Below the pieces are notes generated by a model. That model did no database searches. It was not told the origin of the DNA and worked only from the letters and a program-made list of their open reading frames with translations. Both the position numbers and the translations under genes were made by a program. A stretch of 64,000 nt of DNA from the NCBI GenBank assembly GCA_001972305.1, contig BDDD01001787.1, forward strand, positions 62,001 through 126,000, read 5' to 3'. Of this stretch, positions 1 to 64,000 are shown piece by piece. Origin of the DNA: Cephalotus follicularis (taxonomy: Eukaryota > Streptophyta > Magnoliopsida > Oxalidales > Cephalotaceae). Position 1 is the stretch's first letter. Every line of letters starts with the position of its first letter.

Positions 1-218
1 TGCCTTCAAGTCCGAGGAGTGTCCTCGGACTTGTGGTCTCAGTGTGTTGTCCTAAAAAAATACAGCACCTCGGCTCTTGGTCCGAGAAGGACATTCTTTG
101 TCACGTGTGTGCTCCTTGGCACGGCCTGTCTGTCAGGCTTGCAATCCCTGGTGGACAACTGGTCAAGTCTGAAGTCGACACGTGTCCTTGCTATTATAAG
201 CATATTTTTCCTCCATCA
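1..218 (-). repeat. 3' LTR of the Tat element (inner part only)
   Basis: This stretch matches 9205-9422 over its whole length and ends at the same CCTCCATCA terminus, that is TGATGG at the LTR start on the minus strand. From the size of the other LTR (472 bp) about 254 bp of this LTR should lie before the window. Confidence 0.92.
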
Positions 219-234
219 TATGCCCCCTGGTCCT
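219..234 (-). promoter_or_regulatory. Polypurine tract of the Tat element
   Basis: On the minus strand the bases next to the 3' LTR read AGGACCAGGGGGCATA, a purine-rich tract directly before the TG of the LTR. This is where plus-strand DNA synthesis of an LTR element is primed. Confidence 0.75.
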
Positions 235-830
235 TGTTCTCTGAGCTTGGTCAGAGGAGGAGGACCAGAGTTGAGAGCCGTGGCCCAGGCAAGACTCCTC
301 TGCAATATCTCTTGGTAGTTCTTCCTTATACATCTGGGCTGAGGACGAGAGTGTTGGCTTTATTGCTCCTCTGGCACATGACATAGTCTGCTTGACCCGA
401 GAACTAACGCCTGTCCTTTGGTCTGCCTTCACTGCCATTAACAGACTTTGAGTATTGAACCGTTATGATTATCATTAAGGTTGCGTATTGAGTACGCTTG
501 ACACGTGGCGTGCGCAGAGCAATTCCCGCCTCTACCTTTTCGTTTCCCGCGCTTGATTTGACGGTCCGTCTTCTCACCGTTGGATCTTATGTGAGGTGGA
601 TGGCCAGGATCCGAGGAAAGTGCCTATAAAACCTTTTGTTCTTCACACAGTACAACTTTCGCTTCTTCAAACTTCCAAATTCACAGTGCTTTTTGAGAGC
701 TTTTTGAGTCTACAGTGTCTTCAATCTTCTTCTTCTTCAGCTCTTCGAATCAAAAACTTTTGGTAAGTTTCTACCCACTTTCTTGTTTTCCCAGATTGTT
801 TTCTTCTTTCTGTGATTTCCTCTTCTTTTA
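235..830 (+). other. Spacer with promoter and leader of the antisense gene
   Basis: No coding region is evident here. It is the 3' untranslated part of the Tat element read on minus and, read on plus, the promoter and leader of the antisense gene. A pyrimidine-rich leader (about 655-830) with a GTAAGTTT donor-like site near 762 suggests that a leader intron is possible. Confidence 0.5.
625..631 (+). promoter_or_regulatory. TATA box of the antisense gene in the Tat element
   Basis: TATAAAA lies about 200 bp before the ATG at 831, with a C/T-rich leader in between, which is normal spacing for a plant Pol II promoter with a moderate 5' UTR. It faces against the retrotransposon genes, so the antisense gene appears to have its own promoter instead of relying on the LTR. 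Confidence 0.55.
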
Positions 831-1808
831 ATGGCTAATCAAGAACTATCTTCTGGGTCTTCTTCTTCTTCCCCCCTGTCCATTGCACCTTTGGCTATGG
901 TGATTCCCCTCGCTGAGAGGTCAAGTGATGTGGAAGGTAGCCTAGGGGCTGTGGTGGGTGACCCTGTTGCACCCATTGCTGAGGCCAATCCTCTGCCCGA
1001 GGATTGTGCCTTTGGTTTGAGTAAGCTTAGTCAAGCCGAGGTCAAAAGGCTTACCAGAAAGTATAATCTCCCTCGTGGATTGACCTTCAGTATTCTTAAG
1101 GATCCTCGGGTAGTTACTGAGAGCCGAGAAGGCCTTTTTGTGGTCTTCGAAGCTGCTCTTTCCCATGGTCTGAGGGTCCCTGTTCCCTCCTTCGCCATCT
1201 CGGTCCTCCTTAGCTTTAGTCTTCATCATTCTCTTCTTCAACCTCAATCTTGGGGCTTCATGATAGGTTTCTTAGTTAGATGCATAGAGTCCGAGGTGGC
1301 AGCCACTGTGAATCTCTTCAAGGAGTTTCATGTCATCTCGGCTACCCCCAAAACAAACGGGTATTTCTTCAAATCCCGTTCCGGGGTTAAAAAACTTCTT
1401 CTCAATCCCACCCAATCAATAAAAAACTGGAGAAGGAAATATTTTTTGATAAAGGACTTTGAGGGATTCATTCCCTCTCCTTGGTGCACGTCCTTGGACG
1501 TCACGTCTCTGAACCGAAAGTCTCGCCTGTCCTCGGCTGAGAAAATAGGACTTAATAAGCTCCTGGCTCTTGAGCCAGAAGATGTGAACTCCACCGTAAC
1601 TGAGGATCGCCTGGTCCAAGCAGGACTTAGTGTGGTCCTTGAACATGGGTCCTCCTCGGACGAATCCGAGGAGGAAAAATCAGAGGGCGAGGAAGAGCAG
1701 GATAGTCCTCCGCCCCTAGTGTCTGAGCAAACTTGTATAAGATCTTTGTCTTCTCTGTCTCTTCCATTAATTCTGCTTTTATTAACACTGGCATTTCTTG
1801 ATCTCTGA
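831..1808 (+). CDS. Antisense extra ORF of Tat element, block 1 ('putative gypsy-type transposon' protein)
   Basis: This frame runs opposite to gag-pol, in the place where Tat-lineage elements are known to carry additional ORFs. The product opens with a Ser-rich segment (residues 1-20), then a folded part at about 60-220 with the pattern LTRKYNLPRGLTF, a hydrophobic AISVLLSFSLHHS stretch and NWRRKYFLI, followed by an acidic Ser/Glu tail near 270-295. The pattern resembles the plant 'putative gypsy type transposon' (Transposase_28-like) family as I remember it; no search was run. Its role is unknown; it has no visible catalytic motif. A GT...AG intron-like interval (about 1735-1833) follows the acidic tail, so the last ~25 residues of the open frame may be intron. 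Confidence 0.6.
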   Translation: MANQELSSGSSSSSPLSIAPLAMVIPLAERSSDVEGSLGAVVGDPVAPIAEANPLPEDCAFGLSKLSQAEVKRLTRKYNLPRGLTFSILKDPRVVTESREGLFVVFEAALSHGLRVPVPSFAISVLLSFSLHHSLLQPQSWGFMIGFLVRCIESEVAATVNLFKEFHVISATPKTNGYFFKSRSGVKKLLLNPTQSIKNWRRKYFLIKDFEGFIPSPWCTSLDVTSLNRKSRLSSAEKIGLNKLLALEPEDVNSTVTEDRLVQAGLSVVLEHGSSSDESEEEKSEGEEEQDSPPPLVSEQTCIRSLSSLSLPLILLLLTLAFLDL

Positions 1809-1835
1809 CCCTGATTCTCTTGTCTTTTTTCAGCA

Positions 1836-2117
1836 ATGGGTCCTCGCCGAGATCTATCTTCAATCATCAGGTCCACTGATAAGAGGAAGGCCTCTTCTTC
1901 TACACCCGTCGGACCAAAGTCTAAGGGGAAGGCCCCTGTGACCAAGAAGTCAAGGCCGCCGACCAAGACACCTCCTCCTCCTCCTGCTAGGGTCTCGGTA
2001 GCTGTGACTGAGAAGAGGAAGGAGACCAACAAAAGGCCAGCTGACACTGCCCCTTCCTCTGAACACGCTTCTCTGTCGAAGAGGAGCAGGAAGGGCAAGG
2101 CTGTGGGAGGGCTCTGA
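1836..2117 (+). CDS. Antisense extra ORF, block 2 (basic Lys/Pro/Ser-rich linker)
   Basis: An open frame beginning just after a CAG acceptor-like site preceded by a run of T. The product is low in hydrophobic residues and rich in Lys, Arg, Ser and Pro, with a PPPPP run and a KRSRKGK segment that looks like a nuclear localisation signal. Such a disordered basic linker between an N-terminal domain and a coiled coil is what I would expect in the antisense Tat proteins. It is the middle of the same gene-like region and not an independent gene. Confidence 0.45.
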   Translation: MGPRRDLSSIIRSTDKRKASSSTPVGPKSKGKAPVTKKSRPPTKTPPPPPARVSVAVTEKRKETNKRPADTAPSSEHASLSKRSRKGKAVGGL

Positions 2118-2196
2118 AAGAGTTTGGGAGGTCGAGGATGTTGCTGCCCTCGGATCTAGTTCCCAGGATCCTATAATCCTTCCCCCATCTCTGACG

Positions 2197-2433
2197 GTGG
2201 AAGAGCTGCTTGATGGATTTGATGGGATGGAGGTTGACACCTTGAACTTGAACGGCCCTGGAGTCCCTCAAAGGCTCAGCCGGCTGGTCTTCTTGCCCCA
2301 GGAGTTGGAGGCGAGGCAGAGATGGACCAATGAAGACTTGGCAACCATTTGTCTGAAGAGGCAACTGAGGGTAAATGATCTTGTCCTTAGTTACCTTGCT
2401 TTTTCTTGCACTTTATTTCTTTATAATATCTAA
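2197..2433 (+). CDS. Antisense extra ORF, block 3
   Basis: A short open frame whose first ~58 residues (MEELLDGFDGMEVDTLNL...) look protein-like and whose last part turns into an A/T-rich hydrophobic run typical of intron sequence. A donor-like GTAAAT near 2371 and an acceptor-like TCTGACAG near 2454 frame that run. I read it as an exon-like piece joining the linker and the coiled-coil block. Confidence 0.4.
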   Translation: MEELLDGFDGMEVDTLNLNGPGVPQRLSRLVFLPQELEARQRWTNEDLATICLKRQLRVNDLVLSYLAFSCTLFLYNI

Positions 2434-2478
2434 CACTTTTTATTTCTCTGACAGTCTCTGAACGACACCCAACTGCTT

Positions 2479-3267
2479 GTGGACAACTTCTCTGCAGTTG
2501 TGGCCAGGGACCGAGAACTGAGGTCGAGCATGGCCACCCTTGAAGAAACTGCTCGCTCGGCCCAAGCCCAGCTGAACGAGGTTCTAAAGGCTCAGGAGTC
2601 CCTGGCCGAGGAGAAGAAGCAGGCAGTTGAGGACTTGGAGGAGAGGACAGCCGAGATGAAGGTGCTGGAGGCCAAGCTGAAACGGGCCGAGGACAAAGTT
2701 GATGACCTTGCGATAAAACTTGATCGGCAGCAGAGGAGAGAAATGGAACAGCAGAGGATGGAGCTGGAAAAGCTGAGGAGAGAAAGAGACCAGGCCGTGG
2801 CTGACTTCAAGAACTCGGAGGAGTTCGATGAAGCAGTCTTTGAGGAATCGGCCGAGTACTTTCGCCGAGGCTTCTATGCCTGTCGGAACTGGGTCGCTTC
2901 TCTGACACCTGATCTTCCCTTGGATGAAGTGGTGTACTGCCCCTCTGCAGATGCATTTGACTTCTATCCTGAGGGGATTGATGAGGTGGAGGACAGGGTC
3001 CGTAAGAGGTTGGCTCAAGAGACCTCGGTTGCCCCTGCGGGCGAGACGGCAACTCCTACTTCTCCAGAAGTAGTCATTCTTGCCGAGGATCCAACTGCTG
3101 CTCGCTCTGACCCTGCTGGTGACTCCTCAGCTCTTCATCCTTCTTCAACTTCAGAAGATGTTTTTGCTGGTGTTGGTGATCCTCCTCTGCCTTCTACCGA
3201 AGCCTTCTTCCCTCCTGCACCTTCCGAGGATCCTCCTTCCGAGCACGATGATGCTCCTCGGGCTTAG
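2479..3267 (+). CDS. Antisense extra ORF, block 4 (long coiled coil plus acidic tail)
   Basis: Residues about 5-118 are a nearly uninterrupted heptad-rich coiled coil (Glu, Lys, Arg, Leu, Ala; segments such as EEKKQAVEDLEERTAEM). Then comes a small globular part with EYFRRGFYACRNWV, and from about 175 a Pro/Ser/Thr/Glu-rich disordered tail. This N-domain, basic linker, coiled coil, acidic tail order fits the antisense proteins of Tat elements. The coiled coil suggests self-association, but no function is established. A polyadenylation-like ATTAATGAAA context lies 60 bp past the stop. Confidence 0.6.
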   Translation: MDNFSAVVARDRELRSSMATLEETARSAQAQLNEVLKAQESLAEEKKQAVEDLEERTAEMKVLEAKLKRAEDKVDDLAIKLDRQQRREMEQQRMELEKLRRERDQAVADFKNSEEFDEAVFEESAEYFRRGFYACRNWVASLTPDLPLDEVVYCPSADAFDFYPEGIDEVEDRVRKRLAQETSVAPAGETATPTSPEVVILAEDPTAARSDPAGDSSALHPSSTSEDVFAGVGDPPLPSTEAFFPPAPSEDPPSEHDDAPRA

Positions 3268-3889
3268 TTTTTATTTTCATCTTGTAATAGCTTTTAATTT
3301 CCTCCCTTGTAATGATTTTTCCAATATTAATGAAAGGAACTTCTTACTCATCCTCTGACTTTGTATTTAAATTTTTCTGCTAAGTGTTGTGGTTGATCTC
3401 TGCATGCTTGAACTTGCTAATAATTCCCTTAGGAATTTTTGTCTTCACAGTAATCTCGGACTTCTCACATAAGTGAACACTTAACTTCAAAAGAACTTAA
3501 GTAACTTAAAAAATGTAAGTGAAAGGAGCTCTGCCTTCTCGGACTCCATCTTCAATTACACCCTTATATACTTGAACTTTGAAAATATACACTGGTAATC
3601 CCCTTGGGAACTTTATCCTCGTTGTGACCTCGGACTCCTCACATAAGTGGGGAATTAACTCCACAAAGGTTTAAGTAATCAATAATAAAAAGAACAAGCC
3701 CTTGCATTCTCGGACTTAATCAACTCCACACGTGTTTGAGCTTTGAGTGTGTATGTATACTGATAGTTCCTTAGAACTTCTAACTTAGCACAAATCACTA
3801 ACCTTTGGTGGGTGAGGTCACTAACGCTTGATAGTTCCCGTAGGACCCTTTACCTTTGAGAGTACTTTAATTTAACAGTATCTCAGTCT
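3268..3889. other. Non-coding spacer between antisense gene and integrase
   Basis: No coding region is visible. It serves as the 3' end of the antisense gene on plus and the downstream part of the pol region on minus. It holds two loosely repeated stretches about 180 bp apart, recognisable by the words CACATAAGTG and CTCGGACT. Confidence 0.5.
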
Positions 3890-5119
3890 TCATAGTATCT
3901 TTATACTCATAACTTGAGTTCTTGGTCTGCTCGGACAAGTTCCCATGGGTTTGCCGAGGAGAGTATCGTCTGACCTAGGATGTTCTAGGACAGGAACCTC
4001 CACTGGTATCACGGCCTCTGTCCCAAAACATAGGCTATATGGGGATTCACCTGTGGTGGTCCGAGGAGTGGTTCTATATGCCCATAACACACTTGGTAGC
4101 TCCTCTGTCCACCTCCCCTTGCTGTCTTCTAAGCGCTTATTCAAGCCCGAGATGATTTCCCTGTTGATCACCTCGGCTTGACCATTACTTTGGGGATAGG
4201 CTACTGAGGCTAGCCTATGTTCTATCCTCCACTCTCTGCAAAAGTCCCTGAAAGCTTGGCAATCAAATTGCTTACCATTATCTGTGATGATGGTCCTCGG
4301 AACTCCAAATCTGCATATGATTGACTTGCACACAAAGCTTTCTGTGTTCCTTTCTGTAATTGTGGCCAAGGGTTCTGCCTCTACCCACTTAGTGAAGTAA
4401 TCCACTGCTACAATGAGAAACTTCCTCTGGCCCGTAGCCATTGGTAGTGGTCCAACGAAGTCCATTCCCCATTGTGCAAAGGGCCAGGGGGCCGTTATTG
4501 ATGTCAGAGGTTGAGAAGGCCTTCTGCTTATGTTGGCATTCCTCTGACATTTGTCACACTTCCTCACCAAATTTATTGCATCTTGATGCATCGTCGACCA
4601 GTAGTAGCCCTGCCTTAAAAGTTTGTGGGACAAAGTTCTGCCCCCAGTGTGGTTGCCACAAATTCCTTCATGAACTTCCCTCAGGGCATAGTCGGCCTCT
4701 GAAGGGTTCAAACATCTCAGCCAAGGGAATGAAAAAGACCTTTTGTATAGGATCCCATATCGGAATTGGAACCTGTTTGCTCTGTAAACAAGCTTCCTCG
4801 CCTCTGCTGGGTCCTCGGGCAGGATCCCATCCCTTAGACAAATAACAAAGGGAGTCATCCAATTTGGCTCTTGTGGATCATCTATGTCCATCACCTCTGG
4901 TTGAGAGATGGTTGGACGCTCCAGGTAATCAACTAGCATTGTTTGGTTCTTCTCCAACTCCTCTGCCGTTGCTAGCTTCGAGAGTTGGTCTGCTCTGATA
5001 TTCTCTGCTCTTGGCACCTTCACCATTCTCAACACTTCAAAGGCTGATTTTATGCCTTGAAAATGGGCTAAGTACTTCGTCATGAGCTCTTCTCTGGCCT
5101 CGTACTCCCCATTTGCCAA
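3890..5119 (-). CDS. Tat element integrase (with end of second RNase H)
   Basis: The first ~60 residues are the end of the extra RNase H and linker. The zinc-binding HHCC module follows (HEGICGNHTGG ... CDKCQR), then the DDE core with MDFVGPLP, IITDNGKQF and NGQAEVINR, carrying the D, D and E positions, and then the WAYRTTPRTTTGESPY segment typical of plant Gypsy integrases. There is no chromodomain, in keeping with the Tat lineage and unlike the Tekay copies later in the window. Integrase joins element cDNA to chromosomal DNA in the nucleus. Confidence 0.9.
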   Translation of the reverse strand: MANGEYEAREELMTKYLAHFQGIKSAFEVLRMVKVPRAENIRADQLSKLATAEELEKNQTMLVDYLERPTISQPEVMDIDDPQEPNWMTPFVICLRDGILPEDPAEARKLVYRANRFQFRYGILYKRSFSFPWLRCLNPSEADYALREVHEGICGNHTGGRTLSHKLLRQGYYWSTMHQDAINLVRKCDKCQRNANISRRPSQPLTSITAPWPFAQWGMDFVGPLPMATGQRKFLIVAVDYFTKWVEAEPLATITERNTESFVCKSIICRFGVPRTIITDNGKQFDCQAFRDFCREWRIEHRLASVAYPQSNGQAEVINREIISGLNKRLEDSKGRWTEELPSVLWAYRTTPRTTTGESPYSLCFGTEAVIPVEVPVLEHPRSDDTLLGKPMGTCPSRPRTQVMSIKIL

Positions 5120-5131
5120 ACCAACTACAAG

Positions 5132-5602
5132 CTAAGAATCACTAGAGGCTTCAATCCTCTGCACCTCCAAGTGCTTTGCAATTGTCAGTCCAGCTATCAG
5201 AGCTTCCCATTCAGCCTTGTTATTTGTTGCTTTGAACTTGAACCTCAAAGCATACTCCACCGTCCAACCATCTGGACTTGTCAACACCAACCCTGCCCCA
5301 CTGCCAGTGAGGCATGAGGATCCATCCACTGATAACTTCCAAATCCCCTTCTCGGTCTCGGAAGGGTTCTCCTCCATACACTCCGTAGGTGTATTATCTC
5401 CCACAAAGTCGGCCAGTACATGAGATTTGATTGCTGGTCTGGACTCGAACTTCACATCATACTCGCCTAGTTCGACTGACCACTTGATGAGCCTGTCCGA
5501 GGTGTCAGGCTTGGCAAGAACTTGTTTGAGTGGTTTGTCAGTCAAAACCTTGATTGTATGGGCTTGAAAATATGGCCTCAACTTCCTGGCCGAGATGATC
5601 AA
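5132..5602 (-). CDS. Tat element second (plant/archaeal-type) RNase H
   Basis: After the end of the classical RNase H connection (QAHTIKVLTDKPLKQVLAKP) the frame enters a second RNase H fold: WKLSVDGSS, GAGLVLTSPDG, and ATNNKAEWEALIAGL carrying the acidic active-site positions. Tandem RNase H domains are diagnostic of the Tat lineage of plant Ty3/Gypsy elements. Confidence 0.85.
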   Translation of the reverse strand: MIISARKLRPYFQAHTIKVLTDKPLKQVLAKPDTSDRLIKWSVELGEYDVKFESRPAIKSHVLADFVGDNTPTECMEENPSETEKGIWKLSVDGSSCLTGSGAGLVLTSPDGWTVEYALRFKFKATNNKAEWEALIAGLTIAKHLEVQRIEASSDS

Positions 5603-5614
5603 GGCATAAGCGAA

Positions 5615-6583
5615 CTACTCCACCTCTGGGTACCTCCCCTCTGCATCATTCAAGGCCTTGCTCACATAATACACTGGCCTTTGAACTTTGTCCTCTTCTC
5701 GGACTAGCACTGCACTCACTGCGTCCGAGGTGGCCGCAAGGTACAAATACAGGTCTTCTCCATCCTTTGGTTTTGAGATCAGGGGAAGAGAAGCCAGATA
5801 CTCCTTCAACTTGTCGAAGGCTGCTTGACAGTCGTCTGACCACGAGAATCCCTTGGGATCTCTGAGTATTTTGAAGAAGGGGAGACACTTCTCTGCTGAC
5901 TTAGAGACAAACCTGCTTAAGGCTGCAATCTTCCCATTCAGTCTCTGCACATCCCTGATAGTTTGAGGTGGCCTCATGCCTTGAATTGCCGAGATCTTCT
6001 CTCGGTTGGCCTCTATTCCTCTACTAGAGACCATGAATCCGAGGAACTTCCCAGAGGTGACCCCAAATGTACACTTGGACGGATTAAGCTTCATGTTGTA
6101 TCTCCTCAGTACTTCAAAGGTCTCCTCCAAGTCTTTTACATGAGGGTTCCTGGCTGGAGTTTTGACGAGCATGTCGTCTATGTACACCTCCATGTTCTTC
6201 CCAATCTGAGGTTCAAATATCTTGTTGACCAAGCGCTGGTAGGTGGCCCCTGCATTCTTCAAGCCAAAGGGCATGACCTTATAACAATACATACCTCGGT
6301 CAGTTATGAACGCTGTCTTGCTCTCATCAGACTCATACATGGGGATTTGATTGTACCCCGAATAAGCATCCAAGAAGCTTAATAACCTATAGCCCGAGGT
6401 TGCGTCTACCAGTTGGTCGATCTTCGGGAGAGGAAAGTTATCCTTTGGGTAGGCCTTGTTGAGGTCTGTGAAGTCTATGCACATCCTCCATTTCCCATTG
6501 GCCTTCTTGACTAACATATGATTTGCTAGCCAGTCCGAGTAGTGCACTTCTCGGATAAAACCTGCCTGCAACAATTTGCTCAC
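5615..6583 (-). CDS. Tat element reverse transcriptase and first RNase H
   Basis: Shows the plant Ty3/Gypsy RT palm and fingers: GFIREVHYSDWLANHMLVKK, WRMCIDFTDLNKAYPKDNFPLP, LLSFLDAYSGYNQI, MPFGLKNAGATYQRL and the catalytic box MEVYIDDMLVKT. The thumb/connection follows (LNPSKCTFGV, KFLGFMVSSRGIEANREK) and the beginning of the first RNase H (LYLYLAATSDAVSAVLVREE). It continues the gag-protease frame that precedes it on the minus strand; polyprotein expression is normal for the family. Confidence 0.92.
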   Translation of the reverse strand: MSKLLQAGFIREVHYSDWLANHMLVKKANGKWRMCIDFTDLNKAYPKDNFPLPKIDQLVDATSGYRLLSFLDAYSGYNQIPMYESDESKTAFITDRGMYCYKVMPFGLKNAGATYQRLVNKIFEPQIGKNMEVYIDDMLVKTPARNPHVKDLEETFEVLRRYNMKLNPSKCTFGVTSGKFLGFMVSSRGIEANREKISAIQGMRPPQTIRDVQRLNGKIAALSRFVSKSAEKCLPFFKILRDPKGFSWSDDCQAAFDKLKEYLASLPLISKPKDGEDLYLYLAATSDAVSAVLVREEDKVQRPVYYVSKALNDAEGRYPEVE

Positions 6584-6631
6584 CTCCTCGGTTATTGCTT
6601 GTTGCCTCTCAGGGGCAAAGCTCCTCTTCTT

Positions 6632-8905
6632 TTATCTGATCGGTGGTCTGGCTGGATCCACACTTAGCTTGTGAACCATTACTTCTGAACTAATGCCAGG
6701 GACCTCTTCCGCCGACCATGCAAAAACATCTCTATTATCTCGGAGGAATGTTATTAACTCCTTCTTCTCCGCCTCTCCAAGTTGTGAGCCAACTTGGAAT
6801 ACTTTCTCTTCGTTGCCCTCTTCCACGGGCACTTGAAGGACATCCTCAACAGGTTGTGGGCGTTCTGGCTCCGTATCACCTCGGAGCTCTATGTTTGCTA
6901 TGGAAAGGACCTTACCTTTCCCCTTATCTGAGATGGCAGTTTTATAACATCTCCTCGCCACCTCCTGATCTCCTCGGACCTCCCCCACGCCAAACCTTGT
7001 GGGAAACTTCATCAGCAAGTGTCTCGTAGACACTATGGCCTCCAACAAGTTCAATCCTGGTCGCCCCACTATAGCATTGTAAGGGCTTGGGGTGTCCACC
7101 ACCAGGAACGTCATCTCTACCTGAGTTTGACGTGGGGCTGTGCCTGCAACCACAGACAGGTTGATTGATCCCAGAGGATGGATCGTCTCACCTACAAAAG
7201 CAACCAGTGGGGTTTTAACTGGCTTCAATTGGTCAACTGGTATCCTCAGCTGATCAAATGCGTGCTTGTACAGGATATCAGCCGAGCTGCCATTATCAAT
7301 GAGAATCCTCTTCATGGTAAAGAGCTCTACCAGAAGGGTAACCACCACTGGATCACAGTACTTCTCTACACTTCTATTTTCTGCTGGGGCCCTCATCTTC
7401 TCGGGCCACTGGAAAGGGACCTTGTCTTGCTCCACTGCAAGTATCTTAGTTCGTGTATCCAGGAGGGGAGCAAAGGTATTGTAGGACGGTATTGGTGCTC
7501 CACCCCTGGATGTTCCCTCTCGCCTAGAAAGCTTGTGTCTGAGGTCTCCCTTAGACAGGTCCGACCTCTCCTTCCTCTTCTCTCTTCTCTCGGGAGCATT
7601 TCGTGAATACTCCCTATTCTCCTCCTGTTGGCCAGTCCAAGGTGCTTTTTGCTTCCTGGCCAACATCTCTTCCTCAGCATTAACATACCTCTCTGCCCTT
7701 TTCAACAACTCTGCCATGTCTTTTGCTGGCTTCTTTAGTAGGGAGAAAGTGAATTTGGAATTGCTCCTCAGCCCATTGTTCAAGGCTGCCAGAGCAAAGG
7801 ATGGCTCCAGGTCTTTCACTGTAAGAGATTCTTTGTTGAACCTGGCGAGGTAATCTCTCAACGTCTCATCCTTACCCTGCACCACGTTGATGAGGTGGGT
7901 AGAGTTCCTCCTCTGCGTGGTGCTATTGAGGAATTTTGTCACAAACAGCTCTGTAAACTGATCGAAGCTCTTCACTGAATTCTTGGCCAAGGTGAAGTAC
8001 CATGCTTGGGTAGCTCCAGTTAAAGTCATTGGGAATCCTCGGCAAAGCATTGCGTCCGAGGCTTGATGCATCCACATTGCCTGGATATAAGTGAGCACAT
8101 GCTGGATGGGGTTCGAGGATCCATCATACTTATCGAGATTTGGGTTTCGAAACCCACTGGGGACCGGCTCGGCTATGATCTCGGCCGTGAAGGGGTGTGC
8201 ATTAATATTTTGCACCTCGGATAGGTGTCCCCCCTGTCGTTCCGCTCTTCCAAACCTCCTTTCTAGGTCAGCAAGCCTTCTATTCACTGCCTGCTCCACC
8301 TCTTCAATATTCCTTACTCTGCTGGAGACATATGACCCTCCAGCCAACGAGGCTGGGGGATTAGCCCTACTTCCTCGGGCAGTACCAGCTCTGCGTGGAG
8401 CATTAGAACGTACTTGTGCCTCCTCTGCTCCCCTCTCCTGCTGCTGAGGATCTACATCCATGGGCTGGTGCTGAGGGTGTCCTCTCCTGGGATTGTTGGG
8501 GTGATCCCTGGCCGTCGAGGACTCTGCTCTATGAGATGCATTGATCTCAGGCCTCCTTCCCAGGGGATTATTGTCCCCTGACCGCCCAAGGGGAAGTTCA
8601 TCTCCCCTCGGCGGGTTTCGCCTGGCACCACGTGGGTGACTTGTCTCCACCTCTGGCCTCTGGGGGCCAGAAACTCCTCGGACCACTGGGTGAGCAGGCC
8701 CCAGTTGCTGTTGTTGGTTGGCCAAAGTTGTGACTAGCAGATCTGTGATACGCTCCATCCCTTGGAGGAGCTGATTGAGTTGCTCCCCTGTAACGGGAGC
8801 TTGTTGTTGTGCCACCACTTGGGCGACTTCCTCTGGAGGAGCTATGTTCTCCTCGCGTTGTTGGCTGCCAGTGGCTCCAACTAGGGTATTCTTCCTTGGA
8901 GGCAT
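6632..8905 (-). CDS. Tat element gag-protease polyprotein
   Basis: A 757-residue frame starting MPPRKNTLVG about 25 bases inside the primer site, the natural first ATG. The N-terminal ~230 residues are Gln/Pro/Arg-rich and disordered. The retrotransposon gag core follows at about 260-420 (FRNPNLDKYDGSSNPIQHV, MTLTGATQAWYFTL, FVTKFLNS, ETLRDYLARFNKE). A basic Arg/Lys/Glu-rich region stands where a zinc knuckle would be; none is visible. The aspartic protease lies near 535 (ILIDNGSSADILY) with AIVGRPGLN later. The end (FAWSAEEVPGISSEVM) is the usual link into reverse transcriptase. Confidence 0.92.
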   Translation of the reverse strand: MPPRKNTLVGATGSQQREENIAPPEEVAQVVAQQQAPVTGEQLNQLLQGMERITDLLVTTLANQQQQLGPAHPVVRGVSGPQRPEVETSHPRGARRNPPRGDELPLGRSGDNNPLGRRPEINASHRAESSTARDHPNNPRRGHPQHQPMDVDPQQQERGAEEAQVRSNAPRRAGTARGSRANPPASLAGGSYVSSRVRNIEEVEQAVNRRLADLERRFGRAERQGGHLSEVQNINAHPFTAEIIAEPVPSGFRNPNLDKYDGSSNPIQHVLTYIQAMWMHQASDAMLCRGFPMTLTGATQAWYFTLAKNSVKSFDQFTELFVTKFLNSTTQRRNSTHLINVVQGKDETLRDYLARFNKESLTVKDLEPSFALAALNNGLRSNSKFTFSLLKKPAKDMAELLKRAERYVNAEEEMLARKQKAPWTGQQEENREYSRNAPERREKRKERSDLSKGDLRHKLSRREGTSRGGAPIPSYNTFAPLLDTRTKILAVEQDKVPFQWPEKMRAPAENRSVEKYCDPVVVTLLVELFTMKRILIDNGSSADILYKHAFDQLRIPVDQLKPVKTPLVAFVGETIHPLGSINLSVVAGTAPRQTQVEMTFLVVDTPSPYNAIVGRPGLNLLEAIVSTRHLLMKFPTRFGVGEVRGDQEVARRCYKTAISDKGKGKVLSIANIELRGDTEPERPQPVEDVLQVPVEEGNEEKVFQVGSQLGEAEKKELITFLRDNRDVFAWSAEEVPGISSEVMVHKLSVDPARPPIR

Positions 8906-8930
8906 GATCGGTGATGACTTTTTGTAGCGT

Positions 8931-8949
8931 TTCCCACAGACGGCGCCAA
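8931..8949 (-). promoter_or_regulatory. Primer binding site of the Tat element
   Basis: On the minus strand, one base inside the LTR, the sequence TTGGCGCCGTCTGTGGG appears. TGGCGCC is the common start of plant Gypsy primer sites that use tRNAs ending in GGCGCCA, such as tRNA-Asp; the rest of the match is too weak to name the tRNA with confidence. Confidence 0.75.
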
Positions 8950-8950
8950 C

Positions 8951-9422
8951 TGTTGCAGGTACAGATAACTACCTTATCCCGTAGATAAGGCTAAAGTCCA
9001 CCGTGATAGAATTGTAGAAGAAATCAACTATGATACTGTTGCCGAGGTCATGGTCCTCTTAATCCAAGGACAAGTGTAGTTTGAATATGTCCGAGATGGA
9101 GCTTCCCAGTCTCTGTGTAGAGGAGACCGTATCTCCTGCTCTCCACCTGATAGGCACTTCGGGCCGAGGGAGTCCTCGACCATTAAACCGTGAATATAGT
9201 CTTGTGCCTTCAAGTCTGAGGAGTGTCCTCGGACTTGTGGTCTCAGTGTGTTGTCCTCAAAAAATACAGCACCTCGGCTCTTGGTCCGAGAAGGACATTC
9301 TTTGTCATGTGTGTGCTCCTCGGCACGGCCTGTCTGTCAGGCTTGCAATCCCTGGTGGACAACTGGTCAAGTCTGAAGTCGACACGTGCCCTTGCTATTA
9401 TAAGCATATTTTTCCTCCATCA
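8951..9422 (-). repeat. 5' LTR of the Tat element (472 bp)
   Basis: Begins TGTTGCAGG and ends CCTCCATCA on plus, so it has TG...CA termini on both strands. Its right 218 bp repeat at 1-218. Just outside is GTTAT, the likely 5-bp target duplication. Confidence 0.9.
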
Positions 9423-10287
9423 GTTATAATAAAAAAGTTGATAAAAAAGTTGAGATGTCGAGCATTATTACTCATGAAATTCTATCATTCATATTTGAAA
9501 AATGACATAATAAAATTCTAACAGTGTATATGACGTCATCTTCAAGGGAAGCTAATAGTGATAACATAATAAAATTCATACTTAATTAAAGTTCCCTAGT
9601 CGCCGTCTTTATTAAATTTTTCCATACTTAATTAAATTAGACTCTACCACAAAATGACATAATATAATTACCCGATTGCCGCTTCTACCACAGGTGAGTC
9701 TGATACTGTCTCAACAGACTGTCGGAGTGTTTTTGGAGTTCCCAAAATTGTGCATGCACTCCTCTTCTTGGGGCTACTCTTCACGTTGTTGCTCTTCTTG
9801 GACAATGCTTCTTCCTTGCTCTCTCTTTCCACCCTTTTCTACCATTTGATTCTATAGCAGAGAAGATCATTAGTTTACCATCATCATTTTTCCTTGAGGC
9901 CCCATCATGTACTCTTTGAAGAGTGCCTGTATTTGCAGCTTTGTGCCCTATGAGGGCCTTCACCATGCATGCCCTGCCAGCATCCAGACCTGTTTCTCCT
10001 ATGCAAACTTCTACGTTAAGGTCATTGACCTTGGGGTTAGAATGAGCATAGAGCTTGATAATCCCATTTGTAGCATCTATGATCCCATTGTTCTTCATTC
10101 GTACCAACTGGTCCGTAAGCCTCATCTTCAAACTATCGCCACCCATTGACAACTCTTTATCACTTGAGTCAGCACCTTCATCAACTCCCTTACCCTTCAC
10201 GAAAAACGGTCCCATCGCCTCCGTGGGGTCTATGGATTGTTTACTCTAGCTGTTCGTGAAATGAGACCTGTCCTCCGCATGGAGCTA
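9423..10287 (-). mobile_element. L1-type LINE fragment, copy A (3' part of ORF1)
   Basis: Aligns along its length with 12657-13524, so it is one of two copies of the same LINE segment. It has the same A/T-rich noncoding tail and the same ORF1 C-terminal frame. The left edge is the Tat insertion point; the right edge is abrupt at about 10287, where the zinc-knuckle part seen in copy B is missing and unrelated sequence begins. Confidence 0.65.
9781..10215 (-). pseudogene. LINE ORF1 C-terminal remnant, copy A
   Basis: A 144-residue frame (LTDQLVRMKNNGIIDATNG ..., ending KERARKKHCPRRATT) that is nearly the same as the frame at 13014-13388. In copy B it follows a zinc-knuckle and YKFGQWLRA-type segment, which identifies it as the variable C-terminal part of plant L1 ORF1 (DUF4283-type RNA-binding protein). 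Here the upstream domains are absent, so it is a truncated remnant. Confidence 0.5.
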
Positions 10288-12656
10288 TCGATTTTGGGCC
10301 TAGGATGCTAGTGTGTATAATTTTGGTTTTGAAAACCTCCAAGACTCCAAGTCAAGGAACATACTAACATCCTAACACCAAAATCTATGTCCCAAGATCT
10401 CCGTTTAATATTCAATTGCACAATACTAATTAGTCAAGCACACATATACAAAACCAAATCTAATTCGGCATAAACACAATGAATAGAATTCATACCAACG
10501 TTGGATGCTCCATTATCTTTGGCCACCTCCTTCATGCGTCATGATCTCCATCTGAATTATGCTCCAAGTTCCTTTGTTCTTGGCTCCAAGCTTCGGCTCC
10601 AAACAACCCCAAAGAACCTCCAAAGCCGAACTTCCAAGGTTCCAAAAATTGCCCTCGGGTGCGCACCAAATTGCCATCTCCTTACTCCAATTCCAAGCTT
10701 CCAGTAGCAACAAGATATGGCGCATAATTTTCTGCCCTATTAGTGCACAACAAACAGCCACAAGGATGCTGCACCAAGAACCCTAAAACTCACAGCCAAG
10801 TCACCAAAATGGCGCCACCATCTAGCACCTCCAAGAACTAACATATACAACCCTAGATATCTTAAACCTAATCTAGGGATGATAGAAGGTCAAGCAAATT
10901 CTCAATTCAAGAACATGCTCCACCCAAAATCACCTTAGGCATATGACAATATGAAGAAGATGAGAGAATATGAGATGAAGAAAGAAAACTTCAAGCTTCC
11001 TTTCATTGCCGAACTTGTAGTCATCTTTTCCATTTTCTTCTTTTTAGTTCTTCCATTGCCAAACCATGGTGGTTGTGTTCTCTTCTATTTTTCTTCTTCA
11101 AGGCCTAAAGTTTGCAATGCAAGAATGCCTCTCAACTCCTCAATTTCGGCCACCTCTTGGAAAGAATGAATACTAGTCAAATTCTCATGACACATATCTC
11201 TCATGCATCTTCACTTCATGCCACCTTACATATGTCACTTGGCATGCCACCAAGTGACACGTGTCCTACACATGCTACTGGGTGTTCCATGTAGTGACAT
11301 GTGTAATGAACACATGTCACTTTGCCATCTACACATGTCACTTTCTGATAATTCGTGCTGGACTTGAAAATCTGAAATAAAATCGATAACGTCTGTAAAT
11401 TACCGCAGTGCTCCTACGCATAGGTAAAATTACCATAAACAGTTCCCAATTATTTTAACAACCCTAAAATCATGTTCAACATATTTCATGTGTGAAAATT
11501 AATCCCAGATTAATTTCCCACATTGTACGCCCGTTTCTGACACATCCGGTACTTCTTCCAGTTGACGGTTACCGGGTACTATAATCTCTCGTCATCCCGG
11601 ATCCAACCGCGGCCTAGGGTAAGGATACGTGTCAACCCTAATTTTTCTCAGTGCTTACACATCCATAAACTCATTGTGACTATTGACGGATTTTTTCCGG
11701 AAACCTAGTTTTCGATCCCCATAACCTGCGCAGGTATTTTCAGTCCGTAATGAATACATATAGCATAAAGCCTGTCACTCGCGCTACGAGTATGATGATT
11801 CCATCTTGCATACTCGCCTATATTCATGCAAATTCAGTAAGGCCCAAAGACCGCCTGTTTTCCAGCCCCGCGAGAGGACTGGGTAGGGCGGAGATCAAAG
11901 CCAAACTTCCTCTATATAATGTAGAGCAGTAACTCAGGTATAAGGATCCGACAGGTCCTCTAAGGTCCTGTTAGGCACTAAGTGCCTATACACTACCACC
12001 ACAGATAGGAAACACTACTAACACAGGATTAGCGACCATCCAAATAGCGTTACTATGGTGGGTCAAGTTCAGTGTAATGCTCCCAGCACGCACCTCGCAT
12101 TAGCTTTAGGGTTCCTCCCAAGTGGCAATGAGATACTCCACCCTCCAACCCGCAGGAACAAGCATAGCGCTGCAAGTCTAACCGGTTCACTTATGCCCTA
12201 TATAAATGAACCTCTGACTTGGAACGGTTTAGTCACAGCGAATAAGGGAGTCATTCTCATATCCCCTATGCCTGACATCCAACCTTTGATGTGACTGGGC
12301 ATCATATGTGTAAGCAGATAATAAATTTAAACTGCTTCGATGATGTGATAAAACGCATACAGCTTACCAGTATAAATTAAAGTATGCACATATGTCACAT
12401 AAATGAAATAAGACTGTTTTAACCCAGAGATAACAACGACTACATCCAGCCACCCAGTGGCATGACGAGTCACCATCTCTAACAGAAGCCATTTTATTAA
12501 CGAAAAAAATACTTAACATCCCATTACTTTTACCAACTTTTTCATCCTAAATGATGTGTCACTACACATATTATGTATTTGTTCATTCATGAGAAATAAT
12601 GAGAGTCACTCATGTGTTTTATTCTCCAAGTATCGTTCATGTATAGTAACACATCA
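10288..12656. other. Unclassified non-coding block, probably old repeat
   Basis: No convincing coding region on either strand. It has a pyrimidine/AAGAAG-rich part (10940-11170), a cluster of ACATGTCACTT-type words (11215-11345), and a stretch with scattered CpG (11500-12250). It separates the two LINE copies and resembles the LTRs of the window in composition, but I find no paired termini, primer site or polypurine tract that would define an element. Confidence 0.4.
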
Positions 12657-14290
12657 GTTATAATAGAAAAGTTAATAAAAATGTTGAGATGTCGAGAATT
12701 ATTGCTCATGAAATTCTATCATTCGTATTGAAAAAATGACATAGTAAAATTCTAACATTGTATATGACGTCATCCTGAAGGGAAGCTAATAGTGATAACC
12801 TAATAAAATTCATACTTAATTAAAATTCCCCAGTCACCCCTCTATTAAATAAGTCCATACTTAATTAAATTAGACTCTACCACAGAATGACATAATAAAA
12901 TTCCCCAATTGCTACTTTTACCACAGGTGAGCCTGGTACTATCTCCACGCACTGTCAGAGTATTTTTGGAGTTCCCAAAATTGTGCATGCACTCCTCTTC
13001 TTAGGGCTACTCTTCACGTTGTTGCTCTCCTTGGACAATGCTTCTTCCTTGCCCTCTCTTTCCACCCTTTTCTACCATTTGATTCTATAGCAGAGAAGAT
13101 CATTAGTTTACCATCATCATCATTTTTCCTTGAGGCCCCATCACGTACTCTTGGAAGAGTGCCTGTATTTGCAGCTTTGTAACCTATGAGGGCCTTCACC
13201 ATGCATGCCCTGCAACCATCCAGACCCGTTTCTCCTATGCAAACCTCTACGTTAAGGTCACTGACCTTGGGATTAGAATGAGCATAGGGCTCGATAATCC
13301 CATTTGTAGCATCTATGATCCCATTGTCCTCCATTCGTACCAACTGGTCCGTATGCCTCATCTTATAACTATCGCTGCCCATTGACAACTCTTTATCACT
13401 CGAGTCAGCACCTTCATCAACTACATTCCCTTCACGTATAACGATCCCATCACCTCAGTGGGGTTTATGGATTGTTTACTCCAGCTGTTCACCAAACGAG
13501 ACCTATTCTCCGCACGGAGCCACTGCCCAAACTTGTAAACCACTGCTTCCCCCTAGCTTTCATGCTCAACACCTTTTCATAGTCATGTTCCACATGACCC
13601 AAAAATCAACATGCAAAGCAGAAGTTTGGGAGTTTCTCGTACTTCAAATTCAACAATCCCTTCCCCAAACATCCGCATGAGAGGTTCATACCCCTTCGAA
13701 GGGCCCAAATAGGAACCTTAATCCGTAGCCTAAGATAGTTCACCATGTTTCCCTTTCCTTTTATTCATTCCTCCTCCTCTATCAATCCAATGGAGTTCCC
13801 AATCAATCTACCCACATGTTCAGATAAACACACTGATGGTAATCCACAAACCCCCATCCGTAGACTACAAAAATCCCATGCCACCTAAGATGGATTTATC
13901 ATTGTACTCAACTCATGAAGAAGAACCATGTGTATATCAAAGAACCACGGTTCTTTACAGATGATCTAGTCACGATCCTCCTTCTTTTTTAGGATAAATA
14001 TGAAGAGGTTATTTCCAATATCCTTACATCGTACTCCTATGAGGGTTTCCAAACTGAGCACATGGTGGACTTGAAGATTTCTCTGTTGATAGTTTTTAAT
14101 GTCTATAGGCTACCCAACAAACAAGCTTCCCCTTATGGCACAATATCTCCAATCAATGTATCATCAAGGTTTACGTCTATCTATTCCTTCTCTGTCAGAT
14201 CCAGTTTTTCCCAAGCCTCTTCTAGGCTTTGTTCATCAACACCACAAAAAGGTTCTGTGCTACTCAAGCATCTAGATGAAAACATTTTTT
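12657..14290 (-). mobile_element. L1-type LINE fragment, copy B (most of ORF1)
   Basis: On minus, the 5' portion (about 14290-13900) encodes in broken frames the N-terminal DUF4283 pattern: EEAWEKLDLTEKE, then TINREIFKSTMCSVWKP. Near 13.7-13.5 kb is a degraded zinc-knuckle region (GHVEHDYEKVLSMK-like) followed by FGQWLRAENRSRLVN, the YGPWLRA-type signature of plant L1 ORF1. The C-terminal frame and an A/T-rich tail follow. There is no endonuclease or reverse transcriptase of ORF2. Frames are interrupted many times, so the copy is old. Confidence 0.65.
13014..13388 (-). pseudogene. LINE ORF1 C-terminal remnant, copy B
   Basis: A 124-residue frame matching the copy A remnant almost residue for residue (LVRMEDNGIIDATNG, LNVEVCIGETGLDG, IESNGRKGWKERARKKH). 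Further upstream on minus the WLRA-type motif of L1 ORF1 is readable in other frames, with frameshifts between. It is a decayed RNA-binding ORF1 and not a host gene. Confidence 0.5.
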
Positions 14291-14490
14291 GTTATATTTG
14301 CATAGATCTGAAATAATGTAATTACTTAATATCATTTAGAATCCACCAATGATTCTTATAATGATATAAACAGTAAAGGACTATCCAGTGAAATTCACAA
14401 CCAAGAAGTAATAATTTTGATAAACAAATATCCAATTCTAAATATTAGCACAAGGATGATATTGACTTATTTTGACAAACACTTAGGAAA

Positions 14491-14668
14491 CTCAATATGG
14501 CAAAATAAACACAAAGATAGTATAGAGGTATTTTCACAAACACTTAGTATACTCAATATAACATAACAATCACAAAGTGAATATTGTGGTATTTCAACAA
14601 ACAACAAGCAAGCTCAATATGACAACATAAGCACAAAATGAATATTGAGGTATTTCAACAAACACCAA
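14491..14668 (+). repeat. Tandem repeat, ~61-bp unit, about three copies
   Basis: Units start CTCAATAT and contain AAGCACAAA-like and GAGGTATTT-CA-CAAACA segments. Three diverged copies follow each other at 14490, 14552 and 14612. Confidence 0.6.
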
Positions 14669-14837
14669 AAAAATTAAAAGTAAAGTGCTGAGTTAAAAAG
14701 AGCAAGTGAAGAGATAGTGCAAACGATTTATCGTGGTTCGACTCAACTCGGTGTTGACATCCACTCCTCAAGACCTCCTCTTGAATATTTCACTATTAAG
14801 TTGATTTTACGGACATCAACCTTTCCTTTACAACTTA

Positions 14838-15329
14838 TGGCTTGTTTGAGAGTTTTTTAGAGAAAAGAAAAGAGATGATAAAAGCATTAATGAAGGAAAA
14901 GAAAAGATAAAAATGTATTATTTTTTGTTTGGATGTTATGAGAGAAAATAAAAGAAATATTGTAATTTGTATTTGTTAACATAGGAAGAAATGAAAAGAA
15001 AAGAAGTGACAACTCATAAATTTATTGTACCATTATGCCCTTATTATAAAGGGTTCTCCATTTTTTGTTGCTTGGAATAGATATAGTAATTTTGAAATAT
15101 TATAATGAAACAAGGGCTATTTATGTATATTAAAAATTTCCTTAACGCCCAACTTTCTTTTCCCTCTCTTTCACCCCATTTTGGGGAGAAAATAAAAGAT
15201 GGAAAAGCGGCATAAATTATCCCTTCAATTCTTCTTCTTTAATTCTTTAAAAACCTTCCAAACAAGAATGGAGAGAAACAATCATATTATTTCTTTTCTT
15301 TTTCACTTGAATCACTCCCAAACAATGCG
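14838..15329. mobile_element. MITE, possibly PIF/Harbinger (Tourist-like), 492 bp
   Basis: An A/G-rich insertion whose ends are imperfect inverted repeats: GGCTTGTTTGAGAG at left against GCATTGTTTGGGAG read inward from the right, both continuing into AAAGAAAAG-type sequence. TTA flanks both sides (14835-14837 and 15330-15332), the usual target duplication of PIF/Harbinger elements. There is no coding capacity. One extra base outside each terminal repeat lowers certainty. Confidence 0.5.
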
Positions 15330-16389
15330 TTAGTCTCCAACCAAGTGCTAGAACCAAGCTCTAACCAAGCTTCAAACTCTAGAGACCACCTCTCTAATGG
15401 CTAGAGACAATCTCTCTAAGTTTATACAACCACAAGCTCCAACCAAGCTTGAGAAACACTAGAGCCCACTACTTCAATGGCTAGAGACCGCCACTTTAGA
15501 CTTTTACAAGAGAATAAGTATGTAGAAAAGGTTTACACAACTCTACTAGAGATTTGTTTTATAATAAAACTCAATATAATGAATGAATCAAATCAATAGA
15601 AATATCTAATAAAAAACAACTTTGATTACAAAGAAAAAACTTGAAGAACTTGAGAGATTTTGAATTTTTGAGTGCTTCTGCTTGGTAAGTGCTAAATTGA
15701 TTTCCTTTGGCTCTTCATTACCCTTATATAGCAGATGACCTTTCAGGATAATTTTTGGTGTTAATGTCATGTACAAACAGATATATTTGGGTTGAATGTG
15801 AAGTACAATGGATATATTTGAATTTAAAAAAATATCAACTCCAAACCCCGTCCATTGATTGGCTAGTTAACTGGCTGAATACATATTATGTCGGTTTACC
15901 CATCTGGTCGATTGATTTGCTCAAAAATCAGCAAGCTTAATTTTCACTTATGCAAGGCACCAACTTGTTCTTCAAGTATTCTGTTTACATTTAGATAAAC
16001 ATTCTAACATGCACAAGGATGTTAGTATGACACATATAAAGAATAATGGTGTAAACATATGTATTGATAACATAGTTTTGTAAACACTTAATCATGAGTT
16101 CCTAATCGTTTTGTTAATCATCAAAAATAAATACATAAATCTTTAGGGAATGGGCAAAGGTAAACAAATTTAAAGAGAAAAATACTGAAAGCCCCAGATA
16201 TTTTATATGTACAGAATTGCATGTATTTTGTTGTTCTTGTACAGTATTGTACAATATTGTATTGATGGATGATATGGATTGTATATAATATATGGTATTT
16301 TTTTCCCTTTTATGTCTGTTTATGGGTAGTGGGGGTTCAACTGAACCTGATCGTAGCTTTTGAGATTTTTTCCTAAAGGAGCCTATATC

Positions 16390-16397
16390 TATATATA
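16390..16397 (+). promoter_or_regulatory. TATA box in the long split LTR
   Basis: TATATATA followed by GGCGGC and, about 30-60 bp on, a C/T-rich start region and a GAGAGAG stretch. This is the normal layout of a core promoter in a plant Gypsy LTR and fixes the orientation as plus. Confidence 0.55.
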
Positions 16398-16865
16398 GGC
16401 GGCTCAACTCTTTCATTCTCATTTTTCATTTTCTCATTCAATTCTAGAGAGAGTGTGAGTTAGAGAGAGAAAGTGGATGAAATCGAGCAAGGAATGAGTC
16501 TTTGGGATCGTGGCAGAGGTAGGTTCTACATATACTTTGATTCTCATATTGTGATGGGTTTTGCATGATGGTATGGCTATTAATTGATAGATCAGGGCTA
16601 GATGAATGAATTAGGAGGTTTGATTCGTTCAATATCGGATTAAAATAGAAATCTGAGAGAGAATGGAGATTTTGAGCCTAATTTCTTCTCTCCGTCGATT
16701 TCAGATCCACAAGTACGGATCTTGGTGTTTAAAGTCGTTTCTAAGCTGTAATAGGCTACTGGGACTCATAGCTCCCTTGGATCGAGTGTTAGAGTGATTT
16801 ATTTGGATTTGGACTGGGTACGAGCTGATTAATAGCCGTTTTTGGCGTTCTGCTAAGTCCCTAAA

Positions 16866-17054
16866 GCATCGACACCCAGCCATAAACCATCGACGTTGTT
16901 CTTGGCTGTGACCCCTCGTAAACCGGCGACGCTTAACGCATACCGTCGACGCTTTGCCCAGGTTAGAACTGTCAACGCTTTCACGCTTTTGTCGACGCTT
17001 TGTGAAGAAATACGTCTTAATCGTCGACGCCTTGAGTAAACCGTCGAGGCTTTG
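16866..17054. repeat. GTCGAC-motif cluster 1 (in long split LTR)
   Basis: About eight copies of a degenerate palindrome such as CCGTCGACGCTTT separated by 10-20 bases. It is cut by the solo LTR at 17061 and resumes at 19437-19560 with the same motif. Confidence 0.75.
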
Positions 17055-17060
17055 CCTAGT

Positions 17061-19431
17061 TGTAACACCCCGCGCCCGCAAAGCGGACACGTGGCATTAC
17101 ACTCAATCCAATACATAATACAATGGTCGGGACTAGTAATATAAAAATGCGGAAAAACTGAAAACTTTGCAACACATAACATGCGGAAGATACAATATGA
17201 ATCCATCCATACAATACAATACAAATTCTTTACAATACCAGTCTTTTTCAATACATTACATGTCACACTTTTCACTACAATATCTCTATCAGCTCTGTGT
17301 TACCTAAGCAGTCGTGTGATCATACAGAGTCTTCAATCCTTCTATCCGCTGCTACCTTCTGCCCTACCTATGCCGCACACAAAGTACAACACAGCCCCAC
17401 CCTGAAGGATGGGGTTAGCCACACTGACTAAGCAGAAACCCCGTGTAGCATGTATGCATGTGCAATGTGCAATATCGGTGACAATCTATACAATATCAAT
17501 GTGCGGTGTACAATATCAATGCATGGCATGGAAAATGCATGCGTACAGTTGCCGAACAAACTATCCGTATGACAATGGCCCATAACAGAGCATACGGATA
17601 GGATCTATAACAATCAATCAATCAATAGCAGAAATTCGATGGTGGTGTATAAAACACCTAATCAATCAATCAATATCCCATAGAGCATGCGACCGATGTC
17701 AATATAATGTCAATAAGTTAGCAATGATCAATCCCACGGAAGGTAGTCCTTCAAAAAGGGTGGGAGATCTATCTACGGTTCTCAGACTGATCAGGTCTGG
17801 AACGCATAGATCTTCCAGCCTATGGCTGGGCCAATACAATCTTGATGAGCTACAGCTGAGGGAGCTACTGATGTCGTTAGGGAGCTATGGCCCTCAGCGA
17901 GCATCAATCGTCAATCAATCGTGCTCGTCAGCACATGCTCGTCAGCAAGACAATACAATACAAGAAACGATCGATGGAATAGGTGGACAAAGTCGACCTA
18001 ACATGCCGACGTAAACCACAAGGTCACTCTATAGGATCCATACAATACAATCAATCAATCAATCGAGTCAATACAATATTAAGTAAAGTCAATAAGTGGT
18101 GGTGTCCAATGGAGAAATGGGAACATGCGTCCATCGTACCGACTTAGACTCACAACAACACTCATGGCTCAAGCAATCGATCAATTTATCAATACAACGT
18201 TGAAGCAAGGCCGATAAGTGGTGGTGCCTAATGGAGGAATGAGAATGTGCGTCCATTTTACCGACTTAAACTCACAACAACACTCATGACTCAAGCAATC
18301 AATTGATCAGTGCAATCATTAAAACTGTTTTCAAACACTTGAACACCTCAAGTGAGGCTCCGGTCAAGTGGCGATGTGAAAAGAAGTGGAAAACTACTTT
18401 TAAACAGTTAAAAACTCCTTTCAGTACATTAGGCATCAATGTCCTTGGTAAAAGACGTCGGCGCATTTATAAAACGGTGGAAAGACGTCGATGTCTTTGA
18501 AAGACGTCAATGTCTTTCCCTATTTGTGTAGAGATCTGGCCGAAGACGTCGATGTCTTTGGGGAAAGGCATCGGCGCGTTTCAATAACAATAGTCTGGGA
18601 ATGCGCATCGATGTTCGGCATCGATGTCTTTCAAGGGGAAAGACATCTCGAGGCAAAGACGTCGACGTCTTTACTGCAGAATCAAGGATACAACACTCTG
18701 AAGAAAAAGACATCGACGTCCTTGGGCTAGGGGTTGATGTCTTTGCTGGGCAGAGTCGATTTTATGCAGAAAATAGGGCCAATCTCAAGTCAAAAACCAA
18801 TTTAAAGCTATTCTTTGAAAACCAAGGTTTTCAATCAATCATTTGAGGTTAGTAAAACTTGTTACAACCTTCAAAATTCAATTTCAATCTTTCAATTAAC
18901 AATTAGGTCAAGGGTTACTAAAAACCTTAAAAACCCCAATTCATTCATTCAATCACTCAATCAATCGTGCAATTCAATCAATCAATCAATAAAACAATAG
19001 GCAATTCAGTAAAGAAGTCCTACCAATCACTGAAGCTTCAAAAGTTGAGCTTCCAATCACTCAATCGGCTGTTACGTTGTTCAATCCGCCAGAAGGAGGC
19101 TTGCAATCACTACTTGTCAATGAAGCAGCAAATCCGAAGCTGCTATGGAGGAGGAGGCTGCTTGCTGGGAGAGAGAGAGAGAGGAAAAGGATAGAGAGAG
19201 GAAGAAGAATGAGAGAAAAATGAGAGAATGAGAGTAAGAATTGACTTTTATAGTCAATTCGACCAACTTTCCAAAACTCAGCCCAAAATCCTGACTATAC
19301 ATGCATAAAACCAATACAATCTCAATAGGTATAAGAATACCTCAATTCAGTACAATACAATACGGTCCGATGCAGTACAATACGGTATGATGTATGCATG
19401 AATAGTACAAAAGATAATTCGGGTCGTCACA
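17061..19431 (-). mobile_element. Solo LTR, Gypsy (Tekay-like), 2.37 kb
   Basis: Starts TGTAACACCCCGCG and ends GGGTCGTCACA, flanked by CTAGT (17056-17060) and CTAGC (19432-19436), a near-perfect 5-bp target duplication. The GACACGTGGCATTACAC word close to the left end matches the terminal part of the other Tekay-like LTRs in reverse, so orientation is minus. There are no genes, primer site or polypurine tract, as expected of an LTR left by recombination between the two ends. It is old, judging by its isolation. Confidence 0.75.
18433..18752. repeat. GTCGAC-motif cluster 2 (in solo LTR 17061-19431)
   Basis: About twelve copies in the variant form AAAGACGTCGATGTCTTT, spaced mostly 15-35 bases apart. 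The flanks read AAAGAC...GTCTTT, so each unit is a longer palindrome than in cluster 1. Confidence 0.75.
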
Positions 19432-19599
19432 CTAGCGTTAGAGTTGTCTACGCTTTGCTCTACCTTTGGCGCTTTGGCTTTAACCCGCGACGCTTGACGT
19501 TAACTGTCAGCCCTTAGCCTCCACACATTCGACGCTTAGCCCAGCCAGTCGGCGCTTAGCTCCCTGTTTTACACGATATGGACTGTGAAAGTTCTATAT

Positions 19600-20690
19600 G
19601 GCAACCTAAAGAGATGGGGTTTGCGGAAAAGACAATTTGCGCTAAAGGAAATCAAATAAGCATTGAAGAATCAAATAAGCAATAAAGGTAAAGAGATAAA
19701 GTTAGAGAGATTGCAAACACGGTTTATAGTGGTTCGGCTAACTCTTGCCTACGTCCACTTTTCCCAAGGACCTCATTGAGATTCCACTAGACACCTTCTA
19801 GTACACTTCGATTTTGGGTTACGGGTGCAAATCGAAACACCTTACTAGCAAGGGTTCACTCCCCTTTGATAATCCTACTAAGAGATCACTCATCTTGATT
19901 ATCTCTCTTAGGGTTCACTCCCCAATTACAAATACAATGAAAGGTTTTTGTGTTTGATGACTTGATATAACCTATACAAGGTTTGATATGAAAATGATGA
20001 AGTACTTGACACAAGCTTTGGATATGAAAGTTGTAGTTTTACACTTGATGATCTTCTGCTTTGATGTTCTTTTTGTGTGTTCTTGTTGTACTTGTGTGTC
20101 TCTCTTTGATCTTGATTCTTGGCTTCTATTTTATACTTATCTTCAGTTTATGGCCGTTGTAAAAGTAATATAGCCGCTGGTGTTGTCTTGGGAGTTGTTG
20201 TTGTAAAGACAGCTTTGTATAACTGCTTTAATGAAAGTTTCTAGCGCGCAAAGCGTCGACGCTTATGTTACTGTTATGTGCTTGAATTTGAATTTCTCGC
20301 TCAATTTGCTGACGCTTTGTTTTGAGCGTCGACTGTTTTGCTGAAACCGTTGACGCTTTCTTGATAAGCGTCGCCGCTTTGAGTCCCTCAATTGGTTCTA
20401 CAAATCTCTTGAGTAAAGCTCTTATAAGTGCTCCTTAAGCGTTGGCGTCTTGGTCTAAACCGCTGACGCTTTCTTGTGACTGTTGGCGCTTTAAGCAGTT
20501 TTGTTCTAGCTTTGAAAGTCTTCAACTGTTGACGCTTTGGTGTTAAGCGCGGACGCTTCTGTTCAAACCGTCGGCGCTTTGTTCTGTTTCTGCACTTTCT
20601 TGTTTTGTTTTGATTAATCATTTCTTCACATCAACAAACAAGTTAGGTGCTTTGTTATCATCAAAACCAGTATTGTTAGACAAAACCCAA
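19600..20690. mobile_element. Copia-like LTR block (same type as 14330-16115)
   Basis: Has the GCAAACACGGTTTATAGTGG segment with the following '...CCACTTTTCCCAAGGACCTC' (19713-19775), and the tail TTTGTTATCATCAAAACC (20652), in the same order as the block at 14330-16115. It lies inside the long split LTR. No coding region is present. The termini cannot be placed exactly. Confidence 0.35.
20240..20590. repeat. GTCGAC-motif cluster 3
   Basis: About eleven degenerate copies, for example AAGCGTCGACGCTT, CCGTTGACGCTTT and CCGTCGGCGCTTT, in the Copia-like LTR block. Confidence 0.7.
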
Positions 20691-20964
20691 AAGTCTGTTT
20701 TCAGCCCCTTTAACCCCCCCCAGACTCTTGTATTCTCAACATGGGTTCTATAGGAGGCCTTTCTACGGCCGTATAACCTATATGGAACCTCATTGAATTA
20801 ATTGATCTGAATATCAATCTTCAAAAGGGTTTTACAGCTGGAAGACCTATAGGGTCTCAGATTATGCTTGACATGGTTGAGCTTTGGTGAGATAGTCACT
20901 CACAATCTCCATTATGTCATGGAGGTCAGGGGAAATAGCTACTTAGTCTAATAGATTTGTGAAC

Positions 20965-21320
20965 ACCGAGGGGAAGGGTCAACGAAGGGAAGGGTCAACG
21001 AACCCTGACTACCAGGTTTATCCTAAAGAGACTAACACCGAAGGGAAGGGTCAACGAACCCTGACTGCCCGCTATGGTCTAAAGTGGCTAGCATAATGGG
21101 AAGGATTAACTAATCGATCCCCACTGCCTATGCTCTATCCTAAAGAGACTAGTATAAGGGGAAGGATTGACCAGGAACGCTTATGCTAGCTGACTCCCCC
21201 ACCTACGACACTGAGAGTGATGGAAGTCTTACCTGCTTATGCTTCACTACCTCGAGTCGAAGTGGTCGAGGAGTTCTTATGCTTCGTTACCTCGAGCCGA
21301 AAAGGCTAAAGAGCGTTTAT
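20965..21320 (+). repeat. Short imperfect repeats in the long split LTR
   Basis: GGGAAGGGTCAACGAACCCTG-like units and TTATGCTTC.CTACCTCGAG units recur. This looks like the variable repeat region many Tekay LTRs carry between promoter and primer site. Confidence 0.5.
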
Positions 21321-21555
21321 GCCTTATGATGGTACATATCCCTATATGATTATTGATTAGATCCTATTCTTATATGCCGGTTTGGGACGATTGTATATGA
21401 ATGGTAGATCGTAAGTGTATGTAGATCTAGGGGGTGGTGAATGGCTATTATGTTATGAGCTATATTGCTATAAATTAGCATTCATGCATCTCATGCCATG
21501 CATATATATACCTGTTATATCTGTTGCATTCCATCGCATATAGTTGTGCCCACAC

Positions 21556-24136
21556 TGTCAGGACCCGTTCCCGCTAACTCTATGGGACACGTGCCCTACC
21601 GGGGATGGTGCTCCTTTTGCCAACAACCCTCTCAAACTAAAACTGCCTGAGGAGCTGTCTTAAAACTCCCCAGGGACCCATAGCACAAAAAGCCCGAGGA
21701 GAAAGACTGGGCTAAATGCGCAACAAGCAAAAACCCGGAAGAGGGCGCTCACGTGCTTCTCACGAGCTCTCTTAACAACCTGTGGACAAACATGCCCGGG
21801 GAGAGGGCCATGTGCGCTGCACCTGCTCACTTAAACTCCCTTGGGGACATGCACAATGTCCCCCGGTACCCCTGCTCAACACAACAACACTACACCAAAA
21901 CGCACAGCATAACTAATGCCTGGGGAGAAACCAACATAAGCGCCTGGGGAGAAACCCACGCACGCCCCACGTGATCACTTAAACCACACGAGAACACGCA
22001 TACATATCTTGTCCCCTGGCATACAACCTCCTCTGCACGTCCTCTAACATGGCACCCCTGGCCATCCTCTCTAGGGACACATTCCCTGCTCCCTTGCCCA
22101 AGGCCCAACATCATCATCTCCCTGGGGACACCCTGCCTCCCCGGGGTAAAGCTATTTAAACATAACATCCATCCTAGCCTTAACTATTCTCCCCCGCTAA
22201 GCTCATCTTCACTGTACTAGCCCGAGGACTCTCTAGCTCCCCGGCCAGACCTGGGATCACAAAACTCAAAACATGAAACATCCATAAAAATACAAGATGA
22301 ACACATCTATAAACTCAAAACATCCATAACATATCTCGAAAGTATCACATCATTAGATATTTGATCCCTGGCATACGTACACTGCCTTCCCTGGCAGGCA
22401 AAAGAACAAACAAAGCTTACTTTCTATACAACAGACATACACTCAGCTACTCTACTATACAATGGAGTAGAGAAACCCAAAAGAATACCCCATGCTGTGC
22501 AATGCTAAACGCCCGAGCTGACGTTCCATGCTGTTGAGCTCAAAAGCTACCTTGCTGAGCTATCTACTGCTGAGCTGGAAGGTCTCCTCCAGCTGGTTGG
22601 TTTGCAAAACAATATGTGAGGGGATTAGTCCAACTGACTAAGTGACTGGGAACAAATCATCATCTGTTGCATTCATAAGAAGGAATGCACCGAAGAAAAC
22701 TTACCATGAGCATGATTAACTATCCCAACTGGGGAAAAGACTGTATACATAGCATATCTCATGACATACAATAAGGAAAAGCTCAAAGTACTTGAAAAAC
22801 TTACTCTTTTCTCTGCTTACCCGATTATAGACTGTTCATGAAAGCTGAAATAACTTAAGAATACAACTGATTAAAAGAAAGAAATCTGAAAAAGAACTGG
22901 GGTCCTTCCTGGCTAAACATCCGAGGAGAACAACTAAGCTAGAACTGGATTTTCTTTGCTGTAGCTGATCTAGGCCGAAACCTGTTGGTTACATAATATA
23001 GTTGACAACTTATAGTGGTACTGAGCTGATCTAGGCCGAAGCCTGCTTGGCAGTATCTACCAAGAACCCATGGTTCCCTTCTGTGCTTGCTATTTCTTTG
23101 CTTTTCTCACTTATCTGAGCTGATGGCATGACTGCCGAGGAAAAATTCCTCCTCTAGAAAACCTACTAAAAGGCTCTAATCTCTACTATATCTGATAACT
23201 TAGCTCAACTATACTCAAACCCTACACATTGTCCTAGCAACAATGCAAGGAGATCCAGGTATGGAACTCGGGGACAGACTCACTCAACTTCTTATCTTGT
23301 GATGATAGGCTGAGGAGGAAAGAGCTTGTACATGTGTGTTCGGCTACACTCAAACCCTGTACACTGTCCTAGCCACAATGTAAGGAGATCCAGGTAGGAC
23401 CTGGGGGCAGACTCGCTCAACAACCAATCATAGACAATAGGTAAGCTGAGGAGGGGGGTGAACACGTACACGTTATCTCATCCGAAGATGAAACGATATA
23501 AGAATGCTTAACATCTTGCTCTGGGCTCTGGGAACACTTCACTCAAAAAGAATGGTTAACATAAGACATTAGAGAAAACAACTTCTCATCTAAACTCACA
23601 TACTTGAACTGAAGTTGAGAAGAAAGATTCTCAAAGAAAATAAGATGAACAATAAAATGCTTTAAAAGAAAGGATGTCCCACTCGCAGTTCTTGCTACTT
23701 CCTTGGACGCTAACGTCCCTTCTTCTCTGCTACTCTCTTCCTCTGGCTTGTCTGCTTCTTTCCATTACCTTGTCTACTTCTTCCACTGCTGCGCTCGGAA
23801 AGCTTCTACTGCTACTGGTCCAGGTGCACGAACGAAGAAGAAGAAAACTAGACTCTCTCTCTAAAACTCTTGAATCTGCTGAAGCTATAAGAAAAGAAAG
23901 ACCACATCTCAAGATAACTCCACACTACTCCCAACATAAGCCGTCTTGTCTTGGAAGTTGGAATCTTCCTGAAGAAGCTTTGCATAAAATTCCTTCAACT
24001 TCCACAATTCACACTTAAACCTTGGCTTACATATCCTTCTCTTATCCATTATTACACATAGGCCCAAACTGAAAAAAAGCATCTTTATCAACTTAAAAAG
24101 AACTCTTAAAGCTCTAAAAAGGTACGGGGTATTCCA
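21556..24136 (-). mobile_element. Solo LTR, Gypsy (Tekay-like), 2.58 kb
   Basis: Starts TGTCAGGACCCGTTCC and ends GGTACGGGGTATTCCA, the same ends as the LTR at 30401-33167, with long similarity between them including the CCCGGGGAGA-rich first part. Flanked by CACAC (21551-21555) and CACAA (24137-24141), a 4-of-5 target duplication. Removing it restores a continuous '...GTGCCCACAACCTA...' sequence like that of related LTRs. No internal region follows, so it is a solo LTR in minus orientation. Confidence 0.75.
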
Positions 24137-24490
24137 CACAACCTATGGGTTGCTGACCCATTCTCGTAATGGGTCAAGTTCAGGTACAGGTGATGCACAT
24201 CAGTGAGAAGTTAGGCCAAATCGCAGACCAAGGATTTTGTAGCTGAGCAATTACTACCTACCTATTGTATAAGAACATTTATTGTAATGAACGTTGTAAA
24301 TCCACTTTATGACATGCCGGCTTGTGGCAGAGCTTGGATAAGATGATGTTATATATTTGGGTTTATCCACGCAATATATTGAATGATTAATCCACTTGCA
24401 TGATTCTGAGTAAAACTTTAAATTTATAGCACTTTTGAATATTGTTATGAATGCATGTATGGACAGTATGCCACGTATCGGGCTGTGGGT

Positions 24491-24984
24491 TCCTTGTTCA
24501 TGAATTTTGAAAAGAATTAAATTTATACCGCAAGTGCACGGTTGTGCAGTAATGGGTCGAACGCTTGGAAACAAGTTAAATTAGTTCTAATCTATCAAAC
24601 CTAGGCGAAGTATTCAAAATTGAGGGTTATTATCAAAATCTACTCCTAAACATGCAAAAATAAAATAACTATTGAAACAGGAGATAAAAGCGTTGACGCT
24701 ATGTCACAAGGCATCGACCTAATAATCAAAAGCAGTGAAAGCGTTGACGCTTTGATACAAGGCATCAACGGTTATGCGCACTGAATCGAAAACTAACAAA
24801 AATCAAAGCATGCAAATACTAGATTAACAAATAGGAAATAAAACTGAATAAGATATGCAAGATAAAATCAGTTTTAGGGTAAAGAAACTCACCATAGATT
24901 ATATTGAAAAACTCACTTACTTGATTGCTCAAACTTTGGTAACTAACGGTAGCTAGGTCGATACGGAGTGTGACCGTGATGACA
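24491..24984. other. Unclassified A/T-rich block with a small GTCGAC-motif cluster
   Basis: No coding region. It lies between the end of the long split LTR and the Copia leader. It contains ATACCGCAAGTGCACGGTTG and, at 24687-24775, four copies of the motif (AAAGCGTTGACGC, GGCATCGACC). The source element is not identified. Confidence 0.4.
24687..24775. repeat. GTCGAC-motif cluster 4
   Basis: Four degenerate copies in 90 bp (GCGTTGACGC, GGCATCGACC, GCGTTGACGC, GGCATCAACG) in an unclassified block. Confidence 0.6.
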
Positions 24985-25239
24985 ATCTATTCACACATAG
25001 AAAACTATAAACTAGGTCAAAGTCCTTTTCGGGCCATCCATTGTGCATAAGATCTATATTATATCCAATATAATAAAACCACAAATAAACAAATGCCATA
25101 AATAATAACCAATTACTCAATTTAATTCAAGGATTGTTAATTGATCAAACTCCCACTAAATGAAGCAATGAATTTTGATTTTCTAAGTGCCAAAATGTAT
25201 AAAATCCAATTTTATTAAAAACGGTTTTTTTTATTTATA

Positions 25240-25490
25240 AAAGACGTCGACGCCTTTCCAAAGGGCATCGACGTGTTTTCTGGAAATTCATGAACAAGGC
25301 GTCGATGCATAACATGAGCATCAATGCGTTTCTCAAGAACTGTGAAAAAGGCATCGACGTTTATCAACAACATCGACGCGTTTCCTGAGAATATGAACAA
25401 GACATCGACGTTTACTAATAACGTCGACGTCTTTCTTGGGAATATGAACAAGACATCGACGTCTACCAAGAACGTCGACGTCTATAGCCC
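25240..25490. repeat. GTCGAC-motif cluster 5 (Copia leader, minus copy)
   Basis: About ten copies such as AAGACGTCGACGCC, AACGTCGACGTCTTT and GGCATCGACG. It corresponds to cluster 9 in the plus-strand Copia copy. Confidence 0.75.
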
Positions 25491-25768
25491 CCTGGGCAGT
25501 TTATGCATTTTGAAAAATGTTGAAATCAATGGTTTAGAGTATGGTATACCATTCTGGCATTCCAAAATGCACTATGCATGTTCCAAACATAATTCTAAAC
25601 ACATTAAAACAACATTCCCAGCACAAAAACACAATGAAATCCAATTTCATGCAATTTTCATTAAGGCACTTTGAAAATTTAGTTTGATCTCAAAACACAT
25701 CCATTAATTAAACCATTAATCAGTACATCATCTAAGGCACACATATTCAATTAAGGATGATGTGGGAC

Positions 25769-25780
25769 TCTCTGATACCA
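25769..25780 (-). promoter_or_regulatory. Copia primer binding site (initiator tRNA-Met type)
   Basis: Reads TGGTATCAGAGA on minus, one base inside the LTR end TTTCCATCA; eleven of twelve bases fit the 3' end complement of initiator tRNA-Met. Confidence 0.8.
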
Positions 25781-27817
25781 CTGATGGAAATGAACAAAAC
25801 CGAATCCAATGCCAAAATGGACAAAGGGTGTAAAGGGTGTTGAATAAAACTTAAACATACAATCATGGCAGCGGAATAACACCCTATATAACAAAACTAG
25901 TCCATAATGACACGTCCACAGATCACATGGATCACCACAACATCAACTGAATTGAATTGGTGTCACCATTACAAACAATGGTGACACACAAGCATGGCAT
26001 AAGGAAGAAGGACCAAGAATTATACCAGTGGGGCTTCTTCTTTCTTTGCCCCTACAAGCTTGAGTAGATTCCCTTTGATGTTCTCCAAGCCTCAGGAACA
26101 ACAAACAATCCAACCAGCAATGTTCAAGTGCTTGAACTCTCTCTTTCTCTCTTAGCTTAGAAAAGGTAAATTGATATTGACCAATGAAGTCAATGATCAA
26201 TCCACCCCAGATAAGCCTTTGCTTGGTGTATATTAGATGAAGTGAACACACACTGCAGAGAAGGAAATTCGAGCTCTCTTGCCCAGCAAAAACCCCAACT
26301 TTTTTCCCTTTTTCCACTTTCTGCAGAAAAATGCCTATTACTAGCCTCATCTTCTCTCTCCCAATCTCCCATTCACTTAGGACCATGGCATTCACTCCCT
26401 GGGAGTCCGAAGACATGATTCCCACGTTTCTAAAACGTGTAAAATCAAGAGAAACCGGCTAAGGATGTGAGAGAAAACGTGCCCACGAAGTGAGCTCGTG
26501 CATAGATTGCACGTTACCTTGTCACGCCCCAGTTTCAGGTAGACACACATAAGAGCAGTAAAGGTAATTAACATTAAGATTCAGCTCATGCAAATACCGT
26601 AAAATTTAAACCTTTCAAATAAGATATTAATTGCGGAAGCATTAAACTCATAAGCTAAAAAACAAGTAACGTGCATCTCATACTGCACGCTACTCAATAC
26701 AAGTCTATCATTGTTAAAAGCCCATAAACGGAGCTTGATCCATAATACATTAATCAGTAACCTCCAAAAGTCTAGTAAACCGGAAAATACGATACACAAC
26801 ACACAAAGGGACATAACCCCTGATGAAAACATTATTAAAAAACTTGTACTTCGTCCATGCTGATTCCCTAACCGGTCCACTGCATCAATCTGTGAAGTAT
26901 GGAGTTAGCCTTTGTCCTCACTCGGCTAAGTCATAAAAGTAGTTTGTGATCAACATTACATGCATGTCATGAAATGTATGCATAGATGATGCAGTGCAGT
27001 AGAAAATATCAGTTTATATATATAAAAATATATATATGTTAGCAGTAGAGTACAATAACAGTAGGGACATATATATGAAAATATATGTATGCAACAACAG
27101 TACAGTAGTAGCTCGGCTGGGGCTACATCAACAGGCACAATAATGTCTGAATAGGACCAGTAAACAGTACAGTAAGTCCACAGAGGGACTAACAAACAGG
27201 CAGGCAGTATGTGCAACGCCACCAACTCCTGTCCCCATGTTACACTCCCACTTCGGTCCCTTCTCCAGGCAACCAAGCAAGACAACAGTACAGTACAGTG
27301 AGTTACCCAGCCAACTCCTAGCTCCTAGGTCAACCCTGCCACTAGCCAACACTGGCAGTCTCCGCCACGCGACTAGTGGCTCAAACACAAACACAGTAAT
27401 TTCACAGAGCATGAACAGTGAATAGCCACAATAAACAGTGCAGTAACAGTACAGTAGTGATCGTTAGATCAACAACAGGCAGTTCATTTCAAAATATTTT
27501 CGAAAGTGGTAACATTTTAAATATATAATTCTAATAGATAGAAACTACTTTAAACAGTTCAGTAATGGAAATAGCTTTCCCAGTTTGTTTGAAAATACGT
27601 TATTAACCAGTATATATTTTCATACTCAAAACAGTGTATTCCAAGTTCACATATGCATTTCTAAATATCATAACTTAGAAATCATAATCGATTTATAGAC
27701 AGTCAATAAACAGGCAGTAAACAGTACATATGAAATGCATACAAATGCTCAAATGCATCCTAAGAAAATCGGGATCATTGGGTGTCAAAATCATAAAGAT
27801 TGTCCAAACATGACTCT

Positions 27818-28026
27818 AAAGCATCAACGTTTTCCCCTGGGCATCGACGCTTATGTCCTCTAAGCGTCGACGCTCGATCCTTGGTGTCAGCGCTTTCTGT
27901 ACCTTAGGCGTCGATGTCTTCTCCATAAGCGTCGACGTTAAAAAAACGTATTCAGTAAATAAAACGCAGTTCGCAGTACAAAGCGTCGACGCTTACCAAA
28001 GGCGTCGACGTTTTCGAGCGTCAGTC
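27818..28026. repeat. GTCGAC-motif cluster 6
   Basis: About eight copies (AAGCGTCGACGCTC, AGGCGTCGATGTC, AAGCGTCGACGTT) inside the solo LTR 26520-29279. Confidence 0.75.
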
Positions 28027-28390
28027 GTCTTCTTCCTCGCGACATGATGAACCATTAACATTTCTAACACAATTGCATGCAATCCAACATGTATAAAGCC
28101 CATAAAACCGACATGCAACATCGCATTACACATCCAGTACAATATGACATAATTTCAGTGACCAAAAACAGTTCAACAGGCCATGTAATCTATGCATAAA
28201 CATCACTGAACAAACACCAAATATTGAACACAAAATACAATTACGGCTTCCCCTACCTCTGGCTTCAAGTTAGAAGCCTTGTAAGTCCACCTATTTTAGT
28301 CCTAGAATCCGTGGTGGTCGAGCTCCCAGGTCCGAGCAGCTCCAATCCTCAAGCTCTCCAAGCTTTCAAATGGCCAGCAATGGTGGAAAG

Positions 28391-28422
28391 CTCTCTCTCT
28401 CTCTCTCTCTCTCTTCTTCTCT
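28391..28422 (+). repeat. CT microsatellite
   Basis: An almost perfect run of CT dinucleotides in the pyrimidine-rich part of the solo LTR. Confidence 0.9.
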
Positions 28423-28954
28423 CTACGAATTCTCACTGCGTTTCTCACTGGTTTCTTTTCCTTTTTTCTTTCCATAGGTGTTTAAGCAAGAGAGAGGTGA
28501 AGGAGAGGTTGCTTTTAAGCTGAGGGTTCCCTCCTCTTTCTCCCCCCTGCCTTGAATGCACACATACACACACCCCCCATGTTCTTTTCCCTTTTCCGTT
28601 TTTGTCTTCTTCTTTATCTATGTTTTGCAGGTCACATGTGTCTAGGACACTTCCCACTCTTGCATGCAATAGCTGAGCTCGTTTCTTAGCCCTTTGTCTC
28701 AGCTCTAAAGTCAGACAATGCCACACTCTCTCTAACTATCAACTGCATGCACACATGTCCCTCCCTTCTTTGCACTTGTTGCATGCTCACACATGTGTCA
28801 CCCTTACCCTCACAACTTCAGTCATGCAAGTTAGGGAGCTATATGCATGCTCAACACGTCCCCAAAGCGCCTGCCAAGACGCCTGATAAGTGGCACAAAC
28901 ATTCCACCATGCGACACGTCTATCTGCTGTTTGTGCATATCGGAACCACAACGC

Positions 28955-29085
28955 AAAGCGTCGACATTTACATGCAGGCGTCGACGCATATAGCATTTTG
29001 CCTAAAGGGCGTCGACGTCATCAACAAGCATCAACGTGCATGTGCATGGTTTACGTGCGCATCTTTGTTGTGTAGGCGTCGACGC
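28955..29085. repeat. GTCGAC-motif cluster 7
   Basis: Five copies (AAGCGTCGACATTT, AGGCGTCGACGCAT, GGGCGTCGACGTCA, AGGCGTCGACGCTTTT and a degenerate one), the second cluster of the solo LTR 26520-29279. Confidence 0.7.
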
Positions 29086-29279
29086 TTTTAACCAAAAACT
29101 GCGCCGTTTTGCTTCAATTTGCAATTTTAACATTTCTTTAACATTCTTACTCCTAAATCAACATCATTAGAGTTTGGAAAACATCATCAAAGTCGGGACA
29201 TCCGTCATTTTTTTAATTTCCACAATAAAAGTACATTTACATCATGAAATTACAACAAATGAAATTCCTGGGCGTTACA

Positions 29280-30261
29280 CACCTGGTGACATGTCTGGTG
29301 CTGTCATATTCGCCCCTCTGTGAAGGGAGTAAACCCTTGTTGTAGCTCCTGGTCTGCTTGGAGGTCTGCCACCACTAGCTCTAGCGATGCTGCTCTGAGG
29401 TGCTGAGAAACTCGTTTTCGGTGTTGTCGCCTGCTGGCTTATTCTGGCTGCTCCATTGCTTGGAGTCTGCTTCGCTGCTGGTGCTGCCATGGGAGTCATC
29501 ACTTCGCTAAGAGATTGCTGAGGACAATCTCTCTTCGTGTGCCTGACCTCACCACATCTGTAGCATGCAGAACTTCCTTGCTTGCATTCCCCCGCATGGG
29601 ACTTACCACATACTTTGCACTGAGGTAACCTGTTGCTCTGATAAGAACTCCCCTGAACATGGCTAGCAACTGGGGCAGTTTGTGTCTGCTGAGACGCTCC
29701 ACCTCTGGTGTTGCCTGAGGACTGAGGTCCCTACTACTTCTGAGCTTTGGAGGGGTTCTTTGCCGATCTCTCATGTCGAGCTACAAGATCTTCCCACCAT
29801 CTTTGAGCACCTCTTGCAAGAAAGAAGGACGCATTCTTTACCCGTGAATCCTCTGCTATGTCGAGCCACGTGAAGATCTCTTCAAGGTGGTTCAACCATA
29901 CCTCTGCATCCATGGGGTCTCCTGTTCCCTCAAACGACGTCGCACCTAACCGTTGCATGCGTTCGATCGGAAGAGGCTGGGGTCTGACTAAACCCAAAGT
30001 ATGAGCCCACATCGTTGCTGCCTACATCATCTCCATAGGTCCACTGGTAGGTACTGGTGGAGGCATACGCGCTGCTGATTGCGCTGCTGGGATAGGCTCC
30101 TCTGGTACCTATCGAGCTCCCTGTCCTTCTGCTCCCACATTCGCTTGCTCCTATGGTGCTTCTATAGGAACCTCTTGCTCCACTGTCTGGCGAGGGATCG
30201 CTCTTCCTCTGCCTCTGGGACGACCCCTGCCACGAACTGCTCTACGAGTCTGAGGTGGCAT
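29280..30261 (-). pseudogene. Tekay-type gag, incomplete
   Basis: Begins MPPQTRRAVRGRGRPRGRGR, the Arg/Gly-rich start usual for Tekay gag. The gag core follows (LGATSFEGTGDPMDAEVWLN, RVKNASFFLARGAQRWWEDL), then the zinc knuckle CYRCGEVRHTKRDC (C-x2-C-x4-H-x4-C) and a Ser/Pro/Ala-rich tail. The ATG is the first one after the primer site. A small number of breaks interrupt it and its end meets a foreign LTR. In life it would form the virus-like particle shell in the cytoplasm. Confidence 0.8.
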
Positions 30262-30384
30262 CGTCTTCTACAACAACATGCTAATGTATCACGATAACGT
30301 CACAACCTAGATGCAATGCATGAATGCAACCCAAAAGATACCCCACTAACTAACATAGAAAGCACAAGGAAAAACCCAAACCTA

Positions 30385-30397
30385 TGCTCTGATACCA
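30385..30397 (-). promoter_or_regulatory. Primer binding site (initiator tRNA-Met type)
   Basis: Reads TGGTATCAGAGCA on minus, three bases inside the LTR end at 30401. This is the standard plant Tekay primer site and confirms both element type and direction. Confidence 0.9.
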
Positions 30398-30400
30398 CAT

Positions 30401-33167
30401 TGTCAGGACCCGTTCCTGCTCTAACTATGGGACACGTGTCCTGCCGGGGATGGAACTCCTGCCAACAACCCTCTGTAACTGAAATTGCCCGAGGAGCTAT
30501 ATTAAAACTCCTCCGGAACCTATCACGCAAAAAGCCCGAGGAGAAAGACTGGGCCAAACGCGCAACAAGCATAAAACTAAAACCTCGGAAGAGAGCACGC
30601 ACGTGCAACGTACACACTCACTGAAAAACCTGTGGACAAACATGCCCGGGGAGAAAGCCACGTGCACCGCACCTGCTCACTTAAACACCAGCAAAATAAA
30701 CAAGCCCGGGGAGAGGGCCTGGGCTGACACGCAAAGACCCTAACACCCGGGGATAGATGCACGCACGCCTCACGTGCCCACTTAAACTCCCTTGGGGACA
30801 GGCACAATGTCCCCCGGCACCTCTGCTCAACACAACAACACTAACATCAAAACGCATAGCATAACTAATGCCCGGGGGGAAACCATCATAAGCGCCCGGG
30901 GAGAAACCCACGCACCCCCCACGTGATCACTTAAACTCCACACTCGAGACCACGCATACATATATTGTCGCCTGGCGTACTACCTCCTATGCACGTCCCT
31001 AAGGATCACATAACAAAACAAACATCAAATGCACCATTTAACTTAAAACATAAAGCTCTTAACATATAACCTGTCACAGGCCTTACTCTAACATGGCACC
31101 CCTGGCCACTCTCTCCAGGGACACCTTCCCTGCTCCCTTGCCAAAGCCTAACATCATCATCACCCTGGGGACACCCTGCCTCCCCAGGGTAAAGCTCTTT
31201 AAACATAACCCATGCTCCCAAGCATAAACATAACACCCCTGCTGGGCTATCCCCCTCTAGAAACCCAAGGGCTCCCCAGCACCCGGGACAGACCTGATAA
31301 CTAAAAACTCATAACATGAAATATCCATGACATCACAAGATAAACACATCTACATACTCAAAACATCCATAAACTTTCTTGAAAGTATCCAATCATTACA
31401 TATTTGATCCCTGGCATACACACAGTGCCTTCCCTGGCATAAACATCACTGCCTTCCCTGGCAGGCAAAAGAATAACATATCCTTATCTTTCTTTACATC
31501 AAAAGCATATCATAACAAAACATCTCCCGGCAACCCTACAACAAAAAGGAGGTAAGGGAACCCAAAAGAATGCCCAAGGCAATGCAAAGCTAAACGCCCG
31601 AGCTAACGTTCCATGGTGCTGAGCTCAAAACTACCTTGCTTAGCTATCTACTATTGAGCTGGAGGATCTCCTCCGGCTGGCTGGTCTACAAAACAATATG
31701 TGAGGGGATTAGTCCAGCTGACTAAGTGACTGGGAACAAAACATCCTCTGGTGCATCCATAAAAAGGAATGCGCTGAAGAAATCTTACCATGAGCATGAA
31801 CAACTATCCCAACTGGCGAAAAGACTGTATACAACATATATCTCATGGCATACAATAAGGAAAAGCTCAAAGTACTTAAAAAACTTACTCTTTTCTCTGC
31901 TTAGCTGATTCTAGAATGTTCATGAAAGCTGAAATAAACTTAAGAATACAACTGATTAAAAGAAAGAGATCTAAAAAAGAACCGGGGTCCTTCCCGGCTA
32001 AACACCCGAGGAGAATGACTAAGCTAGAACTGGATTTTCTTTGCAATGCTTGCTTTGCTTGTTTACATAAATATACTTTCCAATTTATAGTGGCTTGAGC
32101 TGAGCTGGTTTTTGGCCTAAGCCGAGCTAGACAGCTTACCTGCCAACTCATCTGTACTTTCTTTTATTTTGCCCTAAGCCGAGCTGGGCAACTTACCTGC
32201 CGACTCATCTGTACTTTCTGTTATTTTGGCCTAAACTGAGTTGGGCAGCTTACCTGCCGACTCATCTGTACTTTCTATTATTTTGGCCTAAGCCGAGTTG
32301 GGCAGCTTACCTGCCGACTCATCTGTACTTTCTGTTATTTTGGCCTAATCCGAGCTGGGCAGCTTACATGCCGACTCATCTGTACTTTCTGTTATTTTGG
32401 CCTAAGCCGAGCTGGGCAGCTTACCTGCCGACCATTATGTACTTTGCTTACTTCATCATTGAATGCTGGGCTGGGGACTAAAAGTCCGAGGACGAGGTCC
32501 TCCTCTATAAAACCTACTGAAAGGCTCTCTATACTACTATATCTGATAACTTAGCTCAACTGTACTCACCGCTATACATTGTCCTAGCAACAATGCAAGG
32601 AGATCCAGGTATGGAACCCGGGGACAGACTCACTGGATTCTCAAAGAAAATAAGATGAACAATAAAATGCTTTAAAAGAAAGGATGTCCCACTCACAGTT
32701 CTTGCTACTTCCTTGGACGCTAACGTCCCTTCTTCTCTGCTACTCTCTTCCTCTGGCTTGTCTACTTCTTTCCTTTTTCCTTGTCTACTTCTTCCACTGC
32801 TGCGCTCGGAAAGCTTCAACTGCTAGTGGTCCAGGCGCAAGAACGAAGAAGAAGAAGAAGAAAACTAGACTCTCTCTCTCTCTCTCTAAAACTCTCTAAT
32901 CGGCAGAAGCTAGAAGAAAGGATGGCGAAATCTCAAGATATCTCACACTAATCCCAACTTATGTCGTCTTTTGTCTTGGAAGTTGGAATCTTCCTCAAGA
33001 GGCTTTGCATAAAAGTCCTTCAACTTCCACAATTCTCACTTAAACCTTGGCTTAACATATCCTTCTCTTATCCATTATTACACATAAGCCCAAAAGACAA
33101 AATCATCATATCATATAACTTTAAAAAAAAAAACTCTTAAAGCTTTAAAAAGGTACGGGGTATTACA
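30401..33167 (-). repeat. 5' LTR of the Tekay-type element, 2.77 kb
   Basis: Starts TGTCAGGACCCGTTCC, ends GGTACGGGGTATTACA on plus. Same family as 21556-24136. It differs mainly by a six-copy tandem array at 32114-32455. Confidence 0.85.
32114..32455 (+). repeat. 57-bp tandem array, six copies
   Basis: Units GGCCTAAGCCGAGCTGGGCA... with GACTCATCTGTACTTTC, repeating exactly every 57 bp from 32114 to 32399 and then breaking up. It lies in the LTR, and the sister LTR at 21556-24136 has only traces of the unit. Confidence 0.9.
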
Positions 33168-33459
33168 AACTAGATAAGTTGCTAGGAAGGCAACGTTGTG
33201 TGTTTGACAAAGCCGGTTTAGGCTTTGATGAAATGAACAAAGTTCACCACTTTAACAAGTTATTAGAAAGAAAGATAAAGAATGTGGTGTATTGCAATTA
33301 TTGTAGAAAGTTTGGACATGTTTCTACTAATTGTTGGTTTAAAAGAACAAGTACAAAGGTAAAAAGGATATGGGTTCCGAAAGGAACTTTTCCTACTAAT
33401 GTAAAAGGACCCAAAACCTTTTGGGTACCAAAAAGATAAACCTTTTATTTTGTAGGTGT
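33168..33459 (+). pseudogene. SIRE/Maximus-like Copia gag fragment
   Basis: Encodes KLLGRQRCVFDKAGLGFDEM, a zinc knuckle CNYCRKFGHVSTNCW (C-x2-C-x4-H-x4-C), then IWVPKGTF and TFWVPKR. The order 'QRC.FDKAGLGF ... CxYCxKxGH ... WVPK' is that of SIRE/Maximus Copia gag as I know it. The upstream part was replaced by the Tekay LTR ending at 33167. A fragment only. Confidence 0.65.
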
Positions 33460-33649
33460 GCTTGAGGAGAATTGGACATAAAGATGATCCAAGCTCACAC
33501 ATTCTGTAAGTGTTTTAATGCTTTAATTGATTGATGAATGTTTAGAGTATGCAATATTTTGTTTGCTGCCATATTTCTAAAATGCTTTGATGTGAGAAAG
33601 TTTTTAAAAGAAAAAGTTTTGAAAAATCAAAATTTTTTGTTTTCGCGTT

Positions 33650-33875
33650 AACGTTAATATACACGTTAACGTATAAACTATCTTCTGTTTTTAGGCGGTA
33701 ACGAAAATATTTTTCCCCTTCTGTGCCTTTAGCGTCAACGCTACATATTAATGTTGACGTTTTTGCTTTCACGTCAACTATGGCGTTAACATTATTATCT
33801 CCTGTACATGAATGTACACGATTAACGTCAACGTGTATTTTAGACGTCGACGCCTAAACTCCAGATATATATAGA
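33650..33875. repeat. GTCGAC-motif cluster 8 (GTTAAC variant)
   Basis: About eleven copies, mostly with GTTAACG or GTCAACG cores (CGCGTTAACG, AGCGTCAACGC, AACGTCAACGTG) and one full AGACGTCGACGCC just before the TATA box of the downstream gene. Confidence 0.7.
33866..33873 (+). promoter_or_regulatory. TATA box before the 293-aa gene
   Basis: TATATATA directly followed by GATTTGGGGATTTTCG, about 120 bp before the ATG, with a pyrimidine-rich leader (33905-33945) typical of a plant transcription start. One complete AGACGTCGACGCC palindrome lies about 15 bp upstream. Confidence 0.6.
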
Positions 33876-33993
33876 TTTGGGGATTTTCGTCAACACCTTT
33901 TTGCATCCTTATTTTTTCCCTCTCTCGATTTTCTCTTTGCAAAATAGCGTTTTAACCTAAAAACTCAAGTTTTTTATCATCAAATCATCTACA

Positions 33994-34875
33994 ATGCCGA
34001 AGAAGCACTCATCTGTTGGAGGAAAAACTCATGGGGCAAGATACAAAGGAAGCTACACAGCAAGGAAAGTTCTTTGTGGAAGGGTTGTGGACTTCGAATT
34101 TACAACAGGTGATCACTTCTCTTTAGAACAATGGTTTTCTGCTCTAGGATGGAGAGACTATTTCACTATTAATGTCCCTTACTATGTAGAGGTTGTTAAA
34201 GAGTTTTATAGTAACTTGTTCAGTGTTAGTGATGGATGTGATGTTGTGAAAATTAAGACTAAAGTGAATAAAACAATGATAGAATTTGATGATAAGTTGT
34301 TAGGAGAGATTCTAGGTGTACCTGCTGAGGGGTCTAGATTCTTTGAGACCAAAAAATGGTCGGAAGATCCTGATTTGGTTTTAGAAGACTGTTTAAGAGT
34401 GTTTTATCCAAATGAAAATGTGTTTGGAGGCATGGAAAAGCCTACCAATTTGCTGGGTGCTGAGCATAGGCTGCTCCTCCACACTGTCGCCACTCATGTT
34501 TTACCTACTTCATGTGGGCATGAGAAGATGAGTTACAAGGATTTATACATAATGTGGCATGTGGTAAGTGGAAAGCCTCTGAATTTACCCCTTTTGATCA
34601 TGAAGAATATGATTAGATCCTCTTCTAAGGTAGATCGTGCATTGCCTTACGGGATGGTGATTACCAAAATCATTTCCCATTTTGGTATTGTGGTTAGCAA
34701 TGAAGTTGCCGCTAGCGTTGATGTAGGTGATATCTATAATGCATCTTCTTTGAAAAGGATGGGTTGGAAAAGGGAGTTTGAAGTTGGAAAAGGAAATGTG
34801 TGGCTGCCTAAGGAAGGTGGAAGGAAGAAAAGAAAGGTTGAGGAAGAAAATGTTGAGGAGCAAGGTGAACCTTAA
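33994..34875 (+). CDS. 'Putative plant transposon protein' (Transposase_32-like), 293 aa, open
   Basis: An uninterrupted frame starting MPKKHSSVGGKTHG after a TATA box and leader, the first ATG downstream. The central part (about 45-235) has the pattern FSLEQWFSALGWRDYF, YVEVVKEFYSNLF, IEFDDKLLGEILGVP, WSEDPDLVLEDCLRVFYPNE, RLLLHTVATHVLPTSCGHEKMSYKDLYIMWHVVSG, and a region near 198-230 (LLIMKNMIRSSSKVDRALPYGMVITKIISHFGI). This is the familiar plant domain called 'putative plant transposon protein' (Transposase_32); family assigned from memory. Despite the name no DDE or other catalytic triad is visible. The C-terminus is strongly charged (GGRKKRKVEEENVEEQGEP) with a nuclear-signal-like KKRKV. 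It sits between a SIRE-like gag scrap and rDNA-like repeats, so it may be an accessory gene carried by a retroelement; function unknown. Confidence 0.7.
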   Translation: MPKKHSSVGGKTHGARYKGSYTARKVLCGRVVDFEFTTGDHFSLEQWFSALGWRDYFTINVPYYVEVVKEFYSNLFSVSDGCDVVKIKTKVNKTMIEFDDKLLGEILGVPAEGSRFFETKKWSEDPDLVLEDCLRVFYPNENVFGGMEKPTNLLGAEHRLLLHTVATHVLPTSCGHEKMSYKDLYIMWHVVSGKPLNLPLLIMKNMIRSSSKVDRALPYGMVITKIISHFGIVVSNEVAASVDVGDIYNASSLKRMGWKREFEVGKGNVWLPKEGGRKKRKVEEENVEEQGEP

Positions 34876-35044
34876 AGGGCTAGAACCTCAAAGGAGCAAG
34901 GTGAACATCATGTGCACAAAATTCACACGTTCCAAGCATCACTACTCATGCGAAAAAAATGGAGGCATCATGTTCACAAAATGCACATGCTCAAAGCATC
35001 ATGAAGGACAAGAGGGAGAAAATGGGTCTCACAAAGGGGTTTAA
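34876..35044 (+). other. Transition from the 293-aa gene to tandem repeats
   Basis: The word GAGCAAGGTGAAC in the last codons of the gene recurs 32 bp further on, and the sequence then slides into CACAAAATGCAC / CTCAAAGCATCA words that foreshadow the 415-bp array. No coding region. Confidence 0.45.
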
Positions 35045-35830
35045 CAATAGGCATGAAAAAAAAAAGAGATGGTAGCACCACGAATACAAAATGCATGCAC
35101 TCAGTGCAGGATAAGCAAATAATGCATAGGCTCAAAGTAGGTGCGCACAAAAAGAACACACTCAAAGCAACATGCACAACAATTGCCTTGCTCAAAGCCA
35201 CATGCGCACAAATCACAAGCACAAACAAAAGAACGTGAGCAAGAAAATGCACACAAACCTCATATAGGCACCGTAAAATGCACACACAACAACCAAGCAC
35301 AAAAAAAGAGCCACACATCACCACGAGCGCGCATCAAGATGCACGCACAACAGCCAAGCCCACAAAAAATTTGCATCAATTGCACAAGAGCTCCAGCAAA
35401 TCATAGCACACAGCACAAAGGACAAGAGGTAAAAAAAGGTTCTCACAAAGGGATTTAACAATAGGCATGAAAAAAATAGATGGTAGCACCACGAATTCAA
35501 AATGCATGCACTCAGTGCAAGATGAGCAAATAATGAGTAGGCTCAAGCAAGTGCGCACGAAAAGAACGCGCTCAAAGCAACATGCACAACAATTGCCTTG
35601 CTCAAAGCCACATGCGCACAAATCACAAGGACAAACAGAAGAATACGAACAAGAAAATGCCCACAAACCTCATACATGCACTGTAAAATAAACACACAAC
35701 AGCCAAGCGCAGCAAAAGAGCCACACATTACCACAAGCACACATCAAAATGCACATACAACAGCCGAGCACGCAACAAATTTGCATCAATTGCACAAGAG
35801 CTCCAGCAAATCATAGCACGCAACAAGAAA
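35045..35830 (-). repeat. Tandem repeat with 415-bp unit, about two copies
   Basis: The landmark AATAGGCATGAAAAAA occurs at about 35047 and 35462, and the full sequence between repeats from 35460 to about 35822 with modest divergence (a partial third copy precedes). Rich in GCACA/ACAAC words. Interpreted as outer spacer (5' ETS side) of rDNA-derived DNA on minus, because it continues the arrays that lead from the 25S tail. Confidence 0.7.
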
Positions 35831-35914
35831 AAGGTGAAAAGGGTCATTATAAAAGGGCCAAAAAAGGGATTCCAAAGACCTTGCTGAAAAAACGCCGAAT
35901 GGCAACCACGGGGT

Positions 35915-36410
35915 GTTCGGCATTGAGCATGTGCGTGAACCCACCAAGGGCCAAATGGGCATTAACCGGGGCAAAAATGATGCTACCGTATTCCTTGCCA
36001 ACAACAAAGGTTGGTGGTCGACCATGAGCATTATATGCGAACCTACCGAGGGCAATGAGCATGTCCATGAACCAACCGAGGGCCAAATGGGCGTAAAATA
36101 GGCCAACATAGAGCTACCGGATTCCTTGTCAGACCACCGCCTAACAGTGGTAGCGCAACCACCAAAGCGTGATGGTCGGCCATGGGCATTTTCGTGAACC
36201 AACCGAGGGCCAAATGGGCATAAATTGGGCCAAAAATAGTGCTACCGGAATCCTTGCCGTACCGCCGCTAGACAGTGGTGGCGCCACCACTAGAGGGTGG
36301 TGGTCAGCCATGAGCATGTGCTTGCATAAACCGAGGGACAGGGGGGAGCCATACCAGGGACATCGCGCATGCACATGCTCAATTGTCCACTATGTGGACA
36401 AGCATCTCCC
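35915..36410 (-). repeat. Tandem repeat with ~130-bp unit, three copies
   Basis: GGGCCAAATGGGC landmarks at about 35948, 36080 and 36207, each inside 'GTGAACC.ACC.A... GGGCAAAAAT.. GCTACCG.ATTCCTTG'. Alternating copies contain small inverted repeats around GTGGTGGCGCCACCAC. The last part (36150-36410) is found again at 40173-40427. Confidence 0.75.
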
Positions 36411-36529
36411 TCATAAAGAGACTGAAATGCAAAAAGTGGAATAGCACCAGGTAACATTGGGTATGTCTGAATTGACATAATGGACTTAAAAACACCCAGA
36501 ACTCATAAATTTTGGGAGTTATGAAATAT
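36411..36529. other. Short spacer between arrays
   Basis: Unique-looking A/T-rich sequence between two arrays. In the rDNA interpretation the Pol I start would lie near here on minus, but I cannot pick out a convincing start motif. Confidence 0.3.
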
Positions 36530-37780
36530 AAAACTCATCAAAACACATTTATAAGTGAATATATACACATTTAGAACCTTATATGCAAAATGGCACGGTG
36601 GCGTGCACGGCGGCGTGCACGACAATAACACAGACGTGCACAGTCGTAGCACCCACCTGCAACGCCATGGCCCAAACGTCACCAAAACACATACACAAGT
36701 GAATATGAACACATTTAGAAGATTATATGCAAAATGGCATGGTGGCGTGCACGACCGTTGCACACACGTGCACGCCGTGTGCACGGCGACGTGCACGGTC
36801 GTAGCACACGCGTGCACGACCAAGGCCCAAGCATCACCAAAGCACATTTATAAGTGAATTAGCACACATTTAGAACCTTCTACGCAAAATGGCATGGTGG
36901 CATCCACGGCCATGCCCCAAGCGTCACCAAAACACATACACAAGTGAATATGCACACATTTAGAAGATTATATGCAAAATGGCACGGTGCGTGCACGGCC
37001 GTAGCACACGCTTGCAAGGCCTTAGCACCTGTGTTATAAGTGAATATGCACACATTTAGAACCTTATATGCAAAATAGAACGGTGGCATGCACGGCCATT
37101 GCACACGCGTGCACGACGGCATTCACAGTCGTAGCACAAGCGTGCACGGCCATAGCACCCGTATGCACGACCATGGCCCAAGCATCACAAAAACACATTT
37201 ATGAGTGAATATGCACACATTTAGAACCTTATATGCAAAATGGCATGGTGGGGTGCACGGCCGTTGCACACGCGTGAACGGCGGCTTGCACGGCCGTAGC
37301 ACATGCGAGCACGACCGTAGCACATGCGCGCACGGCCGCATGCATGGCCATGGCCTAAGCATCACCAAAACACATAAACATGTGAATATGCACACATTTA
37401 GAAGATTATATGCAAAATGGCACAGTGGCGTGCACAACCATTGCACACGCGCGCACGCTGCCGTGCACGGACGTAGAACACGCATGCACGGCCATGGCCC
37501 AAGCGTCACCAAAACATATTTGTAAATGAATATACACACATTTAGAACCTTATATGCAAAATGGCACGGCGGCGTGCACGGCCGTAGCACCCTCGTGCAC
37601 GGCCATGGCCCAAGCGTCACCAAACACATTCGTAAGTGAATATGCACACATTTCAAACCTTATATGCAAAATGACACGGTGTCGTGCACGGCCGTTGCAC
37701 ACGCGTGCATGGCAAGCACGGCCGTAGCACCCGTGTGCACGGTTGTGGCCCAAACGACACCCAAACACATTTATTAGGGA
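36530..37780 (-). repeat. Tandem array, nine to ten copies, two alternating unit types
   Basis: Each unit has a fixed core 'AGTGAATATGCACACATTTAGAA' (split here: AGTGAATATGCACAC then ATTTAGAA) plus TATATGCAAAATGGCA, followed by a variable G/C-rich part of GTGCACGGCCGTAGCAC-type palindromes. Copies near 36540, 36690, 36840, 36935, 37035, 37200, 37375, 37520, 37630 and a decayed one at 37760. Two classes alternate: '...TTATAAGTGAA...GAACCTT' and '...ACACAAGTGAA...GAAGATT'. Looks like an rDNA intergenic spacer subrepeat array. Confidence 0.8.
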
Positions 37781-37784
37781 ATAC

Positions 37785-38720
37785 ACTCATTTTTTCGCGT
37801 GAATACAAAAAATGTTTGATGAATCCCAAAGATCATCAATCTAATATTTTATTTATTGCATTACATCCACGTTAATATTTTTTTTGTTAAATGGATGCAA
37901 AAAATATTTGATTAATCCCAAGGATAATCAATCTAATATTTTCAATACAGTATGAAAATCACGTTAATATTTTTTCGTGTCGATGCCGAAAATATTTGAT
38001 TAATTTCAAGGATCATCAATCTAATATTTACGTTATTGAAGCATAAAAATATTCCCAACAAGTAACTTTTGTCATAGAAATGCTGTGAAACATGATTTTC
38101 TTGTTTTGAACATGAAATGTATATATGACGGATACGATCTGTATATATTTTCCTTTTTTTTTATAAAAAAACATGACATGTTATTTATGATTGTAAAATA
38201 TTATTGTTAAATGAAATTTTATTGGGGAGTGTTAACAAAACTTGTGTTGGCCTGTTTGGCAGGTGCTTCTATTGAAGTCTCTAGGGTCTAGAGTTCAAGT
38301 CTCAAGAGTGATAGTTATTTTTTGCAATTAAGAAATCCTATGTTTAATATGGAGTTATATTTTGGATATGATCTTATGATATAAATATTAAACTATTTTG
38401 AATGGGTTGAAAAATATTATTTAGTCCTAAGGATATATGATATTCTTACTACTAAGGTATCACAAAGTGGGGCATTTTTTTTTAAAATAAAATTCCACAT
38501 ATCTATCATAAAACTTTTTGGTGAATGTAAAAAATATGTGATTAATTCCAAGGATTAGCAATATATGTAAGATACTCCAATTGTATGTATATATGGGATA
38601 TGATATTATGTTATGAAAATCACGTTAATATTTTTTCGGGTTGATGCAAAAAATATTTGATTAATCCCAAGGATATGAGATGCCCTATGATCTTATAGTA
38701 TGAAAATCACGTTAATATAT
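37785..38720 (-). repeat. A/T-rich degenerate repeats in the spacer
   Basis: Units of about 90-100 bp with AAAATATTTGATTAATCCC, AAGGATCATCAATCTAATATT and ATCACGTTAATATTTTTTCG recur at 37820, 37900, 37990, 38530 and 38650. Middle copies are eroded. Confidence 0.65.
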
Positions 38721-39343
38721 TTGGGCAATAACTCAGGAAATTCTCAAATTTACCTTTTTTTCATTTCAATGACTTGAACATAATATAGAAGGACTTTTAA
38801 TATTTGTTTAACAACATGAACCGTCGTAGGGACTTTTATCAATTTCAGCATGTATAGGGATTTTCATTATTTCTCTTGACATCACTGTATCTAATCATAC
38901 AATCGGAATATCTCGTATTAAAACATTAATATTTTCATGCACATCACTATGCCAATTTTGTATAATAGGAATGTCCCTTGTGCTAAGAGATCATTATCCT
39001 CTTTGATAATAGGAATGTCTCGAGCTTTAAATCGACATGGTGGCATGCTTACGATTACTATTTTATGAGTCTGACCGTTGCATTTGATAATCTATGCATA
39101 CGTAGATCATATCTACCAACAATCTAGACAATTGAATACTTAACGCTATCTTGTTGCATGCGGGCCACCAAGTAACCAAGGCACGGGATATCGGGATATT
39201 GGCCCATATCCTTAGCACGGGTTGTAATGGTGGATCAAGGCATTGTCGTTGACTGAAGATATTGCTCGAGCACAAGGCATTTTTCTGGCATAGCCTCTCC
39301 CAATAGGATTGGAAGAGTTGAAGTGTGTTTTGAGAGGGGGAAG
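38721..39343 (-). other. Sequence just 3' of the 25S tail (spacer / 3' ETS)
   Basis: No coding region. It directly follows the 25S 3' end on minus, so it corresponds to 3' external transcribed spacer and adjoining intergenic spacer. Contains a twice-occurring AATAGGAATGTC word (38970, 39009). Confidence 0.5.
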
Positions 39344-39825
39344 GGCCGAATCGGAGCGACAGAGGGCTGAATCTCAGTGGATCGTGGCAGCAAGATCACT
39401 CTGCCACTTACAATACCCCGTCGCATATTTAAGTTGTCTGCAAAGGATTCTACCTGCAAATCGGTAGGAATTGTGATTCAAGGCGGCCTGCATAGCTTGT
39501 CCGCCGCGAGAGCTTCACCAACGACACGTGCCTTTGGGGACCTTGAGGCCTCTACTACTGGTCGGCAGTCGGGCGGTGGGCACGTGCATCGCTTCTAGCC
39601 CAGATTCTGACTTAGAGGCGTTCAGTCATAATCCACCGCACGGTAGCTTCGCGCCACTGGATTTTCAACCAAGCGCTATGACCAGTTGTGCGAATCAACA
39701 ATTCCTCTCGTACTAGGTTGGATTACTATTGCGACGCTGTCATCAGTAGGGTAAAACTAACCTGCCTCACGACGGTCTAAACCCAACTCACGTTCCCTAT
39801 TGGTGGGTGAACAATCCAACACTTG

Positions 39826-39857
<32 letters not shown>

Positions 39858-40172
39858 AACATCGAAGGATCAAAATGCAACGTCGCTATGAACGCTTGGC
39901 TGCCACAAGCCAGTTATCCTTGTGGTAACTTTTCTGACTCCTCTAGCTTCAAATTCAGAATTTCTAAAGGATCGATAGGCCATACTTTCACGGTTCGTAT
40001 TCATACTGGAAATCATAATCAAACGAGCATTTACCCTTTTGTTCCACACGAGATTTCTGTTCTTGTTGAACTCATCTTAGGACATCTGCGTTATCTTTTA
40101 ACAGATGTGTCACGCCAGCCAAACTCCCCACCTGACAATGTGCTGCCCCAGCCAAACTCCCCACCGGACAGG
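39344..40172 (-). rRNA. 25S rRNA 3'-end fragment (pseudogene)
   Basis: On minus this reads the last ~0.8 kb of plant 25S rRNA. Recognisable conserved segments include (plus strand) CATTTACCCTTTTGTTCCAC, CAGTTATCCTTGTGGTAAC, TCCTCTCGTACTAGGTTG (alpha-sarcin/ricin loop region), CCTGCCTCACGACGGTCTA and CTGAATCTCAGTGGATCGTG at the 3' end. Compared with the canonical sequence as I remember it there are many changes, mostly C-to-T and G-to-A, so this is not a functional gene. Upstream 25S sequence is missing, and the inner edge carries a small duplication of the CCAGCCAAACTCCCCACC segment (40114 and 40147). The rest of the 45S unit is absent. Confidence 0.9.
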
Positions 40173-40427
40173 GGTGGTGCGGCCACCAAAGCGTGATGGT
40201 CGGCCATGGGCATTTGCGTGAACCAACCAAGGGCCAGATGGGTATAAATCGGGCCAAAAATAGTGCTACCGGAATCCTTGCCGTATGACCGCCGAACAAT
40301 GGTGGCGCCTCCACCGAAAGGTGGAGGTCAGCCATGAGCATGTGATTGCATAAACCGAGGGATAGGGGGGAGCCATACTAGGGACATCATGCATGCACAT
40401 GCTCAATTGCCCCCTATGCTGACAAGC
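40173..40427 (-). repeat. Second copy of the spacer segment 36150-36410
   Basis: Matches 36150-36405 with modest divergence (GCGTGATGGTCGGCCATGGG, GCTACCGGAATCCTTGCCGT, CATGCACATGCTCAATTG). It sits on the upstream side of the 25S tail, about 4.02 kb from the first copy. The right edge is the insertion site of the next LTR, at GACAAGC, a word also present in the first copy. Confidence 0.85.
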
Positions 40428-40913
40428 TGTCATGCCCCAATACCGTGGGACAGGCCCCACGGCCCGACATGTGGCATTCCATACAATTAATTATCAATCC
40501 ATAAATTAAACCATCATAAAAATTTTAAACTTTAATTTATCATCTTATATGCGGATGTAAATTCCAATTAAATTATATGGATAAGCCCAAAACATACAAT
40601 AATGTCTCAAGGAAGCTCAACCACAAGCCGACATGTTATATAAATTATTACACAATTCTTACTTACAAGCTGGTTCGTAAAATTTCACTGGCAATAAGGA
40701 TAACTTGCTTTGCTCTTTATCTTTTGGGTTGCAGAGATTCGCAAATAGAGGAGATACAATACAAGCAGGGAAGATTCATGCATGCCATAGGATAATCCAC
40801 ATTGAACAATCATCAAAACCAATTACATATCATTCATCTTGACTTCTCTGCACTACGGGTAGACCACTAATTCTAAATTCAATAGGCATAGGGGTTGGTC
40901 TGACTATTATGTG

Positions 40914-41170
40914 AGGTTCACCTGTCGTGCGGAATTCGCTCTTAGGTTCACTTGCAATACGGAATTCACCCTTAGGTTCACCTGGTAAGCGGGATTCTCC
41001 CGAGGTTCACCTGCAATGCAGAATTCACCCTTAGGTTCACCTGCTCAAGCAGAATTCACCTTTGGGTTTACCTACTCTGGCAGAATTCACCCCATTTGGG
41101 CTCACAAACTAAGGGACAGTCACTATGCAGAATTCACTATTAAGTTCACCTGCTATAGGACTTGTCACTA
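40914..41170 (+). repeat. 30-bp tandem array in LTR, about seven copies
   Basis: Units AGGTTCACCTGC..GCGGAATTCACCCTT repeat every 30 bp, the first five regular and the later ones drifting. Confidence 0.85.
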
Positions 41171-41423
41171 ACAATTCTATGTGTATACTCATATCAGGCG
41201 GAGAAGGTGGTCTGCTCAGTGCTCTTTAAGCGCTATACCATTGGGCGCTAATCTTTCTTACGCATGAAAGGACTAGTTAACTAGGCACGCATAGAATAAT
41301 TGTGCTAGGCGACCATATGGACTAGTTTACTCGGCATGCGTGGGCTGGTCCATACTAGAGCGTTGGTTTGCTCTTGAATTCTAATATGCTCAGGAGCGCT
41401 GATTGCTCAGGATGCGTGACTTG

Positions 41424-41670
41424 TATGCTCGGCGACCTTATGGACAGGTCTGCTCGGCACGCGTGGATTTGTCATGCTCGGGGACCAAGTCGGCTGGTCT
41501 GCTCGGCACGCGTGAACTTGTCATGCTCGGCGATGAAGTGGACTTTTCTGCTCGGCACGCATGAGCATGCCATGCTCGGTGACCTTATGGACAGGCATGC
41601 AAGGCACGCATGAGCAAGCCATGCTTGGCGACCTCATGGACAGGTCCGCTAGGCACATATAAGCTAGTCT
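41424..41670 (+). repeat. 49-bp tandem array in LTR, five copies
   Basis: Units ATGCTCGGCGACCTTATGGA... CTCGGCACGCGTG..., repeating every 49 bp, with one or two more decayed units to the left (41305-41365). Confidence 0.85.
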
Positions 41671-42461
41671 AACTTCAAGCGGAGAAGCTTTGAGTCCTCT
41701 GGAGACTAGCCTGGATCAGCGTTGGGATTCTCCTCTAAGTACTTATTCAAGTACTGAACTTAACATATCCATTCTAAAACAGAAACAACCAAGATCCTAG
41801 TCTAACCAGCACAATAACAATCACAACAATATCCACAACAATACAAACATCACACAAAGCAACACATACAAAACAATCACACATAACAAACAATACATAC
41901 GCATGCTGGTAGGAGCTCGAACATATAGCAACCTACCTAATTTCGGTTGAAAAAGGAGATCACCCTACTCCTTGCTTAGATTATGGACTTCCTCCTGGTC
42001 TGAAGCTACTACGCACCTCAGCTTTCTTCTCTTCTCCACTCTTGCACTACTCCCTCTGTTCCAGGAGATGGAGATTTATACTGGAGCACAAGAGACTTCG
42101 AACTCTCCCGAGAAAGCTCCTCTCTTTGTCTCCTTCTCCTTCTTTCTCCTAAAGCCAGGCCCCAGCTCCCACTTTCTCTCCTTTCTCTCGATTTTTCTAG
42201 AATAGAAGTGAGGAAGAATGTCTAAAAGTGTGTCACATGGGCGTCTCCCTCCTTTTATAATGGCGTAAGGAAGAATCTTGAAACATTGTCCAGGCCATCA
42301 CTCTCAATGCAGGCCAGCCCAAGCCTTGCTTCCCCTTCCTATTCTCTCTTGAGCCCAAATTTTATTATCAATGTCCAGGTTTGGCCCAAAAGAAGAAGAT
42401 TAATTTCTCAAGACCCAAAATATATATAAAATAATTTTTTTTAATATTAAGGGGCATTACA

Positions 42462-42476
42462 TCCTCCCCTCCTTAA
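42462..42476 (-). promoter_or_regulatory. Polypurine tract of minus-strand Tekay
   Basis: TTTAAGGAGGGGAGGA on minus next to the LTR start TGTAATGCCCC; the same arrangement as at 55066-55081. Confidence 0.85.
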
Positions 42477-42504
42477 AGAAATCTCATCCCAAGATTTTCT
42501 AAGG

Positions 42505-42932
42505 TTAAAACAAATGAGGATATGAGGCCTTCATGTCTTCTTCTCTCTCCCAAGTGGCATCCTCCAATTCGTGATATTGCCATAGCACTTTCACCGATGG
42601 GATAGTTTTATTTCTCAACTGTTTAATCCGATGGTCAAGGATCTGATAGGTACTTCTTCCAAACTCATATCCGTCCTCAACTTCAACGGTTCCCATTGCA
42701 ACACATGAGAAGGGTCGGGATGATACTTCCTCAGCGTTGAGACATGAAATACAGTGTTTACATCCACTAGGATGGGTGGTAAAGGAATTAGGTAGGCGAC
42801 GGCACCCGCTCTCTCAAGGATCTCAAAAGGTCCTATAAATCGAGGGGCTAGCTTTCCTTTCTTGCCAAATCTCATAATTCCTTTAATCGGAGAGACTTTA
42901 AGGAATACGTGATCGCCCACGGCAAACTCCAA
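42505..42932 (-). pseudogene. Tekay integrase C-terminus and chromodomain
   Basis: Shows VGDHVFLKVSPIKGIMRFG and KLAPRFIGPFEIL (the GPY/F-type module), FHVSTLRKYHPDPSHVL, and a chromodomain IPSVKVLWQYHELEDATWE. The chromodomain after integrase assigns the element to chromoviruses, Tekay/Del clade; in the family it targets integration to particular chromatin. Confidence 0.85.
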
Positions 42933-43257
42933 CTCTCACCTGTGGTGGTCTGCATAACTTTTCTATCTGCTCTGTGCTGTTAGAAGCCTCTCTATGATGA
43001 CCTTTGCCTTCTTAGTTGTTTCTTGTACAAGCTTTAGTCCCACAAGACTCTGTTCGCCAACTTCAAAACAACAGATCGTGGTTCTACATTTTCATCCATA
43101 GAGAGCCTCGAATGGTGCCATTCCAATACTGGCATGATAATTGTTATTGTACGAGAATTCTACTAATGGTAAGTGGTCATCCGAACTACCACCCCAATCT
43201 AAAACACCTGCTCGTAGCATGTCTTCTAGAGTCTGAATAGTCCTCTCAGACAATCCA

Positions 43258-43863
43258 TCAGTCTGGGGATACGCTAAAATTTAATTGAGTACCAAAAGTT
43301 TCATGCAGCTTACTCCAAAATCGCGATGTGAATCGTGGGTCTCTGTCGGACACCACACTAATTGGTACTCCATGGAGCCTCACAATTCCTGTAATGTATA
43401 GGTTTGCTAACCATGTCAGAGAGTAAGTCATCTTGATCGCAAGAAAATGAGCTGATTTAGTAAAGCGATCGACGATCACCCATATAGCATCACGGTTAGT
43501 CTTCGTTCTGGGTAGTCCTGTCACAAAATCCATTGTAATGTGTACCCACTTCCACTGTGCCACAGGCAACGGTTGCAGCAATCCTGCTGGCCTTTGATGT
43601 TTTGCTTTAACCTGTTGACATGTCAAGCAGGAAGAGACATAGTGGGCTATTTCTATTTTCATATTACTCCACCAGAAGTTTAGCTTTAAGTCTCGGTACA
43701 TCTTGGTACTCTCCGGATGTACGGAGAAACTGGAGCGATGTCCTTGTGACAACAGTTCATTCTTTAAATATTTGTCATTTGGAGCACAGATTCTGCCTTG
43801 ATATCGGATCAATCCGTCACTCAAAACTGAAAAATTGGGCTTCAAACCTCCATGCCCGCTCAA
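43258..43863 (-). pseudogene. Tekay integrase core
   Basis: Contains YRDLKLNFWWSNMKIEIAHY, SCLTCQQVKAKHQRPAGLLQ (zinc-binding part), ITMDFVTGLPRTKTNRDAIW with the first catalytic D, and VVSDRDPRFTSRFW with the second. Homologous to 53771-54300 on plus. Confidence 0.88.
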
Positions 43864-44010
43864 AGCTAGTTTGAGCAGATCTCGATCTTTACTCTGAGCT
43901 GCTCAGATTATGTCCATCAACCATGGACGCACCTGAATATGAGCACTTGTTAGGCAAGCTAGTCGACGACTCAAAGCGTCTGAAGCAACATTAGCCTTGC
44001 CCGAATGGTA

Positions 44011-44355
44011 CTATATTTCACAGTTATAATCATTGAGCAACTCCATCCACCTTCTTTGCCTCATATTTTGGTCTTTTTGCGAGAATAAATACTTCAAGCT
44101 TTTATGACCAGTATACACCTCGAACTTCATACCATACAAATAATGCCTCCATTTATACAGTGCAAAGACTATCGCTCCCAACTCAAGATCGTGAGTTGGA
44201 TAATTCTCTTCATGGGGCTCTAACTTCCTTGAGGCGCATGTAATCACTTTCCCATTCTGCATCAGGACACAAGCCAAGCCATTGCTCGACGCATCACTGT
44301 ATATAACAAAACCTTCACTGCCTTCTGGAAAAGCCAAGATTGGCGCAAAAATCAA
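44011..44355 (-). pseudogene. Tekay RNase H
   Basis: [60 protein letters not shown] and [20 protein letters not shown]: the standard Ty3/Gypsy RNase H. Homologous to 53160-53500 on plus. Confidence 0.88.
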
Positions 44356-44389
44356 ATGGTGCTTCAGCCCCTGGAATCAGACTAACTTA

Positions 44390-44967
44390 GGTGAACCTAA
44401 GGGTGAACCTTACATAGTAGCCAGACCAACTCCTCTACCTTATATATGTTAAGATTGTAAAGTCTAACCTATTGAGTAGAGTAGTCCGAGGAAATGATAT
44501 GCGCCTGAATGTATACATGAATATGGATTATAATTATGATATGGCATGCACGCATCTTCCCTGGTTGTATTGTATCTCCTCTGTTGGTGTGTCTGTGCAT
44601 GTAGTACCCTACATAACCTACGGGTTGCTGACCCATTCATTGTAATGGGCCAGGTGAAGCGTCACAGCGATCCAAAAGATAGAAGAGCAGGCAAGTCCTT
44701 CTCCTTGGAAGTGTAGTTCTGAAGACCAGTTTAGCAAGTAAGGTTTATGTATTTTTATGACCTAGCAACATGTGGCAGAGATTCCTTGAGACATTATTGT
44801 ATGTTTTGGGCTTATCCACATATTTTATTTGGAATTTATAGCCGCATACAAGATTATGTATTAAAGTTATAACTTTTTATGATCATTAGATTTATGGATT
44901 GATAATTAATTATACGGTATACCACGTGTCAGGTCGTGGGGCCCATCCCACGATTCGGGGCGTGACA
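44390..44967 (+). repeat. End of 5' LTR of plus-strand Tekay
   Basis: Ends GATTCGGGGCGTGACA. Contains the landmark GGGTTGCTGACCCATT at 44624 and begins inside the 30-bp-repeat part (GGTGAACCTAAGGGTGAACC). Confidence 0.8.
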
Positions 44968-44972
44968 ATTTT

Positions 44973-44985
44973 TTGTATCAGAGCC
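44973..44985 (+). promoter_or_regulatory. Primer binding site, decayed
   Basis: TTGTATCAGAGCC a few bases after the LTR; close to the initiator-Met site TGGTATCAGAGC. Confidence 0.7.
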
Positions 44986-45334
44986 GTACTATGATGGATA
45001 TGCCAGGATAGGACCCTTGGCAAGTGGAGTTAGGATTTGATTGCGGATGTTATATGTGGGAGGACGTCGAAGTATAACTGCACGAGGAGAAAGAGCCGGG
45101 CCGTCGACTAGACGTACCTATGCGAATAGAGATGCAGAGGAACAAGAAGTAAATGTGGCTCAAGAAGCATAAGCTATTGCTCCTGCTCGAGAGGAACCTA
45201 GAGGTTTTATGAGTAGAATGCGTGCTATGATAAATTAGATGAGTGAGTTCATACAACAGCATGCGGCTTAAGTAGAACAACCACCTGTTCCACGACCAGG
45301 TAGGCGTGCAATAGAAACCCCAAAATGGACGTCA

Positions 45335-45796
45335 ATGATAAGGCCAGCTAGACGGGTTGAAGCAATAAGAAGATCAGTTGATCAGCCTTTACAACGAGAG
45401 GACCCCTTAATCAGATTCTTGAAGTTGAACCCTCCAGCTTTCACAGGGGATCCTGATGCCATTTCAGCCGAGAGATGGCTAATGCAATTGGAGAAAATCT
45501 CCCGAGTCATGGAATGTTCAGACTCACAGAAAGTTATTTTTGCAACATATATGTTACAGGGTGAAGCGGAGCATTGGTGGAAAAGGATTGAATCTTCTTG
45601 GGAAGCTTCTAGGATAGCATATTCTTGGGATACATTTAAAATAGAGTTTAATGAAAGATTCTATCCTGAAGTTGAAGTCGATAAGAGAGAGGCCAAATTC
45701 CTAGGCCTAACCCAAGGAGATATGTCAGTGGCCCAATATAAAGCCAAGTTTATCGAATTATTGAGGATAGCTTCGTACATGGTTAACACTGAATAA
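45335..45796 (+). pseudogene. Tekay gag core
   Basis: RFLKLNPPAFTGDPDAISAE, VIFATYMLQGEAEHWWKRIE, FNERFYPEVEVDKREAKFLG and MSVAQYKAKFIELLRIAS mark the retrotransposon gag domain. The following Ser-rich linker continues to the Copia insertion at 46107, and the zinc knuckle appears on its far side. Confidence 0.85.
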
Positions 45797-46106
45797 AGGG
45801 AAGCTAAGAAGTTTCTTATAGGGCTTCATCCCGAAATTAGGGAGAAGCTAGTGCCCTTACAATTGAGATCTTTCTTTGATCTGGCTAATAGGGATCGAGA
45901 GGTTGAGGCTCTAGTTCAACAGTTTCTGAACTTGGGGATCCAAACAGGCAGTCGGAGACCTGTTCCTTCCGGTGAATATTAGGGAAGAAGTTCAGGGAGT
46001 AGTAATAAATCCCAAAAGTCCGAATATCATAGTAGCCCAATGCAAGTTGAATCTCCCCGTAGCATCGGTAGCCCAGCAGGACCCTCAAGATTTGGAAGGC
46101 AATCTC

Positions 46107-46596
46107 TGTTAGATATAGTGACCCAACAAGCCATTAGATGGGTTGTCATATTATATCTTACCATGTATGGAACAATCTTATTCCTTATATATGATGCGTG
46201 CTAAATTTGTTATGGCTATATCACTTGTATTTTATCACATAATTGAAGTAGTTTATTAATTACCTACTTATACTAGTGATGCCCTGACATAAGGTTGGAT
46301 GCCTGGCATGGAGGCTGTGAGACGGCAAAGAAAGAAGGAGCCTTCACCCGCTGGTATAATTCTTGGTCCTTCTTCCTTTTGCCATGCTTGTGTGTCACCA
46401 TTGTTTGTAATGGTGACACCAATTCAATTCTGTTGATGTTGTGGTGATCCATGTGGTCTGTGGACGTGCCATAATGGACAGGTTTTGTTTTATTGGGTGT
46501 TCTTCCGCTGCCATGATTGTTTGTTTTGTTTTGTTCTACACCCTACACACCATAGTCCATTTATGGCTCCGATTTCGGTTTATCCGTTTCCATCAG
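46107..46596 (+). repeat. 5' LTR of the nested Copia (490 bp)
   Basis: TG at 46107, CA at 46596, followed by the primer site. The last ~270 bp match 51147-51420 nearly base for base; the first part has no clear partner at the other end. Confidence 0.8.
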
Positions 46597-46597
46597 T

Positions 46598-46610
46598 GGT
46601 ATCAGAGCGT
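46598..46610 (+). promoter_or_regulatory. Copia primer binding site (initiator tRNA-Met)
   Basis: TGGTATCAGAGCG one base after the LTR, the standard Copia primer site. Confidence 0.92.
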
Positions 46611-48422
46611 CCCACATCATCCTTGATTGAATATATATGCCTTAGATGATGTACTGATTAATGGTTTAATTAATGGATGTGTTTTGTGATCAAACTAAAT
46701 TTTCAAAGTGCCTTAATGAAAATTGCATGAAATTGGATTTCATTTTGTTTTTGTGCTGGGAATGTTGTTTTAATGTGTTTAGAATTATGTATGGAACATG
46801 CATAGTGCATTTTGGAATGCCAGAATGGTATTCCATAGTCTAAACCATTGTTTTCAGCATTTTTAGAAATGCAGAAACTGCCCAGGGGGCTATAGACGTC
46901 GACGTTCTTGGTAGACGTCGATGTCTTATTCATATTCCCAGGAAAGACGTCGACGTTATTGGTAGACGTCGATGTCTGGTTCATCCTTTTGTGAAACGCG
47001 TCGATGTTCTTGTTGGACGTCGACGCTGTTTTCAACTGTTCTTGAGAAACGCATTGATGCTCCTATTATGCATCGAAGCCTTGTTCAAGTTTTTCCAGAA
47101 AACACGTCGATGCTGTTGATAAGCGTCGACGTCTTTTATAAATAAATAAAAAATTGTTTTTAAATAAAATTTGATTTTATACATTTTGGCACTTGGAAAA
47201 TTAAAAATCATTGCTTGATTTAGTGAGAGTTTGATCAATTAACAATCCTTGAATTAAATTGAGTAATTGGTTAGTATTTATGGCATTTGTTTTGTGGTTT
47301 TATTATATTGGATATAATATAGATCTTATGCACAATGGATGGCCCGAAAAAAGACATAGACCTAGTTTATTGTTTTCTATGTGTGGATGGATTTTATTTA
47401 TTTATTATCTTTAAAGGTCTGTAATAAGGTGCCTGCGTGCACCATTTCTTTTTCCTTACTTTTGTTATTTCTCCTTGTAATTTTTAAATGAAATTTTTCT
47501 TTTCAAAAATGTAATGTTCTTTTTGTAAAAGAAGACCATGCAAGGAGAGATGGAGGAAAGGAGAAATGAAGTACAAGACTTTTGAAGGCCATGTATGCAT
47601 GGTATATGTTGTAATAAATAAATTTAAATCTTTACACCTAGTAAGACCTAGTAGTGACTTTGGGATTAAGTCATTACTAATAATGTCCTGGCCAATCCAT
47701 TGACATATTTTAGAAATATGTTCAAGGTGCATAAGATACACGTTTTGCATGATAAGCCGTAATTAATTGGAATTGGCTAATACAACCAATGAATTAATTA
47801 ATGGCATGGTATTTAAAATTTGAGACCGCAAATTTCCTCACTTCAATAATAAGTCTTAACGTAGGAACCCATGGAGTGGTTCCCCGTGGCCTTCCACAAT
47901 TTTCGTTGAGTAGTGTTCCTGGGTTATTGGTTTGTCATGCCCTAGCTGAGGCTGATGACTTGGGGACATTAGGTCAACGTCGGTGTTGGGCACCGCAAAG
48001 GGTGGCTATGTTTTAGCACTTGGACACGCCTACGTGTGGGTGTTAAAACTAGTGCATTCCAATAAAAATTGTGGGTACTTGATTTATGAAGATTATGATG
48101 GTTTGTCATACCCTAGCTGAGGCCATATTGAATCTAAGGCCGAATACTATGATTGGATCATGTATTGGATACAAATTGGCAAGAAAGCCTACCCATTGGA
48201 TATATTATAGTTTGTCATGCCCTAGCTGAGGCTATAATATGATTGCGATGGATTCCAATCCCCACTAGGAAGTTAGACTTCTCGAGTTCCATATGGGGGT
48301 ATGGGATATGATTAGAATAGTGGGAGGAACCATAAGCACTAAAGACCAAGTGTTATGGTTGTCATATATTAAAATGGAATAGATGCTGACTAAACTTATA
48401 TTTCCTTATCTAGGTTGCTAGT
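46611..48422 (+). other. Copia leader
   Basis: A 1.8-kb untranslated leader without coding region. The first ~780 bp match the minus-strand copy at 24985-25768, including motif cluster 9. Later it has a GTTTGTCATGCCCTAGCTGAGGC word repeated three times (47927, 48104, 48211), spaced about 107-177 bp. Confidence 0.6.
46890..47135. repeat. GTCGAC-motif cluster 9 (Copia leader, plus copy)
   Basis: About ten copies (TAGACGTCGACGTT, AAAGACGTCGACGTT, AACGCGTCGATG, AAGCGTCGACGTCTTT) inside the transcribed leader. Confidence 0.78.
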
Positions 48423-49547
48423 ATGGCTTTACAATCTGCTATGTCCCGCATTCTAGAAACAAACAAACTTGAGGGGCCCAACTTCAACGATTGGCACCGA
48501 AACCTCAAGATCGTCCTTAAGGACAATAAAATGGCCCATATGATGGTTGGGGGGCCTCCTTCACTGGGTGAAGATCCGACGCCCAAAGAGAGTGAGCGAC
48601 TAGCCAAATGGCTAGAAGATGACGAGCAGGCTAGATGTCTTACCCTTCTTGGGATGACACCTGAGCTTCAGCGTCAGAATGAAAAGATTGAGACCTTATC
48701 TGCTATACTACTCCATCTCCAGGAGATGTATGGAGCTGAGTCTAGGACTCAAAGGTTCATTCTATCTCGCAAACTTTTTAAGGCTCAGATGTTAGAGGGA
48801 GCTTCAGTCCATGAGCATGGATTGAAGATGATAGACATGATTGAGCAGCTGGCTCAATTAGGGTTTGTCATGGACCATGATCTATATGTGGATCTTATTC
48901 TGACGTCCCTTCCTAAGTCGTTCTCACAGTTCTTGGTGAATTTTCACATGAACAAGATAGAGGTGACTCTGTCTAAGCTGATAGCTATGTTGAGGACGAC
49001 TGAGGCCGATTTTGACTCTTGGAAGTCAAAGACCCACTCTCTACTTCTTCCATCTTCTAGGTCTGCCCAAGGAAAGGGTAGTGCCTCGTCTTCCTGTAAA
49101 GGGAAGGGCGTGCTCATTCCTGTCAGCACAAAAGGCAAGGGTAAGAAGAAGCAAAAGAAGAAGAAGCAAAAGAAGAAAAAGGAGAAGCTTGGAGCTAGTG
49201 GGGGTGTTGCCAAAGATCATTTGAAGAAGTTAGTTGTTGAAGGTGCTTGTCGAGTTACTGGTGCTGGAGTCTCTTCTGATGTTTTGCATGGTGCAAGTAC
49301 ATCAGGTATGTTCATGATTGAACTAAATCTAGCTTTGAATAGTAGTTCTTCATGGGTATTGGATACTGGATGTGGAACTAACCTTTGCAATTCGTTGCAG
49401 GGACTAAGAAAAGTTAGAAAGCTTAGAGCTGGAGACTTAGACTTACGGCTTGGGGATGGATCTAGGATCATCGCTGAAGCTGTAGGGATTTATGATATTA
49501 CTTTATGTAATGGTCATGTATTGACACTTGATCCTGGGATCATTTAG
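48423..49547 (+). CDS. Copia gag with start of protease
   Basis: A 374-residue frame starting MALQSAMSRILETNKLEGPN. It shows the Copia gag pattern FNDWHRNLKIVLKDNK, CLTLLGMTPELQRQ, LHLQEMYGAESRTQRFILSR, GASVHEHGLKMIDMIEQLAQ and VDLILTSLPKSFSQFLVNFH (about 20-190), then a Lys-rich run (KKKQKKKKQKKKKEK) and the protease start WVLDTGCGTNLCNSLQGL near 320. No zinc knuckle is seen. It is one of the few long open pieces of an otherwise broken element. Confidence 0.88.
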   Translation: MALQSAMSRILETNKLEGPNFNDWHRNLKIVLKDNKMAHMMVGGPPSLGEDPTPKESERLAKWLEDDEQARCLTLLGMTPELQRQNEKIETLSAILLHLQEMYGAESRTQRFILSRKLFKAQMLEGASVHEHGLKMIDMIEQLAQLGFVMDHDLYVDLILTSLPKSFSQFLVNFHMNKIEVTLSKLIAMLRTTEADFDSWKSKTHSLLLPSSRSAQGKGSASSSCKGKGVLIPVSTKGKGKKKQKKKKQKKKKEKLGASGGVAKDHLKKLVVEGACRVTGAGVSSDVLHGASTSGMFMIELNLALNSSSSWVLDTGCGTNLCNSLQGLRKVRKLRAGDLDLRLGDGSRIIAEAVGIYDITLCNGHVLTLDPGII

Positions 49548-49776
49548 AATGGCTAAACCGAACCCTAGGGGTATTTCGGTAATTTATGAACACCTCTCGT
49601 TTTAACCAAGATTTTAAAGGGTTCCTGCCTTATAATGATTAGATTTTTAATATGTTGGACATATTAAGTCTTGGTGTAAAATATCGGTTGTGTGGATTTT
49701 GCATTTTGTGGAAACACATATGCTTGATCTTACTTAACCAATATTGGAAGGGTAGATGAGAACACTAAAAGAGTTA

Positions 49777-50511
49777 GGGGATATTTGTTTCCTCTTATTG
49801 GACATCTTAATCTAGATGGACCAGATATTGACCCAATAAGAGCGTTTGTTTACTCATTAAAATTAAGTCTTAATATATCTTAATACTTCTTATTGGTTAA
49901 GACTTCATTCTTCCTCTTATTTTGTTAAATAACATCTTAATAGAATTTTTGGACAAAATTATCCTCATTCATTTTTAAAAATCCAATTTTATCCTCTTTT
50001 ATATTTCTTTTCTTCTGTATCTTACAACATCAACTATTTTTTTTCTTCCTTTATTTTTTTCATCTCTCTAACAATCTACAAGACATCTTATAATATTTCT
50101 TAAAATCTTGTATTTGTTGTGCATATGACTACGTTGATTATTTAATAGAATTTTCTATCAATTTGACTATTAAAATATGAACAAAAAAATAAGAAAAAAA
50201 AATCTCAACATAGATATAAAATTATATTATTATATCAAAAATATTAATTCAATATACAATTGAAATTATTTGCATGTTGATACAGTAAAGAAATTGTGAT
50301 TGATTTGATTTTTACCAAATAGTTTATTCGTAACAGTTTAGAAGGTTAAAAAGAGAAATTAAGCATATTCAGATCTTTCAAATAATTCAATTATCAAACG
50401 ATCTTAACCATTCAGTATTCAGCGTGCAGATACTGTCTCTTAACTATTCAGAAATATTCAGATATTTGTTCAGCATTCAGTACTTAACACTTAATGTAAA
50501 CAAATAGCCCC
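49777..50511. mobile_element. MITE, PIF/Harbinger (Tourist-like), 735 bp
   Basis: Ends are GGGGATATTTGTTT and, read inward from the right, GGGGCTATTTGTTT, a 13-of-14 terminal inverted repeat. TTA flanks both sides (49774-49776, 50512-50514), the diagnostic target duplication. The interior is A/T-rich with no transposase. Removing it restores '...AAAGAGTTAGACTC...' in the Copia sequence, so it arrived after the Copia insertion or with its source copy. Confidence 0.82.
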
Positions 50512-51420
50512 TTAGACTCTTAATGCTTCACTGGCCAGACAAAGGCGTCAATGTCTTTTAGAAAGACGTTGATGCCTAATTCTTTTAAAGACGTCGATGT
50601 CTTTTAGAAAGCGTCGATGTTTTTAGTGCCACATTGCATGGGCGTTGATGTCCTTTGGAAGGCGTCGACGTCTTTGAGCAGAACGTGCAACCTGTGCACG
50701 AGCTCACTTCGTGGGTACGATTTCTCTCTCATATCCAGCTTCTACCTCCTGTTCTTGCACGTTTTAGAAACGTGGGAATCATGGCTTCGGACTCCCAGGG
50801 AGTGAAGGCCATGATCCTAATTGAATGGGAGATTGGGAGAGAGAAATTGGAGGCTAGTAATAGGCATTTTCTGCAGAAAAGAAAAAAGAGAAAAAAAGTT
50901 GGAATTTTGCTGGGCAAGTGAGCTCGGATTTCACTCTGCATATTGTGTGTGTTCTTTTCATCTGTGATACACCAAGCAAGAGCTTATCTAGGGTGGATTA
51001 ATCATTGACTTCATTGGTCAATATCAATTTACCTTTTCTAAGTTAAGTGAGAGAGAGAGAGTTCATACACTTTATCATTGCTGGTTGGATTGCTTGTTGT
51101 TCCTGAGATTTGGAGAACATCAAAGGGGAATCTACTCAAGCTTGTAGCGGCAAAGAAAGAAGGAGCCTTCACCCGCTGGTATAATTCTTGGTCCTTCTTC
51201 CTTTTGTCATGCTTGTGTGTCACCATTGTTTGTAATGGTGACACCAATTCAATTCTGTTGATGTTGTGGTGATCCATGTGGTCTGTGGACGTGCCATAAT
51301 GGACAGGTTTTGTTTTATTGGGTGTTCTTCCGCTGCCATGATTGTTTGTTTTGTTTTGTTCTACACGCTACACACCATAGTCCATTTATGGCTCTGGTTT
51401 CGGTTTATCCGTTTCCATCA
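50512..51420 (+). repeat. 3' LTR-containing end of nested Copia
   Basis: Ends TTTATCCGTTTCCATCA. 50690-51420 matches the reverse complement of 25782-26519, and 51147-51420 matches the 5' LTR. No coding region. The LTR start is not clear because the MITE lies near it. Confidence 0.65.
50540..50690. repeat. GTCGAC-motif cluster 10 (Copia 3' region)
   Basis: Six copies (AAGGCGTCAATGTC, AAAGACGTTGATGCC, AAAGACGTCGATGTC, AAGCGTCGATG, GGGCGTTGATGTC, AAGGCGTCGACGTCTTT) in 150 bp. Confidence 0.75.
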
Positions 51421-51481
51421 ATCTCATGGTTCTCAACAGAGAAGATAGGGTCGTGATTCACGACAGAGGCAATAGAGGAGG

Positions 51482-51730
51482 ATGACATCCCAAGAACGTG
51501 CTTCTAGACCTACCAGTGATGGTGGCCTGGATTTTATTGAGCCCTGTGTACATTGTGGCCGCACTAATCATGCCTCAGATGATTGTTGGTGGAAGGCCAG
51601 CGGGTGCATGGATTTTGGAGGCATGGACCATATGGCTGCTGAATGTCCATATAACAAGATTGGATCAGGGGAAGCAGCCAATGGGATTAGCACCTACGGT
51701 GCAGGACAGAGTATATACCATGGATCATAG
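51482..51730 (+). pseudogene. Tekay gag zinc knuckle region
   Basis: CVHCGRTNHASDDCW (C-x2-C-x4-H-x4-C) followed by a degenerate second knuckle GCMDFGGMDHMAAECP. It is the continuation of the Tekay gag after the nested Copia. Confidence 0.8.
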
Positions 51731-51749
51731 GGCTGCAGCGGGATCAGCT

Positions 51750-52187
51750 GCATTGATTGGAGGTACAATATATATATCTCAACTTATGGCACGGACTCTT
51801 ATAGGCTCCGGCTCAGGGTCATCTCATTCATATATTGCATCTCATTTCATACGTCATATGGATGTGGAGCCAAAGCCTTTACCCTTTGTAATAGAGGTCA
51901 ACACGCTAGTAGAAGAGTCTCTTACCTCCGAATGGGTGTGTAAATCTTGTGCCATCGAGATTTCCAGTTACATTCTTCCGGCAGACCTTATAGTGTTACC
52001 GATGGGTGATCTTGATATAATCCTTGGAATGGATTGGTTATTGACACACTATGCTTATATGAATTGGAACAGGAAGGTCGTAAGCTTCCATATGCCCGGA
52101 CAGTCTCCGTTCCAGTTTATTGGAACGTTAGAGCATCAGTCAGCTCCCATAATATCTGCTATTCATGTTGAAAAACTCTTGAGATAG
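51750..52187 (+). pseudogene. Tekay protease
   Basis: ARTLIGSGSGSSHSYIASHF in the position of the active-site loop, followed by the hydrophobic ADLIVLPMGDLDIILGMDWL typical of the C-terminal part of Gypsy retropepsins and YMNWNRKVVSFHMPG. Confidence 0.75.
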
Positions 52188-52277
52188 GGTTTTGATGCTT
52201 ACCTGGCACATGTTATCGACGACAGTAGATGGGTACCGAAGTTAGAAGATGTTCCGGTTGTTTGTGAATACTCGGAT

Positions 52278-52875
52278 GTGTTTCCGGAAGAATTGACATC
52301 CTTACCTCCCGAGAGAGAGGTGCAGTTTACCATAGACCGCTTCCCAAGGACAACACCTATATCGAGAGCTCCTTATACGATTACCCCTCATGAATTAAAG
52401 GAATTGAAAGTAAAATTGCAGGAGTTACTCGATAAAGGTTTCATTAGACCGAGCATGTCTCTGTTGCGAGCACCGGTCCTATTTGTCCAGAAGAAGGATG
52501 GATCCTTACGAATGTATATCGATTATCGACAACTAAATAAAGTTACTGTTAAGAAAAAATATCCGTTGCCGCATATTGATGATCTATTTGATCAAGGGAT
52601 CTTCAATAATTTCTAAATTGGATCTAAGATCAAGATATCATCAGCTCAGAGTTAGGGCGGAAGACATTCCAAAGATAGCATTCAGATCACGAAACGGACA
52701 TTATGAATTCGTGGTAATGCCGTTCGGGGTGACTAATGCCCCTGCCGCGTTTATGAGTTTGATGATTCAGATATTTAGTCCATATCTTGATCAATTTATA
52801 GTAGTCTTCATTGACGATATCCTGGTATATTCCAAGTCCATGGAAAACATTTGCACTTGGCATTGCAAATCCTGA
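52278..52875 (+). pseudogene. Tekay reverse transcriptase
   Basis: [88 protein letters not shown] and [13 protein letters not shown]: the plant chromovirus RT with its catalytic IDD box. Confidence 0.88.
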
Positions 52876-52929
52876 GAGACCATCAATTATATGCCATGTG
52901 AATTTTGGCTGACATATGTGACTTTACTT

Positions 52930-53560
52930 GGTCATGTTATATTCAGTGCTGCATTATCAGTAGATCTTTCAAAGATCGAAGCAGTAAAAGACTGGAAACG
53001 ACCAACGAATGTGACGGAAGTCCGGAGCTTTTTGGGCTTGGCAGGATATTACCGTCGCTTTGTGGAAGGGTTTTCACAAATAGCTATACCTCTTGATTGA
53101 ATCAGAAGAATGTAGCGTTTGTTTGGGATGATAATTGTGAACAGAGCTTTCAGGAGCTGAAGTACCGTTTAATTTCTGCGCAAATCTTGGCCTTACCAGA
53201 AGGCAGTGAAGGTTTTGTGATATATAGTGATGTGTTAGGCAATGGCTTAGGATGTGTCCTGATGCAAAATGGAAAAGTGATCGCATACGCCTCGAGAAAG
53301 CTAAAGCCTCACAAAAGGAATTATCCGACTCACGATCTTGAGTTAGCAACAATAGTTTTTGCGCTGCGTAAATGGAGGCATTACCTGTATGTACGAAATT
53401 TGAGGTGTACACTTATCACAAAAGTCTAAAGTATCTTTTCTCTCAGAATGACCTAAATATGAGGTAAAGAAGATGGATGGAGTTGCTCAACGACTACAAC
53501 TGTGAAATACAGTACCATCCAGGCAAAGCTAATGTAGTCGCGGACGCTTTGAGTCGCCAA
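52930..53560 (+). pseudogene. Tekay RT connection and RNase H
   Basis: [20 protein letters not shown] (connection), [34 protein letters not shown] and [20 protein letters not shown] with DALSRQ at the end. Confidence 0.85.
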
Positions 53561-53689
53561 CTAGCTTTCCTAATAATTGCTCATATCCAGGCACGTCCTT
53601 GGTTGATGGATAGAATCCGAGTAGCCCAAAGTAAAGATGGAGATTTGCTTAAATTAGCGTTGAACGAACATGGAAATTTGAAACTCAAT

Positions 53690-54720
53690 TTCTCCTTACA
53701 AGGTGACGGATTGATCCGATATCAGGGTAGAATTTGTGTTCCAAATGACATATAGTTAAAGGATGAACTGTTGTCACAAGTATATCGCTCCAGTTTCCCC
53801 GTACATCCGAGGAGTGCCAAGATGTACCGAGACTTAAAGCTAAACTTCTGGTGGAGCAATATGAAAGGAGAAATAGCCGAATATGTCGCTTCCTGCTTGA
53901 CATGTCAACAAGTTAAAGCAGAACATCAAAGACCAACAGGATTGCTGCAACCTTTACTTGTGGCACAGTGGAAATGGGAACACATTACAATGGATTTTGT
54001 AATAGGACTACCAAAAGTGAAGACTAACCATGATGCTATATGGGTGATCGTTGATCTCTTTACCAAATCTGCCCATTTTCTCCTGATCAAGACGACTTAT
54101 TCCCTCACACGGTTATCAAACCTGTACATTGCAATGATTGTAAAGCTGCATGGATTACCAATTAGCGTGGTGTCCGATAGAGACCCCCGATTCACATCGC
54201 AGTTTTAGAGGAAACTGCAATAAGCTTTTGGTACCCGGCTAAATTTTAGCACAACATTTCATCCCCAGACTGATGGTCAGTCTGAGAGGACTATTCAGAC
54301 TCTAGAAGACATGCTACGGGCATGTGTTTTAGATTGGGGTGGAAATTGGGATGACCACTTACCATAAGTAGAGTTCTCGTACAATAATAGTTATCATGCC
54401 AGTGTTGGGATGGCACCTTTCGAGGCTCTCTATGGACGAAAATGTAGAACCTCGATCTGTTGGTTTGAAGTTGGTGAACAGAATCTTGTGGGACCCAAGC
54501 TTGTACAAGAAACAACTGAGAAGGCAAAGGTCATCAGAGAGAGGCTTTTAACAGCACAAAGCAGACATAAAAGTTTTGCAGACCATCGCAGGCGTGAGTT
54601 AGAGTTCGACGTGGGCGATCACGTAGGCGATCACGTATTCCTTAAAGTCTCCCTGACTAAAGGGATTATGAGGTTCGGCAAGAAAGAAAAGCTAGCCCCT
54701 CGATTTATAGGACCTTTTTA
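53690..54720 (+). pseudogene. Tekay integrase
   Basis: YRDLKLNFWWSNMKGEIAEY, SCLTCQQVKAEHQRPTGLLQ, ITMDFVIGLPKVKTNHDAIW, VVSDRDPRFTSQF, a QTDGQSERT-type E box near 54270, [18 protein letters not shown] and FLKVSLTKGIMRFGKKEKLA. Confidence 0.86.
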
Positions 54721-54733
54721 GATCCTTGAGAGA

Positions 54734-55039
54734 GTGGGTGTCATTGCCTACCGACTTGCCTTACCACCCAGCCTAGCTGATGTACACAATGTATTTCATG
54801 TCTCTATGCTGAGGAAATATCAGCCCAATCCTTCTTCTGTGTTGCAATGGGAGCCATTGGCTTTGAGAATGGATATGAGTTTCGAAGAGATACCTATCCA
54901 GATTCTCGATCGTCGAATTAAACAGTTGAGGAGCAAAACCATTCCGCTAGTGAAAGTGTTGTGGCAATACCACGGAGTGGAGGATGCTACTTGGGAAAGA
55001 GAAGAAGATATGAAAGCTATGCATCCACATTTCTTCTAA
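54734..55039 (+). pseudogene. Tekay integrase tail and chromodomain
   Basis: VFHVSMLRKYQPNPSSVLQW, then a chromodomain ending IPLVKVLWQYHGVEDATWER. The arrangement 'VLWxxHxxExATWExE' is the usual plant Tekay chromodomain. Confidence 0.88.
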
Positions 55040-55065
55040 TCTTAGAGAATCTTGGGACGCGATTT

Positions 55066-55081
55066 CTTTAAAGAGGGAGGA
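55066..55081 (+). promoter_or_regulatory. Polypurine tract of plus-strand Tekay
   Basis: CTTTAAAGAGGGAGGA directly before the LTR start TGTAATGCCC. Confidence 0.88.
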
Positions 55082-56125
55082 TGTAATGCCCATAAATATT
55101 ATAAAGAATTATTATTGGGCTTTGAAGAACTATTCTTCTCCATTGGGCCAAACTGGGACATGAGTAATATTACATTTGGGCTCAAAATGGAGGAACAAAA
55201 GAATGGCCAAAGAGGTTGAAGTCGACCCGCATTTGTTGGAAAACGCCTGGAGAATTCTGGATTCTTCCTTACACCATTTTATAAGGCGAGAGACACCCAG
55301 GAGATGCACTTTTGGTCACTCTTACACACTTTCATTCTAGAGAAATCGAGAGAAAAGAGAGATAGTGGGAGATGGGGGCCATATGTTGGAGAAAAGTGAG
55401 GAAGAAGACAAGAAGAAGAACTTTCTCGGGAAAGTTCGGCATCTTACGCGCCTCGCATATATACCCATCTCCTGGAGTTGTTGGAGTAGTGGAAGAGTGA
55501 AGGAAGCCGAGGTGCGCAGCAATTTCTTCCAGGAAGGAGTCCAGAATCTAAGCAAAGGATCGTGCGATCTTCGTTTTCAACCAATTTTAGGTAAGATGCT
55601 ATATGTCTGAGCTCCTACCAGCATATGTGTGTTGTTTATCCTGTGTGATATGTTATTGTATGTGTGCCTTGTATGTGTTGTTGTGTGTAAAGTTGTATTG
55701 ATGTGAATTGTGTTATGCTTGTTAGATTAGGATTCCTATTTGTCTTTGTGTCGGGGATTTATGTTGAATCGTTGTATTGGTGATATGGAAAAGCTCAGTA
55801 CATGAATAAGTACTTGGAGGAAAACCCCAATGTTGAGCTAGGCTAGTCTTGAGAGGACTCAGAGCTTCTTCGCTCGAAGTCAGACTAGTCCTAAGCATGC
55901 CGAGCATGCCAGACCATGCGTCTCTCGAGCTTCTTCGCAAAAAGACTAGCTATACTGTCATTCCTCTTTTACTCCAAAACCAATTCCCCAGTTTATAACA
56001 TGAATAAGGGAAGTAATGTTGATGATATTAAGGAGAGAAGAAATACAGAGTTCTACATGTGGGCAGAGATAGGAATCAGTAGAGATAAGCCTCTCCATAG
56101 GCCATTTGTTGTAACCCTCCTCAAG
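55082..56125 (+). repeat. 3' LTR of plus-strand Tekay, first ~1 kb
   Basis: Begins TGTAATGCCCATAAATATT and matches the reverse complement of the LTR 40428-42461, including 'CAGTAC.TGAATAAGTACTTG' and 'CTTCTTCGCTCGAAGTCAGACTAG'. It stops at the solo LTR that begins at 56126. Confidence 0.8.
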
Positions 56126-56839
56126 TGTCACGCCCCAAACCATGAGAGTAAACCCCCGCGACTCAACATGTGATATACAATCCGTTCAGTTCAGTCAGTC
56201 ATATAACTTGTACTCTAAAAGTGCTATAAATTTAAAACTTTAAATCAAAGTCATGCAAGCAGAATAATCATCCATATAAATATATTCTGACTCTTATAAT
56301 TTCCCAAAAATCGGGCATTTAATATCCGTTTATCGCACTATGCCCCCTGTAAAGAAAAACACATTTTATATAATCACACTCTCGAAGGAGGAATCAACAG
56401 TTTATAAATGGGCTCAGCCTTCAGCAACCACAGCTTAACTCATAATTACATCATTCTAATACCTCAATTGATGAACCTATCCATATCCAATACATCAACA
56501 CACATATCATAAGCACTGCCACATATCGGCATGTCAATAGCTGAAATAAAACATGTCTCTATATTGTCTCTTGTATCTTAGATTGTCTCTTACACATGTC
56601 AAGACATATAAATCCGTACAGACCAGCTATAAAGACAGAGCCCTTTATAAAACTCATATAAACAAATCCATAAGCAAAACCACAAGATCATGCATAAGAT
56701 CATTAACAAAAACGGTTATAGAAAACCAGTCCGTCTCGGTCTATTTCACTGCAGCCCAACACCTGTGCCTGACACATTCCATTACAATGAAATGAGTCAG
56801 CGACATATAGTCGGGTAGGTATACTATATACGATGTATG

Positions 56840-57050
56840 CAACAGTATGCATCAGTATGACAGTGTGACAGTGTAGTAGTGTAACAGTGTACGGTATAAC
56901 TGTGTAACGGTATAACTGTGTAACAGTTTACGGTGTAATAGTGCACGATATAACAGTGTAACAGTGTACAGTATGACAGTGTAATAGTGTATGGTATAAC
57001 AGTGTACAGTGTAACAGTATAACAATGTACAGTATATGTATTCATGGCAT
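56840..57050 (+). repeat. Low-complexity CAGTGTAACAGT repeats
   Basis: About twenty short units (CAGTGTAA, CAGTATAAC, GTGTACGGT) of 8-11 bp in the solo LTR; a second zone of CAGTAACAGTAAC lies at 57340-57560. Confidence 0.8.
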
Positions 57051-58127
57051 ATTAAATGCCTGAATGACAGTTGCGGACAACTTCGATATACCAACAGCCC
57101 CTAAGCGGGGTATACCTAGCTAGTCCTAATCATATCAAGGCCATAGGCCTATAGACACTCAGTAAACAGTCAGTAACATTACAGGGGAACAAACAGTCCA
57201 TAAGGTCAAGTACTTTTCTGTCTCTCCGGTCCGATATAGTACCCCCACCGTCTATACACCCTCCGTGTCATAGCCGTGTGGAGCATAGGATAACACTGGC
57301 CACAAAACAGTACAGTAGTGTTAGACCCGAAGGTACCAGTCAGTAACAGTAGTGCTAGACCCGAAGGCGCCAGCCAGTAACAATAAAGCTCTCAATAACA
57401 GTAACAGTAACAGTATCCACCAGCCAATAACAATTGAGCTCTCAGTAACAGTAACAGTATCCATCCCTAATACAATGACTCTCGTAGGTCACTAAGAGGG
57501 GAGGATTAACAGTATCGGTAACAGTAACAGCATCCATCCCTCAGGCGATGACTCCCATAGGTCACAAAAAGGGAGGATTAACAGTGAGGTATGGCCAAAC
57601 ATCCATAATACTTCATAACGGAAATGAAGATTATGAATGGGTTATCCCGTACAGTCTCAAACAATAGTAATCATAACAGTAATCATACAGTACCGATACC
57701 CGTAATAGTATTATAATAGAAATGATGGGGACCTAAAGGATCAAGTAAAATTCACATCCGTCAAAACAGTTATAAAACAGTTTTCAGTAACGGTTTTCCG
57801 TAACAGTATTCAGTAACAGTTTTAGTAATAGTTGTTGGTCCCTATCGGAGTTTGTAAAACAATGGAGAGGAAGTCCAATTAGGATATCCGCGTTCAGATG
57901 TCCCAAATGAACTATCCTAACGATTCTTGAAAACCATTTGTATAAAACTCCTTTTTATTGAATTTTCTTCAAGGAATCACTTTGAAACTTGATTTGTAGA
58001 TTAAAACGGTTAAACGATGAATTCCATATGTTACAAGGCCTTAGAGAGGCTTCCTATGGAATCTATTTAGAAAAGAAACAGTTTAAAATTGAAAACAATA
58101 AGAAACAATGGAATTTCGGCCAACATG

Positions 58128-58280
58128 GCACTAAGCGTCGACTTGTTAAAAAAACCAAAACACAAAGCATCAACTAGTTTAACGTTAAAAGCATGGAAGC
58201 GTCGACGGTTTTGAAAGCATGAGTATAAAGCGTCGAGGGTTTTAGAAAGCATAAGTATAAAGTATTGACGGTTTTGACAG
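58128..58280. repeat. GTCGAC-motif cluster 11
   Basis: Five copies (TAAGCGTCGACTTG, AAAGCATCAACTAG, GAAGCGTCGACGGTTTT, AAAGCGTCGAGGGTTTT, AAAGTATTGACGGTTTT) in the solo LTR 56126-59362. Confidence 0.65.
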
Positions 58281-59562
58281 AAATAGCAGTTTGGAAAATG
58301 GTTCGTAATTTAGTGGAACCATGTCAAAAATCCATGAAATCCATTTGAAATCTCAATCAAAATAGTTTATAACATACACCCAGTTCCCAGCAATACAGTA
58401 TCCACAATCAATCATTCAGTAACAGTTCACACAATTCAACACTCAGTGACAGTATAATTCACACAATTCATTGAAGTGCATGAATACAGTGCAAATAGTA
58501 TAACCTACCTTAACAGTGACAATTGAGATTGCAACAATGGAGATTCCGCTGCCAAACTGTCGATTCCACCATTTTCTTCAGGCTCCTCCGACAGAGCTTC
58601 CACTTCCTCTCTTAGTATCACTATAATAACTATCACACTTTCGTTACAATTTACACACCGAAAGTAACACACTATCGTCATTAGAGCTCCGGTTAGATTC
58701 CGTCCACACACTGGAGTTTTGGCCAAGACATGAACAGGCTCCAAATTGGCCAATCTACACATTACAGCCAGAGACTCACCGTGAATCACACGGTCACAGC
58801 CGACAGCGGGTTCGACTCACTGAGTCGATTTCGCCTCGCAGGAGCTCTAACCATGTCGCATAACTCCGGTCACGCCACAACCGGCCTCAAAAACCTTCGA
58901 TTAACCCATTGATGACCGAGACTCGCCATGACTCGGCGCCAAATGCCAGCCACAGGCGACAATGAGCCGAACTCGCTGAGTCGACTCGGCAAATGAAATC
59001 CGGCACATTCCGGCCAAAAAACGCCTCAACTGTCATCACAATGGGCAGAGCTGACCTTCTAGACGAAGACCGGCTCCACCCACGATGATTACCGGCGGAG
59101 GAAACGCACTACAGAGACGACAATGACGGCAAGGCGTTAGGGACATGGAAAAGAAAAGAGAAGAGATAAGGAGAAAGGGGTTACCGTGGTGGTCAAGACC
59201 TGCGTCGCACGCTTTCCTGGCCGCTCGCTCGTCAGCGTCCTCTCCCTCTTGCGTCTCTCTCGTGTTCTCTAGTGCGAGCACTTTATGCACCCGCCTCTCT
59301 CCTTTATACGGGCGCTTCATGCGCCCGTGATTCCTCTTTTTTTTAGAAATCGAGACATTACATCATGGGCCTGTTTGGCATCCAGTCTCGAGGTGGGTGC
59401 ATGTGTGCTGACACTATGGTCACACTTCACTTCATATTGATGAGACTCAAGTCTCATGCCTCAAGAGATACCATACAAAAGGTAAATACAACACAACACA
59501 CATTTCTTCATGAACATGAAAATTTTAAAAATAAATGTCATACAACACATTTTGATATTACA

Positions 59563-59829
59563 TTTGTAAAAACTGGATGGACTAGAATTAGCTTCCCGTA
59601 CTACATGTCCAACGATGAGTTCGTGTTCATGATTGCTGCATTGGAGTATACAACAACTTATGGGCAGATATTTCTTCCCTTACCGCTTAAATTTCAAAAC
59701 AGACAATTGGACTTTCAAGAAAAAGTCATTTAAGGAACTAATAGGGGACAACAATCACAAATATGTCATGCCATTGGCTAGTGCTATGCAAGGGATCAGT
59801 ATAGTCCAAGACCATAATAAAGAAAAATA
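59563..59829 (+). pseudogene. C-terminal fragment of a PLP-dependent (aminotransferase class V-like) enzyme
   Basis: Reads FVKTGWTRISFPYYMSNDEF, then FMIAALEYTTTYGQIFLPL; a one-base frameshift near 59680 leads on to RLNFKTDNWTFKKKSFKELI and GDNNHKYVMPLASAMQ, ending at a stop at 59827-59829. The order 'GWtRisFpYym...A.efva..G.rfLPlY.fn..tG.Wtf' is the C-terminus of a class V aminotransferase-like PLP enzyme family known in bacteria and plants; assigned from memory. Upstream exons with the PLP lysine are not in the window, where a solo LTR begins 200 bp away. It is a host gene remnant, or a last exon with a frameshift. The only ordinary protein-gene trace I can support. Confidence 0.5.
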
Positions 59830-59966
59830 ACAATGCAGATGCTAGAATGACAAACAAAAGTTCCCTTCTTACCATAGGCTTCAGGAAGACATAGATTACA
59901 ACCTCCTGTACTTTAGGGTCTAACACCTAGTTGCTTTAAATTAATCTCAATTTAAACGTTGCATTT

Positions 59967-60343
59967 TTTTAATCTCCATCCCTAAAAGCAAACTTCTAAA
60001 GATGATGTATCTCTCAAGTATATATATTGAACAAACTCACTTAATCTTTTCAATATGAGATTCACATTTTAACACCCACCCTCACGTGCATTGTAAACTT
60101 ATGAAAGTGGGCTCAGAGGTTATTACAAAGCCTATTCCGAACGAGTGGGCTCAGAGGCTTCTATGCAACTTGTCACAGACGTGTCCCAATGCGCTCAGCG
60201 AGTGATAGTGAACCAACCTGGCTCTGATACCATGTTAAGATCTCCATCCCTAAAAGCATGCTTGTAAGGAGGAAGTATCTCTCAAGTATATATATTATAC
60301 AAACCTAATTAATCTTTTCAATGCAGGATTCACATCCTAACAC
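59967..60343 (-). mobile_element. TRIM (miniature LTR retrotransposon), complete structure, 377 bp
   Basis: Two short LTRs (59967-60075 and 60233-60343, about 110 bp) ending TTAACA/CTAACA. On minus an initiator-Met primer site TGGTATCAGAGCC lies directly next to the right LTR, and a purine tract GTGAGGGTGGG next to the left LTR, with ~157 bp internal and no genes. CATTT flanks both sides (59962-59966, 60344-60348), a perfect target duplication. The LTRs differ at about 16% of positions, so it is old, probably more than ten million years at usual rates. It depends on other elements for mobility. Confidence 0.88.
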
Positions 60344-60348
60344 ATTTC

Positions 60349-61752
60349 ACTCACTCTTCCTCAAAAATCAAAACCTTTTAGTTTTTCTTCAGCCCTTTTT
60401 TCCTTCCCTAAATACAAATATGGAAGTCCAAATGTGTTCTTAGGAAAATATTTTCTTTGGAATGCAAGAAATAGAAAATCACATGATTTTCTTATAAATC
60501 ACAAGCTTACTTGATTAACATATACTTGTTATATCAATACCTAAATAAGTGGAAAAAATCTAAAAAGCACATGGACTAATTTACAGCTTGGTTAAATCCA
60601 TTATTATCCAAAAATTTGATTACAACCCTTACAGATAGTAAGATAAATAATTGTACCTCCAAAAGTGTCTTCCACATGCCATGTCGAGGGTCTCTATTCT
60701 AACTAACATAAGACACAATGGAGTCAATTTCTACAGAATTTGGCCACCTGGTGATGGCAGCACATCAGGCACCACCTTAACAAGAAAAAAGGCACGCATG
60801 TATATTTGAGGACTTAAGTATCAAGGTCTTCTCATATCTGACACAATCTTCATTAAACATATGGTATCAGGTATACGAAAACATGCAAAGCAACCTCTGC
60901 AAACACCGTGAATACAGATCAGATCACAAGTTTTTCAATAATTTGATTATACTAATGGCTTTAATGGTTTGTTTTTATATAAATTTTTTTGGGATGGGGG
61001 ACCCACCCAAAAAAGAAAAAAGGATCAAATCTCTTTGATGAAAGTGTGGAGGTTTGAACATCGGCCTAAGCAAAGTAAGACCTACACCCCCGACCATCAG
61101 CCTGGGGTTGCTTCCACGGCTTTAATAGATCTAAACACGTTAAAACATTTCAAATAGTAAGCTGCTACAACTGATACTATATGGAAGATATACTTCTCTT
61201 GCACAGGAATAAGTGTCTAATCACAAAAACACTATAGCATATATAAACCAAAACAATGACATTGAAAATGTATTCAGTTTCAACCAAAAGTAAATGATAA
61301 AAAGATTATCTATTCAATATGTTTATAAGCCATGCAGCATAGGAATACAAGGTTCTAGCACAACTATTATAAGCTAATAGGCATACTACAGTACCTATGT
61401 GAGGCTTACCGTTGCTTTTGGGTTGTCTGGAAGTCACCGAAGAAAGCGGTGGCACAAGTATGTTAGAAGGAAATCCGAAGAAATAAAATAAAGAACTTTG
61501 TTTCCCAATTGATCTAGGGAAGTTTGTATGTGAACAAAAGCTCAAATGTTCATCTGATGCATCTCATCAAAAAGCAGGATGAAGGACGAGATTTTAGGAA
61601 TTATTTTCACCTACTAAATTGTGTAGTTTTGCTGATCAAATTTTCCCGAGACAACCAAATATGCAATGCAGGACTGAGATTTCACTGCTTTTCGTTTTTA
61701 TTTTCGCTAACAAAGTTTACAACTTGAAATCAGATAATAATCTCTTTCACAT
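60349..61752. other. Non-repetitive A/T-rich region, no supported gene
   Basis: Looks like ordinary intergenic or intronic DNA. The only coding hint is about 61410-61545 on minus, where SIGKQSSLFYFFGFPSNILV and PLSSVTSRQPKSNG are open and followed by a donor-like GTAAGCC. I do not recognise the product and consider an exon possible but unproven. Confidence 0.4.
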
Positions 61753-61867
61753 TGTATTGAGATAATTTCACTATTCATATAGGCTAGTGTTAGGCATTCA
61801 CAGTAATATAGGCTTAACCTAATATTACCTCCAAACTTGTAACTTAAAATAAATAATTATAAATAAC
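61753..61867 (-). repeat. Short 3' LTR of the Copia element
   Basis: Begins TGTTATTTATAATTATTT on minus immediately after the purine tract; the outer end is placed at TGTATTGAG on plus by TG...CA rule only. Confidence 0.45.
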
Positions 61868-62012
61868 ATTCTCCTTCAAATTGGGACATACATATCAAAC
61901 AGACATAACTTATTACAAATATATGAAATACGAGTACTACGAAGAGGCTTTGTAAAAATATTAGTTAAATGTTCTTCAGACCATGTATGAACTAACTGAA
62001 TATCTCCACACT

Positions 62013-62556
62013 TCACTTTCTCACGAACAAAATGACAATCCACTTCAATATATTTTGTTCGTTCATGAAAGACGGATTACTGGTAATATGCATAGCTGAC
62101 TGGTTATCACAATGAAGGATTGACGATCTTTGCATTAGCAATCCAATTTCAACCAACAACATTCGGATCCACTGTAGTTCTCCTGAGACATTAGCCATCG
62201 CTCGATATTCTGCTTCAACACTAGAGCGGGAAACTATGGATTGTTTCTTGCTCTTCCATGACACAAGATTTCCTCCAAGAAATACACATTAACCTCAAGT
62301 GGAACGACGATTAATAGGACATCCTGCCCAATCTGCATCTGAGTATCCTACAACCTCCGATACATTTGGATCAGAGTATCCAGATATATGAAGATGCCAT
62401 CGATCTCGGAATACTAAACCTTGACCAGGAGCTCTTTTTAAATAACTCGATTTGTAGAACTGCCTGCCAATGAGGGCTACAAGGAGCACTCATAAACTGG
62501 CTAACCACACTAACAGTAAAAAAAATATCTGGACAAGTAATAGTAAAATAATTCAA
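62013..62556 (-). pseudogene. Copia RNase H
   Basis: FFTVSVVSQFMSAPCSPHWQ, VVGYSDADWAGCPINRRST (Copia RNase H start), then MSWKSKKQSIVSRSSVEAEY, LLVEIGLLMQRSSILHCDN and QSAMHITSNPSFMNE. This is the standard end of Copia pol. Confidence 0.88.
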
Positions 62557-62868
62557 TTTGCTAACTAATCGTCGATATTTTCAGGATCATGCAAAAGATC
62601 ACCTTTTTCATTATCGAGTTTCATTATCGAGTATTCTTTCTCTGTGAAAGAGTAATACCAAAATCAGAATATGCCACCTCAATGCCCAGAAAATAACGCA
62701 AACGACTCAAATCTTTAGTACTAAACTCACATTGCTAAAACTGCTTGAGTCGCAGTATGCCTCTAACATCACTTCCAGTAACAATAATATTATCCTCGTA
62801 AACCAAGAGAATAATGCATCCATATGAAGAGGACATACTGAAAACTGAGTGATCAACATTGCACCGTT

Positions 62869-63720
62869 TCATGCCAAACGTAAGCATAGCATCACCAAAT
62901 CTCCCAAACTAAGCACGAGGAGTTTGTTTCGGACCATAAAAAGCCTTTCGTAACCTGCAAACTTTCTCCCCCTGAGCAACAAGCCCAGATGGTTGCTCCA
63001 TATATACTTCAGGAAGATCACCATGAAGGCATTCTTCACGTCCAACAGATGTATATGCCAATGAAAATGAGCTGCCAAGGATATAAGAATACTAACAGAA
63101 GGAATCTTATCCACCAGAGATAACGTCTCATCATAATCAACGCCATAGGTTTGAGTATATCATTTGGCCACTAGACGAGCCTTCAACCTTTCTATTGTAC
63201 CGTCGAGATGATATTTAACCACAAAGACTCAACGACACCCAACCAATTGTTTGCCAAGTGGTAAAGATACAAGATCCAAGTGTTATTAGCATTTAAAGGA
63301 TACAATAATACTAACAGAAGGAATCTTGGCCACTAGAGAGATCGTCTCATCATAATCAACGCCATAGGTTTGAGTATATCCTTTGGCCACTAGACAAGCC
63401 TTCAACCTTTCTATTGTACCATCGAGATGATATTTAACCACAAAGACTCAACGGCACCCAACCAATTGTTTGCCATGTGGTAAAAATACAAGATCCCAAG
63501 TGTTATTAGCAGGTAATGCAGTCATTTCATCCTCCATTGCACGGGTCCAATCTGGATGAGCCAAAGCTTCCTGAACAATACTAGGCACAAACACAGAAGA
63601 AACAGATGATACAAAAACAGACATATTAGGTGAGAGGTTAGCGTAAGACACAAAGTGTGAAAAAAGATACCGGGTTCCTTTTTTAGAACCTGTACGATAA
63701 ACAACGAGCGACTCAAACAC
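62869..63720 (-). pseudogene. Copia reverse transcriptase (start) and upstream linker
   Basis: EALAHPDWTRAMEDEMTALP and NNTWDLVFLPHGKQLVGCR give the usual entrance of Copia RT; VSILISLAAHFHWHIHLLDV and KNAFM the first palm part. Upstream VSYANLSPNMSVFVSSVSS is the integrase-RT linker. Confidence 0.85.
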
Positions 63721-63762
63721 AAAATAGATAAGCAATGGACGACCCAAACTCGGGTGGATCAA

Positions 63763-64000
63763 TTTTCGCGCCCCGAACCTTGGGGTCACCCCCCACGACC
63801 TGACACGTGAACACCTTCCTTTCAATCCATACAATTTCATAATCCAAAAGTGCTATAATCTAAAACTTTAATCAGTCATGTCATGTCAACGGAATAATCA
63901 ATCATAAATATATTACAACTCTTGGAATTTCCCGAAAATCGGACATGATGTAATCATTTATGGGCTATATCCCCCTGTAAAGAAAACACAGTTTATATAT
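63763..64000 (-). repeat. Edge of a Tekay-like LTR (continues beyond the window)
   Basis: From CGCGCCCCGAACCTTGGGGT onward it matches the beginning of the solo LTR 56126-59362 (AAAAGTGCTATAA, AAACTTTAA, GGAATTTCCC.AAAATCGG, CCCCCTGTAAAGAAAA). Minus orientation, right end outside the window. Confidence 0.75.

Follow-up and report, generated by a model that had tools for sequence, protein, structure and literature searches.

Short palindromic repeats within long terminal repeats (LTRs), called repeated motifs (RMs), are known from Sirevirus Copia elements. In the available part of that report, these RMs are multicopy palindromes that occupy the upper LTR half from 200-400 bp inward and resemble CpG islands, with more of them located before the env-like gene; their spacing is not described there (Bousios 2010, PMC2829016). 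The RM differs from element to element, a CGG-CCG signature is present in nearly all of them, and they were reported as Sirevirus-specific (PMC2829016). Three other systems were considered, likewise from the accessible portions of the sources. The VANC target motifs of VANDAL DNA transposons occur in one orientation, are dense only in their own family, and have a partner protein encoded by the transposon (Hosaka 2017, PMC5735166). The heat-responsive elements (HREs) of ONSEN and other COPIA elements comprise few units per LTR, and the ONSEN factor is HSFA2 (Pietzenuk 2016, PMC5059998). The REM-GDE1/CLSY3 siren motif TTTTGCTTAT is a direct repeat with a 1-nt spacer, found at 223 places in the Arabidopsis genome (PMC12270911, PMC8752594).

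In Cephalotus follicularis, we characterized dense arrays of one palindrome, motif 1, with the consensus WARRCGTCGACGYYTW and the core CRTCGAYG, and of a second one, CAGTCGACTG. Among the papers listed in literature searches for motif 1 or for such arrays in Cephalotus, none was seen to describe the motif. Among the systems above, as far as the sources consulted extend, the Sirevirus palindromes are the closest known (PMC2829016). The grapevine RM CGGTCGACCG is also centred on GTCGAC (PMC2829016), and in three Cephalotus LTRs (positions 29279-26520 of the window, L018 and L023) the arrays lie in the upper LTR half, starting 177-209 bp from the LTR-start sequence; this set has further arrays 1.1-1.5 kb into the LTRs. 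Copies before a gene in the env position were found for CAGTCGACTG only. In contrast to the RMs, CRTCGAYG and CAGTCGACTG lack the CGG-CCG signature, and one palindrome is common to Gypsy (L018) and Copia hosts. Dense short-motif arrays in non-coding transposon parts, tandem growth, dialects and turnover between relatives recall the VANC targets as described (PMC5735166), but motif 1 spans eight sequence groups, Gypsy and Copia, rather than one family. The HREs offer a parallel for clustered sites of one factor that were gained independently in different LTR families; unlike motif 1, those in the published portion consulted are restricted to Copia families and differ in sequence (PMC5059998). 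Repeated sites with fixed spacing, the targets there of plant factors for which dimerisation is predicted, are shared with the REM-GDE1/CLSY3 case (PMC12270911, PMC8752594), whose motif, per the sections consulted, is a rare direct repeat, whereas the Cephalotus sites are palindromic.

The window is a stretch of 64,000 nucleotides from contig BDDD01001787.1. It contained GTCGAC 34 times (5.3 expected) and CGTCGACG 21 times (0.085 expected). A matrix was trained on the window and 20 random loci of the same assembly (200 kb), with its threshold set on the one shuffle that was also used as control. The initial annotation had listed eleven dense palindrome clusters in the window, and the matrix returned exactly 11, at 16870, 18437, 20257, 24694, 25248, 27825, 28962, 33755, 46900, 50549 and 58139. 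Within the window it scored 80 hits, compared with 5 for the single shuffle. Window and random loci together held 39 clusters, 28 of them additional to the annotated ones (shuffle: none), and a held-out 40 kb gave 10 further clusters. Left and right halves of the sites paired above chance (z 4.48). In 240 kb of random loci, CGTCGACG had the highest observed/expected ratio among 256 palindromic octamers (34 vs 0.25), while the same-composition control CGACGTCG occurred once (0.25 expected). The top two octamers both had a GTCGAC centre (133- and 40-fold), followed by TA runs (28- and 23-fold); the next octamer with at least 10 copies was CATCGATG (5.5-fold). Genome-wide, CGTCGACG was counted 223,473 times (its reversal 8,375), AAGCGTCGACGCTT 18,108 times (reversed 15) and AAGACGTCGACGTCTT 6,402 times (reversed 26). 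Scaling (185-13) matrix hits per 200 kb to 1.577 Gb gives ~1.36 million sites, assuming that the contigs are representative. A chance origin of the clusters is ruled out, and the phenomenon is genome-wide in C. follicularis.

The hosts had been described as all different. Both Gypsy and Copia hosts are present, but 8 of the 11 window clusters share an element or family with another cluster, which leaves about five or six host families (five groups; six if a 20-bp link to the cluster at 18433 is ignored). Similarly, the proposed lack of alignment around the clusters is true between these five (six) groups and not within them. One Copia family, with a gag domain (PF14223) and primer-binding sites (PBS) in the window, holds four clusters. 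Two of these, on opposite strands, are copies of one leader, with 10/10 sites in common and 51-bp tandem units in both. On the minus strand, an LTR (25781..26515, homologous to 50682-51420) and an iMet-type PBS with one mismatch (25769..25780) precede the 10-site leader array (25240..25484), and a 3-site array lies further downstream (24686..24774). On the plus strand are a partial 5' LTR (46323..46596, 98.5% identical to the 3' copy across 273 bp), a PBS (46597..46608), the 10-site leader array (46892..47135), gag (48414..49547), a 6-site array (50541..50674) and at least the portion 50682..51420 of the 3' LTR. The start of the 3' LTR was not found, and the 6-site array is placed either at the LTR's 5' end or directly ahead of it. 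A position in U3 is likely, as an array in L007 whose downstream flank is homologous stands before a leader-type array.

Arrays of six (28954..29110) and eight sites (27817..28014), both on the minus strand, lie at offsets 177-317 and 1273-1454 in a minus-strand Gypsy-type LTR (26520..29279), assigned by its end sequences TGTAACGCCC...GGGGCGTGACA with no LTR pair seen. A 9-site minus-strand array (20249..20580) is found 264-579 bp from the LTR-start-like TGTAAAACCC at 20836 (minus). The 7-site array at 16862..17053 and the 4-site array at 58131..58274, which has 32-bp tandem units, are linked solely through locus L015. The host of the 11-site array at 18429..18743 is unclassified, and its tie to group 2 consists of one 20-bp match. 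On the plus strand, an array of the variant ACGTYRACGT (33645..33856; three sites pass the matrix, weaker ones were seen by eye) lies upstream of a 293-aa PF20167 gene (Transposase_32, putative plant transposon protein; 33994..34875, +). Its last site is immediately 5' of a TATA-like run, TATATATA.

When motifs were masked, the 39 clusters fell into eight groups at E 1e-3. Among the hosts were Gypsy elements, such as L018 (RVT_1 and SH3_Tf2-1 domains, with Chromo matching below threshold), and Copia elements whose flanks do not align. The suggestion that common descent alone is insufficient thus holds between groups. Recombination or template switching could still have carried one ancestral array from element to element, after which it was only inherited. 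Arrays or flanks are homologous inside groups and certain inter-cluster links are short, as such a history would have it, yet the eight groups lack flank similarity, number and order of sites vary between them, and the spacers of paired sites have no evident common sequence by eye. We regard this origin as quite improbable; a single mobile cassette was rejected, since flanks are not common to different groups.

The arrays showed a preferred spacing of their sites. Neighbouring sites were 19-22 bp apart in 105 of 207 cases, against a mean of 35.3 and a maximum of 51 under free placement (2000 draws). In the three large groups (29/51, 34/75 and 25/46) the counts exceeded every null draw; in five small ones (6/15, 6/11, 2/3, 2/4 and 1/2) they were above the null mean and not the null maximum. 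The same distances made up 24/46 in held-out loci and 24/42 in motif-fetched loci (21/36 without L003, which repeats the L002 arrays). A matrix-free check of the first 100 genome places gave 10/15 among gaps of up to 60 bp. Distances of 31-32 and 51 bp were also frequent. Beyond 23 bp the helical signal was modest: near 10.25 bp, R was 0.24 (p ~0.004), and at 8.5 bp it was higher, at 0.295. The recurrence of 19-22 bp across groups supports a shared factor, one of the options initially offered. Some equal spacings result from tandem duplication, as units of 51, 21, 19 and 32 bp occur in the arrays. Such units, in several arrays, are what neutral, microsatellite-like growth of a functionless CpG-rich unit would leave behind. 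The ranking of the GTCGAC-centred octamers ahead of TA runs, the equal spacing in unrelated groups, and the CpG retention and skewed decay described below all argue against it, and we consider it extremely improbable.

Alternatively, adjacent palindromes could pair in the transcript as RNA hairpins, serving packaging, dimerisation or siRNA production. A 19-22 bp spacing gives loops of 3-6 nt, six of eight arrays tested folded better than shuffles (z -2.25 to -11.51), and maize Sirevirus palindrome clusters are reported to draw small RNAs, in a paper describing Bousios 2016 (PMC10760457). The other two arrays failed to fold (z -0.58 and 0.69), the 31-32 and 51 bp distances are frequent too, and inner-stem pairing was no better than with randomly assigned partners (z 1.22, p 0.12) when 85 of the 105 close pairs, chosen to be non-redundant, were examined. 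It was stronger at 25-80 bp (z 4.61) than in close pairs. Outer-stem pairing (z 3.86), within-site pairing (2.69/2.42) and same-side likeness (3.95/2.84) in the close pairs did exceed the random level, as expected from family relatedness. Hairpins were rejected as the reading, as inner-stem pairing does not back them, and they seem distinctly unlikely.

The motifs were rich in CpG (observed/expected 2.13, against 0.66 in spacers and 0.56 in flanks), and 262 of 345 core departures were CpG transitions. In the outer CpGs, the inner base was altered 145 times and the outer base 38 times; without the matrix the numbers were 29 and 7 (p 0.0003). An old variant (CATCGATG), instead of skewed decay, may account for the surplus of A at -3. 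A role in methylation, also raised in the initial annotation, is supported only indirectly, by the CpG-transition decay. In three related LTR starts, the motifs were best kept in all three pairings (motifs/spacers/flanks 0.912/0.819/0.735, 0.900/0.875/0.779 and 0.887/0.775/0.616). Pooled over 11 hand-picked comparisons, the motifs (0.801) were barely ahead of flanks (0.778); the spacers scored 0.755. In young copies they were kept less than the flanks (0.925 vs 0.953 and 0.912 vs 0.942), as expected because CpGs decay. Two comparisons with only 3/8 sites in common had motifs below flanks (0.558 vs 0.766 and 0.607 vs 0.734); the most diverged comparisons are weak, because unrelated matrix matches share roughly 60%, as estimated from the matrix. 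These data also bear on the idea that the arrays are host recognition marks, at which a plant factor brings Pol IV/RdDM silencing to retroelements, like REM-GDE1 at siren loci. The site decay matches that of methylated DNA, and tandem sites with fixed spacing resemble the REM-GDE1 case, so far as the source was covered (PMC12270911). Elements should shed such marks, yet the arrays outlast the flanks in the three related LTR starts, and the siren motif TTTTGCTTAT, as given in the parts consulted, differs in sequence. Host marking is unlikely in our view.

TATA-like sites were not enriched beside arrays: their density was 1.73 per kb over the nearest 100 bp, 2.0-3.07 farther out and 3.41 overall. 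A general TATA-proximal role was not supported, although the window PF20167 array does adjoin a TATA-like run. Several known factors were considered. The bZIP-type core that had been suggested did not hold up: ACGT was present in only 80 of 492 half-sites (in at least one half of 69/246 sites, in both halves of 11/246), and A at -5 together with G at -3 was rarer than expected (odds ratio 0.54, p 0.004, taking half-sites as independent). On the half-site counts, an ACGT-core bZIP array was rejected. A W-box was rejected, with TTGACY in just 3/246 sites. RYCGAC (DRE/CBF core), the preferred core of CBF, occurred in 124/246 sites only. ONSEN-type HRE units (nTTCnnGAAn) were absent on inspection of the matrix.

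The second palindrome builds 21-bp lattices of its own in a Copia lineage, with 59 of 85 distances at 19-22 bp (null mean 9.1, maximum 20). No motif-1 array lay within 300 bp of any of its 13 arrays. In one PF20167 subfamily, CAGTCGACTG sites were found ~120-195 bp before all five gene starts in view. At L013, one Copia host of CAGTCGACTG, the PF20167 gene follows a Copia RVT_2 domain. PF20167 might be a DNA-binding activator or anti-silencer, an accessory protein of an abundant Copia lineage whose subfamilies read their own GTCGAC- or GTYRAC-centred lattice in their own promoter and LTRs, and which unrelated Gypsy and Copia elements evolved to parasitise. Taken as a whole, this proposal is a long shot. 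VANC proteins carry DUF1985; comparison of six PF20167 proteins for a DUF1985/VANC relationship gave no match to DUF1985 at E up to 10. The AlphaFold model of a PF20167 protein was poor (pLDDT 41.9).

The explanation that we favour, and consider probable from the sequence, is that the arrays are cis-regulatory and enhancer-like: they would provide binding sites for a dimeric factor, and retroelements would have acquired them repeatedly. A symmetric dimer would bind each palindrome. With 19-22 bp between sites, adjacent dimers would be separated by about two turns of the helix, or occasionally by three (31-32 bp), and would lie on one helix face. Together they would act as an enhancer in the U3 of the LTR, in leaders and before an accessory ORF. 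Gypsy and Copia lineages that are unrelated would each have gained and retained arrays because these aid element transcription, and units of one or two sites, duplicated in tandem, would have enlarged the arrays. As the core holds up to three CpGs, methylation would probably block binding, so that a response would be confined to unsilenced copies, and silenced ones would lose CpGs. A Copia lineage distinct from these would use this lattice with a second dialect, CAGTCGACTG. The motif sequence, its enrichment, spacing, positions and decay pattern are observations, whereas the protein, its binding as a dimer, activation, sensitivity to methylation and repeated gain are inferred.

What is new here is the 19-22 bp lattice, the CpG retention with skewed decay, and the second palindrome with its own lattice. 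If the PF20167 proposal were true, it would constitute a VANC-like system within LTR retrotransposons that spans superfamilies. If the enhancer explanation is true, there is a concrete motif and spacing for factor hunting, along with a natural test of methylation-gated enhancers. In that case a single regulatory code serves retroelements of two superfamilies within one plant genome, and the convergent capture of one host or element factor would be testable on very many natural sites. It could also be a reason why several families expanded together in the Cephalotus genome.

Clustering of motif 1, a GTCGAC-centred palindrome with the core CRTCGAYG, is real and genome-wide. In the window, which covers bases 62001-126000 of contig C1787, GTCGAC was found 34 times (5.3 expected from dinucleotide frequencies) and CGTCGACG 21 times (0.085 expected). 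In 20 random stretches of the same 1.577 Gb assembly, 200 kb in total, CGTCGACG occurred 27 times, whereas 20 Markov simulations averaged 0.15. A symmetrised 20-bp matrix, trained on the window and these random loci and thresholded on a single shuffle, gave 265 matches, versus 18 in that same shuffle. Of these, 246 fell in 39 clusters of at least three sites (arrays); the shuffle had none. Clusters were present in 13 of the 20 random loci, and the matrix recovered the same 11 window clusters listed in the initial annotation. With the matrix fixed, 60 matches were obtained in 40 kb of held-out loci, where 20 shuffles averaged 3.2, and three of the four loci together had 10 clusters (0 in shuffles). 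Genome-wide, AAGCGTCGACGCTT was counted 18,108 times (reversed control, 15), AAGACGTCGACGTCTT 6,402 times (26) and CGTCGACG 223,473 times (8,375, a generous control, as the reversed octamer lacks CpG). When the 256 palindromic octamers were ranked in 240 kb from random loci, CGTCGACG came first (34 vs 0.25 expected) and AGTCGACT second (67 vs 1.66), both above TA runs, while CGACGTCG, a palindrome of the same composition as CGTCGACG, was found once (0.25 expected).

BLAST of the 39 motif-masked clusters (E 1e-3, single linkage, some links being short) gave eight groups. One ancestral repeat does not account for the arrays between groups, in agreement with the earlier claim that common descent alone is insufficient. 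In a Copia element of the window, a primer binding site (PBS) at 46597, 3' of a partial LTR, was followed by a leader array (46892-47135) between PBS and gag (PF14223), and another array (50541-50674) lay at the start of the 3' LTR or just before it. The leader array was repeated in a second Copia copy on the minus strand of the window, with 10 of 10 sites in common. A Gypsy element spanned locus L018 and the adjoining stretch L027 (C1684:53028-71027). In L018, a purine tract and then an LTR beginning with TGTAACACCC lay 3' of pol (RVT_1, SH3_Tf2-1 and a below-threshold Chromo match), with an array 178-315 bp inside the LTR; L027 held the 5' LTR with a matching array and a PBS. The two LTRs were unequal: the 5' LTR lacked 1.6 kb of the 3' LTR that includes two more motif-1 arrays, as well as another block of 2.8 kb. 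Loci L005 and L023 had the array order of this 3' LTR at similar distances, so that a deletion in the 5' LTR and an insertion in the 3' LTR are equally likely. A window LTR, running from 29279 down to 26520 with ends assigned from sequence patterns, carried arrays 177-317 and 1273-1454 bp in.

Arrays are absent from some elements, with the caveat that a 10-kb stretch may miss LTRs. Six random 10-kb loci had neither motif 1 nor the second palindrome described below. By eye, three of them (L008, L011, L017) had ORFs like those of the Gypsy element at 3.9-9.0 kb in the window, L014 was a Copia locus, and in L019 and L020 no retroelement ORF was seen. In the window, ORFs at 816-3267 (+) face the Gypsy gag-pol at 3890-8968 (-), with no motif cluster there, an arrangement like that of elements with an antisense accessory ORF.

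Of 207 distances between neighbouring motif-1 sites, 105 were 19-22 bp, whereas free placement in the same spans gave a mean of 35.3 and a maximum of 51 (2000 draws). Each of the three large groups (29/51, 34/75 and 25/46) exceeded every draw; the five small groups, with 35 distances together, were over the null mean, but not over its maximum. The same spacing was found for 24 of 46 distances in held-out loci and 24 of 42 in motif-fetched loci (21/36 minus the doubled L003). Without the matrix, 10 of 15 gaps of up to 60 bp fitted at the first 100 genomic occurrences of CGTCGACG, some probably being from duplicated arrays. Distances also peaked at 31-32 and ~51 bp, in keeping with whole turns of the helix, but periodicity was modest beyond 23 bp, and adjacent distances were fitted better by a period of 8.5 bp than by 10.25. 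No common sequence was found by eye in the 3-6 bp between paired sites. Some arrays were made up of tandem units of 19, 21, 32 or 51 bp, so duplication contributes. The window also has a tandem repeat at 32110-32445 (57-bp unit, 5.9 copies) and complex tandem repeats at 36531-37792, with a long open frame on the reverse strand. Pairing between neighbouring sites in RNA is not favoured as the role of the arrays: six of eight arrays fold, but two do not, and pairing in the inner stem does not exceed that of random partner sites.

The observed/expected CpG ratio was 0.57 in the genome, 0.56 in flanks and 2.13 in motifs, the last partly by construction, as CpGs define the motif. The full CGTCGACG core was intact in 48 of 246 sites, and CpG transitions made up 262 of 345 core departures. 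At the outer CpGs, 145 changes affected the inner base (2G>A 80, 7C>T 65) and 38 the outer base (19 and 19); single-mismatch counts without the matrix agreed (29 vs 7, p 0.0003). Deamination affects both strands equally, and this uneven decay suggests that C at -4 and G at +4 are retained, unless CATCGATG is an old variant. Motifs were better preserved than spacers and flanks in three related LTR starts and slightly less preserved in young copies; two other comparisons showed array turnover. Selection during propagation and decay after insertion would give such a pattern, the pooled gap being small (0.801 in motifs vs 0.778 in flanks) and drawn from 11 hand-picked, partly overlapping comparisons. 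A role of the arrays as silencing marks is possible.

A second palindrome, CAGTCGACTG (dialect 2), formed arrays of its own. Allowing one mismatch, 240 kb from 24 loci had 113 matches (4 in a shuffle) and 16 clusters in nine loci, for example L013:2587-2965, L016:5162-5537 and L029:3757-3892. Distances of 19-22 bp accounted for 59 of 85, 40 being exactly 21 bp (null mean 9.1, maximum 20). All 13 dialect-2 clusters in 20 loci were more than 300 bp away from any cluster of motif 1.

A Copia lineage has PF20167 (Transposase_32) as an abundant accessory ORF. Translated searches found its genes in seven sources, the window (33994..34875, +, 293 aa) and six of 24 random 10-kb loci (L007, L009, L012, L013, L016, L023); none was found in L006, L018, L028 and L029, where dialect-2 arrays are present. 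The window protein had 169 relatives, and all named ones among the 120 listed were from Cephalotus follicularis. In one subfamily, dialect-2 sites lay ~120-195 bp 5' of the start codon in all five genes with the start in view (L007 lacks the start, the start used for L009 should be ~20 bases further upstream, and in L012 just 168 bases precede the gene). Exact sites numbered two to four per gene, with additional near-matches; in L016, sites lay at -182, -161, -142 and -121. The window gene, 23-27% identical to this subfamily, had an ACGTYRACGT-type array at the equivalent place instead of dialect 2. In L013, the gene was just 3' of Copia RVT_2/pol, an env-like position. In L016, it lay between 986-bp direct repeats, 96.7% identical and containing dialect-2 arrays, which suggests an LTR element as the carrier.

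The arrays are close in kind to the palindromic motifs of Sireviruses, which, according to PMC2829016, occupy the LTR and a stretch upstream of ENV, the grapevine motif being CGGTCGACCG. Dialect-2 arrays too are found in LTR-like repeats and before the PF20167 gene, whereas motif 1 is common to Gypsy and Copia hosts. A bZIP factor, suggested by the initial annotation from the motif core, is a misfit, as ACGT was present in just 80 of 492 half-sites. The sites are symmetric and keep a fixed centre-to-centre distance, their spacers are free in sequence, and they lie in U3, in the leader or before an accessory gene, all of which points to a putative protein-DNA lattice as the best-supported reading of the arrays.
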